Below are positions 1 to 64,000 of a stretch of 64,000 nt of DNA, one piece after another. Every line of letters starts with the position of its first letter. The stretch's first letter is position 1. The translations under genes were made by a program, and so were the position numbers. The notes beneath the pieces are model-generated. The model saw nothing but the letters and a program-made list of their open reading frames with translations. It was not told where the DNA came from and ran no database searches. Source of the stretch: Bacteroidales bacterium (GTDB taxonomy: Bacteria; Bacteroidota; Bacteroidia; Bacteroidales; Marinilabiliaceae); contig JAKSLD010000003.1 in assembly GCA_024401395.1 (NCBI GenBank), forward strand, positions 124,001 to 188,000. The letters are read 5' to 3'.

Positions 1-1
1 C

Positions 2-70
2 AAAGACTTCAACAGCCTCAAGGGTGTAAGTGTAAAGTACACTGGCACCAAAACTGAGGTTAAGCTATAA
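2..70 (+). CDS. 3' end of an unidentified gene (truncated by window edge)
   Basis: An open frame enters from the left edge and ends at a TAA at 68-70, five bases before the next start codon. Only 22 residues are visible, ending in GTKTEVKL, too few to assign a family. Close spacing to the parvulin gene suggests co-transcription. Function unknown. Confidence 0.55.
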   Translation, partial: KDFNSLKGVSVKYTGTKTEVKL

Positions 71-75
71 TATAA

Positions 76-1878
76 ATGAGAATTCTCAATAAAATAACAT
101 CATTAGTAGCCATCGCATCGGTGGCTACTAATCTTTTTGCACAGAAGCCACAGTTCGACAAAGACGAATTTGATTTCGTTTTCAAAAAGAACTGTCGCGT
201 CAACAATGTTTATACTCCTCGTGAGGATTACCTCAACCTATATGTCAATTACAAACTCAAGGTAGCAGAAGCCAGGAATATGCAGCTTGATACACTTTCG
301 TCATACAAACGAGAATGCAAGCTATACCAAGATGAGCTAATAGCGCCATATCTTGTAGACTCTACGGCAATAGAAGCATATAAGAATACTGTCAGAGAAC
401 GAGTTGCAAAGCGTATACATGGTTCACACATATTGGTACCGATAGCTACAGATGCTTCCCCTAAAGATACTCTCGCCGCATATAATAGAATAGCCTTAAT
501 TAGAGATTCATTATTAAAAATTGCGAGCAACAAGGGAGATCATAGGGAGAAGAAAAGGATTAGAAGGGAAGATCTGATAGAAGAAGATTTAGGGTTTTTC
601 ACTACACTACAGATGGTAGCACCATTTGAGGAGGCAGCTTTCAATACCCCTGTAGGTGGTGTATCAGAGATAATACGCACACAATTCGGCTACCACGTAA
701 TGAGGGTATACGAAGAGAAACCAGCGAGACAGATTCTTGTGGCTCACATTATGCGTCAGAATCAAGATTCTCTGACCAACATAAAGGATATGCACCTTAT
801 GGATAGTCTGCTACATTGCATAAAGGCAGGCGAGTCATTTGAGGAGCTAGCCAAGAAGTATTCAAATGACGGACAATCGGCAGCCCATGGTGGTCTGATG
901 CCTTGGTTATTTGAAGACACACAGATACCTGGATTTATGTCGGCTGCGCTGAGCCTAAAAAACAAAGATGATGTGTCGGGAATCGTCATATCGCCATTCG
1001 GATTGCACATAATAAAGTATATAGACGAAAGAACGTCCATTCCTGAGGCACAACTTAACCATATGTTCAGAGAGATATTGGTTGCATCAAAAGTACAAGA
1101 ATTAAGTTCGCGCACCATAGCCAAACAGACTGCAAAGAAATATAAGGCTGCTGTGAACGCTGCGACACTTAACGATATAATGGATATTGTTCTTTCCAGT
1201 GCATCAGATGGAGAAAAGAAGAGTAAGATAGATGCGCTGAAACAGCCTATAATTACGATAGGAGAGAAGAAGATCATGGCATCGGAGGTAGAAATTGCTA
1301 CGACCATATCAAAGCAACAGACTCCTGCCGAGTTCAAGACGGCGATAATCGACAAGGCATTGTGCGATTATTATAAGGAGCAACTCCCTGTAGAAAACGC
1401 ACAATATAAATACACATTGGCAGAGTACACTGATGGCCCGTTGGTATATGAGATGAACATACAACACGTATGGAAACATCAAGCTAATGACAGCACTGTG
1501 ATGGATCTGCTATATGCCCAGAATCCTGCGCGATATGCTAAGGATGGAAAATTCTCTGGTAGAATATACGTGTGTGACAACAGTAAGAATGCTGACAAGA
1601 TCAAACGTGCTATAGAACGAGGCAAAACTGTAGACAAAGACCTATATGTGGAACTCATAGAAGGAGACCAGACACAAGGAGGATTATACGACGACTACCT
1701 ATGGCCTTGCTATAAATCGGACTGCATTGTTGTAGACGGACAATATACAGAAGGACAGCGTTTCGACAGACAGTTGGCAACACAACAACTGCAGTCGGAC
1801 CTAATCTCCTATCGCGAACGGGAATTTGCAAAACGTCTTCGCGAGAAATATAAGATTACACATAACCCAAAGCTTTAA
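76..1878 (+). CDS. Periplasmic peptidyl-prolyl isomerase with two parvulin domains (SurA/PpiC-like)
   Basis: A 600-residue exported foldase. An N-terminal signal peptide (about residues 1-22, ending LFAQ) sends it to the periplasm. Two parvulin-type domains follow, at about 115-215 (GSHILV at the start, FGYHVMRV at the end) and about 222-318 (AHIM at the start, SPFGLHIIKY at the end), separated by a SFEELAKKYS helix typical of the family. The C-terminal 280 residues have no recognisable catalytic motif and may be a substrate-binding or SurA-like helical region. Proteins of this type help outer-membrane proteins fold by proline isomerisation or chaperoning. It follows an unidentified gene by five bases and is followed after ten bases by the BFN-family gene, so it is probably within an operon. 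Confidence 0.88.
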   Translation: MRILNKITSLVAIASVATNLFAQKPQFDKDEFDFVFKKNCRVNNVYTPREDYLNLYVNYKLKVAEARNMQLDTLSSYKRECKLYQDELIAPYLVDSTAIEAYKNTVRERVAKRIHGSHILVPIATDASPKDTLAAYNRIALIRDSLLKIASNKGDHREKKRIRREDLIEEDLGFFTTLQMVAPFEEAAFNTPVGGVSEIIRTQFGYHVMRVYEEKPARQILVAHIMRQNQDSLTNIKDMHLMDSLLHCIKAGESFEELAKKYSNDGQSAAHGGLMPWLFEDTQIPGFMSAALSLKNKDDVSGIVISPFGLHIIKYIDERTSIPEAQLNHMFREILVASKVQELSSRTIAKQTAKKYKAAVNAATLNDIMDIVLSSASDGEKKSKIDALKQPIITIGEKKIMASEVEIATTISKQQTPAEFKTAIIDKALCDYYKEQLPVENAQYKYTLAEYTDGPLVYEMNIQHVWKHQANDSTVMDLLYAQNPARYAKDGKFSGRIYVCDNSKNADKIKRAIERGKTVDKDLYVELIEGDQTQGGLYDDYLWPCYKSDCIVVDGQYTEGQRFDRQLATQQLQSDLISYREREFAKRLREKYKITHNPKL

Positions 1879-1888
1879 TTGTTTATAG

Positions 1889-2503
1889 ATGGGAGGAGAA
1901 CCAGAATCAAAAATACAACTTCAGGTATTAGGCATCACAAATGCGTCACACCCAGACATGTATACACTCCTTTTAGGAGAAACGTCTGGAGAAGGGCGCA
2001 AGATACCTATTATCATTGGCTTGCCAGAGGCACAGTCTATAGCAGTTCGACTTCAGGGGCTACGTTCTCCTAGACCGCTTACGCACGATATATTTATGAC
2101 CATGGCTCTCTCGTTCCAGATAGAGATGATAGAGGCCATAATATACAAATGTGCCAATGGAGTATTTTTCTCGCAGGTAGTATGTAAGAGAGAAGACAAG
2201 GTAATATATATTGACTCCAGGACATCAGATGCCGTTGCGTTAGCCATTCGTTTCAATGCACCTATATATACATACAACAGCGTATTTGAAGAAGCATTAG
2301 AGAAGCTGCAAGAATTGACATCGACGATGGTGAATAACAGGTCGGAAGAAAAGGAAGAGGCTCAAGACATAGATCTTACAGATCGCGACTCGTTGAGTTC
2401 GCTTGATGATAAAACGCTGCAGGAGTTGATGCAAAAGGCGATAAGCGAAGAGGATTACGAACAGGCTAGTATTATCAGAGATGTGCTAAATTCACGCAAG
2501 TAA
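1889..2503 (+). CDS. Bifunctional nuclease (BFN/DUF151) family protein with C-terminal UVR motif
   Basis: A 204-residue cytoplasmic protein. Residues about 8-135 form a BFN (DUF151) domain, with the family's PIIIGLPEAQSIA and SRTSDAVALAIR segments. Residues about 172-204 carry a UVR-type helical hairpin (LMQKAISEEDYEQASIIRD), as found in UvrB/UvrC and some chaperone adaptors. Some members of this family have reported nuclease activity, but the physiological role in bacteria is poorly defined. The BFN plus UVR pairing is common in Bacteroidetes. The ATG at 1889 is chosen because the domain begins immediately after it. The stop codon abuts the start of the next gene with no gap, indicating translational coupling. 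Confidence 0.85.
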   Translation: MGGEPESKIQLQVLGITNASHPDMYTLLLGETSGEGRKIPIIIGLPEAQSIAVRLQGLRSPRPLTHDIFMTMALSFQIEMIEAIIYKCANGVFFSQVVCKREDKVIYIDSRTSDAVALAIRFNAPIYTYNSVFEEALEKLQELTSTMVNNRSEEKEEAQDIDLTDRDSLSSLDDKTLQELMQKAISEEDYEQASIIRDVLNSRK

Positions 2504-3736
2504 ATGGTTCTCAATTATATCTGGATATCATTAGTAATCATTGCCATAGCAGCAGCATTTATACGTTTCTGCATCGATGGTGACGCTTCTATTTTAGGGT
2601 CGCTCGTAGATTCTACGTTCTCCAGTGCGAAAAACGGCTTTGAAATATCGCTATATCTTACTGGCGTTCTATCGTTGTGGCTAGGTATAATGAGAGTAGG
2701 AGAGAAAAGTGGTGCCGTGGGAGCACTATCACGTATAGTATCGCCATTCTTTGTAAAGATATTCCCAGGAATACCCAAAGGGCACAAATCCTTTGGCAGT
2801 ATTGTCATGAATCTATCGGCCAATATGCTTGGTCTGGACAATGCCGCAACCCCAATGGGGCTAAGAGCAATGAAAGAGATGCAGGAGCTTAACGACAAAA
2901 AAGATACTGCAACGAATGCACAGATAATGTTTCTAGTGCTCAACACATCTGGATTGACATTAATACCTATATCCATAATTGCATACAGGACTCAATGTGG
3001 GGCGGCAAATCCGACAGATGTTTTCCTACCTATATTAATCACCACATTCTTCTCTACTATGGCTGGATTGATAGCAACGGCGATAGTACAGAAGATTAAT
3101 CTTATCAACAAGGTAGTCTTAGCCTATATAGGGGGAGTGTCCTTGTTGGTCGCAATTTTATTATATTGCATAAGCGGACTAGAGCCATCAAAAGTAGAGT
3201 ATATAAGTAACGTTTCATCAGCATTAATTCTACTATCAATTATATTATGTTTCGTTCTCTTGGGATTATTCCGCAAAGTGAATGTATATGATGCATTTAT
3301 TGAAGGTGCGAAAGAAGGATTCTCAACTGCGATACAGATTATACCATTTCTGATAGCCATTTTGGTAGCAGTAGGTCTCTTCCGTGCCAGTGGAGCATTA
3401 GACATAATGATAGATGGAATCAGATGGGTAGTCGGATTATTTACGACAGACACCAGGTTTGTGGACGCACTTCCGACAGCCTTTATGAAGCCATTGAGCG
3501 GTTCAGGAGCCAGAGGGTTCATGATAGAGAGTATGAATACATACGGTGCAGACTCCTTTGTTGGTCGACTCTCATGCCTGTTTCAAGGGGCGGCAGACAC
3601 TACCTTTTACATCCTAGCCGTATATTTCGGGTCTGTTGGAATCAAGAATACGCGCCACGCTGTAGGCTGCGGACTCTTTGCAGATTTGGCCGGAATAGTT
3701 GCAGCAGTAGTCATTTGTGGCTTATTCTTCTCATAG
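2504..3736 (+). CDS. Fused SpmA-SpmB-like nucleoside recognition (Gate) membrane protein
   Basis: A 410-residue polytopic membrane protein made of two Gate domains. The N-terminal half (about 1-205) resembles spore maturation protein A, with the conserved NMLGLDNAATPMGLRAMKEM segment. The C-terminal half (about 270-410) resembles SpmB, with GSGARGF and LFQGAADTTFYILAVYFG. Non-sporulating Bacteroidetes often carry these as one fused protein. Annotations mention nucleoside or small-molecule transport, but the substrate is not established. It starts directly after the BFN-family stop codon. There is no clear terminator before the lysC promoter 80 bases downstream. Confidence 0.82.
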   Translation: MVLNYIWISLVIIAIAAAFIRFCIDGDASILGSLVDSTFSSAKNGFEISLYLTGVLSLWLGIMRVGEKSGAVGALSRIVSPFFVKIFPGIPKGHKSFGSIVMNLSANMLGLDNAATPMGLRAMKEMQELNDKKDTATNAQIMFLVLNTSGLTLIPISIIAYRTQCGAANPTDVFLPILITTFFSTMAGLIATAIVQKINLINKVVLAYIGGVSLLVAILLYCISGLEPSKVEYISNVSSALILLSIILCFVLLGLFRKVNVYDAFIEGAKEGFSTAIQIIPFLIAILVAVGLFRASGALDIMIDGIRWVVGLFTTDTRFVDALPTAFMKPLSGSGARGFMIESMNTYGADSFVGRLSCLFQGAADTTFYILAVYFGSVGIKNTRHAVGCGLFADLAGIVAAVVICGLFFS

Positions 3737-3816
3737 TAAGAGTATTATATCATCAGTAAAATACGTATTTATGAGATTTTTAAGAAAATTAATACACAAG
3801 TAAAGCAACAAACGCT

Positions 3817-3824
3817 TAACTTTG
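3817..3824 (+). promoter_or_regulatory. Putative -7 box for lysC
   Basis: TAACTTTG matches the Bacteroidetes -7 consensus TAnnTTTG, 55 bases upstream of the lysC ATG. No good -33 TTTG is seen at the usual 19-21 base spacing. Confidence 0.55.
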
Positions 3825-3878
3825 CGTATATAATTTTACATATTGAGTTAAATATTTCACGACAATATACCTTAGAAT

Positions 3879-5189
3879 ATGAAGATAATGAAGTTTGGCG
3901 GCACATCTGTAGGAAGTGCCGAAAGAATGAAGAGTGTAGCTGACCTTGTACTAGACGGTCAGGTTAACCTTGTAGTGCTCAGTGCGATGAGTGGTACAAC
4001 CAACAGTCTTGTTGAGATTTCGAACTATCTTTACAAAAAGAACAACGATGGTGCCAACGAGGTAGTAAACAGACTTGAAGTTAAGTACACTAAGGATGTC
4101 AACGAGCTCTACTCTACAGAAGAGTACAAGGCAAAGGGTCTTGCTCTTATCCGTGAGCACTTCAACTACATCAAGTCATTCACAAACAGCATCTTCACAG
4201 TATTCGAAGAGAAAGTAATCCTTTCGCAAGGAGAGCTTATCTCAACAGGTATGTTCAACCTCTATCTTCAGGAGCGCGGAATAAAGTCATGCTTACTTCC
4301 AGCACTTGACTATATGCGTATTGACAAGAACAACGAGCCTGATACAGCATATATCCGTGAGAACCTCACTGCACTTCTTGAGAAGAATCCAGATCAAGAG
4401 ATATACATTACACAAGGATATATCTGCCGCAACGCATTTGGTGAGGTAGACAACCTACAGCGTGGTGGTTCAGACTACACAGCATCACTCATTGGTGCAG
4501 CACTTCTTGCAGACGAGATTCAAATCTGGACAGATATTGATGGTATGCACAATAACGACCCACGTTTTGTAGAGGGTACGAAGCCAGTAGATGAGTTGTC
4601 ATTTGACGAAGCTGCTGAACTCGCATACTTCGGTGCAAAGATTCTTCACCCTACTTGCGTTCTTCCAGCAAAGATAAACAATATCCCAGTTCGACTCCTC
4701 AACACCATGGATCCTAAGGCAAAGGGTACGCTCATCTCATCACATCAGTGCGAGAACCGCATAGCTGCCATAGCTGCCAAGGATGCCATCACAGCTATCA
4801 AGATTAAGAGTGGTCGTATGCTCCTCGCTTATGGGTTCCTCCGTAAGGTATTTGAGATTTTCGAGAGCTACAAGACACCTATTGATATGATTTCTACATC
4901 AGAAGTTGGTCTCTCGGTAACTATTGACAACACACGTCACCTTGATGATATTGTTGATGATCTCAAGAAGTACGGCACTGTAGAGGTAGACAAGGATCAG
5001 GTTATCATCTGTATTGCTGGAGACTTCCGTTCGTCGAACGTAGGTTACGCAAGCAAGGTTGTTGAGGCACTTGACACAATTCCAATCCGTATGATTTCTT
5101 ACGGTGGTTCATCACACAATATCTCAATCCTCATTGACGCAGCAGACAAGGTTAAGGCGTTGCGACTCCTGAGCGAGAAGTTGTTCTAA
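3879..5189 (+). CDS. lysC: Aspartate kinase
   Basis: A 436-residue monofunctional aspartokinase, which phosphorylates L-aspartate as the first step towards lysine, threonine, methionine and diaminopimelate. The amino-acid-kinase domain starts with KFGGTSVGS (residues 5-13) and contains GGSDYTASLIGAAL. The C-terminal part (about 300-436) has two ACT-type regulatory segments, including MISTSEVGLSVTIDN and MISYGGSSHNISILI, suggesting end-product control. There is no homoserine dehydrogenase domain, so this is distinct from the ThrA-type fusion. It is followed after 15 bases by lysA, forming a lysine/diaminopimelate operon ending at a strong hairpin at 6362-6400. No lysine riboswitch is apparent in the short leader. 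Confidence 0.95.
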   Translation: MKIMKFGGTSVGSAERMKSVADLVLDGQVNLVVLSAMSGTTNSLVEISNYLYKKNNDGANEVVNRLEVKYTKDVNELYSTEEYKAKGLALIREHFNYIKSFTNSIFTVFEEKVILSQGELISTGMFNLYLQERGIKSCLLPALDYMRIDKNNEPDTAYIRENLTALLEKNPDQEIYITQGYICRNAFGEVDNLQRGGSDYTASLIGAALLADEIQIWTDIDGMHNNDPRFVEGTKPVDELSFDEAAELAYFGAKILHPTCVLPAKINNIPVRLLNTMDPKAKGTLISSHQCENRIAAIAAKDAITAIKIKSGRMLLAYGFLRKVFEIFESYKTPIDMISTSEVGLSVTIDNTRHLDDIVDDLKKYGTVEVDKDQVIICIAGDFRSSNVGYASKVVEALDTIPIRMISYGGSSHNISILIDAADKVKALRLLSEKLF

Positions 5190-5204
5190 TAAAAATAGTA
5201 TTAT

Positions 5205-6344
5205 ATGGCTTTCCCAATAAATAAATTTCAAAGTCAGAAGACACCATTCTACTATTACGACAGGGAGATTCTGAAGCAGACTCTCTCTCTCGTAACAGAG
5301 AAGCAGCGTCAGTATGGCTATCACGTACACTTCGCTGTAAAGGCTAACGCCAATCCACTTGTCCTCAACGAAATTCGTGAGGCTGGACTAGGTATTGACT
5401 GTGTAAGCGGCAATGAGGTACAATGCGCCCTTGAGAACGGTTTTGAGGCAAATAAGATTGTATTTGCTGGAGTAGGCAAGGCTGACTGGGAAATTAAACT
5501 AGGTCTAGAAGCAGGCATACAATGTTTCAATGTAGAGTCACTTCCAGAGCTAGAGATTATAAACGAATTGGCTGGCGAGCTCAACAAGACAGCAAACGTA
5601 GCATTGCGAATCAATCCTAATGTAGATGCCCATACTCATTCATACATTACTACAGGTATGGAAGAGAACAAATTCGGCATTGGTCTTTGGGAAGTAGAGA
5701 GCATCTGCGAGAAAGTGGCTGCTATGAAGAACGTACACCTTAAAGGTATTCACTTCCATATCGGTTCACAGATTACAGATCTCGATGTATTCAAGGTGCT
5801 CTGCACGCGTATCAACGAGATACAGAAGAATCTTGAGGCAAAGAAGATAAAAATAGAGAGTGTGAATGTAGGCGGTGGTTTAGGTATTGACTACGAGCAT
5901 CCAGACGAGCGACCACACGCAGATTTTGGTAATTACTTCGATATTTTCCACAAGTTCCTAGAGCTTCGCAACGGTCAAGAATTACATTTTGAGCTTGGTC
6001 GCGCTATTGTAGCTCAGTGTGGTTCACTCATCACCAAGGTTCTTTACGTGAAAGAGGGTCAGCATAAGAAGTTTGCCATTGTGGATGCAGGTATGAATGA
6101 TCTTATCAGACCAGCACTCTACCATGCGTATCACAAGATTGAGAACATCACATCTACAGAGGCTACAGACAAGTATGACGTAGTAGGTCCAGTATGTGAA
6201 TCGAGCGACTGTTTTGGTAAGGAGATAGTTCTCAACAAGACAAAACGAGGCGATCTCATTGCTATCCGTTCAGCGGGAGCATACGGCGAGGTTATGGCAT
6301 CACATTACAATCTACGAGAGTTCGCTCCTTCGATTATGCTATAA
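5205..6344 (+). CDS. lysA: Diaminopimelate decarboxylase
   Basis: A 379-residue PLP enzyme of alanine racemase-like fold III that decarboxylates meso-diaminopimelate to L-lysine. The PLP-binding lysine lies in HFAVKANANP (Lys46). Other family motifs are HFHIGSQI, the glycine-rich NVGGGLGIDY phosphate-binding segment, the ELGRAIV segment, and the C-terminal GPVCESSDCFG with the active-site cysteine from the partner subunit, followed by AGAYGEVMASHYN. Length is slightly shorter than the typical 400-420 residues but all motifs are present. It is second in the lysC-lysA operon and is followed by a terminator shared with the convergent DUF3127 gene. Confidence 0.95.
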   Translation: MAFPINKFQSQKTPFYYYDREILKQTLSLVTEKQRQYGYHVHFAVKANANPLVLNEIREAGLGIDCVSGNEVQCALENGFEANKIVFAGVGKADWEIKLGLEAGIQCFNVESLPELEIINELAGELNKTANVALRINPNVDAHTHSYITTGMEENKFGIGLWEVESICEKVAAMKNVHLKGIHFHIGSQITDLDVFKVLCTRINEIQKNLEAKKIKIESVNVGGGLGIDYEHPDERPHADFGNYFDIFHKFLELRNGQELHFELGRAIVAQCGSLITKVLYVKEGQHKKFAIVDAGMNDLIRPALYHAYHKIENITSTEATDKYDVVGPVCESSDCFGKEIVLNKTKRGDLIAIRSAGAYGEVMASHYNLREFAPSIML

Positions 6345-6361
6345 TCGACAAAGTAATAAGC

Positions 6362-6400
6362 AAAAAAAGCGCGGCATCTGATGGATACCGCGCTTTTTAT
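6362..6400. terminator. Bidirectional terminator between lysA and the DUF3127 gene
   Basis: Inverted arms AAAAAGCGCGG (6364-6374) and CCGCGCTTTTT (6388-6398) form a GC-cored hairpin flanked by A and T runs. It can terminate both convergent transcripts. Confidence 0.88.
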
Positions 6401-6421
6401 ATATTGATATTGGAGATTCGA

Positions 6422-6916
6422 TTAGAATGGAAGTCCATCTGCGCCCTGATTAGCACCAGGCGTGAACCCAACAGATGCTTGAGATGGCTGCATAGGCTGT
6501 GAAGCAGGAGCCTGTTGAGGAGCGAATGGCTGCTGATAAGCTTGCTGAGGTGCGAAATTACCCATTGGCTGCTGGTATGCTCCCTGTTGAGGAACATTCA
6601 TGCCACCTTGCTGCATGGCCATCGCTGGATCGTATCTATTGATACGCCAAGCATTAAGGTTCATAATGCAACGCTCTTCGCCCTGAGGGTTAGTCCACAT
6701 ACGACCTCTGATATCAAAAGTAACGACTAGTTCGTCGCCCTCGTTGAAATTATCCACAAGGTTAAGACTATTACCTGAAGCCTGGAATGGTACATAGTTA
6801 TTCCACTGAGGGTTTTGAGGGTTAGTTACCTCAATAATGAATTCTCTGAACTGAAAGCCATTAGCGCCACGACTCTGCACTTGACCTTTTCTGTAAAGCT
6901 TACCTATTATGTCCAT
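6422..6916 (-). CDS. DUF3127 protein, SSB-like with a Gln/Pro-rich tail and acidic-aromatic tip
   Basis: A 164-residue protein. The first 95 residues fit the DUF3127 family, which is mostly restricted to Bacteroidetes and looks like an OB-type beta fold (GKLYRKGQVQSRGANGFQFRE; VTFDIRGRMW; IMNLNAWRI). The remainder is a low-complexity Q/P/A-rich linker with repeated QQ and QPF. It ends in DGLPF, which resembles the acidic hydrophobic tip (DDIPF) that single-stranded DNA-binding proteins use to recruit partners. No DNA-binding activity is demonstrated here, so the SSB-like role is inference from architecture. It stands alone, convergent with lysA. Confidence 0.8.
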   Translation of the reverse strand: MDIIGKLYRKGQVQSRGANGFQFREFIIEVTNPQNPQWNNYVPFQASGNSLNLVDNFNEGDELVVTFDIRGRMWTNPQGEERCIMNLNAWRINRYDPAMAMQQGGMNVPQQGAYQQPMGNFAPQQAYQQPFAPQQAPASQPMQPSQASVGFTPGANQGADGLPF

Positions 6917-7030
6917 ATTTATTTATTTAACATACCCAAAGTTACTGCTTTTTTCTAGGACTGAAAGCAAATGAGCCTAAAAATAGTATAATAGTACCCA
7001 CTTTGACAAACGAGAGAAAGTATAGCAAAA

Positions 7031-8098
7031 CTAAGATATAATATCCATAAAATCTCTACGATAAGACCTAGAAACAGGAATTCGTCGTTCACAGCCATCT
7101 AAAGTCACTAGATTACCTTCAACGTGACAGACCTTAGAAATATTAATAATGAAAGCACGATGAACTCTCATAAGATCAGTACGATATAATACCCTCTCTT
7201 CAAAAGACTTCATAGTATCGCGCAATTGCAACTCCTTTAAAACTCCGTCCTCAAGCATTTTGATATTTACATAGTTCCTATCAGATTCCACAAACAATAC
7301 ATTTGCACAATTGAGCTGCAATGGAGCATCTTGACCTACTACATCAACATCAATAACATAATTGATACTAGGATCGTCCTGTCTACTAGTTATCGACTCA
7401 TTTATGCTGTTGAGTTCTTTTCGAAGTTGCTCTTTCTCCATATTGTACTTGAGACGAAGAGGATCCTCTTGGTTAACATATGACGCCATTGAAATAAATG
7501 CTGGGACAAGAGCTGTTATCAGGGTCTCTGGGAAGATAAACTGAACAATCGCAACCAAACCCATTGCTAAAATGATAGTAATAGAATTCTCCCTTTGAGG
7601 GCCCGAAGCTTTACTCCAATTAGAGACGAGCATAGAAGCGAGAAGAATAACATAGAAAAGAGCCATCACGAAACAAGCGTATACAGGGACTCCGATAGAG
7701 TACGCAGTAGACTCACCTTGCGCATATTCCAGTAAAGGCATAGTGAGAGTGACGACTACCATATTTAGTATAAAAAGTACACGGACTATTCTTCTATTCC
7801 ATTTATAAGATTTGACATTAGGCAACGATGACAAAAAATAGACATAGGCACAATACATTAAAGCATCTATCGACAATAAAAACAGGCAATGAAACAAATC
7901 ATTAAGTCTCAATGGGACGGAGTGACTATTGACGGAATAGGCCGTCACCATGTCAAAAATAGTCTCAATGAAAGATACGCACAACAAAAGCCTAAATGCA
8001 GCGGAAGTATTGGCTGTTGGGCAGATTCGGGATAATCGCGTGTAACGAACGAGAATGAAACCTGTAATTAGGAAACATGCAAATTGCAGTTTAATCAT
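7031..8098 (-). CDS. Membrane-anchored LytTR-family transcription regulator
   Basis: A 355-residue protein with an N-terminal membrane half (about 1-210, at least six hydrophobic helices) and a C-terminal LytTR DNA-binding domain (about 250-355). Typical LytTR sequence is VLFVESDRNYVNI, then LYRTDLMRVHRAFIINISKV and the final RRIPVSRSYRRDF. There is no receiver domain, so it is likely a one-component membrane sensor that binds DNA directly rather than a classical AlgR/LytR response regulator. The signal and target genes are unknown. It lies 102 bases downstream of the PorE-like gene on the same strand, so read-through from that operon is possible. Confidence 0.85.
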   Translation of the reverse strand: MIKLQFACFLITGFILVRYTRLSRICPTANTSAAFRLLLCVSFIETIFDMVTAYSVNSHSVPLRLNDLFHCLFLLSIDALMYCAYVYFLSSLPNVKSYKWNRRIVRVLFILNMVVVTLTMPLLEYAQGESTAYSIGVPVYACFVMALFYVILLASMLVSNWSKASGPQRENSITIILAMGLVAIVQFIFPETLITALVPAFISMASYVNQEDPLRLKYNMEKEQLRKELNSINESITSRQDDPSINYVIDVDVVGQDAPLQLNCANVLFVESDRNYVNIKMLEDGVLKELQLRDTMKSFEERVLYRTDLMRVHRAFIINISKVCHVEGNLVTLDGCERRIPVSRSYRRDFMDIIS

Positions 8099-8200
8099 AT
8101 GCTTAGTTTAATTTGATAATCGTGGTTATGCTAACTCACATCACAAAATTAGGGTTTTATAGTCAAAAAACCTTGAGGCACTCAATGTATTTAACATAAT

Positions 8201-9823
8201 TTAAGGGATGCACTGCTTGAGTTTCACGGATAACAAAAGTTTTTCAGTTCTATTCTTGCCTCTTGTAGTTAACTCAACCTTCTGATTCTCATAACCTGGC
8301 GCACCACAAAGGATGATGTAATCAGTCTCTCTTTCCAACGTAAGTCCATATTTTCCATCATCATTAGGATGCAGCTTGACGTTCGTCCCATCTGAACCGA
8401 CGATCCTTACGAATGCTTTATTGACCAAATTACCTTTCTCATCTGTCAACTGTCCAGACATAGTTAACAATACATCTGGCAACTCAAATGCATAGATATG
8501 ATCAATTCCTTTACTATTACCTCTATTACTAGATAATAATCCTTTCTCTTTATTGCCTTGGAATACGATTCCGAAATCATCGCCCATAGAGTTAAACGGC
8601 AGACCTAGGTTCTTCACATCCAATCGACCAGTAGCTGTAGGCTTAGCGACAAAAATATCCAATCCGCCATAACCTATATGACCATTTGACGAAAAATACA
8701 AGTCACCGTTATCGCGAACATAAGGAAACATCTCGTCACCCTTCGTATTAACCATGGCTCCTGCATTCTCAGCCTTAGACCACCCTTCCTTAGTCTTACG
8801 AGTTAGCCAGATATCCTTACCACCTATACCTCCCGGAGCGTCACTGACAAAATAGAGAGTAGAACCATCAGGGCTAATAGCAGGATGCGCAACCATCATA
8901 GTAGAATCTCCTCCAGGAATAATTCTCACCGGTTCACCCCATCTACCGCCAGAGCGAGTTACCTCATAAGCTTCTGCTACATTCTCAACCTTATTGCTCT
9001 CTTTGGGATCATTAGCAAAATTTGCCTTATTATATGGGCAACGAGTAAAGTACATCGTCTTACCATCAGAAGAGAAATTAGGTGTACCATCATCTATCTT
9101 GGACCCCCAAGGCTCAGGGAGAGCCTCTGGAACAGTCCATTCATCACCTCCATCGTACTTGCTAACATATATAGTACTATTACCCTGACCTGTAATACGA
9201 TTAACCTTACGTCTTCGCTTTGCAGTACGCATGCTAGTAAAATAAACTACCTCATAGTCATCCCCAACATAAGCAGGCGAGAAATCAGAAAATTTCGAAT
9301 TGAATGGTTTCATTAAAACCAACTGGTACCCAGTATCTACTGCAGCACCACTTTTATTGTCGGGCATAAGCTTAGAAGAATTCTCCTTTGCCAAAGCACA
9401 TGACTGGAGTCCGTACTGAGCCCTATTATCTGTCTTCCTCTGTCTTAAATACAATTCGTACGATTCGGCAGCTTCATCGAATCTACCAGTCTGACGATAA
9501 CAGTCACCAAGATACAATTGTACAATTGCATCTTTATATCCGAATTTTACTGCTTGTTTATATGCTCCGACTGCTTTATTATAAAGACCTTTGAGTCGAT
9601 AACAATCACCTAGGTAAAAATTGTATTGAGCCCGGTCATACTTATTGTCGGCACTTTTTGCGTGCTTATACAATATTTTTTCTGCACGATCATACTCTCC
9701 AATAGAATAAGCAGCTAATCCGGCCTGAGGGCTACGGCTCTTACAACCAACAAAGGCGACTGTTACAAATGTAACAATCGCCAATATTGTAATAGGAAAT
9801 TGACTATTCCTCTTAATCATCAA
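8201..9823 (-). CDS. PorE-like lipoprotein: TPR + WD40-like (PD40) + carboxypeptidase-regulatory domain, no OmpA domain
   Basis: A 540-residue predicted lipoprotein with signal peptide and lipobox at FVGC (Cys27). Residues about 30-150 form tetratricopeptide repeats (GDCYRLKGLYNKAVGAYKQA; LYLGDCYRQTGRFDEAAESY). About 175-440 carry PD40 beta-propeller blades (DGTPNFSSDGKTMYFTR; HPAISPDGSTLYFVSDAPGG; GGLDIFVA). About 450-530 is a carboxypeptidase-regulatory-like beta sandwich (GQLTDEKGNLVNKAFVRI). This order matches PorE, a periplasmic component of the type IX secretion system, but PorE normally ends in an OmpA-type peptidoglycan-binding domain. Here the gene stops after VKLKQCIP and no OmpA sequence follows. 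The beta-barrel gene 13 bases upstream is probably co-transcribed. A T9SS role is supported by porV in the same window but is inference. Confidence 0.75.
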   Translation of the reverse strand: MMIKRNSQFPITILAIVTFVTVAFVGCKSRSPQAGLAAYSIGEYDRAEKILYKHAKSADNKYDRAQYNFYLGDCYRLKGLYNKAVGAYKQAVKFGYKDAIVQLYLGDCYRQTGRFDEAAESYELYLRQRKTDNRAQYGLQSCALAKENSSKLMPDNKSGAAVDTGYQLVLMKPFNSKFSDFSPAYVGDDYEVVYFTSMRTAKRRRKVNRITGQGNSTIYVSKYDGGDEWTVPEALPEPWGSKIDDGTPNFSSDGKTMYFTRCPYNKANFANDPKESNKVENVAEAYEVTRSGGRWGEPVRIIPGGDSTMMVAHPAISPDGSTLYFVSDAPGGIGGKDIWLTRKTKEGWSKAENAGAMVNTKGDEMFPYVRDNGDLYFSSNGHIGYGGLDIFVAKPTATGRLDVKNLGLPFNSMGDDFGIVFQGNKEKGLLSSNRGNSKGIDHIYAFELPDVLLTMSGQLTDEKGNLVNKAFVRIVGSDGTNVKLHPNDDGKYGLTLERETDYIILCGAPGYENQKVELTTRGKNRTEKLLLSVKLKQCIP

Positions 9824-9836
9824 CGTGATTTTACGC

Positions 9837-10643
9837 TTATCGTCTTCTTGGACGGTCTTGTGCGTTACGCTTGAAGAGTTTCTTGTTCTTCACGTAGTTA
9901 CGACGGTTGTACTTATTGGTAGTATAGAACATCTGGTGAGAAATTCTATAGCTCATACCGAACATCATGTTGTACATATAGTCGTTACTCTTACTTTCAT
10001 GCCAACCTAAATCATCTCTGAAGCCAGTATGGGCATCTACATCATCGGACAACAAAGCATATGGACGAATTTCAGCAAAAGCAGTCCAAACAGGAGTAAT
10101 ACGATACTTACAGCCAATTGCTCCCCATATGAAAGGTGCTGTATCCCAACCATTATCAACATCCTGCCAGTTGTTCATTGGATCCTCCTTATCATACAAC
10201 ATGTGTGCTGTCTTCTTCGCATGGAAGAACATAAGACCACCACCAATGGCGCCATAAGGTACGATGACACGATCTGAATAGTAACCCTGAACGAGATCAA
10301 GGATGGAAATCTTTGCACCAGCATTGACGTCTACAAAAAATGTCTTGAAGTCCAAATCTGCGCCCTGAGTCATATAACCATGAAGGAACCCGCCATCAAA
10401 CTCAAGTTGAGCTGACATCCAGTTAAACACCTCACGCTCAGCACCAAGAGACAAACCTACACGATATCTTCCCTTATCTACCAAGTCACCGACCCAAATA
10501 TTAGGGCCAACCTTTGCATAAACATGCATACCCTCGAGGATTCTTGGCACCTTTCGACGGCCTTGGTAGGAGTTATACTGTGCACTCACCACTTGACTCA
10601 TTGCCAAAAATAGCAACAATATATATATAAATGGCTTAGACAT
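9837..10643 (-). CDS. Outer-membrane beta-barrel protein, possibly PorG-like
   Basis: A 268-residue exported protein with a clear signal peptide (cleavage after VVSAQ, about residue 22) and alternating hydrophobic beta strands ending in a basic tail. Segments such as MHVYAKVGPNIWVGDL, LSLGAEREVFNWMSAQLEFDG and AFAEIRPYALL are typical of 8-12-stranded barrels. It is immediately upstream of the PorE-like lipoprotein on the same strand, which makes a PorG-type outer-membrane partner attractive. I cannot identify the family firmly from sequence alone. The arginine/lysine-rich C terminus is unusual for a barrel, which normally ends in an aromatic residue. Confidence 0.6.
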   Translation of the reverse strand: MSKPFIYILLLFLAMSQVVSAQYNSYQGRRKVPRILEGMHVYAKVGPNIWVGDLVDKGRYRVGLSLGAEREVFNWMSAQLEFDGGFLHGYMTQGADLDFKTFFVDVNAGAKISILDLVQGYYSDRVIVPYGAIGGGLMFFHAKKTAHMLYDKEDPMNNWQDVDNGWDTAPFIWGAIGCKYRITPVWTAFAEIRPYALLSDDVDAHTGFRDDLGWHESKSNDYMYNMMFGMSYRISHQMFYTTNKYNRRNYVKNKKLFKRNAQDRPRRR

Positions 10644-10857
10644 CTTTCTAATATGTAGTTTATTATTTATTTCTTAACTTAGTATTGTATATATTACAAA
10701 GTTCAAAGTTGACAATAATTATTCACATAAAAAAATATTTTCCCCTATTTATCACCTATTTAGAAGATTCTACTCTAATATTTGAATAAAAAATGCATCT
10801 TTGCGAACTGTAAATTACTAATGTTGCTCTCACCAACAATAGCAAAAGTTCTATACG

Positions 10858-11865
10858 ATGAATACAACACAAAAGGTTTCCTTAAAAGCACATAATTCTT
10901 TCGGTATTAATTCAATTGCCGATAAATATATAGAATGCACCACGTTTGAAGATGTCATAAGTGCTCTCCCAGAGCTTCGATCTTCCAAGTATTACATACT
11001 CGGAGGAGGCAACAATATTCTTTTTGACAAGCAGTATAACGGAACCATCATACGACCTAATGTCAAAGGGATAAACATTATTGCCGAAGATGATGACTAC
11101 ATCACAATAAAAGCAGGTGCAGGCGAAGACTGGGACTCTTTCGTTGAATATACTGTAGACAATAATTGGGGGGGGATTGAGAATCTTTCACTTATTCCTG
11201 GTACAGTAGGCGCTTCCCCTGTACAGAACATCGGAGCATACGGAGCTGAGGCCAAGGACAGTATCTTATGTGTTGAAGGAGTGTTCGTATCAAGTGGCAA
11301 GACCTTCAATCTATCTCGTGCTGAATGTCAGTTCGGATACCGTGACAGCATATTCAAGAGCCAGTTCAAGGGTGATGCAATAATAACACACGTTACTTTC
11401 AGGCTTAACAAGCATCCTGAAATAAATATAACCTATTCGCCAGTACGGGAGGCAATGGCGAAACGAGGGTGTAATACAATCCAGGCTGTCCGCGAAGAGA
11501 TTATCAACATACGCAACAATAAACTACCTGACCCTAAGGTTCAAGGTAATGCAGGAAGTTTCTTCAAGAATCCAGAAATACCCGCTAAGATGTTCGATAA
11601 TCTAAAAAATAAATACCCTAATATCCCATCCTACCCCTTAGTAAATGGAGACATAAAAATACCAGCAGCCTGGCTGATAGAACAATGTGGGTGGAAGGGC
11701 AAATCATTGGGTCGCGCTGCAGTGCACCATATCCAACCATTAGTTTTAGTAAATAATGGTGAAGCAACAGCTGATGACATACTCAACTTAGCAGAAACAA
11801 TAATATCCGATATAAAAGAGAAATTCGGCATAGAGCTGAATATGGAGGTCAACTATGTAAAATAA
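10858..11865 (+). CDS. murB: UDP-N-acetylenolpyruvoylglucosamine reductase
   Basis: A 335-residue FAD-dependent enzyme that reduces UDP-GlcNAc-enolpyruvate to UDP-N-acetylmuramate in cytoplasmic peptidoglycan precursor synthesis. The FAD-binding PCMH-type domain contains GGGNNILF (about 49-56) and IPGTVGASPVQNIGAYG (about 113-129). FGYRDSIFK (about 159-167) supplies the tyrosine and arginine near the substrate. The catalytic serine is Ser234 in GNAGSFFKNP. Length and an intact tyrosine loop place it with type I MurB (E. coli-like). It stands alone. It ends one base from the stop of a convergent gene, and its probable terminator lies inside that gene at 11887-11940. Confidence 0.95.
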   Translation: MNTTQKVSLKAHNSFGINSIADKYIECTTFEDVISALPELRSSKYYILGGGNNILFDKQYNGTIIRPNVKGINIIAEDDDYITIKAGAGEDWDSFVEYTVDNNWGGIENLSLIPGTVGASPVQNIGAYGAEAKDSILCVEGVFVSSGKTFNLSRAECQFGYRDSIFKSQFKGDAIITHVTFRLNKHPEINITYSPVREAMAKRGCNTIQAVREEIINIRNNKLPDPKVQGNAGSFFKNPEIPAKMFDNLKNKYPNIPSYPLVNGDIKIPAAWLIEQCGWKGKSLGRAAVHHIQPLVLVNNGEATADDILNLAETIISDIKEKFGIELNMEVNYVK

Positions 11866-11866
11866 C

Positions 11867-12874
11867 CTACATACTCCTCATGACATAATGCTTCCAGACA
11901 ATACTACCTTGAAGTATTTCTGGGAGCATTCCTTTTTCCCTAACATTAGATTGTATCTCTCGTCTCTTAGCGAGCATTTTCCTGAGAGACCTCCACATAT
12001 CTATATGAGCCTTAATGATAGCCCAACAATGCGAAACCTGACCACTCAATACAAATTTAAATCCAGCGACCCCATCCAAAACCATTCTTAGGAATAGAAT
12101 CAACCACCATAACTTACTAGTGTGATTCTTTATCATCATCCAAAGATTGTTTCGGAAGTTGAGGTATGTCTTACGTGGATTGGCACTATTCAATGTCGCT
12201 CCGCCCAAATGAAAGACTTCGCTTTCTGCTACGCAAACTATTCTATGCCCCATATTCCTCAGGCGCCAGCACAAGTCAATCTCCTCCATGTGAGCAAAAA
12301 ACTCTTCATCCAGTCCACCACACTCTATGTATTCCTTCCTTCTGACCATAAGTGCGGCACCACTTACCCACAAACAATCTGCATTAGAATCATATTGACC
12401 CAAATCTTCCTCTACCTTCTCGAAAACTCTGCCTCTACAGTATGGATACCCGTACATATCCACAAAACCACCAGCTGCACCAGCATATTCGAACATCTTA
12501 CGGTCTTTATCATCCTTTATCTTCGGACCACAAGCAACGACCATCTCATCAGTCTCCATCAGTTCCACCATAGGTTCAAGCCAACCTTTGGCAGGTGCTA
12601 CATCAGAATTAAGCAACACAACGGCATCATAGTCACCCAGCTGTGCAATAGCTCTATTGTACCCTCCGGCAAAGCCATAATTCTTTTCGAGCAATATCAA
12701 CTTACATACAGACCAAGCAGAACGCATATAGAGTACGCTGTCGTCTTCGCTGGCATTATCCGCGACTATAATATCGGCACCAGCATAAGTAGTAGATTCC
12801 ACCACTTGAGGAATATATCTCTCAAGTAATGCTCTACCATTCCAATTCAATATGACGACAGCAATTTTCATCAT
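11867..12874 (-). CDS. Family 2 glycosyltransferase
   Basis: A 335-residue GT2 enzyme. The GT-A nucleotide-sugar-binding fold begins with VVILNWNGRALLERYIP and contains VADNASEDDS, the DXD-like segment LLNSDVAP, and downstream GAALMVRRKEY and EEIDLCWRLRNMGH, typical of rhamnosyltransferase or WcaA-like enzymes. Two hydrophobic stretches near the C terminus (LWWLILFLRMVLDGVAGFKF) suggest association with the inner membrane. It probably adds a sugar to a lipid-linked or cell-surface glycan; donor and acceptor are unknown. The start overlaps the stop of the inositol-monophosphatase-family gene by four bases (ATGA), so the two are translationally coupled. Its last 20 codons contain the opposing murB terminator hairpin. 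Confidence 0.87.
   Translation of the reverse strand: MMKIAVVILNWNGRALLERYIPQVVESTTYAGADIIVADNASEDDSVLYMRSAWSVCKLILLEKNYGFAGGYNRAIAQLGDYDAVVLLNSDVAPAKGWLEPMVELMETDEMVVACGPKIKDDKDRKMFEYAGAAGGFVDMYGYPYCRGRVFEKVEEDLGQYDSNADCLWVSGAALMVRRKEYIECGGLDEEFFAHMEEIDLCWRLRNMGHRIVCVAESEVFHLGGATLNSANPRKTYLNFRNNLWMMIKNHTSKLWWLILFLRMVLDGVAGFKFVLSGQVSHCWAIIKAHIDMWRSLRKMLAKRREIQSNVREKGMLPEILQGSIVWKHYVMRSM
11887..11940 (+). terminator. murB terminator embedded in the 3' coding end of the opposing gene
   Basis: Arms AATGCTTCCAGA (11887-11898) and TCTGGGAGCATT (11919-11930) pair at 11 of 12 positions. Inner arms AATACT and AGTATT extend the stem around a seven-base loop, and CCTTTTT follows. The structure starts 22 bases after the murB stop and lies inside the GT2 gene. 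Confidence 0.75.
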
Positions 12875-13662
12875 TTGTCAAAAGCCGCCTTAGTAGGAAT
12901 CATAAACTCATCGAAGATAATACCATTAGTAGCTACTATCTCTCTGCCAAAAATATAGTTTTCCCCACCGGCAAAATCTGCCACCTTACCACCAGCTTCA
13001 GTAACAAGCAATACACCTGCAGCAACATCATAAGGCTTAAGATCATACTCGAAGAAAGCATCAAATCGGCCAGCAGCGACATAAGCCAAATCTGTTGCAG
13101 CTGAACCATGTCTTCTCAAACCTGCAGAATTATGAGTCAGGTGCATAAACAGTTTCATATACTGCTGCATTCTCTCAAAATTACTATAAGGGAATCCTGT
13201 AGACACTAAAGAGTCGCCCACAGTAGGAGTTTTAGATACATAAATCTGCTCTCCATTCAAATAGGCGCCGCCACCAAGACTAGACGAAAAAAGTTCCTTA
13301 CCGCATAGCTCATAGATAACACCTACGACAATTTTGTCATTTTCCATCAAAGCTATGCTGATAGCGTGAGGAGGTACGCCATGAATGAAATTAGTCGTAC
13401 CATCAATTGGGTCGATAATCCAATTATATTTCTCTCCCCTATCAGTACGAGTACCCTCTTCTGCAATATAGCCAGCCTCCGGCAACAATTTAGACAAGCC
13501 TTCGACGAGTAATTTCTCTGAATACTTATCCATCTGAGTCACAAAATCGTGCTTACCCTTAACTTCAACCTGTACTGCATTCTCCTTTCGATACTGCATA
13601 AGTTTTGCGCCGACCTCCTTTGCAAGCTCTGCCACCTGCTGAGATAATATCTTGTAATCCAT
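12871..13662 (-). CDS. Inositol monophosphatase family protein (SuhB/CysQ-like)
   Basis: A 263-residue metal-dependent phosphatase of the inositol monophosphatase superfamily. The signature WIIDPIDGTTNFIHG holds the metal-binding aspartates, preceded by EEGT with the metal-binding glutamate; the C-terminal motif is KPYDVAAGVLLVTEAGG. Substrates in the superfamily include inositol-1-phosphate, 3'-phosphoadenosine-5'-phosphate and NADP. The sequence alone does not decide, though it looks closer to SuhB than to CysQ. It lies between mtaB (nine-base gap) and the GT2 gene (four-base overlap) in one operon. Confidence 0.9.
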   Translation of the reverse strand: MDYKILSQQVAELAKEVGAKLMQYRKENAVQVEVKGKHDFVTQMDKYSEKLLVEGLSKLLPEAGYIAEEGTRTDRGEKYNWIIDPIDGTTNFIHGVPPHAISIALMENDKIVVGVIYELCGKELFSSSLGGGAYLNGEQIYVSKTPTVGDSLVSTGFPYSNFERMQQYMKLFMHLTHNSAGLRRHGSAATDLAYVAAGRFDAFFEYDLKPYDVAAGVLLVTEAGGKVADFAGGENYIFGREIVATNGIIFDEFMIPTKAAFDK

Positions 13663-13670
13663 ACTATATA

Positions 13671-14951
13671 CTATTTCATTAAATCAACCAAGTTATCCTC
13701 TGTGAGTCGTACCTTAATTATGGTATTATCCAAAGCCTCATCATAAGGAACCCCTACCTTTATATAATTCTCGGTGAATCCGTACATCAACCCATTATGA
13801 TTTCCGCTCTCCACCAAAACATTCATTTCCTCACCGATAAAACGTCGCAAGAAATCCTCGTGTTTCTTATGAGACAATTTCTGCAAGACCTCATTTCTTC
13901 TATGGCGTTCACCATTCTCTACTACAGGTTTAATTTTCAGTGCCATAGTATTCGGGCGTTCAGAATAGGTAAAAACATGAAGGAAAGCATAAGGTATCTC
14001 CTCAAGGAACTTAACCGTCTGCTCGAAATACTCCTGAGTCTCACCATTCGTACCCACTATAACATCTATGCCGATAAAAGCATTAGGAATAAGCTCTATT
14101 ACTCTATTGACCTTAGCCCTGAAAAAAGACGTATCATATCGTCTGTGCATAAGTTTCAGGACCTCATCACACCCCGATTGAAGAGGGATATGAAAATGCG
14201 GCATAAATTTCTTACTCTTTGAGACATACTGCAAAACCTCCTCAGTCAAGAGATTCGGTTCGATACTAGATATCCTGTATCGCTCTACCCCCTCTATACT
14301 ATCCAAGCCCTCAACCAACTGCAAGAAAGACTCACCATTTCTATGTCCGAAATCTCCGATATTGACTCCAGTAAGAATTATTTCCTTAGCACCTAGATGA
14401 GCCGCCCTCTGTGCCTCAGCCAAAGTATCTGCCAAAGATGCGCTTCGTGATGCGCCTCTAGCTAGAGGAATAGTGCAATAGGTACAGAAATAGTCACACC
14501 CATCCTGAACTTTCAAGAAGGTACGTGTTCTATCACCCGACGAGAAACTAGGCTTAAAAGTCTTATCCTTCAATATAGCTCCGACGTGTATTACCGTCTG
14601 TTCACTTTTTTCGAGGCTAGAATCTATATGCTCCAAGATATCGGTTTTTTCATTAGAGCCCAGTACCAAGTCTACGCCCTCGATATCTGCTACCTGCTGA
14701 GCCTCGAGCTGTGCATAGCAACCAGTGACAACAATATAGGCTTTAGGATTAAGTCTGATGCAGCGCTTAATCATCTGTCTACATTTTTTGTTTGCCTCCT
14801 CAGTAACAGAGCAAGTATTTATGACATACATATCAGACACCTCATCAAACTCCACGCGCTCGTACCCTACGGCCTGCATTTTTCTGCTCATAGCCGAAGT
14901 CTCACTGAAATTCAATTTACATCCTAATGTATGAAATGCTACGGTTGCCAT
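13671..14951 (-). CDS. mtaB: tRNA (N6-threonylcarbamoyladenosine-37-C2)-methylthiotransferase MtaB
   Basis: A 426-residue radical-SAM methylthiotransferase. The N-terminal MTTase domain has three cysteines for an auxiliary Fe-S cluster (Cys11 in TLGCKLN, Cys47 in NTCSVT, Cys78 in TGCYAQ). The radical-SAM cluster is CDYFCTYC (Cys152, 156, 159). A TRAM-like domain occupies the last 60 residues. HTLGCKLNFSE and CTIPLARG point to the MtaB subgroup, which converts t6A37 to ms2t6A37 in tRNAs reading ANN codons, rather than MiaB or RimO. It is first in the operon with the phosphatase and glycosyltransferase, behind a -7 box at 14984-14991. Confidence 0.93.
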   Translation of the reverse strand: MATVAFHTLGCKLNFSETSAMSRKMQAVGYERVEFDEVSDMYVINTCSVTEEANKKCRQMIKRCIRLNPKAYIVVTGCYAQLEAQQVADIEGVDLVLGSNEKTDILEHIDSSLEKSEQTVIHVGAILKDKTFKPSFSSGDRTRTFLKVQDGCDYFCTYCTIPLARGASRSASLADTLAEAQRAAHLGAKEIILTGVNIGDFGHRNGESFLQLVEGLDSIEGVERYRISSIEPNLLTEEVLQYVSKSKKFMPHFHIPLQSGCDEVLKLMHRRYDTSFFRAKVNRVIELIPNAFIGIDVIVGTNGETQEYFEQTVKFLEEIPYAFLHVFTYSERPNTMALKIKPVVENGERHRRNEVLQKLSHKKHEDFLRRFIGEEMNVLVESGNHNGLMYGFTENYIKVGVPYDEALDNTIIKVRLTEDNLVDLMK

Positions 14952-14983
14952 CTAAAAATTATTGATGATTAGTCTGATTATTT

Positions 14984-14991
14984 CAAAAATA
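14984..14991 (-). promoter_or_regulatory. Putative -7 box for mtaB operon
   Basis: Read on the minus strand the sequence is TATTTTTG, a match to TAnnTTTG, 33 bases upstream of the mtaB ATG. No -33 box is evident. Confidence 0.45.
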
Positions 14992-15002
14992 GCATAAACA
15001 AC

Positions 15003-15041
15003 AAAAAGCGACATCAACCATTAAAGTTTCTGTCGCTTTTT
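15003..15041 (-). terminator. Terminator downstream of rpmE2
   Basis: Perfect 11-base arms AAAAAGCGACA (15003-15013) and TGTCGCTTTTT (15031-15041) with a 17-base loop. On the minus strand the stem ends in a T run, 70 bases after the rpmE2 stop. Confidence 0.8.
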
Positions 15042-15111
15042 ATTTCGTCGTCTCACCACTCACATGGCTGAGAATGAAGAAAACACTGCAGCGTAACTAG
15101 TACGCGACAAA

Positions 15112-15375
15112 TTACTTCTTACGATTCTCGAAGTGCTTCTGGTAACGGCTCATGAACTTATCAACACGACCTGCTGTGTCAACAAGCTTCATCTTACCTG
15201 TATAGAAAGGGTGTGAGCTGCTTGAGATTTCAAGCTTTACCTGTGGGTAAGTAACACCGTCGATTTCGATAGTGTCTTTAGTTGCAGCTGTCGAACGAAC
15301 GATGAAAGTCTCGTTGTTAGACATGTCTGTGAAGGCTACCAAACGATAGTTCTCTGGATGGATTCCTTGTTTCAT
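15112..15375 (-). CDS. rpmE2: 50S ribosomal protein bL31, type B
   Basis: An 87-residue large-subunit ribosomal protein. MKQGIHPENYRLVAFTDMS and the C-terminal SSHPFYTGKMKLVDTAGRVDKF are characteristic of bL31. It lacks the CxxC zinc-binding pairs of the zinc-containing form, so it is the type B (C-minus) paralogue. In many bacteria type B L31 replaces the zinc form under zinc limitation, while in Bacteroidetes it is usually the main form. It is monocistronic, with a perfect -7 box at 15405-15412 and a strong terminator at 15003-15041. Confidence 0.95.
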   Translation of the reverse strand: MKQGIHPENYRLVAFTDMSNNETFIVRSTAATKDTIEIDGVTYPQVKLEISSSSHPFYTGKMKLVDTAGRVDKFMSRYQKHFENRKK

Positions 15376-15404
15376 TTTTGTCTAAATTATAATTTTTCGA
15401 GTCG

Positions 15405-15412
15405 CAAAGGTA
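15405..15412 (-). promoter_or_regulatory. Putative -7 box for rpmE2
   Basis: TACCTTTG on the minus strand, 30 bases upstream of the ATG. A TTGT-like -33 element lies about 20 bases further upstream (15433-15436). Confidence 0.65.
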
Positions 15413-15507
15413 AATACATTTTTCATGTGAAACAATATACAACCCGAAATTTCTTCTTTTTTAAGAAGTTCCGCGATTAAATAGTAGACAATCCGCACAT
15501 AATTGTT

Positions 15508-18030
15508 CTAATTCCTGCCTTGCATATTACTTGGCAAGCAATGGATTGTAGTTTCTGAATCCTCCAATCCCTCGGAACTTGCGACTATTCGGATATTACC
15601 CAGTTCGCCATTACTCTGGAGGACCAAGAGACATTTTCCGTAGAAAGCCTTACGTTTGTTATCCTTGAATCTCTCGAGAGAAATTGGAGAGCCATTATCT
15701 ACGCCGGCATTGAAACCTGTACCATCGACGAAGAACTCGATCTCGTTATCGGCGTTAGGGCAAACATTGCCATCGATATCGACAATTTCTGCGGTAACGA
15801 AAGAGAGGTCCTTACCATCGGCGATGATAGTAGTACGGTCAGGAGTAAGCCTTATAGTGAATGGTTCTCCTGCGGTACGACGTATGGTCTCACGTACTAT
15901 ATCGCCACCTCTTCTAGCCACGACTTTCACTTCGCCAGGTTCGTACATGACGCGCCACATTACGTGGAATGTATCAGGTTCCTTTCTCTTTACGCCCTGC
16001 GACTCACCATTTATGTAGAGTTCGACCTCATCAGCGTCATTATAGTAGCACCACATATCCACCTCCTGGCCCTCGCGCCAATTCCAGTGAGGGAACAAAT
16101 GGAGCACACCCTTGTTTGTCCACTCACTCTGGTACATATAGTAGATATCCTTAGGGAAACCAGCGAGGTCTATTACACCGAAATAAGAAGAACGTGCTGG
16201 CCAACCATAAGGAGTCGGTTCGCCTATATAGTCGAAACCAGTCCATATATACTGTCCGCTTACGAAACTATTATTTTTCACGATAGCCAGAGTTTCCTCG
16301 TGGGTACTACCCCAAGGAGCGTGACAATTGTCGTATGACGGGCACGAGAAAGAAGGGTCAAAGAAAGGAATATCCCAACGTACAGGCCACAGCAACTCCT
16401 GGTCGCTAGGCATAAGGTAGTAACCACGAGTCATCAAAGCCGACACACTCTCGGTAATGATGAAAGGCTTATGCTGGAAATTAGCAGGCACATCAGGAAT
16501 CCAATCGTTATGATAATTGAATCCGATGATATCCAACGCTTCAGATTTAAAGAGGTGGTTGCCAGGATTAGGCTCATTATTTCCAGCAGTGATAGGGCGA
16601 GTATGGTCAACGCTTCGGACCAAATCGCACAAATGCTGGCATAGCAAGCTATTGACACTCAACTCCCCATCCTGAGACAAAGAAGAAGGGTCGCGCTTCA
16701 TATTCAAGATAAGATTAGCTGCGGCGAGATCCAAAGTATCTGCATTAGCATCAGTCCACTGTTCAAGCACCTCGTTACCTATAGACCACATAAAGATACT
16801 TGGGTGGTTACGGTCGCGCTTCACGAGGTCGGTCAGGTCACGCTCATGCCATTCATCGAAGAAACGAGCATAATCCTTCTGAGTCTTTTTGCGACGCCAC
16901 ATATCGAACGCCTCATCCATAACGACAAAGCCCATAGAATCGCAAAGTTCGAGCAACTCAGGAGACGGAGGGTTATGAGAGCATCGGATACCATTACAAC
17001 CCATCTCCTTCAATATCTGGAGTTGGCGCTCGATAGCTCTTCTATTGACAGCTGCGCCGAGACATCCCAAGTCATGGTGCTGGCATACGCCATTAATCTT
17101 TACGATAGAATCATTAAGGATAAAACCCTTTGCGTCATTGAAGTAGAAAGTACGCACGCCGAATGGGGATACATAAGAATCCTTCAATTCCTCATTGTTA
17201 TAGACCTCAGTTATGACCTTATATCTATAAGTATCATCGAGGTTCCAGAGATGAGGGTCGGGGATAGCCATAGAATGAGAGACGGTAACCTTAGCCTCAG
17301 GCTCAATATTATGAGAGCTACTAGTAGACGTAACGACCTCGCCCTCTGCACTGACTATAGTCTGGCGAACCTCGACATTGACTTTATCAGAAGATTCGTT
17401 GACGATATCAGCCTGCACCTTCATATCAGCCTTTTGCTCGTTGACCATAGCGGTATATATGAAAGTACCCCACAAGTCGACGTGGATATCAGAAACCTTA
17501 TTCAGCCACACATTACGGTAGATACCGCAACCGCTATACCAGCGCGAGTTAGGCTGATCACTGTTATCCACCCTAACAGCTATGACATTATCGCCAGAGT
17601 GAAGATACTTAGTAATATCATATTCGAAAGAGATATAGCCATAAGGGCGATAACCCACCTTTTCGCCATTGACATATACGGTAGAATTCATATAGACACC
17701 ATCGAAGCCGATTCGGATATGCTTTTTCAAATCAGCCGATGAAATTCTAAGGTGCTTACGATACCAGCCGATACCGCCAGGGAGGGCTCCGCCACCTGTA
17801 CCTGAAGGATTATCCTCGGAAAAGTCACCCTCTATTGCCCAGTCGTGAGGCAAATTCAATTGTCGCCAGTCGCTATCATCATACTCCTCCAGACAAGCGT
17901 TTGCAGAATCGCCCAACTGGAAATACCAATTATCTGTAATCAGATAACGTTCACGAGGATTCCCTTCTCTGCTGCAACCAACCAACATTGCAACGCACGC
18001 AATTGCAAACGACAACAATAGTTTATTCAT
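15508..18030 (-). CDS. GH2 glycoside hydrolase (beta-galactosidase-like), surface lipoprotein
   Basis: An 840-residue exported lipoprotein with a lipobox at MLVGC (Cys19). The order is GH2 sugar-binding jelly roll (about 30-180, with NLPHDWAIEG and GIGWYRKHL), immunoglobulin-like domain (about 185-295), TIM barrel (about 300-600) and C-terminal DUF4982/Big-type domains. The barrel has the GIRCSHNPPSPELLELCD segment, the acid/base Glu420 in MWSIGNE, and a probable nucleophile Glu527 in IITESVS. GH2 members of this build cleave beta-galactosides or beta-glucuronides in plant or host glycans; the precise substrate cannot be fixed. No SusC/SusD pair is next to it. It is preceded by a TATCTTTG -7 box and, further upstream, a dispersed 11-bp repeat array. 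Confidence 0.9.
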   Translation of the reverse strand: MNKLLLSFAIACVAMLVGCSREGNPRERYLITDNWYFQLGDSANACLEEYDDSDWRQLNLPHDWAIEGDFSEDNPSGTGGGALPGGIGWYRKHLRISSADLKKHIRIGFDGVYMNSTVYVNGEKVGYRPYGYISFEYDITKYLHSGDNVIAVRVDNSDQPNSRWYSGCGIYRNVWLNKVSDIHVDLWGTFIYTAMVNEQKADMKVQADIVNESSDKVNVEVRQTIVSAEGEVVTSTSSSHNIEPEAKVTVSHSMAIPDPHLWNLDDTYRYKVITEVYNNEELKDSYVSPFGVRTFYFNDAKGFILNDSIVKINGVCQHHDLGCLGAAVNRRAIERQLQILKEMGCNGIRCSHNPPSPELLELCDSMGFVVMDEAFDMWRRKKTQKDYARFFDEWHERDLTDLVKRDRNHPSIFMWSIGNEVLEQWTDANADTLDLAAANLILNMKRDPSSLSQDGELSVNSLLCQHLCDLVRSVDHTRPITAGNNEPNPGNHLFKSEALDIIGFNYHNDWIPDVPANFQHKPFIITESVSALMTRGYYLMPSDQELLWPVRWDIPFFDPSFSCPSYDNCHAPWGSTHEETLAIVKNNSFVSGQYIWTGFDYIGEPTPYGWPARSSYFGVIDLAGFPKDIYYMYQSEWTNKGVLHLFPHWNWREGQEVDMWCYYNDADEVELYINGESQGVKRKEPDTFHVMWRVMYEPGEVKVVARRGGDIVRETIRRTAGEPFTIRLTPDRTTIIADGKDLSFVTAEIVDIDGNVCPNADNEIEFFVDGTGFNAGVDNGSPISLERFKDNKRKAFYGKCLLVLQSNGELGNIRIVASSEGLEDSETTIHCLPSNMQGRN

Positions 18031-18074
18031 ACCAAAATCTATTACGACATAAATATTATGTAGTTATATGTCTA

Positions 18075-18082
18075 CAAAGATA
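18075..18082 (-). promoter_or_regulatory. Putative -7 box for the GH2 gene
   Basis: TATCTTTG on the minus strand, about 45 bases upstream of the GH2 ATG. It sits just beyond the end of the 11-bp repeat array. Confidence 0.55.
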
Positions 18083-18148
18083 TAAAAGTTTTATTTGTGA
18101 GTAAGCAGAGGAAAGAATAATACTAGGACTACGGATGGTAGTTTGAAA

Positions 18149-18219
18149 GTCCTATATAAGTCCTATATGCGTCCGATGTGCGTCCAATGAGAGTCCTTGT
18201 TCATCGTAATTTTTTTATT
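18149..18219 (-). repeat. Dispersed leader + 11-bp array element, copy B
   Basis: On the minus strand an A-rich tract and the leader (ATTACGATGAACAAGGAC, 18193-18210) are followed by GGAC tetramers. In plus coordinates the GTCC motifs begin at 18149, 18160, 18171, 18182 and 18193, an exact 11-base spacing five times running. The element starts 48 bases after the response-regulator stop and ends about 65 bases before the GH2 promoter. Confidence 0.85.
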
Positions 18220-18267
18220 TTGGATGAACGGACAAAGAAGAAAAAAGACAGACGTTGGGACCTTTGA

Positions 18268-18900
18268 CTACAGTTGGAGGATACCTCTGCGGATAGCGTA
18301 TCTTACCAATGCCACATTGTTATTGATACCCAACTTTGTAAAGATATTAGTCTTATGAGACTCGACGGTACGGATAGAGATATTCAGCTGGTCTGAGATA
18401 TCCTTAGCGCGCAAGCCCTCGCAACACAGACGGATAATTATTTTTTCGCGCTCACTGAGGTCGATGTGCAATTCAGAAGAGTTACAGACATCGCGAATCA
18501 AACGTGCGATATCCTTAGCGAAATAAGTACCCCCATTAACTATCGTATTTATAGCCGTCAGCAATTCATCGGTTGGGGCATTCTTACTCACAAAACCCTC
18601 TACGCCTATTTCGGTAAGACTCAATATAGTAGGTTCAGAAGACTCGGCAGAGAGCATAAGAATCTGTATATTCGGGTGTTCGGCGCGTAATTTCCTAGCG
18701 ATATCCACGCCACTGATATCTGGGAGGATGATATCGAGGAGAGCCAGTTCAGGTTCCTTATCCAATGAATCCAGTTTAGAGAAAAACTCCTCTCCAGAAG
18801 CGGCTTGAGCCACCACGTTATACTCAGGTTGCGAACCGAGGACCATTGTTGTTCCCATACGGAACAAATCGTGATCATCTACTATAATTATGTCTATCAT
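18268..18900 (-). CDS. NarL/FixJ-type response regulator
   Basis: A 210-residue two-component regulator. The receiver domain (about 1-120) has the acidic pair in VDDHD, the phosphorylation site Asp56 in LLDIILPD, and the conserved switch-region SKNAP lysine. A LuxR-type helix-turn-helix occupies about 145-205 (LSEREKIIIRLCCEGLRAKDISDQLNISIRTVESHKTNI). It should be phosphorylated by the TPR histidine kinase encoded 67 bases upstream on the same strand. The regulon is unknown; the neighbouring GH2 gene is one candidate but has its own promoter. Confidence 0.93.
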   Translation of the reverse strand: MIDIIIVDDHDLFRMGTTMVLGSQPEYNVVAQAASGEEFFSKLDSLDKEPELALLDIILPDISGVDIARKLRAEHPNIQILMLSAESSEPTILSLTEIGVEGFVSKNAPTDELLTAINTIVNGGTYFAKDIARLIRDVCNSSELHIDLSEREKIIIRLCCEGLRAKDISDQLNISIRTVESHKTNIFTKLGINNNVALVRYAIRRGILQL

Positions 18901-18967
18901 CTTATTTACTGAGAATAGGCAATTGGCAATTAAGAATTGTCCTTATGCGTTGGGTTATTATTATTCG

Positions 18968-20929
18968 TTATGCTTTAGGGAGATATATTCTGAAGGTAGT
19001 TCCGACGCCCTGGGTACTAGTGCCCTCTATTTTACCCTTATTAGCCTTAGCCATATCGAGGCAGACGGCAAGGCCAAGGCCACTACCCTGTTCGCCTGCG
19101 GTACCCTTCATAGAGCGAGAATGCCCCTTAGTGAAAATACTCTCCAGCATATCAGGCGGCATACCGATACCCTTATCGGCTATAACAAGGACTACCATAT
19201 TACCAGACACCTCGTAGTCGAAAGATATAGAACCACCCTTGTGAGAGAATTTGATAGCATTCGATACTATATTACGCACGATGATTGATACCATATTATT
19301 ATCGGCGAAGATGAAAATACCTTTTGCATCAGGGATGACAAATGATATATCCTTAGCCTTAGCCTGAAGAGCGAGGAACTCCGTAACATCAGTTACCGTG
19401 CCACAGATATCCATCTTTGAAGGTTCGAACTGCATACGGCCCATCTGGAGGCGAGTCCAGTTGAGGAGGTTATTGAGCAAATCGACCTGTACGACAGCAG
19501 ACTTATGCAAATCCGAGTAAGTTTTCTTCAGCTGTTCCTTAGGGAGAGACTCCCCATAAGTAGCGAGAAGCTGGAGAGCATTACATTGAGCTATAGCAGG
19601 ATTCTTGAGGTCGTGAGAAATAACCGAGAACAATTTATCCTTAGTATCATTCGTCTCCTTCAGTTCCTCGTTACGTTGACGCTGAATCCTCAGCATAGTA
19701 AAAGACTGAGAAATGATTATCAAGAGAAGAACGGCGAAGATACTGATACCCACGATAGTGATATAATGCACACGTTCGTTACGAGCCTTCTCTTCAGCAA
19801 TGAGCTGCACCTCGCGGGCACCCTTCTCGCGCTCGTAGTTGACACGAGTATTCAAGAAACTATTATTCTGGCGTTCATTCTGCACACGATTAGAGAACTC
19901 CTTAGACTGCTGGAGGTAATTCAAGGCACGAGTAGGATTATTGTTACCCTGTTCGTATTGAGCTAGAAGAGCGCAAGCAGTCTCAGCCTGTTCGGGAGCA
20001 TCAATCTCGATAGCCACCCTATAGGCATCAGAAAGCAACTCAGCAGCCTTTTGCTTATTACCCAAGAGCATTTCGACGCGACCCAGAGAGAGGCAAGATA
20101 CCAGCCAATGCCAGCGGTCGGGGTCATTCAGAAGGATATCATAGCTTAACTGGTACTGGACGCGGGCAGAATCAATCATTTCGCGCTTCTCATATATTTC
20201 GCCCAGCGCGTTATAGCATAGAGAGATACCCACGGTAGAATTAGCCCGTTTATTGTGTGCCATAGAGTGGCAATAGTATGCGAAAGCAGAGTCATACTGC
20301 TCCTCATAGCTGAATATAGAACCGATATTAGCGAGGTTGATAGCCTGGCCGAGGTCGCTACCGAGAGAAGTCTCGATAACCATAGCTTCGCGGAAATAAT
20401 ACTTAGCCTCCTCGTAGTATTTAAGAGTGAGGTCTATATTACCGATACCATTAAAAGCTATAGTCTTATTCTTTCGGGCAGCGCTACTAGACTTATCAGA
20501 AAACTCATCAGCCAACTGAAGGGCCTTGTAGTGGTATTGCGTTGCCTCGCCCAAAGAACCTATGCGGCGGAAGTTAGTAGCCAAGTCATTCAAGGCCTTA
20601 GTCATCTCTATGGTATCGCTAATAGCCTGAGCCAAGGCGAAAGTCATCTGACATTGGGATATAGCATCAGAGAAACGAGATGCGTGGCGATAAGAAGAGG
20701 CTATGAGACGTGAAGCGATGACATTCTTGACAGAGATAGAACTGATGGTGTCGCAGGCATAGCGCTCTATTTCTGGTTGCGATGCGCCTTTGAACTCAGC
20801 TTCCGCTGCTTTTCTTTCCTCCTCGGTGACTGGGGCATATTCCACGGGTGTAGAACAAGAGAAAAGAGACAGCAGCAACAGGCTACATAGGGACAGATAT
20901 CTCCATATATTTAAAAAGTAGTTTGCCAT
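18968..20929 (-). CDS. TPR-containing sensor histidine kinase with lipoprotein-like N terminus
   Basis: A 653-residue sensor. It begins with a hydrophobic signal and a lipobox-like LFSC (Cys25). An extracytoplasmic set of tetratricopeptide repeats follows (about 70-345; for example ALGEIYEKREMIDSARVQYQ). A transmembrane helix lies at about 389-410, then a HisKA dimerisation helix with phospho-accepting His439 in SVISHDLKNP and a HATPase domain with the N box (IVRNIVSNAIKFSHKGG), G1 (DKGIGM) and G2 (GSGLGLAV). It is paired with the LuxR-type regulator downstream. This architecture recurs in Bacteroidetes; TPRs probably bind a protein or peptide. Lipid attachment together with an internal helix is not settled; the N terminus may instead be a simple anchor. 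Confidence 0.9.
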   Translation of the reverse strand: MANYFLNIWRYLSLCSLLLLSLFSCSTPVEYAPVTEEERKAAEAEFKGASQPEIERYACDTISSISVKNVIASRLIASSYRHASRFSDAISQCQMTFALAQAISDTIEMTKALNDLATNFRRIGSLGEATQYHYKALQLADEFSDKSSSAARKNKTIAFNGIGNIDLTLKYYEEAKYYFREAMVIETSLGSDLGQAINLANIGSIFSYEEQYDSAFAYYCHSMAHNKRANSTVGISLCYNALGEIYEKREMIDSARVQYQLSYDILLNDPDRWHWLVSCLSLGRVEMLLGNKQKAAELLSDAYRVAIEIDAPEQAETACALLAQYEQGNNNPTRALNYLQQSKEFSNRVQNERQNNSFLNTRVNYEREKGAREVQLIAEEKARNERVHYITIVGISIFAVLLLIIISQSFTMLRIQRQRNEELKETNDTKDKLFSVISHDLKNPAIAQCNALQLLATYGESLPKEQLKKTYSDLHKSAVVQVDLLNNLLNWTRLQMGRMQFEPSKMDICGTVTDVTEFLALQAKAKDISFVIPDAKGIFIFADNNMVSIIVRNIVSNAIKFSHKGGSISFDYEVSGNMVVLVIADKGIGMPPDMLESIFTKGHSRSMKGTAGEQGSGLGLAVCLDMAKANKGKIEGTSTQGVGTTFRIYLPKA

Positions 20930-20950
20930 ACATCAGTTTATACCCGGTGG

Positions 20951-20958
20951 CAAAGATA
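20951..20958 (-). promoter_or_regulatory. Putative -7 box for the kinase/regulator operon
   Basis: TATCTTTG on the minus strand, 22 bases upstream of the kinase ATG. No convincing -33 element. Confidence 0.55.
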
Positions 20959-21010
20959 CTAAAGTTTTTTTGATTTATTAACATATACTATTATGCTATG
21001 CTGATGGAGT

Positions 21011-21047
21011 AAAAAAGAAACGCAAGCCGATTTGGGACCGGCCTGCG
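21011..21047 (-). terminator. Terminator downstream of mscL
   Basis: Arms CGCAAGCCG (21021-21029) and CGGCCTGCG (21039-21047) pair with one mismatch. An A-rich run at 21011-21020 gives a U tract on the minus-strand transcript. It ends the long operon that starts at pepP, or at least the mscL transcript. Confidence 0.75.
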
Positions 21048-21076
21048 CTATATTGAGATAATTGAGAAAATCCAGA

Positions 21077-21490
21077 TTACTTATTCTTGAGCAAATCACG
21101 AATCTCTGTAAGGAGTTTCTCCTCGTTGCTTGGTTCTGGAGCTGCTGGAGCAGGAGCCTCCTCCTTCTTCTTCTCTGTGAGCTTAGAGATAATACGGATT
21201 ACCATAAAGATAGAGAATGCGATGATGAGGAAATCGAATGCAGTCTGAAGGAAGTTACCATAATTAAGAGTAACAGCGTCTGCACCGTCCTGAGCCTCTT
21301 TGAGAGTAATTTTGAGGTCAGAGAAATTCACGCCACCGACGAGCAAGCCGATAGGAGGCATAATAACATCCTGTACGAGAGATGTAACGATTTTACCGAA
21401 AGCGCCACCGATAATAACACCGACTGCCATATCGACAACGTTGCCCTTCATTGCGAAGTTCTTAAAGTCCTGGAGAAATTTTGAAGCCAT
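21077..21490 (-). CDS. mscL: Large-conductance mechanosensitive channel
   Basis: A 137-residue inner-membrane channel that opens under high membrane tension to release solutes during osmotic downshock. The family signature is present ([20 protein letters not shown] at 8-27, followed by [19 protein letters not shown]). TM1 is at about 20-45 and TM2 at about 80-105. The cytoplasmic C terminus is charged and alanine/proline-rich ([15 protein letters not shown]) before the final helix. It lies after repeat element A and before a strong terminator. No clear promoter was found directly upstream, so it may be transcribed through from the operon above. Confidence 0.96.
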
Positions 21491-21562
21491 ATATTAAATC
21501 TGTTTTTGTTTTTTACCGCGTGTGTCCATTTATATGTATGAAAAGGGCAAAAGGTTGCAGAC

Positions 21563-21627
21563 AGAAGATACGGGCTAGGTATACGCTAGTATAAGGGAAG
21601 TATAAGCTTGCTCGCAAATTTTTTATT
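21563..21627 (-). repeat. Dispersed leader + 11-bp array element, copy A
   Basis: On the minus strand the leader AATAAAAAATTTGCGAGCAA is followed by four 11-base units: CTTATACTTCC, CTTATACTAGC, GTATACCTAGC, CCGTATCTTCT (plus coordinates 21563-21606). The A-rich part of the leader contains the stop codon of the ProX-like gene (21623-21625), so the element starts exactly at that gene's end. The leader variant matches copy D. Confidence 0.82.
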
Positions 21628-22222
21628 CTTCGTCCAGATGGACGATGATAGGTTCGTGATGGATAGCAGGGAGAATCTTCTCCGTTAAATCCTTGATTTT
21701 GAGGCGAAGACTTGATGTATTCATACAAGGATGGCATCCCACCATCTCACTTTGCAGCACATCCTCGTCAATGAGTAACTGAACGGCATTCTCGTGGTCG
21801 TTCATAAGGCCCAATACAGAGACCGAGCCAGGTCGGAGGTCGAGATATCTGAGCATAAGTTCCTCACCGGCGAAAGACAAGCGGGCCGAATTAATCTGCT
21901 GAGAAAGGAGGCGAGTAAGGAACTTCTTATCGCCCGGCATCATCAAGAGGTAGAACTTAGTCTGCTGTTTATTAGTCAAGAAAAGATTCTTACAGATGAT
22001 AGGGTGGCCAGACCTATTATCATCTGCTGCCTCCTTGAAAGAATGGAGCGGCAAGCGTTCGAATGCGGCATCAATCTCGGCGCAAATCTCCATAGTCATA
22101 GCAGGTTCGTGATCAAGTCGGTCGTATTCGATAGACAAGCTATCGAGAAGATCATACACCCTGATTTCGCGAGGTTCGCGAGAAGAGCAATCGGCTGGTC
22201 GGCCGTGAAAGATAGTCAACAT
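21623..22222 (-). CDS. YbaK/ProX-type aminoacyl-tRNA deacylase (prolyl-tRNA synthetase-associated domain)
   Basis: A 199-residue free-standing editing-domain protein. The family hydrolyses mischarged tRNA, typically Ala-tRNA(Pro), in trans. The YbaK-type core includes HEPAMTMEICAEID, CKNLFLTNKQQTKFYLLMM with the conserved lysine, and RPGSVSVLGLMND. The C-terminal segment SEMVGCHPCMNTSSLRL matches the ProX end of the fold. Substrate specificity is inferred from family membership. It is 15 bases after the upstream barrel gene and belongs to the pepP-to-mscL gene run. Its stop codon lies inside repeat element A. Confidence 0.85.
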   Translation of the reverse strand: MLTIFHGRPADCSSREPREIRVYDLLDSLSIEYDRLDHEPAMTMEICAEIDAAFERLPLHSFKEAADDNRSGHPIICKNLFLTNKQQTKFYLLMMPGDKKFLTRLLSQQINSARLSFAGEELMLRYLDLRPGSVSVLGLMNDHENAVQLLIDEDVLQSEMVGCHPCMNTSSLRLKIKDLTEKILPAIHHEPIIVHLDEE

Positions 22223-22237
22223 AACAATTGATTTGCT

Positions 22238-23461
22238 TTATCTACGTTTCTTTTTCTTAGGGACCACACCCATACGGATATTAGTCTCCTTGTATTGTTT
22301 ACCATCGAAAGAAGAGAATACACCGATATGGAAAGCATCCAGGACATTAAGGAGTTCGTAACCTACCTCGGTGTATATCTTATCCCTTTGGGCGGTATAG
22401 ACATTAGAAACAACAATAGACTCACCCAAGAAGAGATAATTGAAAAAAGGAATATTAAGCAGCAATAACCTATCCTTGAAAAGGCGGAAAGAAGAATCGA
22501 CGTGCCAGTCGTTAGTTGAGAGAGCGTATGGGTACTGCGCCACCAAGCCAACGATACCAGTCCTCTGGTCGCGCACAGGAAAAAACTTCTTAGAAGTCTG
22601 GAAATGGTACCACTCGTGAAAAGAGAGATTATCAACATTGTGCCCTACAAAGAAACCAGCATTGATTTTCCAGTGAAGCATATCAAACTTTGAACGACAG
22701 ACAGTCTGAGAGAGAGTCAACTCGGGGTGCAAGACACGGACGTGATTGATATATCTTACATTGATATTCAGCGAAGGAGACACATCCTCCTGACCGAGAG
22801 AGAAGCCACCAGAAAAAGAGAATGCAGACACTCCAGAGCGGGAATTAAGGACGCGGACGCTATCAACATATTCATTATCAGGGACATTAGGTCGATATTC
22901 GCGACCATACCTTACAAAAGAAAAAGTGCTGTTATTCTCCATCGGTTCAATATCATAACGGTCGTATGATAGTCCAACATAAGAAGATTCAGACGGTCTA
23001 TATGTATAGGACGAAGAAAAATACATCTTATCCACCAGAACCTTAAAATTCTTATGGGCGAAGAGAGCCGAATAAGTATTCTTGAGCCAGCGCATCTCGG
23101 TACAAGAATCACGTTTCCAATCGTGCAACTCCCTACCGGCGGTCAGCGTTATACTATGTCTGTTATTCAGATTGAGGTTCAGGGCCAGTTCAGGTTCAAA
23201 AATATGAGGCAAAAAAGCATATTGAACCCTCAACGCCGTAGACAAGACGACATCAGTATCGGGAATAAAAAAGAAATTGACAGACTCCTGAAGATCGAGA
23301 CCATTAACCGGATGAAAGCGAAGATTGTCCTCCTTAAGGATATCATAACAGAAAGAAACCTTAGGAGACAATGATACTGTATCACACAAAATTCGACCAT
23401 CGGCATATATAAAAGATGTCGATATCAGCAAAAAATATATGATACCGATCAGTCGTCTCAT
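22238..23461 (-). CDS. Predicted outer-membrane beta-barrel protein of unknown function
   Basis: A 407-residue protein with a signal peptide (RRLIGIIYFLLISTSFIYA, about residues 2-20) and long runs of alternating polar and aromatic residues consistent with outer-membrane strands (for example SSYVGLSYDRYDIEPM and GVSAFSFSGGFSLGQE). The C terminus is strongly basic (PKKKKRR). I do not recognise the family with confidence; a distant resemblance to the barrel part of DUF5686 proteins is only an impression. The start overlaps the queA stop by four bases, so it is translationally coupled to queA. Confidence 0.65.
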   Translation of the reverse strand: MRRLIGIIYFLLISTSFIYADGRILCDTVSLSPKVSFCYDILKEDNLRFHPVNGLDLQESVNFFFIPDTDVVLSTALRVQYAFLPHIFEPELALNLNLNNRHSITLTAGRELHDWKRDSCTEMRWLKNTYSALFAHKNFKVLVDKMYFSSSYTYRPSESSYVGLSYDRYDIEPMENNSTFSFVRYGREYRPNVPDNEYVDSVRVLNSRSGVSAFSFSGGFSLGQEDVSPSLNINVRYINHVRVLHPELTLSQTVCRSKFDMLHWKINAGFFVGHNVDNLSFHEWYHFQTSKKFFPVRDQRTGIVGLVAQYPYALSTNDWHVDSSFRLFKDRLLLLNIPFFNYLFLGESIVVSNVYTAQRDKIYTEVGYELLNVLDAFHIGVFSSFDGKQYKETNIRMGVVPKKKKRR

Positions 23462-24657
23462 TGGCGCATCAATAGAGAAGAATCGCCATAAGACAAGAAT
23501 CTGAAATCGTGAGAGAGGGCATAATCATAAATCTTATGCCAATCATCGCCCACAACCGCTGCTATGAGGAGAAGCAGAGTGCTATGAGGCTGGTGGAAAT
23601 TGGTAATAAGACCATCTATAACTCGCAGCGTATACCCTGGAACAATCATAATCTGAGTCGCGCTATGAACCTCATCGAGTTCATTCTCAGAGAGATAATC
23701 CATCAAGGCAGAAAAACTGTCGACCAAAGAGACATTCTGTGGAAGATTATAGGCATCCCATTGAGCGAGGGAATCTATATTCTGGTTCTGGAGGCGCTTC
23801 ACACCCAGCCAATAGAGACTTTCCAGAGTACGCACAGAAGTAGTTCCTACTGCTATAAGTTTTTTACCAGCCTTAGCATTATTGAGAATAGAAAGAATAG
23901 ACTCCTTAGTAACGACGATATGCTCAGAATGCATAACATGATCCTTTACATCGGCAGTCTGGATAGGCTTGAATGTACCGGCACCAACATGAAGAGTAAG
24001 ATTTACCAGTTCGTGTCCATTAGATTTTATCTCATCAAGGACACTATTTGTAAAATGAAGGCCTGCCGTAGGAGCTGCCACAGACCCCTTATGCTCGCTA
24101 TATACAGTCTGGTAGCGCGTATTATCAATATCCTCAGTCTCACGGTTGAGGTATGGAGGAATAGGAGTAACACCAGCGTGTTCGATTATTTCTGCAAAAG
24201 AATAGGCATTATTATTCCAAGTAAAACGCACTATACTAGTATTATCTGCGGAAGACAACCTCTCGGCACTAAGAATTACCTCATCATTACCAATATTGAG
24301 AGTATGGGTAATAAGACCCTCTTTCCATTTCTTGCTATTTCCTACGATACACTTCCACTCAGTAACATCCTTTACGGCGAAAGCCTGCTGGACATCAGAA
24401 GGGAGAGTCGGTTCCAGACAGAAAACCTCGATATTAGCACCAGTAGACTTATGCATAGCGAGGCGGGCGCGTATAACCTTAGTATTATTAAATACCAGCA
24501 TTGCACCTTCAGGCAAATAAGAGCCTACGTTACGGAAGATACTCTCCTCTATATTATGGTTGCGGAAGACAAGTAGCTTGCTAGCATCGCGCTCTGGCAG
24601 TGGATACTTGGCTATTCGCTCATCTGGAAGTTCGTAAGTGTATAACTGTGAGTCCAA
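23458..24657 (-). CDS. queA: S-adenosylmethionine:tRNA ribosyltransferase-isomerase
   Basis: A 399-residue enzyme of queuosine synthesis that transfers and isomerises the ribosyl part of S-adenosylmethionine onto preQ1 in tRNA to give epoxyqueuosine. Motifs include YELPDERIAKYPLPERDASKL at the N terminus, VFNNTKVIRARL, PTAGLHFT, LHVGAGTFKPI and the C-terminal LITNFHQPHSTLL. It is slightly longer than average because of an insert around residues 80-130. It sits between ruvC and a beta-barrel gene in the long minus-strand operon. No other queuosine gene is in the window. Confidence 0.94.
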   Translation of the reverse strand: MDSQLYTYELPDERIAKYPLPERDASKLLVFRNHNIEESIFRNVGSYLPEGAMLVFNNTKVIRARLAMHKSTGANIEVFCLEPTLPSDVQQAFAVKDVTEWKCIVGNSKKWKEGLITHTLNIGNDEVILSAERLSSADNTSIVRFTWNNNAYSFAEIIEHAGVTPIPPYLNRETEDIDNTRYQTVYSEHKGSVAAPTAGLHFTNSVLDEIKSNGHELVNLTLHVGAGTFKPIQTADVKDHVMHSEHIVVTKESILSILNNAKAGKKLIAVGTTSVRTLESLYWLGVKRLQNQNIDSLAQWDAYNLPQNVSLVDSFSALMDYLSENELDEVHSATQIMIVPGYTLRVIDGLITNFHQPHSTLLLLIAAVVGDDWHKIYDYALSHDFRFLSYGDSSLLMRQ

Positions 24658-24685
24658 TGTGAAATGGATTTATGTTGATTAGTGA

Positions 24686-25249
24686 TTATTTCTTAACTCT
24701 AGAAGGGTTACGCAAGGCGAACTCCTTCCAACTCTTAGCGGGGCCACCTGTAGTACCAGACTTAGGAGCACCTAATGGGCTGATTACCTGCAAGAAATGG
24801 CAATATGCTGCGGCGAGAGCATCAGTAGCATCGAGATGACCAGGCATTTCGGTAAAATGCAACATACGCTGCAAGATATTAGCCACCTGCTCCTTAGAAG
24901 CAGAACCTTGACCAGTGATAGCCTGTTTGATACGCATAGGAGCATACTCTGTAACAGGCATTCCATTAGCAGCGGCTACGGCAATACATACACCCTGAGC
25001 GCGGCCCAATTTGAGCATACTCTGCACATTCTTGCCGAAGAAAGGCGCCTCAATTGAAAGTTCCTCAGGCTTATACTCCTTGACAATAGAAGAAACGCGC
25101 TCAAAAATATATTTCAACTTGGCATAGTGATCAGGCAATTTACCCAAATCCAATACACCCATAACGACTATCTGTGCCTTGTTGCCAGTTGTGTCGAGAA
25201 CTGCCCAACCAAGAAGATTAGTACCAGGGTCTATACCAAGAATGCGCAT
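24686..25249 (-). CDS. ruvC: Crossover junction endodeoxyribonuclease RuvC
   Basis: A 187-residue Holliday-junction resolvase. It has the RNase H-like fold with the first catalytic aspartate at Asp7 (ILGIDPGT), the second acidic residue in LSIEAPFFGKN, and the C-terminal acidic pair in HLDATDALAAAYCH. It cuts four-way junctions produced by RecA-mediated recombination together with RuvAB, which are not in this window. It is six bases from the DUF4286 gene, a neighbour arrangement seen in many Bacteroidales. The tail after residue 160 is basic. Confidence 0.95.
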   Translation of the reverse strand: MRILGIDPGTNLLGWAVLDTTGNKAQIVVMGVLDLGKLPDHYAKLKYIFERVSSIVKEYKPEELSIEAPFFGKNVQSMLKLGRAQGVCIAVAAANGMPVTEYAPMRIKQAITGQGSASKEQVANILQRMLHFTEMPGHLDATDALAAAYCHFLQVISPLGAPKSGTTGGPAKSWKEFALRNPSRVKK

Positions 25250-25255
25250 ACAACA

Positions 25256-25570
25256 TTAGTTGATTTGCTTCATTACACTAGAAAAATGAAGTACCTTCTC
25301 CTCGCGACCCTTGAGCTGCTTGAAAAGTTCTTCACTATAAGTATTGACAACTTTCACGTCGTTCAAAGATTCAACATGCCACTGAAGAGAGAACGTCTGG
25401 GCAGATTCGCCACCTTCAACCGGGGCATCGTAGACGCGATAGAGTTCCTGACGGACACCTGTTGGGAGCATATTCTTGATGACAGGTATGAATATAGTAT
25501 TCATCCAATCCTTCCACCAGAAATTCTCAGAATCAGCAACAACGAATGTAGTATTACAAAGAAATCCCAT
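25256..25570 (-). CDS. DUF4286 family protein
   Basis: A 104-residue small cytoplasmic protein of the DUF4286 family. It has the conserved aromatic segment NFWWKDWMNTIFIPVIK and the later FSLQWHVESLNDVKVVN. It looks like a small alpha/beta ferredoxin-like fold. No enzymatic motif is visible and the function is unknown. It lies between mpl and ruvC, a recurrent neighbourhood in Bacteroidales. Confidence 0.8.
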   Translation of the reverse strand: MGFLCNTTFVVADSENFWWKDWMNTIFIPVIKNMLPTGVRQELYRVYDAPVEGGESAQTFSLQWHVESLNDVKVVNTYSEELFKQLKGREEKVLHFSSVMKQIN

Positions 25571-25579
25571 AGTAAAAGG

Positions 25580-26965
25580 TTACTTCGTTAGTAATTCAGG
25601 TGCGAATTTGCGGATATCTACTCCACCAAAGTTGCCCGAAGTCATTATCAAGAGGACCGTATTTTCGTACGACTCCCCATTGAGGTCAGCTACAAGCTCC
25701 TCTGACGCAGTATATACTGTTAAGTTGGGATGGGCAAAATTCTTAGCAACATCCTCTTTGTCGAACATTTCCAGACGTTTATGTGCAATAACCTCAGGAT
25801 TGAAGAATACGATAGCCTTATCAGCTGCATTCATCGCACCTTTATACTGAGGGAGGAAATCCTTACGTAAACTACTGAAAGTGTGGAGCTCCATCACTGC
25901 TACTACCCTGCGGTCAGGATAGCGCTCACGGATAGCATTTGTGGTTGCTGTCAGCTTTGAAGGAGAATGGGCAAAATCCAGATACGCTACTCTATCTGCC
26001 CCCTTATAGAGAACCTCGAGACGTTTAGAAGCTCCTGTGAAACTCTCCATAGAGCGGAGGAAATCCTCTTTAGGCATACCCACGCGCTCGCAAGCAAGCA
26101 TAGCAGCGTGCATATTGTACATATTATGCTTACCGAATACGCCGACAGGATATTTCTTACCTGCATATACCACGTAATTCTGGTCATTCTCCACTACGCT
26201 CTCCAAAGCCTTATAACCTGTAGCCTCAGCAGAAGCAGGAATACTGTCTGCTGCCTTTGCCGCGCCCTCGTCATCAGCACAATAAATAAGTATTCCACCA
26301 TCTTTCTCATAAGAAACAATGGATGAGGCATACTTACCGAACTGTGAGAGATACCCTTCCCAAGTCGGGAAAACATTCACATGGTCCCAGGCAACTCCGG
26401 TGATGATAGCTACGTTTGGCTTATAGTGAAGGAATTTAGAGGTAGGATCAAGTGCAGATGTCAGATACTCATCGCCTTCAAATACAGCAATCTTAGCATC
26501 AGTAGAAAGCGCCACCATACGATCGAAGCCATCAAGTTGGGCACCGACCATATAGTCATATTTCATACCAGCAGCCTTGAGCGCATGCATTATCATTGCA
26601 GTAGTTGTTGTCTTTCCATGGCTACCACCCACAACGATACGCTGCTTGTCTGATGTCTGCTCATAGAGATACTCTGGGAAAGAGTAAATCTTGATATTCA
26701 ACTCACGTGCACGTTGCAATTCAGGGTTGTCATTAGTTGCATGCATACCCAGGATAACAGCATCGAGGTCGGTAGTAATACGCTCAGGATGCCATCCTGT
26801 CTCTTCTGGAAGGATGCCAGCAGCTGCAAGACGAGACTTAGAAGGCTCGAAAAATTCATCATCTGAGCCAGTAACTTTATACCCTTTATCATGTAGAGCC
26901 AAGGCGAGGTTGTGCATCACACTACCACCCACAGCTATGAAATGAACGCGCTTAGTCATTGTCAT
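25580..26965 (-). CDS. mpl: UDP-N-acetylmuramate:L-alanyl-gamma-D-glutamyl-meso-diaminopimelate ligase
   Basis: A 461-residue Mur-ligase family enzyme of cell-wall recycling that joins the recovered tripeptide to UDP-MurNAc using ATP. The Rossmann N-terminal domain begins HFIAVGGSVMHNLALAL and TGSDDEFFEPSKSRL, a Mpl rather than MurC pattern. The P-loop is GSHGKTTTTAM, and the central domain contains FEGDEYLTSALDPTSKF and HNMYNMHAAM. Its ATG overlaps the porV stop by one base. The second methionine (MTKRV) is an equally possible start. Confidence 0.92.
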   Translation of the reverse strand: MTMTKRVHFIAVGGSVMHNLALALHDKGYKVTGSDDEFFEPSKSRLAAAGILPEETGWHPERITTDLDAVILGMHATNDNPELQRARELNIKIYSFPEYLYEQTSDKQRIVVGGSHGKTTTTAMIMHALKAAGMKYDYMVGAQLDGFDRMVALSTDAKIAVFEGDEYLTSALDPTSKFLHYKPNVAIITGVAWDHVNVFPTWEGYLSQFGKYASSIVSYEKDGGILIYCADDEGAAKAADSIPASAEATGYKALESVVENDQNYVVYAGKKYPVGVFGKHNMYNMHAAMLACERVGMPKEDFLRSMESFTGASKRLEVLYKGADRVAYLDFAHSPSKLTATTNAIRERYPDRRVVAVMELHTFSSLRKDFLPQYKGAMNAADKAIVFFNPEVIAHKRLEMFDKEDVAKNFAHPNLTVYTASEELVADLNGESYENTVLLIMTSGNFGGVDIRKFAPELLTK

Positions 26966-28140
26966 TACTTAATAATAGAACCTAGGTCGAAACCAAGGGA
27001 GATACGGATTGTATTGTTAAGAGCGCTATTATTGTTTGCGTCACCAACAGTAAATACGTAGCTGGCATCGATTTTCATCAACTTATACTTAATACCGAGA
27101 CCTGCTGAAGCGTACTTGAGGTTACCCTTATTTTCATGGTTATGGTGATAACCGAAACGTGCTGAAAGGAGGTTGTTGTATGTATACTCAACACCGCCAC
27201 AGATATCAACCTCCTGCCACTCTTCCTTCATACCTCCAGGAGCATCACCAAAAGAAGAGAAGATTGAACCGATAACGCTCTTATCGTAGTACTTCATCTT
27301 GGCTTGGTAGACATCCTCTTCCGAACCATCAAGATTCTTATAATCAGGAGTTGGAACAAGGAGCTTGTTGAAATCTACAGTAGCACCAATCTTGTTATAA
27401 TTGTCAAGATTATACACAAAACCTACACCAAGACGCATATTTGCCGGGAGGTACTCGTTTGTCACACCATTATCGTATGTGATTTTTGTACCGATATTCG
27501 AAATATTGATACCAGCCATGATGTCAGCTCTCTGTCCTGCAATATTCAGGTCTTTCTTGTAGTAGAAAGCAATATCAGCAGCGAAAGCATTACCTGCGCT
27601 ATAGCCATCGTCATCTATCTGGTAGCCCAAATCTGAATGAATGTAGCGCAAAGCAACAGCTCCACTTAAGTTATTCGAAAGCTTAAGTGAGTATGCACCA
27701 TCGATAGAGAACTCTGTTGCCTTGTGAGACCCCTCTTCGTTACCTTCATCATCTGTAAAGATGAGGTCGCCAAGTGAGAAATACTTTATAGAAGCACTGA
27801 CTGTGTTGCGTTGCTTCAACTGATAGTAGCCTGCAGCATAGAAAAGGTTAATATCGCTGATGATATTACGCAACCAAGGGGTTACGGACAATGAAGCACC
27901 TGCCTTACTGTCCATAAATGCGTACTTAGCTGGGTTCCAGTGCTGAGATACAGCATCTGGAGTAGTGGCTACACCAGCATCACCCATAGCTGTACCACGT
28001 GCTTCAGGCCCAATATTGAGCATCTGAACACTGGAACTGATAGGGTTGTATTCAGAATCCTGAGCGAACATACTATTCGCTAGGAAAAATGATAATATCG
28101 TTAAACAAAGACGGTTTACCATTGATGTGGCTTTTTTCAT
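26965..28140 (-). CDS. porV: Type IX secretion outer-membrane protein PorV
   Basis: A 391-residue outer-membrane beta-barrel of the FadL-like family. The N-terminal signal peptide ends near MFAQ, and the mature protein begins with the PorV hallmark LNIGPEARGTAMGDAGVATT followed by SQHWNPAKYAF. PorV shuttles cargo from the T9SS translocon to the PorU sortase complex, so the organism should export C-terminal-domain proteins by T9SS. The gene is commonly beside porU, which is not seen here; instead it lies between pepP and mpl. The PorE-like gene at 8.2 kb may be part of the same machinery. Confidence 0.9.
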   Translation of the reverse strand: MKKATSMVNRLCLTILSFFLANSMFAQDSEYNPISSSVQMLNIGPEARGTAMGDAGVATTPDAVSQHWNPAKYAFMDSKAGASLSVTPWLRNIISDINLFYAAGYYQLKQRNTVSASIKYFSLGDLIFTDDEGNEEGSHKATEFSIDGAYSLKLSNNLSGAVALRYIHSDLGYQIDDDGYSAGNAFAADIAFYYKKDLNIAGQRADIMAGINISNIGTKITYDNGVTNEYLPANMRLGVGFVYNLDNYNKIGATVDFNKLLVPTPDYKNLDGSEEDVYQAKMKYYDKSVIGSIFSSFGDAPGGMKEEWQEVDICGGVEYTYNNLLSARFGYHHNHENKGNLKYASAGLGIKYKLMKIDASYVFTVGDANNNSALNNTIRISLGFDLGSIIK

Positions 28141-28142
28141 TA

Positions 28143-29543
28143 TTAGAAATTATTAAATCGATTCTTATTTACTTCTGTTTCTACTTCTTCTGGTTCGATA
28201 GGAATTCTCTCACCGAGATTCTCACATCCGTGACGTGTGATCAAAAGGTCGTCCTCAAGACGGATACCACCGAAAGTGCGGTATGCATCAAGTGCATCGA
28301 AATTGATGAAGTCTTTGCATATACCTTCTGATTTCCACTTGTCAATAAGTGCAGGGATGAAATAGATTCCTGGCTCGTCAGTAACAACGAAACCTTCTTT
28401 CAGTCTCTTGCCAAGGCGTAATGACGCGAGACCAAACTGTGTGGATTTTTGTATCTCATCGTCATATCCTACTAGTACCTCATTATAGCTCTCCATATCG
28501 TGGACATCCAAACCAAGCATATGACCAATACCGTGAGGCATAAACAATGCATGAGCTCCTTCCATAACGGCCTCATCCACATCGCCCTTCATAAGACCTA
28601 GCTCTTTCAAGCCGCTGGCAATGACACGACAGGCCATCAGGTGGACTTCCTTATATGTTATGCCTGGCTCGCAGGTAGCAGCCACTGCGTTGTTGGCATC
28701 AAGAACTATCTGATATATCTCTCGCTGCTGTGCGGTAAACTTACCTCCCACAGGTGATGTTCGGGTATGGTCTGTGGCATAACACATCGGAGATTCGCTA
28801 CCCGCATCAACAAGGAGAAGCTGACCGTTCTTCAATGTGTTTGGGTAACCATGATTGTGAAGTGTCTCTCCGTGAACAGTACAGATAATAGGGAAAGATA
28901 CCGGGCCTCCGTATCTCTGCGACATACGACCGACCATTGCCATGATTTCTGCCTCTGTTCTCCCGGCATGAGCCATAGTCATAGCTGCCATATGCATTTC
29001 TCTTCCTACCGCCATGTGCTTTCGTAACTCTTCTATCTCGCACTGCTCTTTGATTTCTCGCATAGATACTAGCGCTTTGATGAGCTTTACAGATGCACCG
29101 TTCTCAACCTCCTTTGTAGTTTTCCCTAAAAGTTCTGCTATACGGATAGTCGTAACTCCGTGATATGTAGGAACATAATGAATCTCTCTACCCTTATTTG
29201 CTTCTACAACACCTGCCAACTTCGATACTGGCATTACCTTGGTAACCCCGACTGTCGCTGCTTGATCTGATACAGAAGGCTGATTTCCCATCCAGATAAT
29301 GTCATCCATAGTGAGTTCATCCATATACAGGATAGCCTCACCTGTTTCTGCATCTAGTGTGGCTGCTATGCCTGCAACCTTGAGACCAAATAGGTATAGG
29401 AATGTACTGTCTTGCCTAAAATGATAAGTGTTATCTTTATAATTGCACGCTATGTCAATATTGCCTATAAAAAGCATAAGACCCTGGCCAACCTTTTCGC
29501 ATAGTTTGGCTCGTCGTGCTACGTATGTTTCAGCTGTGAACAT
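28143..29543 (-). CDS. pepP: Xaa-Pro aminopeptidase (M24B family)
   Basis: A 466-residue dinuclear metallopeptidase that removes N-terminal residues preceding proline. The N-terminal creatinase-like domain is about 1-170 and the pita-bread domain about 175-445. The five metal ligands are recognisable: Asp in LLVDAGSE, Asp in ATDHTRTSPVGG, His in PHGIGHMLGLDVHD, Glu in VTDEPGIYF and Glu in GGIRLEDDLL. There is no signal peptide, so it is cytoplasmic. It is first in a long minus-strand run reaching porV, mpl, ruvC and queA, with a -7 box at 29567-29574. Confidence 0.92.
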   Translation of the reverse strand: MFTAETYVARRAKLCEKVGQGLMLFIGNIDIACNYKDNTYHFRQDSTFLYLFGLKVAGIAATLDAETGEAILYMDELTMDDIIWMGNQPSVSDQAATVGVTKVMPVSKLAGVVEANKGREIHYVPTYHGVTTIRIAELLGKTTKEVENGASVKLIKALVSMREIKEQCEIEELRKHMAVGREMHMAAMTMAHAGRTEAEIMAMVGRMSQRYGGPVSFPIICTVHGETLHNHGYPNTLKNGQLLLVDAGSESPMCYATDHTRTSPVGGKFTAQQREIYQIVLDANNAVAATCEPGITYKEVHLMACRVIASGLKELGLMKGDVDEAVMEGAHALFMPHGIGHMLGLDVHDMESYNEVLVGYDDEIQKSTQFGLASLRLGKRLKEGFVVTDEPGIYFIPALIDKWKSEGICKDFINFDALDAYRTFGGIRLEDDLLITRHGCENLGERIPIEPEEVETEVNKNRFNNF

Positions 29544-29566
29544 AGTGGATTATTTGTATACGAGCG

Positions 29567-29574
29567 CAAAGGTA
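29567..29574 (-). promoter_or_regulatory. Putative -7 box for the pepP-porV-mpl operon
   Basis: TACCTTTG on the minus strand, 24 bases upstream of the pepP ATG, between that gene and the end of the upstream histidine kinase gene. Confidence 0.6.
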
Positions 29575-29594
29575 CTATTTTTATTCGCAATAGA

Positions 29595-31601
29595 CTAAAT
29601 ATTAGCCTCTCCATTAGACACTTCTACCATTTTGTTTTCCATAAGCTGAGTCAAAAGTGGAAGCGAGAAGATAAATCTTGCACCCTGATGGTATTCTGGA
29701 TCAATCCATATCTTACCTCCAAAATGCTCAACAATGGTCTTGCACATAGACAACCCTAGTCCCGTACCTTGCTTGAACTCATCTAGTTTCTCAAATCGCT
29801 CGAATACTTGCTCGTATTTTTCTGTAGGAATGCCTACTCCTGTATCTGTAACACTCACATTTACCATTCTTTCTCCCTCTGCAAGTTCAACATTGACGCT
29901 GATTGTTCCTCGTTCGGTAAATTTAGAGGCATTGGACAATAGATTCAAGACTACTTGCTGTATGCGTTGCTTGTCTACCATCACCTCTAATTTGTCTATT
30001 GACGAATGGAATTTGTACTCTACCTTACTACGGTATGCCGATTTGGCGGACAATAATGCAGTATGACAAAGATTTATAAGGTCTACCTTCTCTATCTCGT
30101 ACTTTGTCTTTCCTGCCTCAAGTCTCGACAAATCTAGAATTCCGTTAATCAAGCCCAACAATAGGTTTGCATTTGAGTTGATAACACTGGATATCTGCTC
30201 TTTTTCTTCTTTTGACAATCCATCTCCCATAGTCGTCAGCACCTCGGAAAAACCTACTATGGCATTCAATGGCGTACGTATCTCGTGACTCATATTGGCA
30301 AGGAACGCCGATTTCATCCTGTTGCTGTTCTCCGCATGTGTCTTCGCAGCAAAAAGCTCCGACTCTCTTATCATCAGCTTGCCTTTGAGTGTCTCTGAGC
30401 GTGAATAAAGAATAAGTAATACTATTGTCAATATTATGAGAATCAATATGACGATAGATATAATCGTTATCTCAAGACTGTATGTCTCAAATATCGACGG
30501 CTCTTTACCTTCGATATTTGTACCCTCTGGCAGTTTCTCTTGATATCTGGGTATATCCTTTATCTTGCTATAGTTGACTCTGTAATGACTACCTACAAAT
30601 TGTATGTCTTCTCTGCCGTTTGACTTGCCGTTGAGGTAGTTATAGGCCTGATTTGCCAGCACAACACCCTCTTTATAGGTATTATAAATCGGCATATATC
30701 CGCCTAGCGATATCTCAAAACTTCTTCCTGTCAGTGAGATAATAGGGACATTAGGACATAATTTGGGTATGTCATTAAGCGCACTGGCTTCGTAATATCT
30801 GTTATTATAGTCTACTTTCCACGTACCTATGATAATGGCGGTAGTGCTGTCTGCTATCTCGGAGGCTTTCTTCAATAGGTCTCTCTCGTTATACTCACGA
30901 CCGTCTAGTACAATGAAGTTATTTTTGTTTCTGAGGTTCTGCCTTACAGATTCTTTGCAGAAAGATAATAGGTTAACTCCACCATAGGTGTTGTCTGAGA
31001 TGAAAATAATGTTCTTCTTGTCTGGATAGAATCTGTATAATAGGTCAATGTTGTTTATAATGTTTGTCTCTCGGAGAACTCCTCCTACTATCTTGTAGTT
31101 TGGCGATAGCTCCATGACATCATAACTGGTAGGATCCCACTTAGCAATATTCTCTATCTTGTCTGGTATCAATGTAAAATTCCTACTGCACATACCTGGC
31201 ATGGCAGGTACAGCTCTCACTATCGGATTATTGCTGGATATATATGACGACCACGCTTCTTGTCCGAATAGTATCATAAGGTCTGGAATCCGACCGCTGT
31301 TGACGTGCGATTCTACTATGGTCTCGAATCTTGACCTCCACATCGGGATGTCTGTCAGAGAGGTACATTGTATAGTCTCAATGCCTATCTGAGCTTGTCC
31401 TCCCAAATCTTCAAATGTATGGATAAATCCATTGGTTATCTCCGCAACATAATTATTGTCAAGAGCATAACTGGCAACGATAAGTATATAGGGTTCTTCT
31501 GTACTCTGTGCAGATGGCAAATACATATCTTGTGCACTACTCTTTACTGGAAAGAGTAGTGCCAAGATACATACAATAATATTTTGAACTGCTTTCGTCA
31601 T
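29595..31601 (-). CDS. Sensor histidine kinase with periplasmic ABC-substrate-binding-like domain
   Basis: A 668-residue inner-membrane kinase. After a signal peptide (cleavage near SSAQ, residue 24) comes a periplasmic domain (about 35-365) resembling the ABC_sub_bind fold ([40 protein letters not shown]). A transmembrane helix lies at about 376-399, a HisKA domain has His439 in [14 protein letters not shown], and the HATPase carries [18 protein letters not shown] and GTGLGLSM. No receiver or DNA-binding domain is attached and no response regulator is adjacent. It starts directly at the zinc-ribbon gene's stop codon, so it is co-expressed with the SPFH/zinc-ribbon pair. Confidence 0.9.
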
Positions 31602-33077
31602 TTAAACTGTTGACCCTTTTACGGCCATATAGTTTTCTCCGCTTATGCGGCTGTTTGAAAGTCTCTTTCTTGTCTCCCTATGTCTCTCATTGAAATTCTC
31701 ATTGGACATTTCTGTCTGAGTCTCTTTCTCATGATAGTGACGGGCTCCCTGATTACGGTAACGGCTGTATTGCCACCACCAGAACAATGGGCCTGCCAAT
31801 AGGAAGAGGTAAGGGAATATGTTAGCTTCATCATCACAGCTATCAAAAAATGGTATCATTAATATCATCAATATAATAGCAATAATTTCCACTATTGTCG
31901 AGAAAAGGAATAGCTTGCCTTTGTTGATAGGCACACTACCCATCGTCTCTTTCGTACGAGCATTCACAGCCACATAATGCAGCATCTTGTTCGTGTCCAT
32001 ATAGCTGTATAGCCATACAGGGAGGTATGCAGCACTCCAATTGATACCTAATACCTTGTAAAGTTCATTGGTCCATTTCACTCCACGGTCAAATTTCCCC
32101 AATGAAGGTACTGCCGCATGTCGAGAAATATCCGACAACTGTGTGGTAACTATCGGCTTCAACTCTTCTACATTGACGTCTCGCTTTTCAGACGTAAACC
32201 CTCGTAGATAGTTTGAGTCATATTTTACACAGTGCTCAGTATCAAATGGCATTATCGAGTTAATGACATTGTTGGTCTCCGACTTCGACTTGTTGTTGAG
32301 CCTCTGCTTGGACGACTCTACTGTCAACCCCTTGATAGCAATGTCAAATTCTCGCTCTACATCATATACATCGGCGTCATAGTACTTTCTCTTGTTGTTC
32401 TTGTCGCCGACATAATAGCTTCTTAACAGGACTTCTCCCTCACCCTGAAGGTCAACGTGCTCATTTGCATCTACTATCATGTATGGGAAGTAGACACCCA
32501 TGATGTTGTCCGTCGTAAATTCTTTCTTGAACCTAGGGTGCGCAAAGAAGCGCCTCTCTCCGACAAAGTTGTTGATAAGTCTCTGTGCCTCTTCCTTTTT
32601 TACCTGGAATGGCAATATCATATCTGGAACAGCTCCGTTCGGAATAACGTCATTTATTGATAGATGACTACGGCACCAGTGACAGCGAGCGCCTGTCGTG
32701 TGTTCTGTATCTACAACAACTTCCGCTCCGCAGCTTTTACACTTGATTGTAATCTGCGACGACTGCGAGTCGTTGATATCTGCAGCTCCACTACTTACAT
32801 TCTCTCCCTCTAGTTTTGATGCATCTTCGACTATCTTGTCTGAAGCAATAGGGTCAAACTCATGACGACAGTAATTGCACCTGAGCTTGCCATTGTTCAT
32901 ATTTAACGAGATGTCTGTAGCACCGCACTTGGGGCACTTGACTTGCTCGCCTTTTGGTTCAGCTGCAGCAGCAGGTTCCTGAACTGGTTGTTCGTCTGCC
33001 GCTGCATTCTGTTGCCCATAAGGGTCCATCATCGGATTCGTATATCCATCAATCGGTTGCTGGGTATTTTCTTCCAT
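31602..33077 (-). CDS. Membrane-anchored double zinc-ribbon protein (YdjG-like)
   Basis: A 491-residue protein with a disordered Q/A/P-rich N terminus. Two TFIIB-type zinc ribbons follow: Cys48/51/67/70 (CPKCG, CNYC) and Cys113/116/132/135 (CKSCG, CHWC). A large globular domain occupies about 150-390 (PFQVKKEEAQRLINNFVGER, VYFPYMIVDANEH, LPVWLYSYMD). Two hydrophobic helices lie near 395-440 (LFLFSTIVEIIAIILMILMI and FPYLFLLAGPLFWWWQY). The combination resembles B. subtilis YdjG, which works with the SPFH protein YdjI and PspA in membrane stress. Here the SPFH partner is encoded 19 bases upstream. Function is inferred from this pairing. Confidence 0.78.
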   Translation of the reverse strand: MEENTQQPIDGYTNPMMDPYGQQNAAADEQPVQEPAAAAEPKGEQVKCPKCGATDISLNMNNGKLRCNYCRHEFDPIASDKIVEDASKLEGENVSSGAADINDSQSSQITIKCKSCGAEVVVDTEHTTGARCHWCRSHLSINDVIPNGAVPDMILPFQVKKEEAQRLINNFVGERRFFAHPRFKKEFTTDNIMGVYFPYMIVDANEHVDLQGEGEVLLRSYYVGDKNNKRKYYDADVYDVEREFDIAIKGLTVESSKQRLNNKSKSETNNVINSIMPFDTEHCVKYDSNYLRGFTSEKRDVNVEELKPIVTTQLSDISRHAAVPSLGKFDRGVKWTNELYKVLGINWSAAYLPVWLYSYMDTNKMLHYVAVNARTKETMGSVPINKGKLFLFSTIVEIIAIILMILMIPFFDSCDDEANIFPYLFLLAGPLFWWWQYSRYRNQGARHYHEKETQTEMSNENFNERHRETRKRLSNSRISGENYMAVKGSTV

Positions 33078-33096
33078 AGGATATTTGTCCTACAAA

Positions 33097-34404
33097 TTAC
33101 ATACCTAGTACCTTTGCTTTCAATGCATCAAATTCAGCCTGACTGATGATACCCATATCAAGTAGCTCCTTTGATTTCTTGAGCTTCTCGTATGGATCTT
33201 CTTGCTGAGCTGGCTGTTGTGGCGCTTGGTAGCCTTGCTGATAACCGCCTTGTTGTGGTGGTTGCTGATAGCCTCCTTGCTGTGGATAACCCTGTTGTGG
33301 ATAACCTTGCTGAGGATAACCTTGTTGAGGGTACCCTTGTTGTGGATAGCCCTGCTGTGGATAGCCTTGTGGACCTGTTGGCTGCTGTAAACCGCTGAGA
33401 GCTCCGCCAGCAGCATTCATACCCATGCCCATAAATGCCATGCCGCTGCCACCGCCGTTCTCTCCTGCAGCCTGCATACCTCGTGCTACCGATTGCTGCA
33501 TGAATGAGTTGCCTCGTGCTCCCATAAGAGCATCTGCCTTCTTAACATCGCTGAGCAATGCCTTTGTATCCGCATCGTATTCTATAGATTGGATCGCTAC
33601 CTTCTCTATCTCAAGACCTCGCGTGCTCTTCCACTGGTACGACTGCTCTACTACTGCCGAGAGCGACTTGGCAAAACCTATCTGGTCTCCCTGTATCTTC
33701 GTGATACGGTTACCATGACTAGGATCGTTTGTATACAATGAGAATGCACTCGACAAACTGCTCACTACTTCATTGAAGAGCTGCTCTCCTGCAGGATTGT
33801 CCATGTCTGAGAAGTCAAATACCTTGCCCTCATTGACATACTGCATTGGTACAAACTGCTTGATGAAGAGTATCGGATCTGTAATTCTCAATGTATATGT
33901 ACCTCTTGTCATACAGCCTACCTGAGCATTCAAGTATGCATCATCCCAGTAAATCTCGCTCTGTGTACCGAAACGGTTGTTAGGAATCTCCTTGAGGTTA
34001 ACATACAATGCTAACTGCTGAGAACCTGGCTGACCACCAAACTTGAAACGCTCCCATGTCGACATAATGAGTGTACCGAAAATGCTGTCACCCGCAAAGA
34101 TCGACTTCGCATTTGGGTCACTTGTCGTAAATGTATAACCGCCTGGCTCTGTTACAAGACCTGTGATACCACCATCCTGAAGTGTAATAAGGCCAAAACC
34201 ATCAGGAACCAAAATCTTACTGCCGTTCGAAATGATGCCTTCAGAACCACTCGTATTTGATCCTCTGCCGTTATTCGTGCCCTTTGCTACCGCAGGTATC
34301 ACACCAGCTGTAGCTGGCGCACCAGGCATTGGCATAAGGAAGTCTTTCCACTGATCTGCAAATGTGCCGTCTAGGGCACCAATAAATGCTTTAATAAATC
34401 CCAT
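33097..34404 (-). CDS. SPFH-domain protein (YdjI/virion core-like) with GYPQQ repeats and SHOCT-like tail
   Basis: A 435-residue cytoplasmic protein. The SPFH/band-7-like domain spans about 60-310 (ILVPDGFGLITLQDGGITGLVTEPGGYTF; GTYTLRITDPILFIKQF; RGLEIEKVAIQSIEYD). A glycine/methionine-rich linker, a tandem GYPQQ repeat (about 345-378, six near-identical pentapeptides) and further Q/Y/P-rich sequence follow. It ends in a short helical SHOCT-type motif (DPYEKLKKSKELLDMGIISQAEFDALKAKVL). SPFH proteins form membrane-associated scaffolds; the YdjI branch couples to zinc-ribbon proteins and PspA. It is the first gene of the SPFH / zinc-ribbon / kinase operon. The matching 15-base DNA repeat (about 33270-33375) is coding, not CRISPR. 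Confidence 0.82.
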   Translation of the reverse strand: MGFIKAFIGALDGTFADQWKDFLMPMPGAPATAGVIPAVAKGTNNGRGSNTSGSEGIISNGSKILVPDGFGLITLQDGGITGLVTEPGGYTFTTSDPNAKSIFAGDSIFGTLIMSTWERFKFGGQPGSQQLALYVNLKEIPNNRFGTQSEIYWDDAYLNAQVGCMTRGTYTLRITDPILFIKQFVPMQYVNEGKVFDFSDMDNPAGEQLFNEVVSSLSSAFSLYTNDPSHGNRITKIQGDQIGFAKSLSAVVEQSYQWKSTRGLEIEKVAIQSIEYDADTKALLSDVKKADALMGARGNSFMQQSVARGMQAAGENGGGSGMAFMGMGMNAAGGALSGLQQPTGPQGYPQQGYPQQGYPQQGYPQQGYPQQGYPQQGGYQQPPQQGGYQQGYQAPQQPAQQEDPYEKLKKSKELLDMGIISQAEFDALKAKVLGM

Positions 34405-34498
34405 AGATGCGTAATTTAATTTTTGTTCATATTTTATTTGATATACTTCTACGCCTAAACACTCATTTTGTTACGTAGATTATTCTGATCCCATTTTA

Positions 34499-34550
34499 TT
34501 AAAAAATTACGACCAACAAGGGACTTCTTCGAAAGCAGAACGTAACCAGC
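34499..34550 (+). repeat. Dispersed leader element, copy C (array weak or absent)
   Basis: After an A-rich tract the leader ATTACGACCAACAAGGGAC (34506-34524) differs from copy E at two positions and continues with TTC. No clear 11-base units follow, so this copy may be decayed. It lies in the divergent gap between the SPFH and DUF502 genes, upstream of the DUF502 promoter. Confidence 0.65.
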
Positions 34551-34563
34551 ATATACTTTCACT

Positions 34564-34594
34564 ATTGTTTTTCTACTAATAAACACTACCTTTG
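34564..34594 (+). promoter_or_regulatory. Putative promoter for the DUF502 operon
   Basis: ATTG (34564-34567) and TACCTTTG (34587-34594) are 19 bases apart and match the Bacteroidetes -33/-7 pattern. The ATG is 26 bases downstream of the -7 box. Confidence 0.65.
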
Positions 34595-34620
34595 CCTCAA
34601 ACCAATAAATATTAGTTTCC

Positions 34621-35202
34621 ATGAAACGCTACTTCCAATATTTCTTCCAGGGACTCCTCTATATCGTCCCTATTGCCGTTACCGTATGGGTCCTCGTATG
34701 GGCCGTTAACGCCACCGACCGACTCTTTAAATGGCTGGGAGAAGGAACAATTATCGACTTCCCAGGACGTGGAATCATTCTGATCGTCCTCCTCATATCT
34801 CTCGTCGGATACTTCGCGCCTAAACTTATCTCTCCTAGCATCGCTTCTTGGTGGCAGGGTAGATTGAAGAAAATGCCTCTGATTGGTATGATATACTCTT
34901 CTGTGCGCGACCTCATGGAGGCGTTCGTCGGCAAGAAGAATAAATTCAATACCCCTGTCTTGGTTTGCCTCGATAACGATGGAATCCAACACCGACTGGG
35001 TTTTATTACTTCTGAAAACCTCGACTTAGTCGGAATTAGGGATAATAAAATAGCCGTAATATTCCCTATATCTTATGGTATGTTCGGCGAACTGGTCATC
35101 GTACCTGCTAATCGCGTCGAGAAACTTGACGCTTCGTCTGCCGAGGTGATGAAGTTCATAGTCTCTGGAGGCGTCATCAATATCGATGATAAGGATAAAT
35201 AA
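34621..35202 (+). CDS. DUF502 family membrane protein
   Basis: A 193-residue inner-membrane protein of the DUF502 family. Two transmembrane helices are evident (YFFQGLLYIVPIAVTVWVLV at about 7-26 and IILIVLLISLVGYFAP at about 52-67). The conserved PLIGMIYSSVRDLMEAF segment and a C-terminal soluble beta-rich domain with GFITSENL and VFPISYGMFGELVIVPANRVEKLD follow. The molecular function of the family is not established. It is followed after 23 bases by a DprA-like gene, likely in the same transcript. Confidence 0.88.
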   Translation: MKRYFQYFFQGLLYIVPIAVTVWVLVWAVNATDRLFKWLGEGTIIDFPGRGIILIVLLISLVGYFAPKLISPSIASWWQGRLKKMPLIGMIYSSVRDLMEAFVGKKNKFNTPVLVCLDNDGIQHRLGFITSENLDLVGIRDNKIAVIFPISYGMFGELVIVPANRVEKLDASSAEVMKFIVSGGVINIDDKDK

Positions 35203-35225
35203 CATATAATTTCATCCCCTGCTCT

Positions 35226-36131
35226 ATGCTTGAAAATATCCACCTCTCTGGCCATGCAGGCAACATCGACCTCATCGATTATCCCCACATAACTTTCTTG
35301 TGCTCACGAATAGTCCCTTCTTCCCACATCTCTTCAATACTCGGATGGGCTCAGGGCTTCTTCGATAATTCTCATTGTATTGTGTGCGGATGCCAGACAA
35401 GTATCGAATTTCAGGTCGTCAAGGCTCTGCTCATCAACCGCGTACCTGTAATCATCGTATTCTCTACCTCTATCCCAGAGATGATCGATGAAGATTGGAG
35501 AATTGCCGTGGATGAAGGCCGTCTTCTTCTCCTCTCTCAAAATGAGAATGAAAACCCTACCAATGAGGCTTACCTTGAACGTAATACTCTGATGATTGAA
35601 TTGGCGGAGCAGATCGTCGTGGGATATTGCACTCGCGGGGGTAATATCGCCCGACAGGTTCAGGGACGAAAAAACGTGACTTTCTTGACGTCTTATAGTG
35701 AGTACGACAATTCTGACCACACTCTATGGAGCCGCTCGCATCGTATGTCCGACGGAGGAACCGTATTCATTAACTTGCATTCCTTGAATAGACAGTCAAC
35801 CTACCTCGAGGTCTCTAAGTCTTTCTTCTCTACCGAATCTCATAAAACGGAATACACTTCTATCTATATTCCTCAGGATGATATCGAATCAATAAATAAT
35901 CTGCTTTCTGATGCCCTCTTTTATCAGCGTGAACACAAATCACGCCTGGAGTACAGTAAATATTGCCAGTCTCATACCCCGAAAGCTGCCGAGGAACTTA
36001 TGCCATGGGAGGATGACGTACGCGTGAAAATCGTCCAAATGTACCATGAGGGTATCTCTAAAGAAAAAATTGCGATGAACCTTAATGTTTCCCGAGACCT
36101 CATAGATAGCATCCTCGGTCTCGAAGCATAG
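35226..36131 (+). CDS. DprA/Smf-like Rossmann protein with C-terminal helix-turn-helix
   Basis: A 301-residue protein I cannot name with certainty. The first 200 residues look like a Rossmann-type nucleotide- or DNA-binding domain related to DprA/Smf or LOG proteins (ITFLCSRIVPSSHISSILGWA; CIVCGCQTSIEFQVVKALLINRVPVIIVFSTSIPEM), but the classical DprA SGxAxGID motif is not evident. The C terminus (about 265-301) is a helix-turn-helix-like segment (VKIVQMYHEGISKEKIAMNLNVSRDLIDSIL), which could replace the winged helix of DprA. It could act on DNA or as a nucleotide-sensing regulator. It is downstream of DUF502 and convergent with panD. Confidence 0.6.
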   Translation: MLENIHLSGHAGNIDLIDYPHITFLCSRIVPSSHISSILGWAQGFFDNSHCIVCGCQTSIEFQVVKALLINRVPVIIVFSTSIPEMIDEDWRIAVDEGRLLLLSQNENENPTNEAYLERNTLMIELAEQIVVGYCTRGGNIARQVQGRKNVTFLTSYSEYDNSDHTLWSRSHRMSDGGTVFINLHSLNRQSTYLEVSKSFFSTESHKTEYTSIYIPQDDIESINNLLSDALFYQREHKSRLEYSKYCQSHTPKAAEELMPWEDDVRVKIVQMYHEGISKEKIAMNLNVSRDLIDSILGLEA

Positions 36132-36172
36132 CTCTGACTAGGGCGAATACCCTTATCACCCTTCCATTTTCA

Positions 36173-36216
36173 TAAAAATAAAAAATGCCCTTGCAAGCCG
36201 TCACGGACACAAGGGC
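36173..36216 (-). terminator. Terminator downstream of panD
   Basis: Arms TGCCCTTG (36186-36193) and CAAGGGCA (36209-36216) form a hairpin. On the minus strand it is followed by a T-rich run (36173-36185), suiting termination of the panC-panD transcript. Confidence 0.75.
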
Positions 36217-36275
36217 AAATAACTACTAAACTACTATGATTAAATTAACAACTATGAACTTTCTTTCTCTACGTA

Positions 36276-36629
36276 TTACCTGACCAATTTGTTTGTAAAT
36301 GTGTCAGGAAATATAACTTTAGGCTTATGCTCTGATGCCTCCTTCTCGTCGATAATGCCGTATGCAATAATGATAACCACATCACCTACAGCCACCTTTC
36401 TCGCCGCAGCACCATTAAGACAAATCACACCAGAACCTCTTTCGCCTGGAATGACGTATGTCTCAAAGCGTTCGCCATTGTTGTTGTTCACGATCTGAAC
36501 CTTCTCATGTTCATAAATGCCTGCCGCATCTATGAGATCCTCATCTATAGTAATACTACCGATGTAGTTGAGGTTGGATTCTGTAACGTGAACATTGTGT
36601 ATCTTAGATTTAACTACGTGTATCCACAT
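36276..36629 (-). CDS. panD: Aspartate 1-decarboxylase
   Basis: A 117-residue pyruvoyl enzyme making beta-alanine from L-aspartate for pantothenate. It is made as a proenzyme that self-cleaves between Gly24 and Ser25 (YIGSITID) to form the pyruvoyl group. Other motifs are [12 protein letters not shown] and [20 protein letters not shown]. It follows panC by three bases, so the two enzymes needed to make and use beta-alanine are co-transcribed. Confidence 0.95.
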
Positions 36630-36632
36630 GTT

Positions 36633-37490
36633 CTACTCAGATACTTTATATGTGATATTATCTATCAGTCTTACTTTACCGCAGTAGCATGTTATACATC
36701 CTACTACATAATCTGTATCCGTCCAATCATTGACAGGCTGAAGCGTCAAACCATCAACAATCGAATAGTACTCCACTTCAAGATGCTCTATCTTGTTCAG
36801 CGTCTTGGTTACCCAAGATATTACCTCCGATGGAGTCATCTCATATTGCTTCTCCTCAACCGATCGTCTCAACGTTGCTTGTATAATCGGCGCAATAGCT
36901 CTCTCGTCTTCTTGCAAAAGCGCATTACGCGAACTTACAGCCAACCCATCCATATATCTGACAATCGGACAACCAACTATCTGAATCTTGAAATCCAGAT
37001 CCTTCACCATCTTTCGTATGATGGCCAACTGCTGGAAGTCTTTCTCCCCAAAATACGCCTTGTCTGGCTCAACGAACATAAATAGCTTACTCACTATCTG
37101 TGCCACCCCGTTGAAATGACCAGGCCTATGCTCTCCCTCCATAACTTCTGCTATCGGACCGAAGGCAAATTGGCGAGTGTCAGGCTCAGGATATATCTCC
37201 TCTACCGAAGGCGCGAATACAACTTGTGCTGAAGTATTGTCTTCAATAAGCTTCTTGTCGGCCTCCAACGTACGAGGATATGTACGCAAATCCTCAGGAT
37301 TGTTGAACTGAGTCGGATTGACGAAAACACTTATTACTACAAAATCACACTCGCTGCAAGCTCTCTTTATCAAAGACAAATGCCCGATATGCAACGCACC
37401 CATCGTAGGAACAAGACCTATAGTCTTACCCTCAGCACGCGCACTAGCAACAACTTGCTTCAATTCTGATATAGTAGCAATTGTTTTCAT
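36633..37490 (-). CDS. panC: Pantothenate synthetase
   Basis: A 285-residue ATP-dependent ligase joining pantoate and beta-alanine. Motifs are [15 protein letters not shown] (the HIGH nucleotide-binding motif), [13 protein letters not shown], the GEKDFQQL segment and [11 protein letters not shown] chose the ATG at 37490 (MKTIATIS) over the GTG at 37496 because the upstream -7 box at 37498-37505 would place transcription initiation only a few bases before the ATG. The mRNA may therefore be nearly leaderless. It is co-transcribed with panD. The other pantoate genes, panB and panE, are not in this window. Confidence 0.93.
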
Positions 37491-37497
37491 TCGCACG

Positions 37498-37505
37498 CAA
37501 AGTTA
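37498..37505 (-). promoter_or_regulatory. Putative -7 box of panC, implying a leaderless or near-leaderless mRNA
   Basis: TAACTTTG on the minus strand ends seven bases before the ATG at 37490. With the usual -7 geometry, the transcript would begin within a few bases of the start codon. Confidence 0.5.
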
Positions 37506-37580
37506 GCTAAAAGAGTGATACATTAATCTTAAAAAAAGTAAATTCTTTACTCATTCGGATTAATCTTCACTTTTACCCCA

Positions 37581-40500
37581 CTAATGATGCCCCTTATAAT
37601 CCTTAGGTGAAACACCATAGGCCTTCTTGAACGCCGTTGAAAAATGCGATAAGTTGGAGAATCCTAGCGCATAAGCAACCTCTGATATATTGAGTTTCTT
37701 CTCTGCCAAAAGTATCGCCGCCTGACGTAATCTTACTGTCAGGATATACTCTCGAGCACTTTGCCCTGTCAACTCCTTGAGCTTTCTGTGCATATGTACT
37801 CGCGATATGCTGACTATCTCTGCTAACTTGTCTACATTCAACGTCGGGTCGGAAATATTAGCCTCTATGTATTCGGTTACCTTTTCCATCAACATGTCGT
37901 CTGTAGAACGTAGCTCTACTTTCTTGACTTTAGCTCTGTCTCTTGCCGACTGCGCAAAACTTTGTAGAATCCTCTCTCTGTTCGCTAATATACTTTGTAC
38001 CGTCGACTTGAGCATCTCTACGTCAAATGGCTTGGCAATATATGCATCCGCGCCGGTCAGTAATCCTTGATTCCTGTCAGCATCGGAATATTTTGCAGTA
38101 AGAAGTATTACTGGAATATAGTTGATTCTCAGATTGTGCTTTATCTTGTAGCACAACTCTAAACCGTCCATATTCGGCATCATCACGTCTGTAATGACCA
38201 TATCGTATGCATTTTCGCTGTTGAGCAGCAAATCCATAGCCTCCTTGCCATCACATGCCGTAGTGATACGATACCTGTTCTTGAAGTGCGACTGAAGGTA
38301 CCTTAATATCTCTACCTCATCATCTACTATAAGAAGGTGCTTGCCCGATGTAGCTGTACTGTAATACTGGGAACCGCTATTATCTCTGTCTAACAATAGC
38401 TCTGGAGCTATGTCTACTTCTCCATCAGACCCCACAACAACTCTGTCTGCATTTGCCTCTTCTGTCTGTGGCACCTCTTCTGGTTCAGACATTGTTTCTG
38501 GATGCAGTCTCGGGATGATTACCCTGAATGTAGTACCACTTTCTGCCCCTGCCTCTTGGTTGTCTAATGCTTCTATAGTACCATTATGTAGCTCAACAAT
38601 GGATTTCGTCAAATTAAGTCCTATGCCTGTACCTACATATTTTGCCGTATTCTTTCCCGAAACTTGGTAGAATCTCTCGAAAATCGATTCTCTGTCTGCC
38701 GGATCAATACCGATACCATTGTCGGAAACGTCTATCCTTATAGTATCATCTTCTGCATTTGATGCCATACGCACTACAATATGCCCCGTCGCATTGGACA
38801 CAAACTTGAAGGCATTGGAGAGTAGGTTGTATATGACTTTGTCAAAGTTGGATACGTCAACGTCTGCCATAGGATCTTCTATCTCATGGAAGAAATCAAC
38901 GGTTATCTTCTTCGTACTGGCAATACTGTCGAATGATGCAATAATCTGCTCTAACATATCGACAATATTAACTTTCTGTATCGTAAGCTGAAGCTGTCCT
39001 TTCTCTATCTTGCGCATATCGAGCAACTGATTGATGAGTCGCAGGATTCTTTGCGCATTCCTGCTTACTGTAGACAGACTGGTCTTGTACTGTGGCTTCA
39101 ACGTCTCATCATTCAGTAACTCATTGACAGGGTTGACAATAAGTGTCAATGGCGTACGTATCTCATGGGAGATATTGAAGAAGAACTGGAATCTGGCCTC
39201 ATCTATCGACTGTTGCCTCAATTGCTCATTAAGCTGCTCCTTGATGACCCTGCGCTGAGATACCATCCTGTATATAGCATAGGATATTCCCAAGAATATG
39301 CAGAAATATATAGCAAGAGCCCAATGTGTTCTCCACCACATAGGTCTTACCTCAATCTGTATGGTCCTCTCTGCCGATACTACTTCACTGAGTCTGGCTC
39401 TGACTCTGAGTTTGTATGTCCCGTGAGATACATTGGTAAATGAGATGCGCTTATCCCCTTGCGATGTCGTCTGCCATATACCCTTTTCGTCAGGCGACTC
39501 AAGCACATATTCATATTTTACTTGCTCTGGATTTACGAAATTCATCGTGGACAGTGCTACCGAGAACGAATTTTCTGATTCTGAAAATGTAATCTCTTTC
39601 GCAACAGCAAGTGGCTCTGTCAATATCGGCTCGCCTTCTGATTTGTCTAGCGCTGTAACTACTCGCCCACCAACTACCAGCTGCGAGAACATTACCTTGA
39701 GCACTATTGGCTTTGGCCTTACTTGCATAGGCATAAACGATGTCACGCCTCCTGTACCTCCAAAGAATAGTCGTCCGTTACTGTCCGATGAGGCTGCTGC
39801 TCGCGAATACTCATTTCCTTGCAAACCGTTGTGATTATAGTAGTTTTCTATCTTCACACTGTCTGCCTTTATAGTTACACACGACAATCCTCCATATGTA
39901 CCGACCCACGCTCTGCCTAGCGAGTCTGGCAATACTGATACCACGGAGTTGCACGACAAACCGTCATATTCTGAAATTCTCCTGCAGTATTTCGCAGAAT
40001 ATAGGTACCTGAACAAGCCGTCATTTGTCGCTATCCACAAGCATTTGCTCTTATGGTCTGCTACAATATCATATACTACTCGCTCTTGTATTACTTTCCT
40101 CAACTCGTCTGGAATGGTGGTAAACGCATCTACCCCTGTGTTGAAACAGCATATTCCTCTGTAAGTACCTACCCAGATATTGGCGCCTACACGACAAAGA
40201 CAGTTTATCCAGTTGTTGACTGGCTCGTTTCTCGAATAGTCTATTCTCTCATTCGAGGAAACGTATGACTTGGCTTGCGTATAGTCTTCATTGAACATGA
40301 ATACTCCACAACCATAACTGCCTACCCATAGTCTGCCTAGATTGTCATAGGTCATGGATGTCGTACGGCGGTTGTAGTCTCTGTGAGCCATCTGAAGTGG
40401 GGTATTCAACGACTGTGTAGTCTTCTTTGCTACATTATACTTTATAACACCCTCATTGTACGACGATAGGATAAGATTTCCCGTGGCCTTCTCGTTTTTC

Positions 40501-41714
40501 TCTTCTGGAAGAATATCCATAATTGTACGAGGAATGCCTGGCACTTCTACATGCTTGCAGTTGCCATTCACATTTATATGGTACAGACCGTCTGAGTCTA
40601 TACCGACCCAGGCTTCATCTTTGCCTGGCGACATGATGGACATTACACTTCCTGAGCCTATATCGAATTTTCCAGTGTGATTATACGAAAACGTAGTGAA
40701 GCGCATCGACTTACGCGGTATCATCACAAGTCCTTTCTGAAATAGACCGAGCCACATGTTCTGCTCTCTGTCTATCAATATGCTGTGGACTTTGGCCTTA
40801 GAGAAGTCAATATGGGGTATGAATAGGTCTAGAACGGTCGCTTGCGAAGTCAATATGTTATGAACCACTAGACCCTGACCGTCTGTACCTATATAATAGT
40901 ATTGGTCGTCGGATGTAAAATCAACCACCAAGGAACTCGCCCCAGGGGGTGTAATGGAGGATAGCTCAAACTGACCTGTAGCCGGATCGTACTGATAAAT
41001 GCCGTCTGGAACAATATTTATGAATATTCGCCCATCTACACTATGCCGCACAAACGCCGTCTCATTTATCTGGGCATCATCTGGCAGCCTGACAAGCATT
41101 GCTTCTCCTGTATTGATGTTGCACCTGTACACACCGCTCTTGAAGGCTACCACCCACATAAATCCATCATGGTCTATGGACGCAGAGGTAATGAACTTGA
41201 TGTTTTCAAGTGCTTCTAGCTTTGGCGACGACCTCAGACACCCGTCCTCACAGAGCACCATCATGCCTTCTCCACTGGTTGCCACCCATAGCGTACCTGC
41301 CGAATCTTCTACTATCCCCATGACATGGGCCTTGATAGTATCTCCTTGCACAGTTACTATCGGTGCCGAATGGAATGTCTCCGTAGCTCGGTCATATCTC
41401 TGAAGCCCTAGACGTGTACCTACCCATAGTCTCGATTTCGAATCTTCAAAGACTAAGTGTACGTAGTTGTCCGCTAACGTATTCGGATTCGAAACAGACG
41501 ATCTGTATACCTTGAAGTCTACTCCGTCAAATCTGTTGAGCCCATCTTCTGTCGAAACCCACACATAGCCAAACGTATCTTGAAAGATATGGTTGATAAG
41601 GCTGTTGGAGAGCATAGTACTCTCAGAGGAATAGAACCTTATCTGCTGCGCCATTGAGCCAACAGATATCGTTAATAATATGACCGAAATAATATAACGC
41701 TGGATGAATTTCAT
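37581..41714 (-). CDS. Hybrid two-component system protein (propeller sensor, kinase, receiver, AraC)
   Basis: A 1377-residue hybrid two-component protein. After a signal peptide (MKFIQRYIISVILLTISVGSMA) come two-component-regulator propeller repeats (about 25-690; DTFGYVWVSTEDGLNRFDG, SKSRLWVGTRLGLQRYD), a Y_Y_Y domain (about 700-790), a transmembrane helix near 800-820, HisKA ([15 protein letters not shown]), HATPase (NLLSNAFKF, DNGIGID, GTGIGLNL), a receiver domain (LLIVDDEVEI; aspartate in MVITDVMMPNMDG), and a C-terminal AraC helix-turn-helix (VSISRVHMHRKLKELTGQSAREYI). Such proteins sense an oligosaccharide in the periplasm and activate a polysaccharide utilisation locus. No susC/susD genes flank it, so its target is elsewhere. 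It follows the LD-carboxypeptidase gene by 17 bases. Confidence 0.95.
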   Translation of the reverse strand: MKFIQRYIISVILLTISVGSMAQQIRFYSSESTMLSNSLINHIFQDTFGYVWVSTEDGLNRFDGVDFKVYRSSVSNPNTLADNYVHLVFEDSKSRLWVGTRLGLQRYDRATETFHSAPIVTVQGDTIKAHVMGIVEDSAGTLWVATSGEGMMVLCEDGCLRSSPKLEALENIKFITSASIDHDGFMWVVAFKSGVYRCNINTGEAMLVRLPDDAQINETAFVRHSVDGRIFINIVPDGIYQYDPATGQFELSSITPPGASSLVVDFTSDDQYYYIGTDGQGLVVHNILTSQATVLDLFIPHIDFSKAKVHSILIDREQNMWLGLFQKGLVMIPRKSMRFTTFSYNHTGKFDIGSGSVMSIMSPGKDEAWVGIDSDGLYHINVNGNCKHVEVPGIPRTIMDILPEEKNEKATGNLILSSYNEGVIKYNVAKKTTQSLNTPLQMAHRDYNRRTTSMTYDNLGRLWVGSYGCGVFMFNEDYTQAKSYVSSNERIDYSRNEPVNNWINCLCRVGANIWVGTYRGICCFNTGVDAFTTIPDELRKVIQERVVYDIVADHKSKCLWIATNDGLFRYLYSAKYCRRISEYDGLSCNSVVSVLPDSLGRAWVGTYGGLSCVTIKADSVKIENYYNHNGLQGNEYSRAAASSDSNGRLFFGGTGGVTSFMPMQVRPKPIVLKVMFSQLVVGGRVVTALDKSEGEPILTEPLAVAKEITFSESENSFSVALSTMNFVNPEQVKYEYVLESPDEKGIWQTTSQGDKRISFTNVSHGTYKLRVRARLSEVVSAERTIQIEVRPMWWRTHWALAIYFCIFLGISYAIYRMVSQRRVIKEQLNEQLRQQSIDEARFQFFFNISHEIRTPLTLIVNPVNELLNDETLKPQYKTSLSTVSRNAQRILRLINQLLDMRKIEKGQLQLTIQKVNIVDMLEQIIASFDSIASTKKITVDFFHEIEDPMADVDVSNFDKVIYNLLSNAFKFVSNATGHIVVRMASNAEDDTIRIDVSDNGIGIDPADRESIFERFYQVSGKNTAKYVGTGIGLNLTKSIVELHNGTIEALDNQEAGAESGTTFRVIIPRLHPETMSEPEEVPQTEEANADRVVVGSDGEVDIAPELLLDRDNSGSQYYSTATSGKHLLIVDDEVEILRYLQSHFKNRYRITTACDGKEAMDLLLNSENAYDMVITDVMMPNMDGLELCYKIKHNLRINYIPVILLTAKYSDADRNQGLLTGADAYIAKPFDVEMLKSTVQSILANRERILQSFAQSARDRAKVKKVELRSTDDMLMEKVTEYIEANISDPTLNVDKLAEIVSISRVHMHRKLKELTGQSAREYILTVRLRQAAILLAEKKLNISEVAYALGFSNLSHFSTAFKKAYGVSPKDYKGHH

Positions 41715-41731
41715 CGCAAGTGTTAAAGTTT

Positions 41732-42607
41732 TTAGTTTGTAAATGATAATCCGTCAATAGCACACTTAGCTCCTAAACGGATCGGATAATTAATATCGTC
41801 ATCATGCCCGGCTGGATACCCGAAGAGTATCGGACAGGTAGTTCCTTCCATAGCCTTGGCTATAACCTCGTACACACTCATGCCGAATGGTGTCTTGCCT
41901 TCTTTTATGTCTATGAACTGTCCGACAACTAACCCGGCTATTCTGTTCAATATTCCAGAATAACGCAGATTCTGCATCATACGGTCTATGTGATAGTTGT
42001 ACTCACAAAGGTCTTCTATGAATAGTATCTTGCCTTCTGGCTCTGCTAGCACATCGGCAGGAGTCCCTCTCAATGAGTATAATATCGAGAGATTACCCCC
42101 TATGATTGTACCTTCCGCCTTACCTAGACGGTTCAATGGATTGGCTTCTAGCGTGATTTTCACACCCTCGCCTCTTAATATATCTAATAACGCCTTCACG
42201 TCTGGAGCGTCCACATCGTGCTCTGCCAGATGCTTGAGCATCGGACCATGAACAGATACGCGCCCAGATAACGTGGACATGCTATGTATAGCCGTAATAT
42301 CCGAAAAACCAACAATCAGTCGGTCATCTATCTGCTTGAAAATATCTTTTGGCAACTGCTGTAGAGTACGAACCGCACCATAACCTCCCCTCGTGCATAA
42401 CACTACATCTACGCCTGGTTTCGTCAAAGCCACGCGCAAATCTTCCGCTCTCTCTTCATCTGAGCCGGAAAAAACTCCACAAGCCGCTTGCCCGACATGT
42501 GGCATCAATTCAACGCCAAAGCCCAACGACCTCATGACGTCTACTCCCTTAACTAAATATTCGCCTCCGATTGTTCCTGATGGGGCAACAATTACTATGT
42601 TCGTCAT
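41732..42607 (-). CDS. LD-carboxypeptidase (peptidase S66 family)
   Basis: A 291-residue cytoplasmic serine peptidase. The start is taken at MTNIVIVAPSG because the preceding in-frame residues are non-homologous and phenylalanine/cysteine-rich. Family motifs are VIVAPSGTI, CTRGGYGAVRTLQQLP, the serine nucleophile in VGFSDITAIH, GPMLKHL, the glutamate in LFIEDLCEYNYHIDRM, and the histidine in YPAGHDDD. S66 enzymes remove the terminal D-alanine from muropeptide tetrapeptides during cell-wall recycling. Together with mpl and murB it belongs to peptidoglycan turnover. The hybrid two-component gene lies 17 bases downstream. Confidence 0.9.
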   Translation of the reverse strand: MTNIVIVAPSGTIGGEYLVKGVDVMRSLGFGVELMPHVGQAACGVFSGSDEERAEDLRVALTKPGVDVVLCTRGGYGAVRTLQQLPKDIFKQIDDRLIVGFSDITAIHSMSTLSGRVSVHGPMLKHLAEHDVDAPDVKALLDILRGEGVKITLEANPLNRLGKAEGTIIGGNLSILYSLRGTPADVLAEPEGKILFIEDLCEYNYHIDRMMQNLRYSGILNRIAGLVVGQFIDIKEGKTPFGMSVYEVIAKAMEGTTCPILFGYPAGHDDDINYPIRLGAKCAIDGLSFTN

Positions 42608-42788
42608 CAACCCATTTTGTGTTTGTCGTCGTAAAGTTAACAATCTTTTACAAAAGATACAAAACCATTTTGAGCAAAAAAAATGTACAAACAGGGGCAA
42701 ACATCTATATGCCAGTATATTAACCTAATTACACCCTCTCTTCATCAACCTCCAAAATGTTTTTTTTGCAAAAAAGTATACTCCACCC

Positions 42789-42819
42789 CTTGCAGATACG
42801 GAAATTCATTATACCTTTG
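42789..42819 (+). promoter_or_regulatory. Putative promoter for the two tRNA-Gln genes
   Basis: CTTG (42789-42792) and TACCTTTG (42812-42819) are 19 bases apart, close to the Bacteroidetes consensus. The first tRNA starts about 40 bases after the -7 box. Confidence 0.65.
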
Positions 42820-42860
42820 CACTCGCAATCGGGTCAAACGGACCGATGAAGAATAGAGAT

Positions 42861-42931
42861 TGTCCTATAGTATAATGGTAGTACAGAAGATTCTGGTTCT
42901 TTTAGTCAGGGTTCGAATCCTTGTGGGACAA
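42861..42931 (+). tRNA. tRNA-Gln (anticodon CTG)
   Basis: A complete cloverleaf can be drawn. The acceptor stem is TGTCCTA/TGGGACA, the D stem GTA/TAC, and the anticodon stem GAAGA/TCTTT with loop TTCTGGT (anticodon CTG, reading CAG). The T stem is CAGGG/CCTTG around TTCGAAT. The discriminator base is A and CCA is not encoded. U1-A72 is a known identity feature of tRNA-Gln. Confidence 0.92.
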
Positions 42932-42940
42932 CAACGATAG

Positions 42941-42967
42941 AGACCGAAGAGGTCTTTTCGTTTTTAT
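42941..42967 (+). terminator. Weak hairpin between the two tRNA genes
   Basis: AGACC (42941-42945) pairs with GGTCT (42951-42955), followed by TTTCGTTTTT. It may terminate some transcripts after the first tRNA or be a processing element. Confidence 0.35.
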
Positions 42968-42972
42968 AGGAT

Positions 42973-43043
42973 TGCCCAATAGTATAATGGCAGTACAGAA
43001 GATTTTGGTTCTTTTAGTCCGCGTTCGAATCACGGTTGGGCAA
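42973..43043 (+). tRNA. tRNA-Gln (anticodon TTG)
   Basis: Acceptor TGCCCAA/TTGGGCA is perfectly paired. The D arm is nearly the same as in the first tRNA, and the anticodon stem GAAGA/TCTTT is identical with loop TTTTGGT (anticodon TTG, reading CAA). The T stem is CCGCG/CACGG with one mismatch. The discriminator is A and CCA is not encoded. It looks like an old tandem duplicate of the upstream tRNA-Gln. Confidence 0.92.
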
Positions 43044-43047
43044 CTGC

Positions 43048-43084
43048 AAAAAGAGAGAAAGCTGAAAAGTTTTCTCTCTTTTTG
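43048..43084 (+). terminator. Terminator after the tRNA pair
   Basis: Arms AAAAAGAGAGAAA (43048-43060) and TTTCTCTCTTTTT (43071-43083) form a 13-base stem ending in T's. Confidence 0.85.
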
Positions 43085-43116
43085 TTTTCTACCCGTTCCT
43101 ATCTCATATTTTTGGT

Positions 43117-43124
43117 TACCTTTG
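43117..43124 (+). promoter_or_regulatory. Putative -7 box for recA
   Basis: TACCTTTG, 26 bases upstream of the recA ATG. No clear LexA-type palindrome is visible nearby. Confidence 0.6.
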
Positions 43125-43149
43125 CCTCGTAACAAATTTTAGAGAAATA

Positions 43150-44244
43150 ATGGCACAAAACAACAACACTCAGGTCAGTGATGAGAAGGCTAGCAAGTTG
43201 CTCGCACTCAAGCTCACGATGGACAAAATCGACAAAACTTACGGTAAGGGTACTATCATGAAGATGAGCGACCAGCACATCGACAAGATTCCTGTCATTT
43301 CTTCAGGTTCTCTTGGTCTCGATATCGCCCTCGGCGTAGGCGGTTACCCTCGTGGCCGTATCATTGAGATCTATGGCCCTGAATCTTCAGGTAAGACTAC
43401 TCTCGCTATCCACGCTATCGCCGAGGCTCAGAAACTTGGCGGAACAGCAGCTTTTATCGACGCAGAGCACGCTTTCGACCGCTTCTACGCTGAAAAGCTT
43501 GGCGTGAATATGAACGAACTTCTTATCTCTCAGCCAGATAACGGCGAACAGGCCCTGGAAATAGCAGACCAGCTCATCCGCTCTTCTGCTATAGATATCA
43601 TCGTAATCGACTCGGTAGCAGCTCTTACTCCTAAGGCTGAAATCGAAGGCGATATGGGCGATAATAAACTGGGCCTCCAGGCTCGACTCATGTCTCAGGC
43701 TCTCCGTAAGCTGACTGCTTCTATCAATAAGACTCAGACTACTTGTATCTTCATCAACCAGTTACGCGAGAAGATCGGTATCATGTTCGGTAACCCTGAG
43801 ACAACTACCGGCGGTAACGCCCTCAAGTTCTACTCTTCAGTTCGCATCGAAATCCGTAAGAAGGGTCTCCCTATTAAGGATGGCGAGGAGGCTGTGGGCT
43901 CTCTCGCTACTGTTAAGGTGGTTAAGAATAAGGTGGCTCCTCCTTTCCGTAAGGCTGAGTTCGAAATCCGTTACGGCGAGGGTATCTCGCGCGTAGCTGA
44001 GATATGCGACATCGCTACCGACTTGGACATTATCAAGAAGTCTGGCTCTTGGTTCAGCTACAACGATAAGAAACTCGCTCAGGGCCGTGAAGCTGTACTC
44101 ACGTTGCTCCGCGCTAATAAGGATCTCTCTGAGGAAATCTCCGCTAAGGTTATGGCTCGTATCGCTAACGGCGAAAACCCTATGCCTGAGATGACCGCAG
44201 CCGAAAAGGAAGAGGCTGGTCCAGAACCAACTTCAGCTGACTAA
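43150..44244 (+). CDS. recA: Recombinase RecA
   Basis: A 364-residue DNA-dependent ATPase that forms filaments on single-stranded DNA for homologous recombination and, in many bacteria, the SOS response. The Walker A motif is GPESSGKTT (76-84). Other motifs are IDAEHAFD, Walker [11 protein letters not shown], the DNA-binding loop containing [22 protein letters not shown], and [28 protein letters not shown]. It is monocistronic, with a TACCTTTG -7 box and a strong terminator at 44262-44304. Codon use is pyrimidine-ended and probably adapted for high expression. Confidence 0.97.
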
Positions 44245-44261
44245 TATTCAACTGTATACTC

Positions 44262-44304
44262 AACGAGGACAACATTATTTCAATGTTGTCCTCGTTTGTT
44301 TTCT
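44262..44304 (+). terminator. recA terminator
   Basis: Perfect 15-base arms AACGAGGACAACATT (44262-44276) and AATGTTGTCCTCGTT (44282-44296) around a five-base loop, followed by TGTTTTCTT. Confidence 0.92.
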
Positions 44305-44327
44305 TCCCTGGTCTTACCCAGCTGTTT

Positions 44328-44392
44328 TTATAAAAATTTGCGAGCAACGACTAGGCTCGCTTATATCTCCCTGTACTCTCTCTTATACTTTA
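44328..44392 (+). repeat. Dispersed leader + 11-bp array element, copy D
   Basis: An A-rich tract and TTTGCGAGCAA (44337-44347) are followed by a small GCGAGC/GCTCGC inverted repeat. Three 11-base units then occupy 44360-44392: CTTATATCTCC, CTGTACTCTCT, CTTATACTTTA. The first unit is almost identical to the first unit of copy A. The array runs into the stop codon of the convergent dehydrogenase gene (44390-44392). Confidence 0.8.
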
Positions 44393-45322
44393 CTTGCCTT
44401 CTATAAATGCTTTGCAGTTCTTTACCGCAATTTCCATGAGCCTCTCTCTGGCTTCTTTCGTCGCCCACGCAATATGTGGCGTAACATAACAGTTCTTACA
44501 CCCTATAAGCGGACTCCCATCTCTAGGTGGCTCTTGCCTCATCACATCAATACCTGCCGCCATAATCTCGCCTCTCTTTAATGCGTCTGCCAATGCGTCT
44601 TCGTCTACTAACCCTCCACGACCGCAGTTGATGACTATAGCTGTCTTTTTCATCAGCCCTAGGGTCTGGGCATTGATTATCTTCTCTGTATCTGGCACTA
44701 ACGGACAGTGTAGCGAAACAACGTCTGCTCTCTTGAACATCTCTTCTTTTGAAACGCTCTCTATCCATCCTGGTAATTCGCTCTTGGAGGTGACTGCTAT
44801 TACTCTCATCCCAAACGCATTGGCTATCTGTGCCGTCGCCATACCTGTATTGCCTAATCCTACTAGTCCTATCGTCTTGCCGGCTAACTCAATGAGTGGT
44901 GTGTCTCTCATGGAGAAGTCGGCATTGGCACCCCACTTCCCTTCATGTACTTGGTTGCTGTAATGGTCTACTCTCTGCGTAATGTTGAGCAAATGGGCAA
45001 ATACCATCTGCGCCACCGACGCTGTTGAGTAAGCTGGAATATTTGTTACAGCAATACCTCGACGGGCAGCTGCTTCAAGGTCAACTACATTCATGCCTGT
45101 AGCTAGTATGCCTATATACTTCATCTGTGGCAACTGCTCCATAATGGTATCATCAATAATGACTTTATTTGTCAATACCATATCTGCCCCTGTACATCTG
45201 GCTACCGTGTCTTCTGGCTTCGTGCGGTCATATACCGTCACGTCTGCTATTTTCTTTAACTCTTCCCACGTAAGGTCTTCTCCCGTAAGGGTATACGAAT
45301 CAAGAACTACTATCTTCTTCAT
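44390..45322 (-). CDS. D-2-hydroxyacid dehydrogenase (hydroxypyruvate reductase/glycerate dehydrogenase-like)
   Basis: A 310-residue NAD(P)-dependent oxidoreductase. The NAD-binding fold has GLVGLGNTGMATAQIANAFG. The catalytic residues are the arginine in NCGRGGLVDEDAL, a glutamate in the DVMRQEPPRDGSPL stretch, and the histidine in YVTPHIAWAT. The family reduces 2-keto acids such as hydroxypyruvate or glyoxylate; the exact substrate is not evident. It follows the CE12 esterase by six bases and is likely co-transcribed with it. Its stop codon lies within repeat element D on the opposite strand. Confidence 0.9.
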   Translation of the reverse strand: MKKIVVLDSYTLTGEDLTWEELKKIADVTVYDRTKPEDTVARCTGADMVLTNKVIIDDTIMEQLPQMKYIGILATGMNVVDLEAAARRGIAVTNIPAYSTASVAQMVFAHLLNITQRVDHYSNQVHEGKWGANADFSMRDTPLIELAGKTIGLVGLGNTGMATAQIANAFGMRVIAVTSKSELPGWIESVSKEEMFKRADVVSLHCPLVPDTEKIINAQTLGLMKKTAIVINCGRGGLVDEDALADALKRGEIMAAGIDVMRQEPPRDGSPLIGCKNCYVTPHIAWATKEARERLMEIAVKNCKAFIEGK

Positions 45323-45328
45323 ATTCTT

Positions 45329-46156
45329 CTATTTCTTTAATGCCTCAATATCTGGATACACTACGTATGACGCCAGCGCAGGAACTTCTTTTGCCATTTC
45401 TCTGACTGCTATTCTCGCTACTACGTGCGCTCCATATATATTAAGGTGTGTATTGTCTTGTCTGCCGTCTGGACACGCTGCACAGGCCCCTGCTTCTATC
45501 CACATATATATTGACTTGGAGTCGTCTTTGCCCATGGCTTGAACTAATTCGTGGGTCAGGGTATTCATATCGACAAATGGCACGTTTAGTTTCTTAGCGA
45601 CCGACTTGGGTGCTTCTTTATACTCTCCGTGTGTATCAAATAGTGTGTCTGTATCTACCTTTGGCTCGTCTGCCTTTGCCTTCCTGTAGTCGTCGTTCGC
45701 TACTGCATTTGGATTGTCTGAGAAATTACGACGCACTATGGAGTTCATCAGTATAGGCTTGGCTCCCTTCGAACGTGCCTCTACAATAAATCTCTCTAGA
45801 TTGGCATCAAATGTACTCCCTGGTTCTGTATGTCGCGCACTGTCTGCTTTTTCGTCATTGTGCCCGAATTGTATAATAAGGTAGTCTCCTTCCTTGAGCG
45901 AGTCTAACACTACTTGCCATCTGCCTTCATCAATAAAGCTCTTCGAACTGCGTCCGTTCTTCGCATGATTGTCAATAGTGACTTGCTCATTGAAAAATGC
46001 TGGAAGAACCTGACCCCACCCTCGCTCTTGATTGTCATTCTCTAATGGCTTATTGGCCATCGTGGAATCTCCTATCATATAAATCTTAACCTTCTCTTGT
46101 GGCACAGCACACATGGTAAGCCCTAACACGAGCAAACAATAAATAATATTCTTCAT
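45329..46156 (-). CDS. Rhamnogalacturonan acetylesterase-like SGNH hydrolase (CE12)
   Basis: A 275-residue exported esterase. The signal peptide ends near TMCAVPQ. The SGNH blocks are MIGDSTMAN with the nucleophilic serine, NHAKNGRSSKSF with glycine, FGHNDEK with asparagine, and DNTHLNIYGAHVVA with the catalytic aspartate and histidine. This is the CE12 pattern for enzymes that remove acetyl groups from rhamnogalacturonan or related pectin. A mature protein in the periplasm or on the surface is expected. It lies downstream of the fabH terminator and upstream of the 2-hydroxyacid dehydrogenase. Confidence 0.88.
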   Translation of the reverse strand: MKNIIYCLLVLGLTMCAVPQEKVKIYMIGDSTMANKPLENDNQERGWGQVLPAFFNEQVTIDNHAKNGRSSKSFIDEGRWQVVLDSLKEGDYLIIQFGHNDEKADSARHTEPGSTFDANLERFIVEARSKGAKPILMNSIVRRNFSDNPNAVANDDYRKAKADEPKVDTDTLFDTHGEYKEAPKSVAKKLNVPFVDMNTLTHELVQAMGKDDSKSIYMWIEAGACAACPDGRQDNTHLNIYGAHVVARIAVREMAKEVPALASYVVYPDIEALKK

Positions 46157-46174
46157 AGACTAACTGGTAAAACG

Positions 46175-46203
46175 AAGGCGCTAAGTGTTGGACTCAGCGC
46201 CTT
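46175..46203 (-). terminator. Hairpin downstream of fabH
   Basis: Arms at 46175-46186 and 46192-46203 (AAGGCGCT and AGCGCCTT, with an inner extension) form a 12-base stem with a short loop, 35 bases after the fabH stop. The T tract on the minus strand is short, so termination may be partial. Confidence 0.65.
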
Positions 46204-46237
46204 GCGTATATAATGTATTAATTTCGATTCTCGTTTT

Positions 46238-47221
46238 TTAGTAACCCCACTTGTAGTAGATCGAACCCCATGTGAAGCCAGCGCCAAAGGCAGCAAAGAT
46301 AAGTGTATCTCCCTTCTTCAACTGCTTCTCCCACTCATACAAGCACAATGGAATTGTAGCCGATGTAGTGTTGCCAAACTTCTGTATGTTGATCATTACC
46401 TTGTCCTTTGGAAGCTCCATACGGTCTGCCGTAGCATCAATGATACGGAGGTTAGCCTGGTGTGGAACGAGCCATGCTATGTCGTCAGCTACCAGGTTGT
46501 TCTTCTTCATGATGTCTACTGTAGCATCTGCCATGCGTGTTACAGCATACTTGAATACCTGCTTGCCCTCCTGATATACGAAATGCTCATGAGCATCTAC
46601 TGTCTCGTGGCTCGCTGGCTTGACTGAACCACCAGCTATAACCTTCAACCAGTGACGACCCATACCATCTGTATGGAGGTTCGAATCCATAAGACCAATC
46701 TCCTCTTCTGTAGGCTCTATCAAGCAAGCTGTAGCAGCATCACCGAAAAGTACACATGTCGTACGGTCTGTATAGTCAGTAATAGCAGACATCTTCTCAG
46801 CCGAAACCAAGATTGCCTTCTTCTTGTAACCTGTACGGATATATTGTGCTACAAGGTCAAGACCATAAAGGAAACCCGAGCAAGCACCATTCATATCAAA
46901 CGCAATGGCATTGCGGATATCACACTTATCACAGATAATAGCTGCTGTCGATGGCACAGGAGCATCAGGAGTAACAGTAGTACATACCACCAAATCAATC
47001 TCTTCTGGCTTCAGATTCTTCTTAGCCAAGAGCTCTTTGATAGCCTCAGCACCCATATCCGATGCACCGAGACCCTCTCCCTTCAAAATGCGACGCTCTT
47101 TGATACCAACACGGGTCATAATCCACTCGTCATTGGTGTCGACCATCTTACTAAGGTCTTCGTTGGTTAGTTTAGTTTCAGGCAAATAAGCACCAATACC
47201 TGTAATGACAGCATTAACCAT
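46238..47221 (-). CDS. fabH: 3-oxoacyl-ACP synthase III
   Basis: A 327-residue condensing enzyme that joins acetyl-CoA (or a branched starter) to malonyl-ACP to begin fatty-acid synthesis. The start [15 protein letters not shown] at 47221 is preferred, since upstream in-frame codons are not homologous. The triad is Cys114 in [10 protein letters not shown], the histidine in VPHQANLRI and the asparagine in [10 protein letters not shown]. It stands apart from the rpmF-plsX genes that accompany it in many bacteria. A TATCTTTG -7 box lies about 80 bases upstream and a hairpin follows. Confidence 0.95.
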
Positions 47222-47298
47222 AAATAAATTCGAATTTTCGTATTGTTTTATAATTGATTCTCCGGCATACTCATCACACGGAGACAACTTATTAGGCG

Positions 47299-47306
47299 CA
47301 AAGATA
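47299..47306 (-). promoter_or_regulatory. Putative -7 box for fabH
   Basis: TATCTTTG on the minus strand, about 78 bases upstream of the fabH ATG. Confidence 0.55.
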
Positions 47307-47474
47307 CAAACTTTTATGAAAGTTAATACCCTTCCCTTTCAAAAAAGAAATACTATAGGCAAAAATAAGTATTACTGTCCGTATCGTGACTTCCCCTTCT
47401 ATCTTGTCTGTAAACGAAACTGTACTCTACCATGTGTGAATAGCTCTTGATCGCCGTTTCTCTGTACTGTCTTA

Positions 47475-47540
47475 AATAAAAAATTACGATGAACAAGGGA
47501 CTTCTCCGTATCTAGACCGAGTGTAGACTGAGTGCTGATA
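47475..47540 (+). repeat. Dispersed leader + 11-bp array element, copy E
   Basis: The leader ATTACGATGAACAAGGGAC (47483-47501) is taken as the reference. It is preceded by an A-rich tract and followed by TTC. Three 11-base units then occupy 47506-47538: CCGTATCTAGA, CCGAGTGTAGA, CTGAGTGCTGA. It lies in a divergent gap about 70 bases upstream of a promoter. Confidence 0.85.
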
Positions 47541-47612
47541 GGGCCTACAAATGACGAATCTTTTGGATATCTGATATGTATTTTGTTTGGGGTTAAATAA
47601 AATTGCCGCCCT

Positions 47613-47644
47613 ATTGCATCCTATCGAGGATTAATTTATCTTTG
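47613..47644 (+). promoter_or_regulatory. Putative promoter for the small acidic membrane protein
   Basis: ATTG (47613-47616) and TATCTTTG (47637-47644) are 20 bases apart, matching the consensus spacing. The ATG is 24 bases after the -7 box. Confidence 0.68.
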
Positions 47645-47668
47645 TCTTATTCTCAATAAGGCAAAAAT

Positions 47669-48169
47669 ATGTCTACTTTCTTCACCATACTGATCGTTGT
47701 CATTGCTATCATAGTTAATATCAAGGACAATAAGAAACAAAAGCCTACCCCTACACCTCAGCAACGCACCGCAGAGGAGGAATTTCGCAGAATGATACGC
47801 GAAGCCCAGCAACGCGAAGCCGAGCAGAAGGAGAAGGAGATTGAAGAGTATTATGACGAGGAGGAGGATTCTGAATCTGAAGAGGAAATCCCAACTCCTT
47901 CTTATGAGCCTGTGCCTACCCCTCAGCCTGCTCAACCGTCTCACAATGATGCTGAGCACGTCGACTATACTCTCGGCCGCGAGGATATGTGCCCTACAGC
48001 ATTGAACGAGGGTCTCCCTGAGGAGGGTAGTTCTTCTTTGTCTGAAACCCAACTCCATGACGAGGATTCCCCAACCCAGAGCATCGAACAGCCTGAACCG
48101 GTTCTCTCTGCCGACGATATGCGCCGCGCCGTGATTTACCAGACTATCCTGGAACGCCCTAAGTTCTGA
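47669..48169 (+). CDS. Small membrane-anchored acidic low-complexity protein, unknown function
   Basis: A 166-residue protein with one N-terminal transmembrane helix (FFTILIVVIAIIVNI, about 4-18). A basic stop-transfer segment follows, then a charged helix (about 32-58) and a strongly acidic tract (EEYYDEEEDSESEEE). A long proline/serine-rich disordered region leads to a short conserved-looking C-terminal helix (DDMRRAVIYQTILERPKF). It resembles a tethered adaptor: a membrane anchor with a flexible acidic linker and a terminal peptide. I do not recognise a family. It has its own promoter and precedes HAD and TatD-like genes on the same strand. Confidence 0.7.
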   Translation: MSTFFTILIVVIAIIVNIKDNKKQKPTPTPQQRTAEEEFRRMIREAQQREAEQKEKEIEEYYDEEEDSESEEEIPTPSYEPVPTPQPAQPSHNDAEHVDYTLGREDMCPTALNEGLPEEGSSSLSETQLHDEDSPTQSIEQPEPVLSADDMRRAVIYQTILERPKF

Positions 48170-48238
48170 TATCACGCAAGTAATACATGCCCCCATTAGG
48201 GCATAGCATCTTTTACACCCAAAATAATCTCTTTCAAC

Positions 48239-48844
48239 ATGAATAATGGATTCGAAATAGGACCTGATGTCCGACTCGTAATATTCGACCTGGGCGGCAT
48301 CATAATGCCTATCCGTATGGAGAAAACCGCACGCGCTTTCGCCGCCCTCGGCGCCCACGAAATAGCCGCTCACGTCACCGCTAGCCACGCCCACGACGGC
48401 GTATTCAATACTTATCAGAATGGCCTTATATCTACTCCCGATTTCCTCGTGGCTGTACGTAAGGAGACTGGCGTCGTAGGTTCCGACCAGCAGATAAGGG
48501 ATGCCTGGAATGCAATGTTGCACGACCCGGATACTTCTCGCCTGAAAAATATCAAGGAAATTAGTGAACGTGTACCGACTGTCTTGCTGTCTAACTCTAA
48601 TGATATGCACATCGTCTGGGCTCGCGAACATATGAAGCCTTTCGGCGGATTCGAGAATTATTTCAAGAAAACCTACTTCTCTCATGAGGTAAGAATGTCT
48701 AAGCCTGATGCTAGAATATACGAATATGTTCTCCAGGATATGGGGGTAAAGGCTGAGGATGCGGTTTTCTTCGATGACTCTGCCCTAAATATCGAAGCTG
48801 CTAAGGCTCTCGGCATAGATGCCCGTCTTATGGTGGCTCTCTGA
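48239..48844 (+). CDS. HAD-superfamily hydrolase (YihX/dehalogenase-like subfamily)
   Basis: A 201-residue haloacid-dehalogenase-type phosphatase. Motif I is VIFDLGGII with the nucleophilic aspartate, motif II VLLSNSND, motif III the lysine in RMSKPDARIYEYVL, and motif IV FFDDSALNIEAAKALG. The DLG form of motif I and a four-helix cap are typical of YihX-like sugar phosphatases, but the substrate is unknown. The stop codon overlaps the start of the TatD-like gene by one base, so the two are translationally coupled. Confidence 0.88.
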   Translation: MNNGFEIGPDVRLVIFDLGGIIMPIRMEKTARAFAALGAHEIAAHVTASHAHDGVFNTYQNGLISTPDFLVAVRKETGVVGSDQQIRDAWNAMLHDPDTSRLKNIKEISERVPTVLLSNSNDMHIVWAREHMKPFGGFENYFKKTYFSHEVRMSKPDARIYEYVLQDMGVKAEDAVFFDDSALNIEAAKALGIDARLMVAL

Positions 48845-49383
48845 TGATAATTGACGCACATACCCATCACTATAAGGAGTATCCTGATAATCTCGAGGTA
48901 CTTCAGGTCGTAAATGTGCGTAACCGCTCTGAGTTCGAGGCCCTCAAGGGGAAAAGAAATGTAAAAACGAGCTATGGCCTCCACCCTTGGTGGATAAATG
49001 AGGATAATATAGACTGGGATTTGCTGAGGGATGTCGATGTCGTCGGCGAAATAGGTCTGGATAAGGCAGTCAATATCCCTATAGAAAAACAGATCGATAT
49101 CTTTGAAGTTCAGCTGAATTATGCTCTGTCTTCTGGCAAGGATATTATCATTCATTGTGTTAGAGCCTATAATGAGGTCCAGCAATGCCTCAAAAAATCT
49201 GGCTTTAATGGCAGAGCTCTGTTCCACGCCTATAGGTCCACTCCCGAGATGGCCCGGCAACTGCTTAGAATATGCGATGCTCGTTTCTCTTTTGGAGACA
49301 GGGAGTTGGCTCTCGAAAAATACCGGAAAGTAAAAGATTCTCTCCCCCCAGAGAGGGTTTTCTGGGAGTCGGATGACGAATAA
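48844..49383 (+). CDS. Short TatD-family metal-dependent hydrolase
   Basis: A 179-residue protein related to TatD deoxyribonucleases. Metal-binding HxH is in IDAHTHHY, the glutamate is in VVGEIGLD, one histidine in IIIHCVRAYNEV and another in ALFHAYRS. The protein ends at FWESDDE, which aligns with the final ETDSP-type aspartate. It therefore lacks the 50-80 residues that normally follow, compared with about 255 in full-length TatD. It might be a naturally short Bacteroidales variant or a truncated copy. It overlaps the HAD gene by one base. Confidence 0.8.
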   Translation: MIIDAHTHHYKEYPDNLEVLQVVNVRNRSEFEALKGKRNVKTSYGLHPWWINEDNIDWDLLRDVDVVGEIGLDKAVNIPIEKQIDIFEVQLNYALSSGKDIIIHCVRAYNEVQQCLKKSGFNGRALFHAYRSTPEMARQLLRICDARFSFGDRELALEKYRKVKDSLPPERVFWESDDE

Positions 49384-49388
49384 TTCAC

Positions 49389-49396
49389 TATATTTG
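49389..49396 (+). promoter_or_regulatory. Putative -7 box for dnaE
   Basis: TATATTTG, 88 bases upstream of the dnaE ATG. A small GGTGTG/CACACC hairpin (49419-49441) lies in the leader. Confidence 0.5.
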
Positions 49397-49484
49397 CAAT
49401 CGGTAAAAAAACATGTTAGGTGTGTTCGTTTTTTGCACACCATGTGCATTACCTTGCACCTTGTAACCAATAATTTTTCTTGTC

Positions 49485-52400
49485 ATGACAACGTTCACGC
49501 ACCTTCACGTTCATTCTCAATATTCTATTCTTGATGGTATGAGCAAGGTCCCTGACCTCATCGCAAAATGCCAGAAGAATGGCATGAACGCTATGGCTCT
49601 CACCGACCATGGTGTGATGTATGGCATCAAGGACCTTTTTGACACTTGCAATAAAATCAATGGCGCCCCTAAGAAGGCTTGGAAGGAAGCTTGCGAGGAC
49701 CTTGGCAAATGCGACGATGAGTCAAAAAAAGCAGATCTGGAAAAGAAGGTCGAGGGACTGAAGGCTAAAATGGAGGCCTATGTCCCTTTTAAACCTATCA
49801 TCGGCGTTGAGGCTTACTGCGCTCGTCGCCGTATGGAGGATATGGACAAGACTATGAAAGCCGTCGACCCTGAGACTGGCAGAGAGTCAACTGTAGACCG
49901 CAGTGGATGGCACTTGATACTCCTCGCCAAGAATAAGACGGGTTATAAGAATCTGTGCCGATTGGTATCTGACTCTTGGACTCGTGGCTTCTATGGCAAA
50001 CCTCGTATCGATAAGCAACTGCTTGAACAGTGTCACGAGGGTCTCATCGTATGTTCTGCTTGCCTCGGTGGCGAGGTGCCTCAGTATATCATTGGTAATA
50101 AATTGGATAAGGCTGAGGAGGCCGTTCTTTGGTTCAAAAATCTTTTCGGTGACGATTATTATATTGAACTTCAGCGCCATAAGACTGATAAGCCTGGTGG
50201 CGAGAAGTCTTTCTATGAGAAACAGCAGCTGGTCAACCCTCACCTCATCGAACTGGCTAGAAAACATAATATCAAGGTCGTAGCTACTAATGATGTCCAT
50301 TTCGTGGAGGAAGCTCACGCCGAGGCTCACGACCGTCTCATCTGTTTGTCTACTGGTTCTGAATATGACGACCCTAAACGTCTGCACTACTCTAAACAGG
50401 AGTGGTTGAAGACTCCTGATGAGATGGCTGCCATATTCTCTGATATCCCCGAAGCCCTCGAAAATACTCAGGAAATAGTGGATAAGGTCGAAACTTATAA
50501 TATCGACTCTGGCCCTATTATGCCTAAATTCCCTATCCCTGAGGAGTTCGGTACCGAGGAGGAATACAGACAGCGTATCACTGAACAGGAACTTTTCGAC
50601 GAATTTACTCGCGATGAAAAGGGTAATGTGGTAATGAAACAGGAGGACGCCGAGGCTAAAATCAATAAGATTGGCGGTTATGAGAAACTATACCGTATCA
50701 AGCTCGAGGCGGACTACCTGAACAAGATTGCTTGGGAGGGCGCCGTAAAACGTTATGGCGAGAATTTCGACCAGGCTGTCGGTCCCGACGGTAACCCTAT
50801 CCCTCCTGAGCAGGTGAAGGATCGTATTACTTTCGAGCTCCATATCATGAAGACGATGGGCTTCCCTGGATACTTCCTCATCGTGGCGGATTATATCCGT
50901 GGCGCCCGTGAGGAACTCGACGTGTGGGTTGGCCCGGGTCGTGGTTCTGCCGCAGGTTCGGTCGTGGCCTACTGTCTGTGGATTACTAATGTCGACCCTC
51001 TGAAATACGACCTCCTGTTCGAGAGATTCCTTAACCCTGACCGTATCTCTCTCCCTGATATTGACGTGGATTTTGAGGATTGCGGACGTGGCAAGGTGCT
51101 GGATTGGGTAACCGACCGTTATGGCTTCGATCATGTGGCTCATATCATCACTTATGGTACTATGGCTACTAAGTCTAGTATCAAGGACCTCTGCCGTATC
51201 CAGAAGATTCCTCTTGATAAGTCAAATGAACTTTGTAAACTGGTACCTGATAAGGAGTTTGATGATGCTCTCATCCCTCCAGAGGATATGAAGGGTGGCA
51301 AAAAGCCTAAAATCAAACTGAAGAATTGCTTCAAATATATACCCGAACTCAAGGAGGCTCGCTATGGCGATGATATATTCCTTAGCGAAACGCTCTCTTA
51401 TGCCGAGAACCTCGAGGATACTATCAGACAGACTGGTATCCACGCTTGCGGCGTAATCATCGGCGCCGATGACCTCGCTAAGTTCGCCCCAATGGCTGTC
51501 ATTAAGGATAAGGCTACTGATAAGGATATCGTAGTGACTCAGTATGACGGTCACGTAGTGGAGTCTGTGGGCCTTATCAAAATGGACTTCTTGGGCTTGT
51601 CTACCTTGACCTTGCAGAAGGAGGCTTGCAAGAATATCAAGAAGAGACATGGAATCGACATCGATTTGGAGGCTATCCCTATCGATGATAAACTGACATA
51701 TAAACTCTTCTCTGAGGGCCGTACAATCGGTATCTTCCAGTTCGAATCTCCTGGTATGCAAAAGTACCTGCGAGACTTGCAACCTAGTGTCATCACGGAC
51801 CTCATCGCCATGAATGCTTTGTATAGACCGGGACCTATCGCTTACATCCCTACTTTTATCGAACGTAAGCATGGTCGCGAACCTATCACATACGATATCC
51901 CTATCATGGAGACTTACCTCAAGGATACGTATGGCGTAACGGTATACCAGGAGCAGGTGATGCTTTTGTCTCGTCTGCTGGCTAATTTTACCCGAGGCGA
52001 ATCGGATATGCTCCGTAAGGCTATGGGTAAAAAGTTGTTCGCTATCCTGGAGAGCTTGAAGAAAAAGTTCCTCGAGGGTGGTCAGGCTAATGGCCACGAC
52101 CCAGAGGTGCTCGAGAAAATATGGAAGGACTGGGAGGCTTTCGCTTCTTATGCCTTCAATAAGTCTCACTCTACTTGCTACGCTTGGGTGGCTTACCAGA
52201 CTGGATACTTGAAGGCTCACTACCCTGCCGAATATATGGCGGCTAACCTTACCCTCAATAAGGATACAATCGGTGAGGTAACTAAGCTGATGGATGAGTG
52301 TAAGGAAATGAAGCTCCCTGTCAAGGGCCCTAATGTAAATGAATCTGACCTCAACTTTACTGTAAATAAGAAGGGTGAGATTCTCTTCGGACTCTCCGGC

Positions 52401-53480
52401 GTAAAGGGCGTGGGTGAGGCTGCCGTAGAGGCTATCATCAAGGCTCGCGAAACAGGTGGGGAATTTAAGGATATTTTCGATTTCGTAGAACGTGTCGACC
52501 TTAAGGCTTGTAACCGTAAGACTATAGAGGCTCTGGCTATCGCTGGCGCTTTCGACCTCTTGGAGTCTCCTATCCCAAGAGAGAAATTCTTCGCCATCAG
52601 CCCTCAAAAGGGTATGTCTGGATCTGAAATCATAGTCAACTATGGGTCTACTTACCAGAAGGACCAGGAGGAATGTACCAATTCTCTCTTCGGCGACTCG
52701 TTGAGCGTATCTATTACCCGACCTGAACTCCCTAATGTGGATTACTCTTGGACCGACCTCGAGCGCCTCAATAAGGAGAAGGAGGTGGTGGGTATCTACT
52801 TGACTTCTCACCCTCTGGATGAATATAAATTCGAAATGCGCTACCTGGTAAATACCCCTATCACAGATTTTACCTCTGATAATCTGAAGAATATGGTGGG
52901 TAAAAGCTTTACAACCGCAGGTATCGTCGTCAGCGCAGAAACTAAGATTTCTCAGAAGGGTAACCCTTGGACTATAGTTACTATAGAGGATGCTAATGGC
53001 AAAAACGAACTGAGGTTCTTTTCTAAGGACCACGCTCAGTTTAGCCAGTATTTCGTTAAGGATGCCTATATCTGCGTAATGGGTAGGGTGGAAATGTCTA
53101 AATACAAGAGAAAGGACACTAACGTGGAGGTCAGTGAGCCTCGCATAATATACTCTAATGTCTGCTATTTGTCTGAACTTTCTCAGAAAAATAGCTTCTC
53201 TAAGGCTTTGCTGTCCATAGATATCGAGAGTATCTCTCCTTCTCTTATAGCCAACTTGTTGACTTTCTGCGATAATGCCCGCAAGGAGGAGAGGAAGATT
53301 AATGAGACTCTTAACCCTGAGGATAGACCTAAATATCTGTCTGTCAACTTCCGAATTGTGGATCCTGATACTAACCGCGATATCATCTTGTCGCCAAATA
53401 ATAGTATTCACGTACCTATAAATAAGGAGTTTGTCGATTTTGTTGACAAAACAGACGAATTGACGCTCACCGTTAGCTGA
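49485..53480 (+). CDS. dnaE: DNA polymerase III alpha subunit
   Basis: A 1331-residue replicative C-family polymerase. The PHP domain opens with [15 protein letters not shown] and continues with [11 protein letters not shown]. The polymerase core has [17 protein letters not shown] and the catalytic aspartates in [10 protein letters not shown], then the fingers with [12 protein letters not shown], YRPGP and [32 protein letters not shown]. A helix-hairpin-helix region ([17 protein letters not shown]) and an OB domain ([27 protein letters not shown]) follow. It is longer than E. coli DnaE (1160), mainly through inserts near residues 75-100 and 330-400, as in other Bacteroidetes. It appears to be transcribed alone. 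Confidence 0.97.
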   Translation: [1331 protein letters not shown]

Positions 53481-53531
53481 TTTATTCTATCTTCGCACAA
53501 AAACAAAAACGCATAATAATTCACATTAGCA

Positions 53532-54479
53532 ATGAAAAACCTGAAATCATTATTATTGGCTGGTACCGCTTGCTTGGGAGCTGTCTCTCTCTCTCAGTGT
53601 GGCATCACTTACGAGGGGCCTAATGTCTCTGTTTGCCAGTGGCCAGGTGACCGCAACGCCGCTATCAGCTATACTTTCGACGATAACTTGCCTAACCAGT
53701 TCTCTACTATCGTCCCTATGATGAACGAGTTCGACATGAAATGTACTTTGTTCCCTGTCATCAACTGGCTCAATGGCGACTTCTCTAAGGTTAAGGAGGC
53801 TTCTGACCAAGGTCACGAAATCGGCTCGCATACTGTTTCTCACCCTAACCTCGGCGAACTCTCCGATGAGGAAGCGGAAAAGGAACTTCATGAGTCTCGT
53901 TTGGCTATCGAGGAGATTACTGGTAAGAAATGTATTACTATAGCTTACCCTTATTGTAGCGCTCCTAAAAACATACAGCTCGTTGCCAATGATTATATCA
54001 ACGCTCGTGTATGTGACGGTAAGATCGATAGCGTCGACGTCAATTTTATGCGTGTAAGTGCTCACCCTCTGGGTACCGTATTCAATGCGACTTCTTTCGA
54101 CAACCTTAAATTCATCTTCGAGAAGACTCGCGCTAAAGGCGGATGGTCAACTCTCCTCTTCCACGAAATCGACCTCGGAAATGGATATTCTCCATTCCCT
54201 TCTGAGGAAGTACGCAAGAGCCTCGAGTATCTCAAGGAGAATGAGAGTATATACTGGGTAGCACCTATGGGCGATGTCGCTCGATATATGAAGGAGCGCT
54301 TGTCTCATAAACTGGAGGTAAAGAAGGAGAATGGCGACTATATCATCAAGGTATCTCTAGAGGACCTCGACGAGGAAATATATAACCAGCCTCTAACTTT
54401 CCGCTACACAAAGAAGGATGGCTCTCTCGGTTATGTCGATGTAATACCTGACGGCAACCCTGTCAAGTTGGATATCTAA
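53532..54479 (+). CDS. Polysaccharide deacetylase (NodB) family protein, exported
   Basis: A 315-residue exported protein with a hydrophobic N terminus ending in a possible lipobox (SLSQC, Cys23). The NodB domain shows AISYTFDDNLPNQFS with the catalytic aspartates, HEIGSHTVSHPNLGE with the metal-binding histidines, YPYCSAPK, and LLFHEIDLG near the end. CE4 enzymes remove acetyl groups from peptidoglycan or polysaccharides, though many Bacteroidetes members have unknown substrates. A C-terminal beta segment (about 255-315) lies outside the domain. It follows dnaE by 51 bases with a TATCTTCG near-match to a -7 box between them. Repeat element F begins 35 bases after its stop. Confidence 0.85.
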   Translation: MKNLKSLLLAGTACLGAVSLSQCGITYEGPNVSVCQWPGDRNAAISYTFDDNLPNQFSTIVPMMNEFDMKCTLFPVINWLNGDFSKVKEASDQGHEIGSHTVSHPNLGELSDEEAEKELHESRLAIEEITGKKCITIAYPYCSAPKNIQLVANDYINARVCDGKIDSVDVNFMRVSAHPLGTVFNATSFDNLKFIFEKTRAKGGWSTLLFHEIDLGNGYSPFPSEEVRKSLEYLKENESIYWVAPMGDVARYMKERLSHKLEVKKENGDYIIKVSLEDLDEEIYNQPLTFRYTKKDGSLGYVDVIPDGNPVKLDI

Positions 54480-54513
54480 ACGCTGATTTACTCCCTTTTC
54501 TATTATGTCGTAA

Positions 54514-54580
54514 AATAAAAAATTGCGATGAACAAGGGACTTCCCTTATATTAGCAAAGGACTAGAAATAGTCTTCTAAT
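54514..54580 (+). repeat. Dispersed leader + 11-bp array element, copy F
   Basis: The leader ATTGCGATGAACAAGGGAC (54522-54540) differs from copy E at one base and follows an A-rich tract. GGAC recurs at 54537 and 54559, exactly 22 bases (two units) apart, and AGTC at 54570 continues the register. The array is degenerate. It starts 35 bases after the deacetylase stop codon and ends nine bases before a terminator hairpin. Confidence 0.75.
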
Positions 54581-54588
54581 AAGTTAAC

Positions 54589-54632
54589 AGCACCTCACAA
54601 TAATAGGCTTTTATTGTGAGGTGCTTTTTTAT
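54589..54632 (+). terminator. Terminator after the deacetylase gene and repeat F
   Basis: Perfect 15-base arms AGCACCTCACAATAA (54589-54603) and TTATTGTGAGGTGCT (54611-54625) with a seven-base loop, followed by TTTTTAT. It lies just upstream of the ribD promoter. Confidence 0.92.
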
Positions 54633-54639
54633 ATCTCAT

Positions 54640-54647
54640 TATCTTTG
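54640..54647 (+). promoter_or_regulatory. Putative -7 box for ribD
   Basis: TATCTTTG, about 20 bases upstream of the ribD ATG. No FMN riboswitch fits in the remaining leader. Confidence 0.6.
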
Positions 54648-54666
54648 TACTCATAATCTTGTTAAT

Positions 54667-55707
54667 ATGACGGACGAACAGTATATGCAACGCTGCCTCC
54701 AGTTGGCAGCTCTCGGACTGGGTAATACTTACACTAACCCTATGGTGGGAGCAGTCGTTGTACATAATGATACCATAATCGGTGAAGGCTACCACCATAA
54801 AGCTGGTCAGCCTCACGCTGAGGTAAACGCTATCAATAGCGTGAAAAATAAGGAGCTCCTCAAGGATAGTACAATATACGTGAGCCTCGAACCTTGCGCT
54901 CACTACGGAAAGACGCCTCCTTGTGCCGACCTCATCATCCGTATGGGCATACCTCGTGTCGTAGTGGGTTGCGTGGATTCTTTCTCTAAGGTGGCTGGGG
55001 AGGGTATCAAACGTATCCGTAATGCCGGTAGCGAGGTGGTAGTGGGTGTCTTGGAGAAGGAGTGCCGCGAACTGAATAGACGTTTCTTCTGCTTCCACGA
55101 GAAGCATCGACCTTATGTTATCCTGAAATGGGCTGAGTCTGCCGACGGTTTTATCTCCTTGCCCGACCGCTCTCCTGTATGGCTTACCGATGCTATCGCT
55201 AAACGTTCTGTCCATAAACAACGCTCCGAGGAAATGGCTATTCTCATAGGTAGTGGTACCGCAAATAGCGATAATCCTAGCCTTACAACGCGCGAATGGA
55301 GTGGTAATAATCCTATTAGGGTGGTATTCTCACCAAAAGAGAGCATAAATAATGGCATCAACCTCCTGAATGATGGTCTTGGCGCATTGGTTCTTACTGA
55401 TAACGTTTCTTGCTCTAAAGGAAATATCAAGTACATCCATCTCGATTCTTCTCTCTCGTCTAGAGCCGAACAGATTTGTAAATCTCTATACGAGGAGAAT
55501 ATTCAATCTGTAATTATTGAGGGCGGACAGCAGACTCTCCAGTCGTTCATCGACGCCGACCTGTGGGATGAAGCTTTCATTTACCAGGGCGAAAAATCCT
55601 TAGGCGCTGGCATCCTAGCCCCAAGTATTTATGCAGATAAAGTGGAAATAAATACAAAACTATCATCGGGCTCTCGTCATTTACTTGCAATTCATCGGCA
55701 TAAGTAG
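54667..55707 (+). CDS. ribD: Bifunctional riboflavin biosynthesis deaminase/reductase
   Basis: A 346-residue enzyme with an N-terminal pyrimidine deaminase (about 1-145) and a C-terminal DHFR-like reductase (about 150-346). Together they convert the GTP-derived diaminopyrimidine to the ribitylamino-uracil precursor of riboflavin. Zinc ligands are His50 (PHAEVNAI), Cys77 and Cys86 (LEPCAHYGKTPPC), with Glu52 as proton donor. The reductase part has LKWAESADGFIS, IGSGTANSDNPSLT and VIIEGGQQTLQSFID. The ATG at 54667 is chosen because the -7 box ends 19 bases before it and the upstream in-frame ATG at 54616 lies inside the terminator. No other rib gene is adjacent. Confidence 0.95.
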   Translation: MTDEQYMQRCLQLAALGLGNTYTNPMVGAVVVHNDTIIGEGYHHKAGQPHAEVNAINSVKNKELLKDSTIYVSLEPCAHYGKTPPCADLIIRMGIPRVVVGCVDSFSKVAGEGIKRIRNAGSEVVVGVLEKECRELNRRFFCFHEKHRPYVILKWAESADGFISLPDRSPVWLTDAIAKRSVHKQRSEEMAILIGSGTANSDNPSLTTREWSGNNPIRVVFSPKESINNGINLLNDGLGALVLTDNVSCSKGNIKYIHLDSSLSSRAEQICKSLYEENIQSVIIEGGQQTLQSFIDADLWDEAFIYQGEKSLGAGILAPSIYADKVEINTKLSSGSRHLLAIHRHK

Positions 55708-55716
55708 TAAATTTGT
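55685..55716 (+). promoter_or_regulatory. Putative promoter for the isopropylmalate-synthase-family gene and leuB
   Basis: CTTG (55685-55688) and TAAATTTG (55709-55716) are 20 bases apart. The -33 box lies inside the ribD 3' end, and the GTG start follows 25 bases after the -7 box. Confidence 0.62.
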
Positions 55717-55741
55717 ACCCAAGTAACGAAAATTTCACACA

Positions 55742-57259
55742 GTGCTAGAAATACTTGACACCACATTGCGCGATGGCGAACAGACCGCCGGCGTATCTTT
55801 CAATGCTAACGAGAAACTTACTATCGCAAAGCTTCTCCTCGACGATATTCGTGTCGACCGCATTGAGGTAGCTTCTGCACGTGTATCTTCTGGCGAACTC
55901 GAAGCCCTCAAGAACATCTGCTCTTGGGCCTCCGCAAATGGCTATATCTCTAAGGTTGAGACCTTGGGCTTCATAGATGATGGCGTATCTATCAATTGGA
56001 TCGCCTCTGCAGGTTGTAAGGTTCTTAACCTTCTCTCCAAAGGCTCCCTCAAGCACGTTCAGGGACAACTCCATAAGACTCCTGAACAGCATATCGAGGA
56101 TATCAAACGTAATATAGCGCTCGCTCGTGAACGTGATCTGACGGTCAACATCTATCTGGAGGACTGGTCTAATGGTATGCTCCATTCTCCTGATTATGTA
56201 TTCCAACTGGTCGATGCTCTGCGCCACGAGCCTATCGCTCACTTCATGCTCCCTGATACTCTCGGCGTATTGAGCCCCGACAAGGCTCTTGAATTCTGCC
56301 AGACTATGGTGAAGCGTTATCCTGAACTTAAGTTCGATTTCCACGCTCACAATGACTACGATATGGCTGTGGCTAATGTCTATTCTGCTGTCAAGGCAGG
56401 CATAACTGGCATCCATACCACCGTCAATGGTCTGGGCGAGCGCGCTGGTAATACCCCATTGGCATCGGTTATAGGTCTCCTTAACGACCATCTGCATATT
56501 CCTAACAGCCTTCGCGAGATTCGCCTCACCCACCTCTGCCGTATGGTGGAGTCTATCTCGGGTATCCGAATCCCTGATAATAAGCCTCTCGTGGGCGACT
56601 CTGTCTTTACACAGTGCGCTGGCATCCACGCCGATGGCGACAATAAGGATAACCTCTATTTCAACCAGCTCCTCCCAGAGCGCTTCGGCCGCGTACGTAA
56701 GTATGCCCTCGGTAAGACTTCAGGTAAGGCTTCTATAGCTAAAAACCTCGAGGAACTTGGTATCCATCTTACGCCCGACCAGATTAAGCGCGTGACTCAA
56801 CGTGTCATCGAACTCGGAGATAAGAAGGAGAGCATGACTACTGAGGACCTTCCTTTCATCATAGCAGATGTCCTCAAAAGCGGCGAGGACCGTCATAATA
56901 ATGTTCATATCGTCAACTATAGCCTTACCCTCACTCGCGGACTTAAGCCTGTGGCTACCCTGCGAATTAGCATCCAGGGCAAGGAGTACGAAGCTACTTC
57001 AGCTGGCGATGGTCAGTATGACGCTTTCATGAAGGCCTTGTGGAAAATATACGAGAAACTGGGTCGCGAACACCCTGTCCTCATCGACTATAACGTATCT
57101 ATCCCCCCAGGTGGTAAGACTGATGCCCTGGTCGAAGCTGTCATCGCTTGGCAGTTCCGCGACCAGCATTTCAAGACACGCGGCCTCGACGCCGACCAGA
57201 CTGAAGCAGCTATCAAGGCTACTCTCAAAATGCTCAATATCGTCGAGCCAGAATATTAA
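55742..57259 (+). CDS. Alpha-isopropylmalate synthase family enzyme (LeuA/citramalate synthase-like)
   Basis: A 505-residue Claisen-type condensing enzyme starting with GTG. The HMGL-like TIM barrel has DTTLRDGEQTAGVSF, DFHAHNDYDMAVAN with the metal-binding histidines, and VNGLGERAGNTPLASV. The C-terminal LeuA-type allosteric domain is about 370-505. The sequence LEILDTTLRDGEQTAGVSF and its pairing with leuB suggest the second LeuA-like enzyme of Bacteroidetes leucine operons, which may make citramalate or isopropylmalate. Specificity cannot be decided from sequence alone. leuB follows after 34 bases; leuC, leuD and a first leuA are absent here. Confidence 0.88.
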   Translation: MLEILDTTLRDGEQTAGVSFNANEKLTIAKLLLDDIRVDRIEVASARVSSGELEALKNICSWASANGYISKVETLGFIDDGVSINWIASAGCKVLNLLSKGSLKHVQGQLHKTPEQHIEDIKRNIALARERDLTVNIYLEDWSNGMLHSPDYVFQLVDALRHEPIAHFMLPDTLGVLSPDKALEFCQTMVKRYPELKFDFHAHNDYDMAVANVYSAVKAGITGIHTTVNGLGERAGNTPLASVIGLLNDHLHIPNSLREIRLTHLCRMVESISGIRIPDNKPLVGDSVFTQCAGIHADGDNKDNLYFNQLLPERFGRVRKYALGKTSGKASIAKNLEELGIHLTPDQIKRVTQRVIELGDKKESMTTEDLPFIIADVLKSGEDRHNNVHIVNYSLTLTRGLKPVATLRISIQGKEYEATSAGDGQYDAFMKALWKIYEKLGREHPVLIDYNVSIPPGGKTDALVEAVIAWQFRDQHFKTRGLDADQTEAAIKATLKMLNIVEPEY

Positions 57260-57293
57260 AGCAGAATAATAACATATCACACATTAATAGACA

Positions 57294-58346
57294 ATGGATT
57301 TCAAGATTGCACTTCTCCCAGGCGATGGTATCGGTCCTGAGGTTGTAGACCAGGCTGTTAAGGCCGTTGATGCAGTATGCAAAAAGTTCGGCCATAAGGT
57401 AACATATACTAAGGCTCTCGTGGGCGCTTGCGCTATCGACGCTACAGGTAAGGCTTACCCTGCTGAGACACACGACGTTTGTATGAAGTCTGACGCTGTA
57501 CTCTTCGGTGCAGTGGGCGACCCTCGCTTTGATAACGACCCAACAGCTAAGGAGCGCCCAGAGACAGGCCTCCTCGCTATGCGTAAGCAACTTGAGCTCT
57601 ATGCTAACCTCCGTCCAGTTGAAACTTGGAAGAGCCTCATCAGTAAGTCTCCTCTTAGAACTGAACTCGTAGATGGCGCCGACCTCATCTGTATCCGCGA
57701 GCTCACAGGTGGTATGTACTTCGGTGAGAAGCACGAGGCAGATGATATGGCTTTCGATACTTGTAAGTATACTCGCCCTGAAATCGAGCGTATCGTTGTT
57801 AAGGCTTACGAGATTGCTCGTAACCGCCGCAAGAAACTTACTGTAGTTGATAAGGCTAACGTTCTCGCATCTAGCCGCCTCTGGCGTAAGGTCGCTCAGG
57901 AAATCGCTCCTAAGTACCCTGACGTCGAGACTGATTATATGTTCGTAGACAAGGCAGCTATGGTTCTCATCCAGAACCCTAAGTATTTCGACGTAATGGT
58001 TACTGAGAATACTTTCGGTGATATCCTTACCGATGAGGCTTCTGTAATCGCTGGTTCTATGGGCCTCCTCGCTTCTGCTTCTGTAGGTGTTCATACTTCT
58101 GTATATGAGCCTATCCATGGTTCATACCCTCAGGCAGCTGGCAAGAATATCGCTAACCCTCTCGCAACTATCCTCTCTGCAGCTATGATGTTCGAGACTT
58201 CTTTCGGTCTCATGGCCGAGGGTAAGGCTATCCGCGACGCCGTTGCAGCTTCTATCGACAATGGTATCGTAACAGAGGACCTCGCTGGCAACAACAAGGC
58301 TTACGGTACTAAGGAGGTTGGTGACTGGGTTGCAGCACACATCTAA
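57294..58346 (+). CDS. leuB: 3-isopropylmalate dehydrogenase
   Basis: A 350-residue NAD-dependent oxidative decarboxylase of leucine synthesis. Motifs include [16 protein letters not shown], the GAVGDPRFD segment, [20 protein letters not shown], the [10 protein letters not shown] substrate loop, [16 protein letters not shown], and the metal site in [47 protein letters not shown] closes the domain. Codon use is strongly pyrimidine-ended. It is the last gene before a strong terminator at 58379-58408. Confidence 0.96.
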
Positions 58347-58378
58347 TATTGAACTTTTAACAAAGATTCCAATATTTA

Positions 58379-58408
58379 GGGGGCTATGATTGCATAGCTC
58401 CCTTTTTT
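58379..58408 (+). terminator. leuB terminator
   Basis: GGGGGCTATG (58379-58388) pairs with CATAGCTCCC (58393-58402) with one G-T pair and a four-base loop, followed by six T's. Confidence 0.92.
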
Positions 58409-58412
58409 ATTC

Positions 58413-58420
58413 TACTTTCG
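58413..58420 (+). promoter_or_regulatory. Weak -7 box for the GH97 gene
   Basis: TACTTTCG differs from TAnnTTTG at one base and lies about 44 bases before the ATG. Confidence 0.35.
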
Positions 58421-58463
58421 CAACATAGTTACAAAACAACAAAATTAATTTTCTTATACGCAT

Positions 58464-60374
58464 ATGAAAAATCTCCTCTGTGGGATATCGCTCCTTGGGC
58501 TCCTCTTCTGCTCTTGTGATAATGGAGGCTTGATATCTCCTAATGGTAAAGTTGAAGCATCTATTTGCGAGGATACCAATAATCCTGGTACTTTCTACTT
58601 GTTGACAAATACTCTGGCTGATAGCATCCGTCTTGGATTCAATACTGAAAAAGAGTCTTTTTCCACGGGGTTGTCTCTCATCGGCTACTCTGCCTTTACT
58701 CCAGGTGTGGAGGATTATGTCGTAAAGCATGGTAAGCGACTCCACCCTCATAATGAGTATGCTGAACGTACTTTCAATCTCAAGACTGCAAATAATAAGC
58801 TCCTCGATGTAATAGTACGTGTCTATAACGATGGCTTGACTTTCCGCTACGCCCTCCCTGAGATCGATTCTGTCAAGGTCGTGGAGGAATCAACAACATA
58901 TAATCTCCCGGCTTCGGCCGACCGCTGGCTTATGCCTCTCCACCCTAATAATATGGGCTACGAACAGCCTTTCCCAACTCAACATGGCGTGGAGAAGGAG
59001 AATCAGTGGGGCTACCCTTGTCTTTTTAACTCGGGTGATAAGTGGGCTCTCATCGCTGAAGCTGACATCGATGAGTCTTTCTGCGCTACTCGCCTCGATA
59101 ATAATGGTAAGCATAATAAATACCAGATCGCTCTCCCTCAGCAATGGGAGGCTCGCGAAACTGGTGAGGCTCTCCCTGTCATCGCCGGCAAATGGCAGTC
59201 TCCTTGGCGCGTTGTGGTCAGCGGCTCTCTCGCTGATATCTTCGAGACAACGCTTATAGAGGACGCATCTCGCCCTAGTGTTCTTACCGATGACTCTTGG
59301 GTAAAGCCGGGCCGCTCTGCTTGGGCTTACTGGTCTCATAACCACGGCTCTCTCGATTTCAAGGTTATGTGCTCGTTCGTCGACTTGGCTAAGAATATGG
59401 GTTGGGAATATTTCCTCATCGACTGGGAGTGGGATCGTATGGCTAATGGCGGTAATCTTCAGGACCTTTGTCAGTATGCTCAGACTCAAGGCGTCGAACT
59501 GGCTATGTGGTACAACTCGGGTGGTAATCATACTTGGGTGGATTCTACTCCTAAAGACAGAATGCTCACACACGAGAACCGCGTTGAGGAGTTCACTTGG
59601 CTCAAGTCTCTTGGTATCAAGACTGTAAAAGTCGATTTCTTCGAGTCCGATAAACAATGGATGATGAAGTATTACCTGGATATACTTAAGGACGCAGCTG
59701 ATTATCAGATGATGGTCGACTTCCACGGATGTACTTCCCCTCGCGGTTGGTCTCGTACCTACCCTCACCTTATGTCTATGGAGGGTATATATGGTGCTGA
59801 ATGGTATAACAACCGCGGAGATATGACAATCCACGGTGCTGAGTGGAATACCATCTCTCCTTTCACTCGTAACGTAGTTGGTCCTATGGACTACACCCCT
59901 GTGGCTTTTACTCATTCACAGCACCCTCATACAACAACTAATGTTCACGAACTGGCTCTCGCAACGGTATACGAGAGTGGTATCCAGCATTGGGCCGACC
60001 GACCAGAGGGCTTCTACGCTCTCCCCGATGAGGCTAAGCAGTATATGTCTGCTGTCCCTGCCGCTTGGACCGATAGCAAACTCATCGCTGGATACCCTTC
60101 TACTCATGTAGTCGTAGCTCGTCGCTCTGGCAATAAATGGTACATAGCAGGCATCAATGGTACTGATGAAAATATGCCACTGACTCTGAATCTTTCGCGC
60201 TTAGACTTGTCCTCAAATGCTCATGTCAATCTTCTCATTACAGACGGACCTGATACAGACCCTTCGTGCGGATACCCTAGACCAGAGAATTTCGATATCA
60301 AGACGAATACTACATTGCCTGAATCTGTCTCCTTGGCGGCTCGCGGCGGTTTCGTTATGGTAATAGAGGATTAA
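58464..60374 (+). CDS. GH97 glycoside hydrolase, retaining type (alpha-galactosidase-like), lipoprotein
   Basis: A 636-residue exported lipoprotein with lipobox LFCSC (Cys18). It has the three GH97 parts: an N-terminal beta sandwich (about 25-275), a TIM barrel (about 280-545) and a C-terminal beta domain. The barrel has Asp391 in TVKVDFFESD, which matches the nucleophile of the retaining subgroup, and Glu440 in MSMEGIYGAEW as probable acid/base. The calcium-binding glutamates of inverting SusB-type enzymes are not obvious in the same positions. An alpha-galactosidase role is therefore favoured, but specificity is inferred. It is followed by an exported esterase after 51 bases and may be co-transcribed with it. 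Confidence 0.9.
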   Translation: MKNLLCGISLLGLLFCSCDNGGLISPNGKVEASICEDTNNPGTFYLLTNTLADSIRLGFNTEKESFSTGLSLIGYSAFTPGVEDYVVKHGKRLHPHNEYAERTFNLKTANNKLLDVIVRVYNDGLTFRYALPEIDSVKVVEESTTYNLPASADRWLMPLHPNNMGYEQPFPTQHGVEKENQWGYPCLFNSGDKWALIAEADIDESFCATRLDNNGKHNKYQIALPQQWEARETGEALPVIAGKWQSPWRVVVSGSLADIFETTLIEDASRPSVLTDDSWVKPGRSAWAYWSHNHGSLDFKVMCSFVDLAKNMGWEYFLIDWEWDRMANGGNLQDLCQYAQTQGVELAMWYNSGGNHTWVDSTPKDRMLTHENRVEEFTWLKSLGIKTVKVDFFESDKQWMMKYYLDILKDAADYQMMVDFHGCTSPRGWSRTYPHLMSMEGIYGAEWYNNRGDMTIHGAEWNTISPFTRNVVGPMDYTPVAFTHSQHPHTTTNVHELALATVYESGIQHWADRPEGFYALPDEAKQYMSAVPAAWTDSKLIAGYPSTHVVVARRSGNKWYIAGINGTDENMPLTLNLSRLDLSSNAHVNLLITDGPDTDPSCGYPRPENFDIKTNTTLPESVSLAARGGFVMVIED

Positions 60375-60425
60375 TCTTTAAAGTCATAATGTTTAATAAC
60401 GGACAATTTATCAATATCTCATAAT

Positions 60426-61313
60426 ATGAAAATCTTCACTACCATTACACAATTCCTGACTTGCATTGCCTGTATCTTGGCATTTTGCCCAGCTAATGCA
60501 CAGACCGGCTCTTCTGTCAAGGCTAAATTCGAGTATCATCTCTGGCCTGATGGCGCACCATCTAGCAATGGTATTACTGAGCCAGAGGAGGGCAACCCTA
60601 TGTTTGTCGTCAAGGTAACCGACCCGATTCTTACCGTCTATGTCCCTCAGAATCCCAACGGACTGGCTGTCATCGCTTGTCCGGGCGGCAGCTATTGTCA
60701 GGTATGGCAAGGTACTGAAGGACATAATATGGCCGACTGGTATACAGCTCAGGGGGTAACCTATGCCGTACTCAAATACCGTCTGCCTAATGGCGGTCAT
60801 TATCAAATACCTATGGAGGATGTCCACCGCGCTATGGCTATCATGAAGGAGCATAAAGCCGATTACCCTTTCTCTAAGCTAGGTATCCAAGGGTGCTCTG
60901 CTGGTGGTCACCTTGCATCTACAGCTGCTACGCATTATAGCACAGAGACACGCCCAGATTTCCAGATCCTCTTCTACCCTGTCATATCTTTCAATCCCGA
61001 GTTTACTCACATGGATACTCGCAACGCTCTCATTGGCAACGACCCTAGCGAGGAGCTTGTCAAGCTATACAGCAATGAACTACAGGTTAAGGACGACGCC
61101 CCTCCTGCTATCATTCTCTCAAGTAGCGATGACGGCCTGGTGCCTGTACGCAATAGTGTCGAGTACTACAACGCACTTCTGGCTCACGGCGCATCTGTCA
61201 CTATGCTCCTCTACCCTACCGGCGGTCACGGTTGGTTCGGAAACCCTCGATTCGACTATCGTGAGGCTTGGCTCCAATGTCTCGCCACTTGGCTGAATCA
61301 GCAGGCTAAATAA
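60426..61313 (+). CDS. Exported alpha/beta hydrolase (esterase-like, acetyl-xylan-esterase type)
   Basis: A 295-residue exported hydrolase. The signal peptide ends at about residue 25 (CPANAQ). The alpha/beta fold contains the oxyanion segment IACPGGSYCQV, the nucleophile Ser158 in IQGCSAGGHLAST, the acidic residue near SSDDGLVPVRN and the histidine in YPTGGHGWFGNPRF. Relatives in Bacteroidetes are mostly carbohydrate esterases removing acetyl groups, or general esterases. Its position after the GH97 lipoprotein suggests joint work on a glycan. A strong terminator follows at 61332-61364. Confidence 0.85.
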   Translation: MKIFTTITQFLTCIACILAFCPANAQTGSSVKAKFEYHLWPDGAPSSNGITEPEEGNPMFVVKVTDPILTVYVPQNPNGLAVIACPGGSYCQVWQGTEGHNMADWYTAQGVTYAVLKYRLPNGGHYQIPMEDVHRAMAIMKEHKADYPFSKLGIQGCSAGGHLASTAATHYSTETRPDFQILFYPVISFNPEFTHMDTRNALIGNDPSEELVKLYSNELQVKDDAPPAIILSSSDDGLVPVRNSVEYYNALLAHGASVTMLLYPTGGHGWFGNPRFDYREAWLQCLATWLNQQAK

Positions 61314-61331
61314 TAGCAGCATAGAATTTCT

Positions 61332-61364
61332 AAAGGAGAGCTATACACATAAGCTCTCCTTTTT
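61332..61364 (+). terminator. Terminator after the esterase gene
   Basis: AAAGGAGAGCT (61332-61342) pairs perfectly with AGCTCTCCTTT (61352-61362) over a nine-base loop, ending in a T run. Confidence 0.92.
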
Positions 61365-61418
61365 ATTTGCCCTATTCCGCATTTTCAAATGTTTCATCCC
61401 TCCTGAATAAGCAATACT

Positions 61419-61490
61419 TAATAGAAAAATTACGATGAACAAGGTACTTCACCATAACCTGACCATAACCTGACCGTGACTTCTATATAC
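61419..61490 (+). repeat. Dispersed leader + 11-bp array element, copy G
   Basis: The leader ATTACGATGAACAAGGTAC (61429-61447) differs from copy E at one base. Three 11-base units follow at 61451-61483: ACCATAACCTG, an identical ACCATAACCTG, then ACCGTGACTTC. It lies 55 bases after a terminator and about 160 bases before the regulator's -7 box. Confidence 0.83.
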
Positions 61491-61646
61491 AAAACTGTCT
61501 CGCTAATGCAACTTCTTGTGTTTGGCTTTCAATAGTATTGCAGTTGCTCTTCTTCGCAATAACCAATATCCTTACTCATCAACATTTCTTTCGCAATTGT
61601 CTCTCTCCTTTTTTGATAAATTAAGTTTTTGCTTGAAGAATTTATG

Positions 61647-61654
61647 TAGCTTTG
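61647..61654 (+). promoter_or_regulatory. Putative -7 box for the AraC-type membrane regulator
   Basis: TAGCTTTG matches TAnnTTTG. Transcription would start near 61659, giving a leader of about 120 bases to the preferred start, or about 12 to the first ATG. Confidence 0.55.
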
Positions 61655-61778
61655 TAAATAGTATAGTCTTATGAACTTTTGGTCCAAATTTTACACTTAC
61701 AGAGTTTGGTACAACATACATGGTCTTATTTTATTTCTTACACCGAACAATATATCATTCCATAGAAAAATACCTCAG

Positions 61779-63461
61779 ATGATAAATATTTTCAATAGAA
61801 ACCTTCCATTGATTGCTGCATGGCTGATTATGCTCTGCGTCACGACAGCGTGTAGCAGTTATGAAAAAAAATATGTAATCGGTGTTTCTCAATGCTCTGA
61901 AGACTCTTGGCGATCTAAGCTAAGAGATGAACTGATTATGGCTACATACTTCAACGAAGGTGTAGAACTTCGCTTTACATCGGCTCATGATGATGGTAAG
62001 TTGCAAGAGCAGCAGATAGAGTTTCTTGTCAATTCTGGCATCGACTTGCTTATAGTCTCTCCTATACAGGAGGACAATCTTACTGAAGCCATAAGTAAGG
62101 CCTACGCAAAGAATATCCCCGTAATACTTTATGACCGTAAGACGAACAACGAGCAGTTCACCACATTCATGGGTGCAGACAACTACTTGATTGGTGAAAT
62201 GCTGGGACAATACTTGGCTGGCAAACTCCATGGAAAGGGTAATGTAGTAGAGATAGGTGGATTGAAAGGGTCTTCTCCAGCAATGGAACGCCATAATGGA
62301 TTCATGAACGCAATAAAACAATACCCCGACATTCAGATAATGGCATATCAGAGCGGAGACTGGACAGAGGCTTCTGGTGAGGTGGCAATGCGTAGAATTC
62401 TAAAGGAGTATGACCAAAAGATTGACGCTGTTTATGGAGGTAACGACCGTATGGCAGTTGGGGCACGTCGTGTTTTGCTGGAGAATGGATACAACGATGG
62501 CAGCATAATTTATCTGGGCGTAGATGCATTACCTACAGAAAATGGTGGCATAAGAAAAGTTGCCGAATCGATTCTTGATGCTTCCGCTATATACCCGACA
62601 CAGGGCGATGAACTACTCCAACTGGCTCTGGACATACTCAATAACAAAAGTGTACCAAAAGAAATTCTGATGAAATCTAGCCTCGTTACCAAGGAGAATG
62701 CAAAAGTCTTGCTCCTTCAACATGAGGAACTGGCTAGACAATATAACAACCTTAGAAAGATGCACTCCCAGTCGGGAATAATGCAGGAGTACATCAAGAG
62801 CCAGCAAGCAGTTATAGGCATAATCATGCTGATGTTCCTTATTATAGCAGTATTCCTAGGATTATACATTAGAGGATATCAAGCCAAACATAAGCTCAAC
62901 GGAATACTCAAAGAAAAGAACAAGCAGCTAGAGGAGAGTCAGCTCCAACTAGAGACCATTAATACGCAACTATCATTAGTCAATGAGCAACTAATGGAAG
63001 AGAAAGAGGTAGCTGAGCGACAACGAGATGAGCTAGAAGAGCAGCGCGATAAAATCATAGAGATTTCGCTGACGCAAAAAAATGGTGACCTGGATTCTTC
63101 GGAAGATGATATAATCAGCGGAAATGAGAAACAATTTCGTCATGAGAATGAATTTTTCAAGAAATTCATTGCATCAGTAAACGATCATATTGCGGACTCA
63201 GAGCTATCAGTAGAAGACATTGGCAATGAGATGTACTTATCGCGAGTACAACTATACAGAAAAGTCAAAGCACTGACAGGGAAGTCGCCAATGGAGATTA
63301 TCAGAGAGGAGCGTCTACGTAGAGGTTACCAGCTACTATCAGATTCTTCGCTCTCAATATCGGAAATAGCCTACCGAGTTGGCTTCTCTTCACCATCCTA
63401 CTTCACGAAGTGTTTCAAGGACATGTTTGGCAAATCGCCTACAGATGTACAGAAAATATAA
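61779..63461 (+). CDS. Membrane-anchored sugar-binding AraC-family regulator
   Basis: A 560-residue protein from the preferred start. The N terminus is a lipoprotein-like signal ending VTTAC (Cys25). It is followed by a periplasmic sugar-binding domain of the LacI/ribose-binding type (about 30-320; YVIGVSQCSEDSWR, VNSGIDLLIVSPIQEDNL, PVILYDRKTNNEQFTTFMGADN, YGGNDRMAVGARRVL). A transmembrane helix lies near 350-372 (IIMLMFLIIAVFLGLYI), then a coiled coil and a C-terminal AraC helix-turn-helix (VEDIGNEMYLSRVQLYRKVKALTGKSPMEIIR). There is no kinase or receiver domain, so a sugar signal probably passes through the coiled coil to the DNA-binding domain. A susC gene starts 146 bases after the stop and is the likely target. 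Confidence 0.9.
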   Translation: MINIFNRNLPLIAAWLIMLCVTTACSSYEKKYVIGVSQCSEDSWRSKLRDELIMATYFNEGVELRFTSAHDDGKLQEQQIEFLVNSGIDLLIVSPIQEDNLTEAISKAYAKNIPVILYDRKTNNEQFTTFMGADNYLIGEMLGQYLAGKLHGKGNVVEIGGLKGSSPAMERHNGFMNAIKQYPDIQIMAYQSGDWTEASGEVAMRRILKEYDQKIDAVYGGNDRMAVGARRVLLENGYNDGSIIYLGVDALPTENGGIRKVAESILDASAIYPTQGDELLQLALDILNNKSVPKEILMKSSLVTKENAKVLLLQHEELARQYNNLRKMHSQSGIMQEYIKSQQAVIGIIMLMFLIIAVFLGLYIRGYQAKHKLNGILKEKNKQLEESQLQLETINTQLSLVNEQLMEEKEVAERQRDELEEQRDKIIEISLTQKNGDLDSSEDDIISGNEKQFRHENEFFKKFIASVNDHIADSELSVEDIGNEMYLSRVQLYRKVKALTGKSPMEIIREERLRRGYQLLSDSSLSISEIAYRVGFSSPSYFTKCFKDMFGKSPTDVQKI

Positions 63462-63464
63462 ACC

Positions 63465-63523
63465 ATGTTACATTCACTCCCAAATTTGTTTCATTGCAAC
63501 GAATTTGGGAGTCGTTGTAACAT
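63465..63523 (+). promoter_or_regulatory. 59-bp near-perfect palindrome upstream of susC: operator or terminator
   Basis: Outer arms ATGTTACA (63465-63472) and TGTAACAT (63516-63523) flank inner 15-base arms (63476-63490 and 63498-63512; ACTCCCAAATTTGTT against AACGAATTTGGGAGT, one G-T pair) around a seven-base loop. No T tract follows. It lies four bases after the regulator stop and 28 bases before the susC -7 box. Confidence 0.72.
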
Positions 63524-63551
63524 TATTTAAGTTTTGTTGACACGGCGAAAC

Positions 63552-63559
63552 TAATTTTG
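63552..63559 (+). promoter_or_regulatory. Putative -7 box for the susC gene
   Basis: TAATTTTG matches TAnnTTTG, 48 bases upstream of the ATG. The nearest TTTG (63533-63536) is at a sub-optimal 15-base spacing, consistent with an activator-dependent promoter. Confidence 0.55.
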
Positions 63560-63607
63560 CAGCAGAAAATTTTCTAGCTCCAATTCAAAAATTAAAAAAG
63601 TACAATT

Positions 63608-64000
63608 ATGAAGGAAAATATCGAAAAGATTTTTCTCTCCGTATTCCTGATATTCTGCTTCTCTCTTTCTGCGATGGCCCAGAATATACAGGTAAAGGGT
63701 AATGTTACCGACGCAACGTATGGTGACCCAATCGTCGGAGTGACTATTTTGGAGGTAAACACCCCAAATGGTACAGTTACCGATATGGACGGAAACTTCA
63801 GCATCAGTGTTGCTGAGAATTCGCAAATTCAGTTCTCGTATGTAGGTATGAAAACTGTTATTCTCCCTGCTTCTCAACAGATGAACGTCATCATGGAAGA
63901 TGACTTCAATGTCATGGAGGAGTTCGTCGTTACCGGTTACACGACACAACGTAAAGCAGACCTGACGGGAGCAATCAGCGTTGTCAGTGTAGATGATTTG
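63608..64000 (+). CDS. SusC/RagA-type TonB-linked outer-membrane receptor (5' part, cut by window edge)
   Basis: The first 131 codons are visible. A signal peptide (residues 1-24, ending AMAQ) is followed by a carboxypeptidase-regulatory-like domain (VKGNVTDATYGDPIVGVTI, GTVTDMDGNFSISV, SYVGMKTVIL). The TonB-box region is MEEFVVTGYTTQRKADLTGAIS, with the start of the plug domain after it. This order is diagnostic of SusC-family importers, which take up oligosaccharides or peptides with a SusD lipoprotein. The gene runs off the window, so SusD and enzymes should lie to the right. It is probably controlled by the adjacent AraC-type sugar sensor. Confidence 0.92.
   Translation, partial: MKENIEKIFLSVFLIFCFSLSAMAQNIQVKGNVTDATYGDPIVGVTILEVNTPNGTVTDMDGNFSISVAENSQIQFSYVGMKTVILPASQQMNVIMEDDFNVMEEFVVTGYTTQRKADLTGAISVVSVDDL

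Follow-up and report, generated by a model that had tools for sequence, protein, structure and literature searches.

A short leader and tandem 11-bp units form a clade-specific modular interspersed repeat in a Bacteroidales genus

What are the short arrays of 11-bp units that recur between the genes of this Bacteroidales contig, and what keeps their unit length constant? The window, that is, the whole 64-kb stretch of DNA analyzed here, had been proposed in a sequence-only reading to hold seven intergenic sites of one build, and all seven are present (Table 1). Five matches to the leader ATTACGATGAACAAGGGAC are found against 0.01 expected, whereas the TTTGCGAGCAA 11-mer, exact at 21608-21618 (-) and 44337 (+), is hardly significant in the window when taken alone (4 matches at ≤1 mismatch, 1.2 expected, with 4 of 100 shuffles reaching 4). 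The proposed division into two leader types stands, but its assignment does not: the 18.1-kb site has a ATTACGATGAACAAGG leader, and the TTTGCGAGCAA sites are those at 21.6 kb and 44.3 kb. The array at 34.5 kb, previously read as absent or decayed, is present, with units TTCTTCGAAAG CAGAACGTAAC CAGCATATACT TTCACTATTGT that are in register and not homogenized. As had been stated, no transposase, integrase, or cas gene is nearby, none being found by Pfam scan among 26 window proteins that include the gene on either side of all seven sites. We also observe an eighth copy, at 517, which is in frame within a gene, is translated as KIASNKG..., and has an array that is not significantly periodic. Leader-like matches inside genes that score ~19-24, for example at window positions 3159 and 36066, are probably due to chance; two genes with such matches are presumably ZnuB-like and MetH-like.

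Table 1. Element copies and leader matches in the window. Lag-11 values are from the 55 bp after the leader, with 1000 dinucleotide shuffles per site; the copy at 44334, under the leader cut-off, was left out of this test.
Feature	Position	Strand	Leader, units and setting	Lag-11 test
ATTACGATGAACAAGGGAC leader matches	18192-18210 (-), 34506, 47483, 54522, 61429		≤3 mismatches	
Element copy in gene	517..571	+	Leader AAAATTGCGAG CAACAAGGGAG; weak array; within PPIC-type isomerase gene (76-1878)	p=0.64
Element	18137..18213	-	A-tract; leader AAAATTACGAT GAACAAGGACT; units CTCATTGGACG CACATCGGACG CATATAGGACT TATATAGGACT TTCAAACTACC	match 0.73, p=0.001
Element	21556..21621	-	GCGAGCAA leader type; units TTCCCTTATAC TAGCGTATACC TAGCCCGTATC TTCTGTCTGCA	p=0.088
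Element	34503..34568	+	Leader AAAATTACGAC CAACAAGGGAC; heterogeneous units in register	p=0.005
Element	44334..44388	+	GCGAGCAA leader type; adjoins 3' end of convergent gene 44390-45322	
Element	47480..47556	+	Consensus leader	p=0.001
Element	54519..54584	+		p=0.014
Element	61426..61491	+	Exact ACCATAACCTG units	p=0.005

The dispersed family is real and larger than first described, since a degenerate leader pattern recovers 191 copies in the 3.3-Mb genome and its reversed control none. Three further species of the same genus contain 27 to 56 leaders each (56 in genome G011), and a search of 67 further genomes of the family found none, so that the element is confined to four of the genomes searched; eleven congeners are element-free. 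Across these related genomes, we observe dozens to about two hundred copies, mostly noncoding, of a repeat that combines an A-tract, a two-unit leader (AAAAWTRCGAK SAACAAGGGAC), and usually 2 to 6 more 11-bp units of the class YWSHNNNDDHS, the array often ending, as judged by eye, in YWCAAA. The claim that no named element has this structure agrees with the open-access literature searched, in which we found no description of such an element.

The unit length is indeed held at 11 bp. Significant 11-bp periodicity (p≤0.01), above that of shuffled sequence, is seen in 67 of 116 arrays, compared with 0 to 1 at lags 9, 10, 12, and 13, and the lag-11 match is 0.48 versus 0.22 to 0.26 at those neighboring lags. 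Genome-wide, neither outcome that the sequence-only reading had set as refuting it, a lack of leader excess or periodicity no better than that of shuffled intergenic sequence, was observed. Same-strand leader-to-leader distances below 400 bp are multiples of 11 in 21 of 23 cases (binomial p about 3e-20, although tandem copies are not independent). The picture of a leader followed by 11-bp units therefore stands but has to be widened: the A-tract, the leader (equal to two units), the array, and the spacing to the neighboring leader all follow one 11-bp register. A count of register shifts, made without a control, shows no clear shift in 172 of 183 copies; pairwise gapped alignment, in which 833 of 17,722 gaps are multiples of 11, was too permissive and was set aside. 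Among 150 leaderless control intergenic windows, 6 were 11-bp periodic and none was periodic at lag 10 or 12, and following up these six revealed a second subfamily without the leader, in which register and class are kept. The leader is thus not always needed. A few loci of this subfamily B have TTTAGATAACT before the array and TTATCTAA after it.

The units had been thought unrelated between arrays; instead, they have in common a class consensus (Y-W-S at positions 1 to 3) and a vocabulary that includes CTTATAC, AAGGGAC, and CCGAGTG. In units 2 to 4 of G000, position 2 is A/T in 95 to 100% and position 3 is G/C in 91 to 97%, with positions 5 to 7 mixed in units 3 and 4 and unit 2 more conserved throughout. 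All three units fit YWS in 76% of 113 elements in G000, 80% of 10 in G010, 52% of 27 in G008, and 24% of 33 in G011, compared with 0.7% of 302 control intergenic windows. The fit is much poorer in G011 than in the others, and there a second phase scores almost as high. The commonest triplets vary by species, being TTC/TAG in G000 and CTC/CAC in G011. The class bias could in part be a legacy of one ancestral unit that the copies share, and not a product of selection.

We tentatively favor the reading of the element as a modular interspersed repeat, specific to this clade, with arrays that are predicted platforms for a DNA-binding protein and that would grow and shrink by local duplication. The arrays consist of 11-bp direct repeats in tandem in which few positions of the unit are conserved, and each may be a candidate docking strip for a protein that would touch one face of the DNA at every helical turn. 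The leader would act as the nucleation site, and a longer array would load more protein copies; local duplication would account for the gain and loss of units, entire elements would be copied in tandem, and copies would occasionally reach new places. Protein binding and the dispersal route are both what we infer from the pattern, as is selection as the cause of the persistence of register and class. Precedents for proteins on such repeats are CarH, which is reported to bind an 11-bp direct repeat nnnnTnnACAn from one face (PMC9304148), and ParR of R1 (PMC9426499). Rather unlikely, in our estimate, is the more specific proposal of a chromosome-wide system in which, at ~200 sites, a dedicated protein would use the leader as its nucleation point and from there assemble onto the array, one protomer to each turn, as a nucleoid-organizing or centromere-like code in which the letters are free and class and helical phase are fixed; no description of such an 11-bp code was found in the literature searched.

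The main rival to the protein platform is a selfish, nonautonomous interspersed repeat (BOX- or MITE-like) with no host function. Its array would be a by-product of slippage that began in a single ancestral array, and its register would be inherited, not selected. We regard this as a serious possibility, if a somewhat doubtful one. Copy number is high, and the local generation or homogenization that had been suggested is borne out by whole elements repeated in tandem at distances of 66, 77, and 88 bp, some of them almost identical. Placement roughly tracks the intergenic DNA available, with 44 tandem, 26 divergent, and 10 convergent sites against 198, 65, and 44 spacers of at least 100 bp, respectively, the divergent class being in modest excess. 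The proposal that leader orientation usually follows the neighboring genes is not supported, since at 18 of the 44 tandem-gene sites the leader runs with the genes and at 26 against them, and 63 of 95 de-duplicated leaders are on the C-rich strand. The genes near which copies sit are unrelated, and copies have come and gone between species; a selfish repeat would account for both just as well.

This gain and loss is seen at a few comparable orthologous sites, partly shared and partly empty, to which the orthology evidence is confined. The leader at 47480 is retained at the orthologous position in both G008 and G011, though the surrounding intergenic DNA aligns poorly, and in HrpB a leader is in frame in G000, G010, and G011; this persistence speaks for the protein platform. 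No leader was found between the orthologs of the genes around 44334 in G008, G010, or G011 (for G011, the alignment covered part of the 991-bp spacer). For the copy at 54519, the orthologous place in G008 is without a leader, and the matching intergenic region of G010 has a leader of a different type. At the empty sites found, the DNA between the genes has diverged too far for element ends or a target site duplication to be located. Copies inside genes also suit a selfish repeat. Four copies are in frame within genes. Among 12 in-gene matches examined, one further high-scoring match, at L133:8580, falls inside the N-terminal 20 residues of a reading frame with no relative among the loci compared and was not counted as in-gene. 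Two assembly gaps in G011 lie at or near copies.

Several observations speak against a selfish repeat, however. No terminal inverted repeats were noticed in pairwise comparison or in the columns around 101 copies, a set that includes the leader-like, probably chance matches scoring >18.5 that our counts at ≥24 omit, and no cognate transposase was identified. Among 121 of the genome's own copies (1.26 Mb examined), no pair combines identical arrays with unrelated flanks, and hence there is no sign of a recent burst. Finally, the sharp class bias at positions 1 to 3 in four species is unexpected if units drift freely. As for carriage elsewhere, one 91-bp element had no match at E≤0.1 in phage and plasmid records, two leader matches in IMG/VR are both without an array, and leader matches in two Clostridia records (L061 and L072) were rejected for want of an array.

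We consider it improbable that the element acts at the RNA level, as an attenuator, Rho-loading site, or small RNA whose 11-nt spacing would be recognized in the transcript. Copies are intergenic and strand specific, arrays contain 26% C and 18.5% G, and the unit length matches the A-form RNA pitch of 11. However, both orientations relative to genes are found, and some arrays, of the CAGAACGGACG type, are devoid of YC dinucleotides, for which Rho has a preference. Fold energies of 89 copies are near those of shuffles (mean z -0.63 on the plus and -0.66 on the minus strand, with 12 to 13% of copies below -2); RNA structure is therefore not favored, and a structured transcript was rejected for want of signal on either strand. 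An Rfam scan of the window at the gathering threshold returned only two tRNAs and no match at the sites.

A REP-like element mobilized by RAYT or another single-strand transposase is highly implausible and the link largely refuted, for although RAYT-like genes occur in G000, G008, and G010, none was found in G011 (91% complete, with all its leaders), G002 to G006 and G014 have such genes and no leaders, 20 RAYT loci of about 2 to 4 kb contain no leader, and no palindrome was noticed. The underlying PF01797 (Y1 transposase) search of 15 genomes missed the G008 RAYT-like gene and was repeated with that protein as the query. The suggested co-occurrence with a reverse transcriptase was not found either: PF00078 matches number two in G000, one in G008, and one in G010, none was found in G011, and they occur in four element-free genomes. 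The loci L276 to L278 contain no leader; L277 and L278 we take, by their look, to be diversity-generating-retroelement-like enzymes.

Many bacteria have small interspersed repeats; here, the unit is about one helical turn long, and the letters differ from species to species under a constant base class and phase. If the protein-platform reading is true, a protein reading DNA once per turn would have left its direct trace in the genome, and the leader sequence with phase-broken controls offers a handle for fishing out the putative protein. The element is also a marker whose known range is, to date, a single clade within a Bacteroidales genus.

Among known systems, CRISPR likewise places a leader before an array; a CRISPR array was rejected here, as the 11-bp units are contiguous without spacers and none of the 26 window proteins is a Cas protein by Pfam. 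The modules of BOX are much longer than 11 bp. BOX of Streptococcus pneumoniae is reported to be modular as here, with end modules and with tandem inner modules that vary in number; it sometimes overlaps genes and has low current mobility, but it has terminal inverted repeats and a predicted fold, whereas here we observe no fold signal and noticed no inverted repeats (PMC3049150). Rickettsia palindromic elements are reported to have in-frame copies within genes as here, but they are ~150 bp and palindromic, whereas the present element is shorter, mostly intergenic, and not palindromic as far as noticed (PMC10969869). The sites of CarH, AfsR, RepB of pMV158, and ParR of R1 are each tied to a particular operator, origin, or centromere and number two to about five repeats; the present element differs in its ~200 dispersed copies and strongly diverging units. 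As here, those sites are made of 11-bp direct repeats in tandem; in CarH, few bases of each unit are fixed and binding is from one face, and the RepB domains lie on one side of the DNA (PMC9304148, PMC9426499, PMC10936776, PMC9943647).

The sequence-only reading had described a leader followed by exact 11-bp arrays at seven intergenic sites, and an excess of that leader is borne out across the genome (G000; 3,303,652 bases in 47 contigs, the window being 124001-188000 of contig C23). Allowing at most 3 mismatches, we observe 176 matches in the genome, and 0 with the pattern reversed as a control; the window holds 5 matches, with 0.01 expected. The degenerate pattern AAAWYTRCGAKSAACAAGG, at zero mismatches, occurs 191 times in G000 and 56, 28, and 27 times in three other species of the genus (G011, G008, and G010, respectively), with 0 in controls; the remaining 67 of the 71 genomes searched within the taxonomic family have 0 matches. 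The shorter core TTRCGATGAACAAGG is matched once in each of 5 of 85 genomes outside the genus, and arrays are absent at the 4 of these matches that were fetched (L031 to L034). The repeat family is real and large, and its range is so far limited to one clade.

Weight-matrix scanning of 864 kb of G000 recovered 105 leaders, with 1 in the reversed control. Column counts from the 101 leaders scoring >18.5 place A-tract, leader, and array in a single common 11-bp register, with the consensus AAAAWTRCGAK SAACAAGGGAC YTCYCTTATAC YAGMNNNDDHS and onward. Both leader types proposed earlier, GATGAAC and GAGCAAC, are variants of one leader; GACCAAC and GAGCAACAAGG are examples of forms between the two. 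Of 89 copies (score >24), 79 carry 2 to 6 more units past the leader when units are called by a simple class rule. Whole elements also stand in tandem, spaced 66, 77, or 88 bp, and 21 of 23 same-strand neighbor distances of <400 bp are multiples of 11 (exceptions, 79 and 89).

Periodicity downstream of the leader exceeds that of shuffled sequence: at lag 11, p is ≤0.01 by dinucleotide shuffle in 67 of the 116 arrays, and at lags 9, 10, 12, and 13 in 1, 0, 0, and 1. Mean identity of bases 11 bp apart is 0.477 over the 55 bp past the leader and 0.22 to 0.26 at those other lags, and among 150 control intergenic windows, 6 are periodic at lag 11 and none at lag 10 or 12. When we scanned for strongly periodic tandem sequence, we obtained 48 lag-11 sites in the 864 kb of G000 (0 to 9 at every other lag from 7 to 19), 11 in 190 kb of G008, 5 in 255 kb of G011 (where lag 9 gives 8), and 1 in 108 kb of G010. 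Eleven element-free congeners (271 kb) gave 3 lag-11 sites, not above lags 15 or 18.

The middle positions of the unit are variable, whereas a base class of Y-W-S at positions 1 to 3 is retained: in units 2 to 4 of G000, these positions are Y in 95 to 97%, W in 95 to 100%, and S in 91 to 97%. Copies in which units 2 to 4 all conform make up 76% in G000, 80% in G010, 52% in G008, and 24% in G011 (controls, 0.7%). G011 fits most poorly, and its runner-up phase (+4) is nearly equal (0.73 versus 0.75). The most frequent letters at these positions vary by species (TTC and TAG in G000; CTC and CAC in G011).

Intergenic lag-11 sites also occur remote from leaders, with 29 in 1.26 Mb and 9, 8, 3, and 6 at lags 9, 10, 12, and 13. 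Judged by eye, these are mostly TTCTCTTAACG CTCTCTTAACG CTCCCTTAATA CAGACACTACC arrays that have no leader but keep the register and class of the leader family, and they form a second subfamily. With overlapping units included, the corresponding pattern has 65 matches in G000, 22 in G010, and zero in the other 13 of 15 congeners, and it occurs nowhere in the window. Among 42 loci inspected, some carry TTTAGATAACT ahead of the array and TTATCTAA behind.

Individual features in the window and at fetched loci
Location	Position	Feature	Remark
Window	33275-33370	15-bp tandem repeat	Within SPFH-type gene, coding for GYPQQ repeats
Window	42861-43043	Tandem pair of similar tRNA genes	
Window	44334	Weak leader	Under cut-off in spacer-pair count; no counterpart found in G008, G010, or G011 (separate comparison, covering part of the 991-bp G011 spacer)
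Window	47480	Leader	Kept in G008 and G011 despite poor alignment of surrounding spacer
L122	8522	Leaderless array	
L131	16482	Leaderless array	
L236	9942	Leaderless array	

For placement, we considered 95 de-duplicated G000 sites (score ≥24), comprising 44 in tandem-gene, 26 in divergent, and 10 in convergent spacers, 8 inside called genes, and 7 at stretch ends. Compared with the available spacers of at least 100 bp (198 tandem, 65 divergent, and 44 convergent), divergent spacers are therefore somewhat over-represented. Of the 95 leaders, 63 are carried by the C-rich strand (p=0.002), an excess that may point to a strand bias tied to replication or transcription. The genes adjoining the seven window sites are ordinary, encoding a glycoside hydrolase 2, a LuxR-type response regulator, MscL, a tRNA-editing domain protein, an SPFH protein, DUF502, RecA, a 2-hydroxyacid dehydrogenase, KAS III, one protein without a family, a polysaccharide deacetylase, RibD, a BD-FAE hydrolase, and a periplasmic-binding/AraC protein. 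A different dispersed repeat, marked by the motif GAATTAGGAATTA or GAATTCCTA, lies near some elements (L009, L014, L015, and L025).

Of 12 first-set matches inside genes, 4 same-strand ones look genuine, in BioG-like, ComEC-like, HrpB-like, and PPIC-type genes. The HrpB element is present in G000, G010, and G011, the G011 copy having a different leader type and array and being broken by an N gap. In the HrpB of ten other matching congeners without the element, the alignment gap is 11 residues (three units) in nine and 10 residues in one, with additional 1- to 3-residue gaps close by; G008 and G014 gave no match in this search. The BioG-like genes of G000 and G011 differ by 16 residues, which is not a multiple of 11. 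At G011 loci L212, L201, and L217, 10-N runs (assembly gaps) fall in two genes where G000 has an element, in one of them shortly past a leader, and the repeats may break assembly at these two genes.

Orthologous spacers were compared for the fetched part of the relatives, omitting N-gap pairs. With G011 (220 pairs), the leader is in both spacers in 2, in G000 only in 2, and in neither in 216; with G008 (52 pairs), in both in 1, in G000 only in 1, in G008 only in 1, and in neither in 49; and with G010 (34 pairs), in both in 1 and in neither in 33. Pairwise comparison of 121 G000 copies yielded no case of identical arrays set between unrelated flanks: identical copies are in tandem or have a common flank, and where the flanks are unrelated, array identity does not exceed 91%. 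From these spacer and copy-pair comparisons, the family is common to several species and turning over, and the part covered shows no recent burst.

Given its 11-bp protein-site anatomy, we favor a reading of the family as a putative binding platform, in which the array would be bound by a protein that nucleates at the leader. A selfish repeat without function ranks second. RNA structure (fold test), Rfam membership (scan of the window), phage or plasmid carriage, and a link to a RAYT transposase or to the reverse transcriptase whose co-occurrence had been suggested as a check are all excluded or made unlikely. Reverse transcriptase genes do occur at L277 (G000 contig C10) and L278 (G010), presumably of the diversity-generating retroelement type, with what we take to be a C-type-lectin-like reading frame beside that of L277. 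At L276 (G008), a reverse transcriptase adjoins a RAYT-like transposase gene, which the PF01797 profile failed to detect.

The family is a variant among bacterial small interspersed repeats, with an unusually strict helical register. Tandem 11-bp direct repeats are an established type of protein site: the repeats nnnnTnnACAn are contacted by CarH from one DNA face (PMC9304148), the bind locus of pMV158 RepB consists of three 11-bp repeats with the protein domains on one DNA side (PMC9943647), ParR of R1 requires two 11-bp repeats (PMC9426499), and AfsR uses two (PMC10936776). The elements described here share this tandem direct-repeat anatomy with the CarH, RepB, ParR, and AfsR sites but differ from them in being dispersed in many copies across a chromosome.
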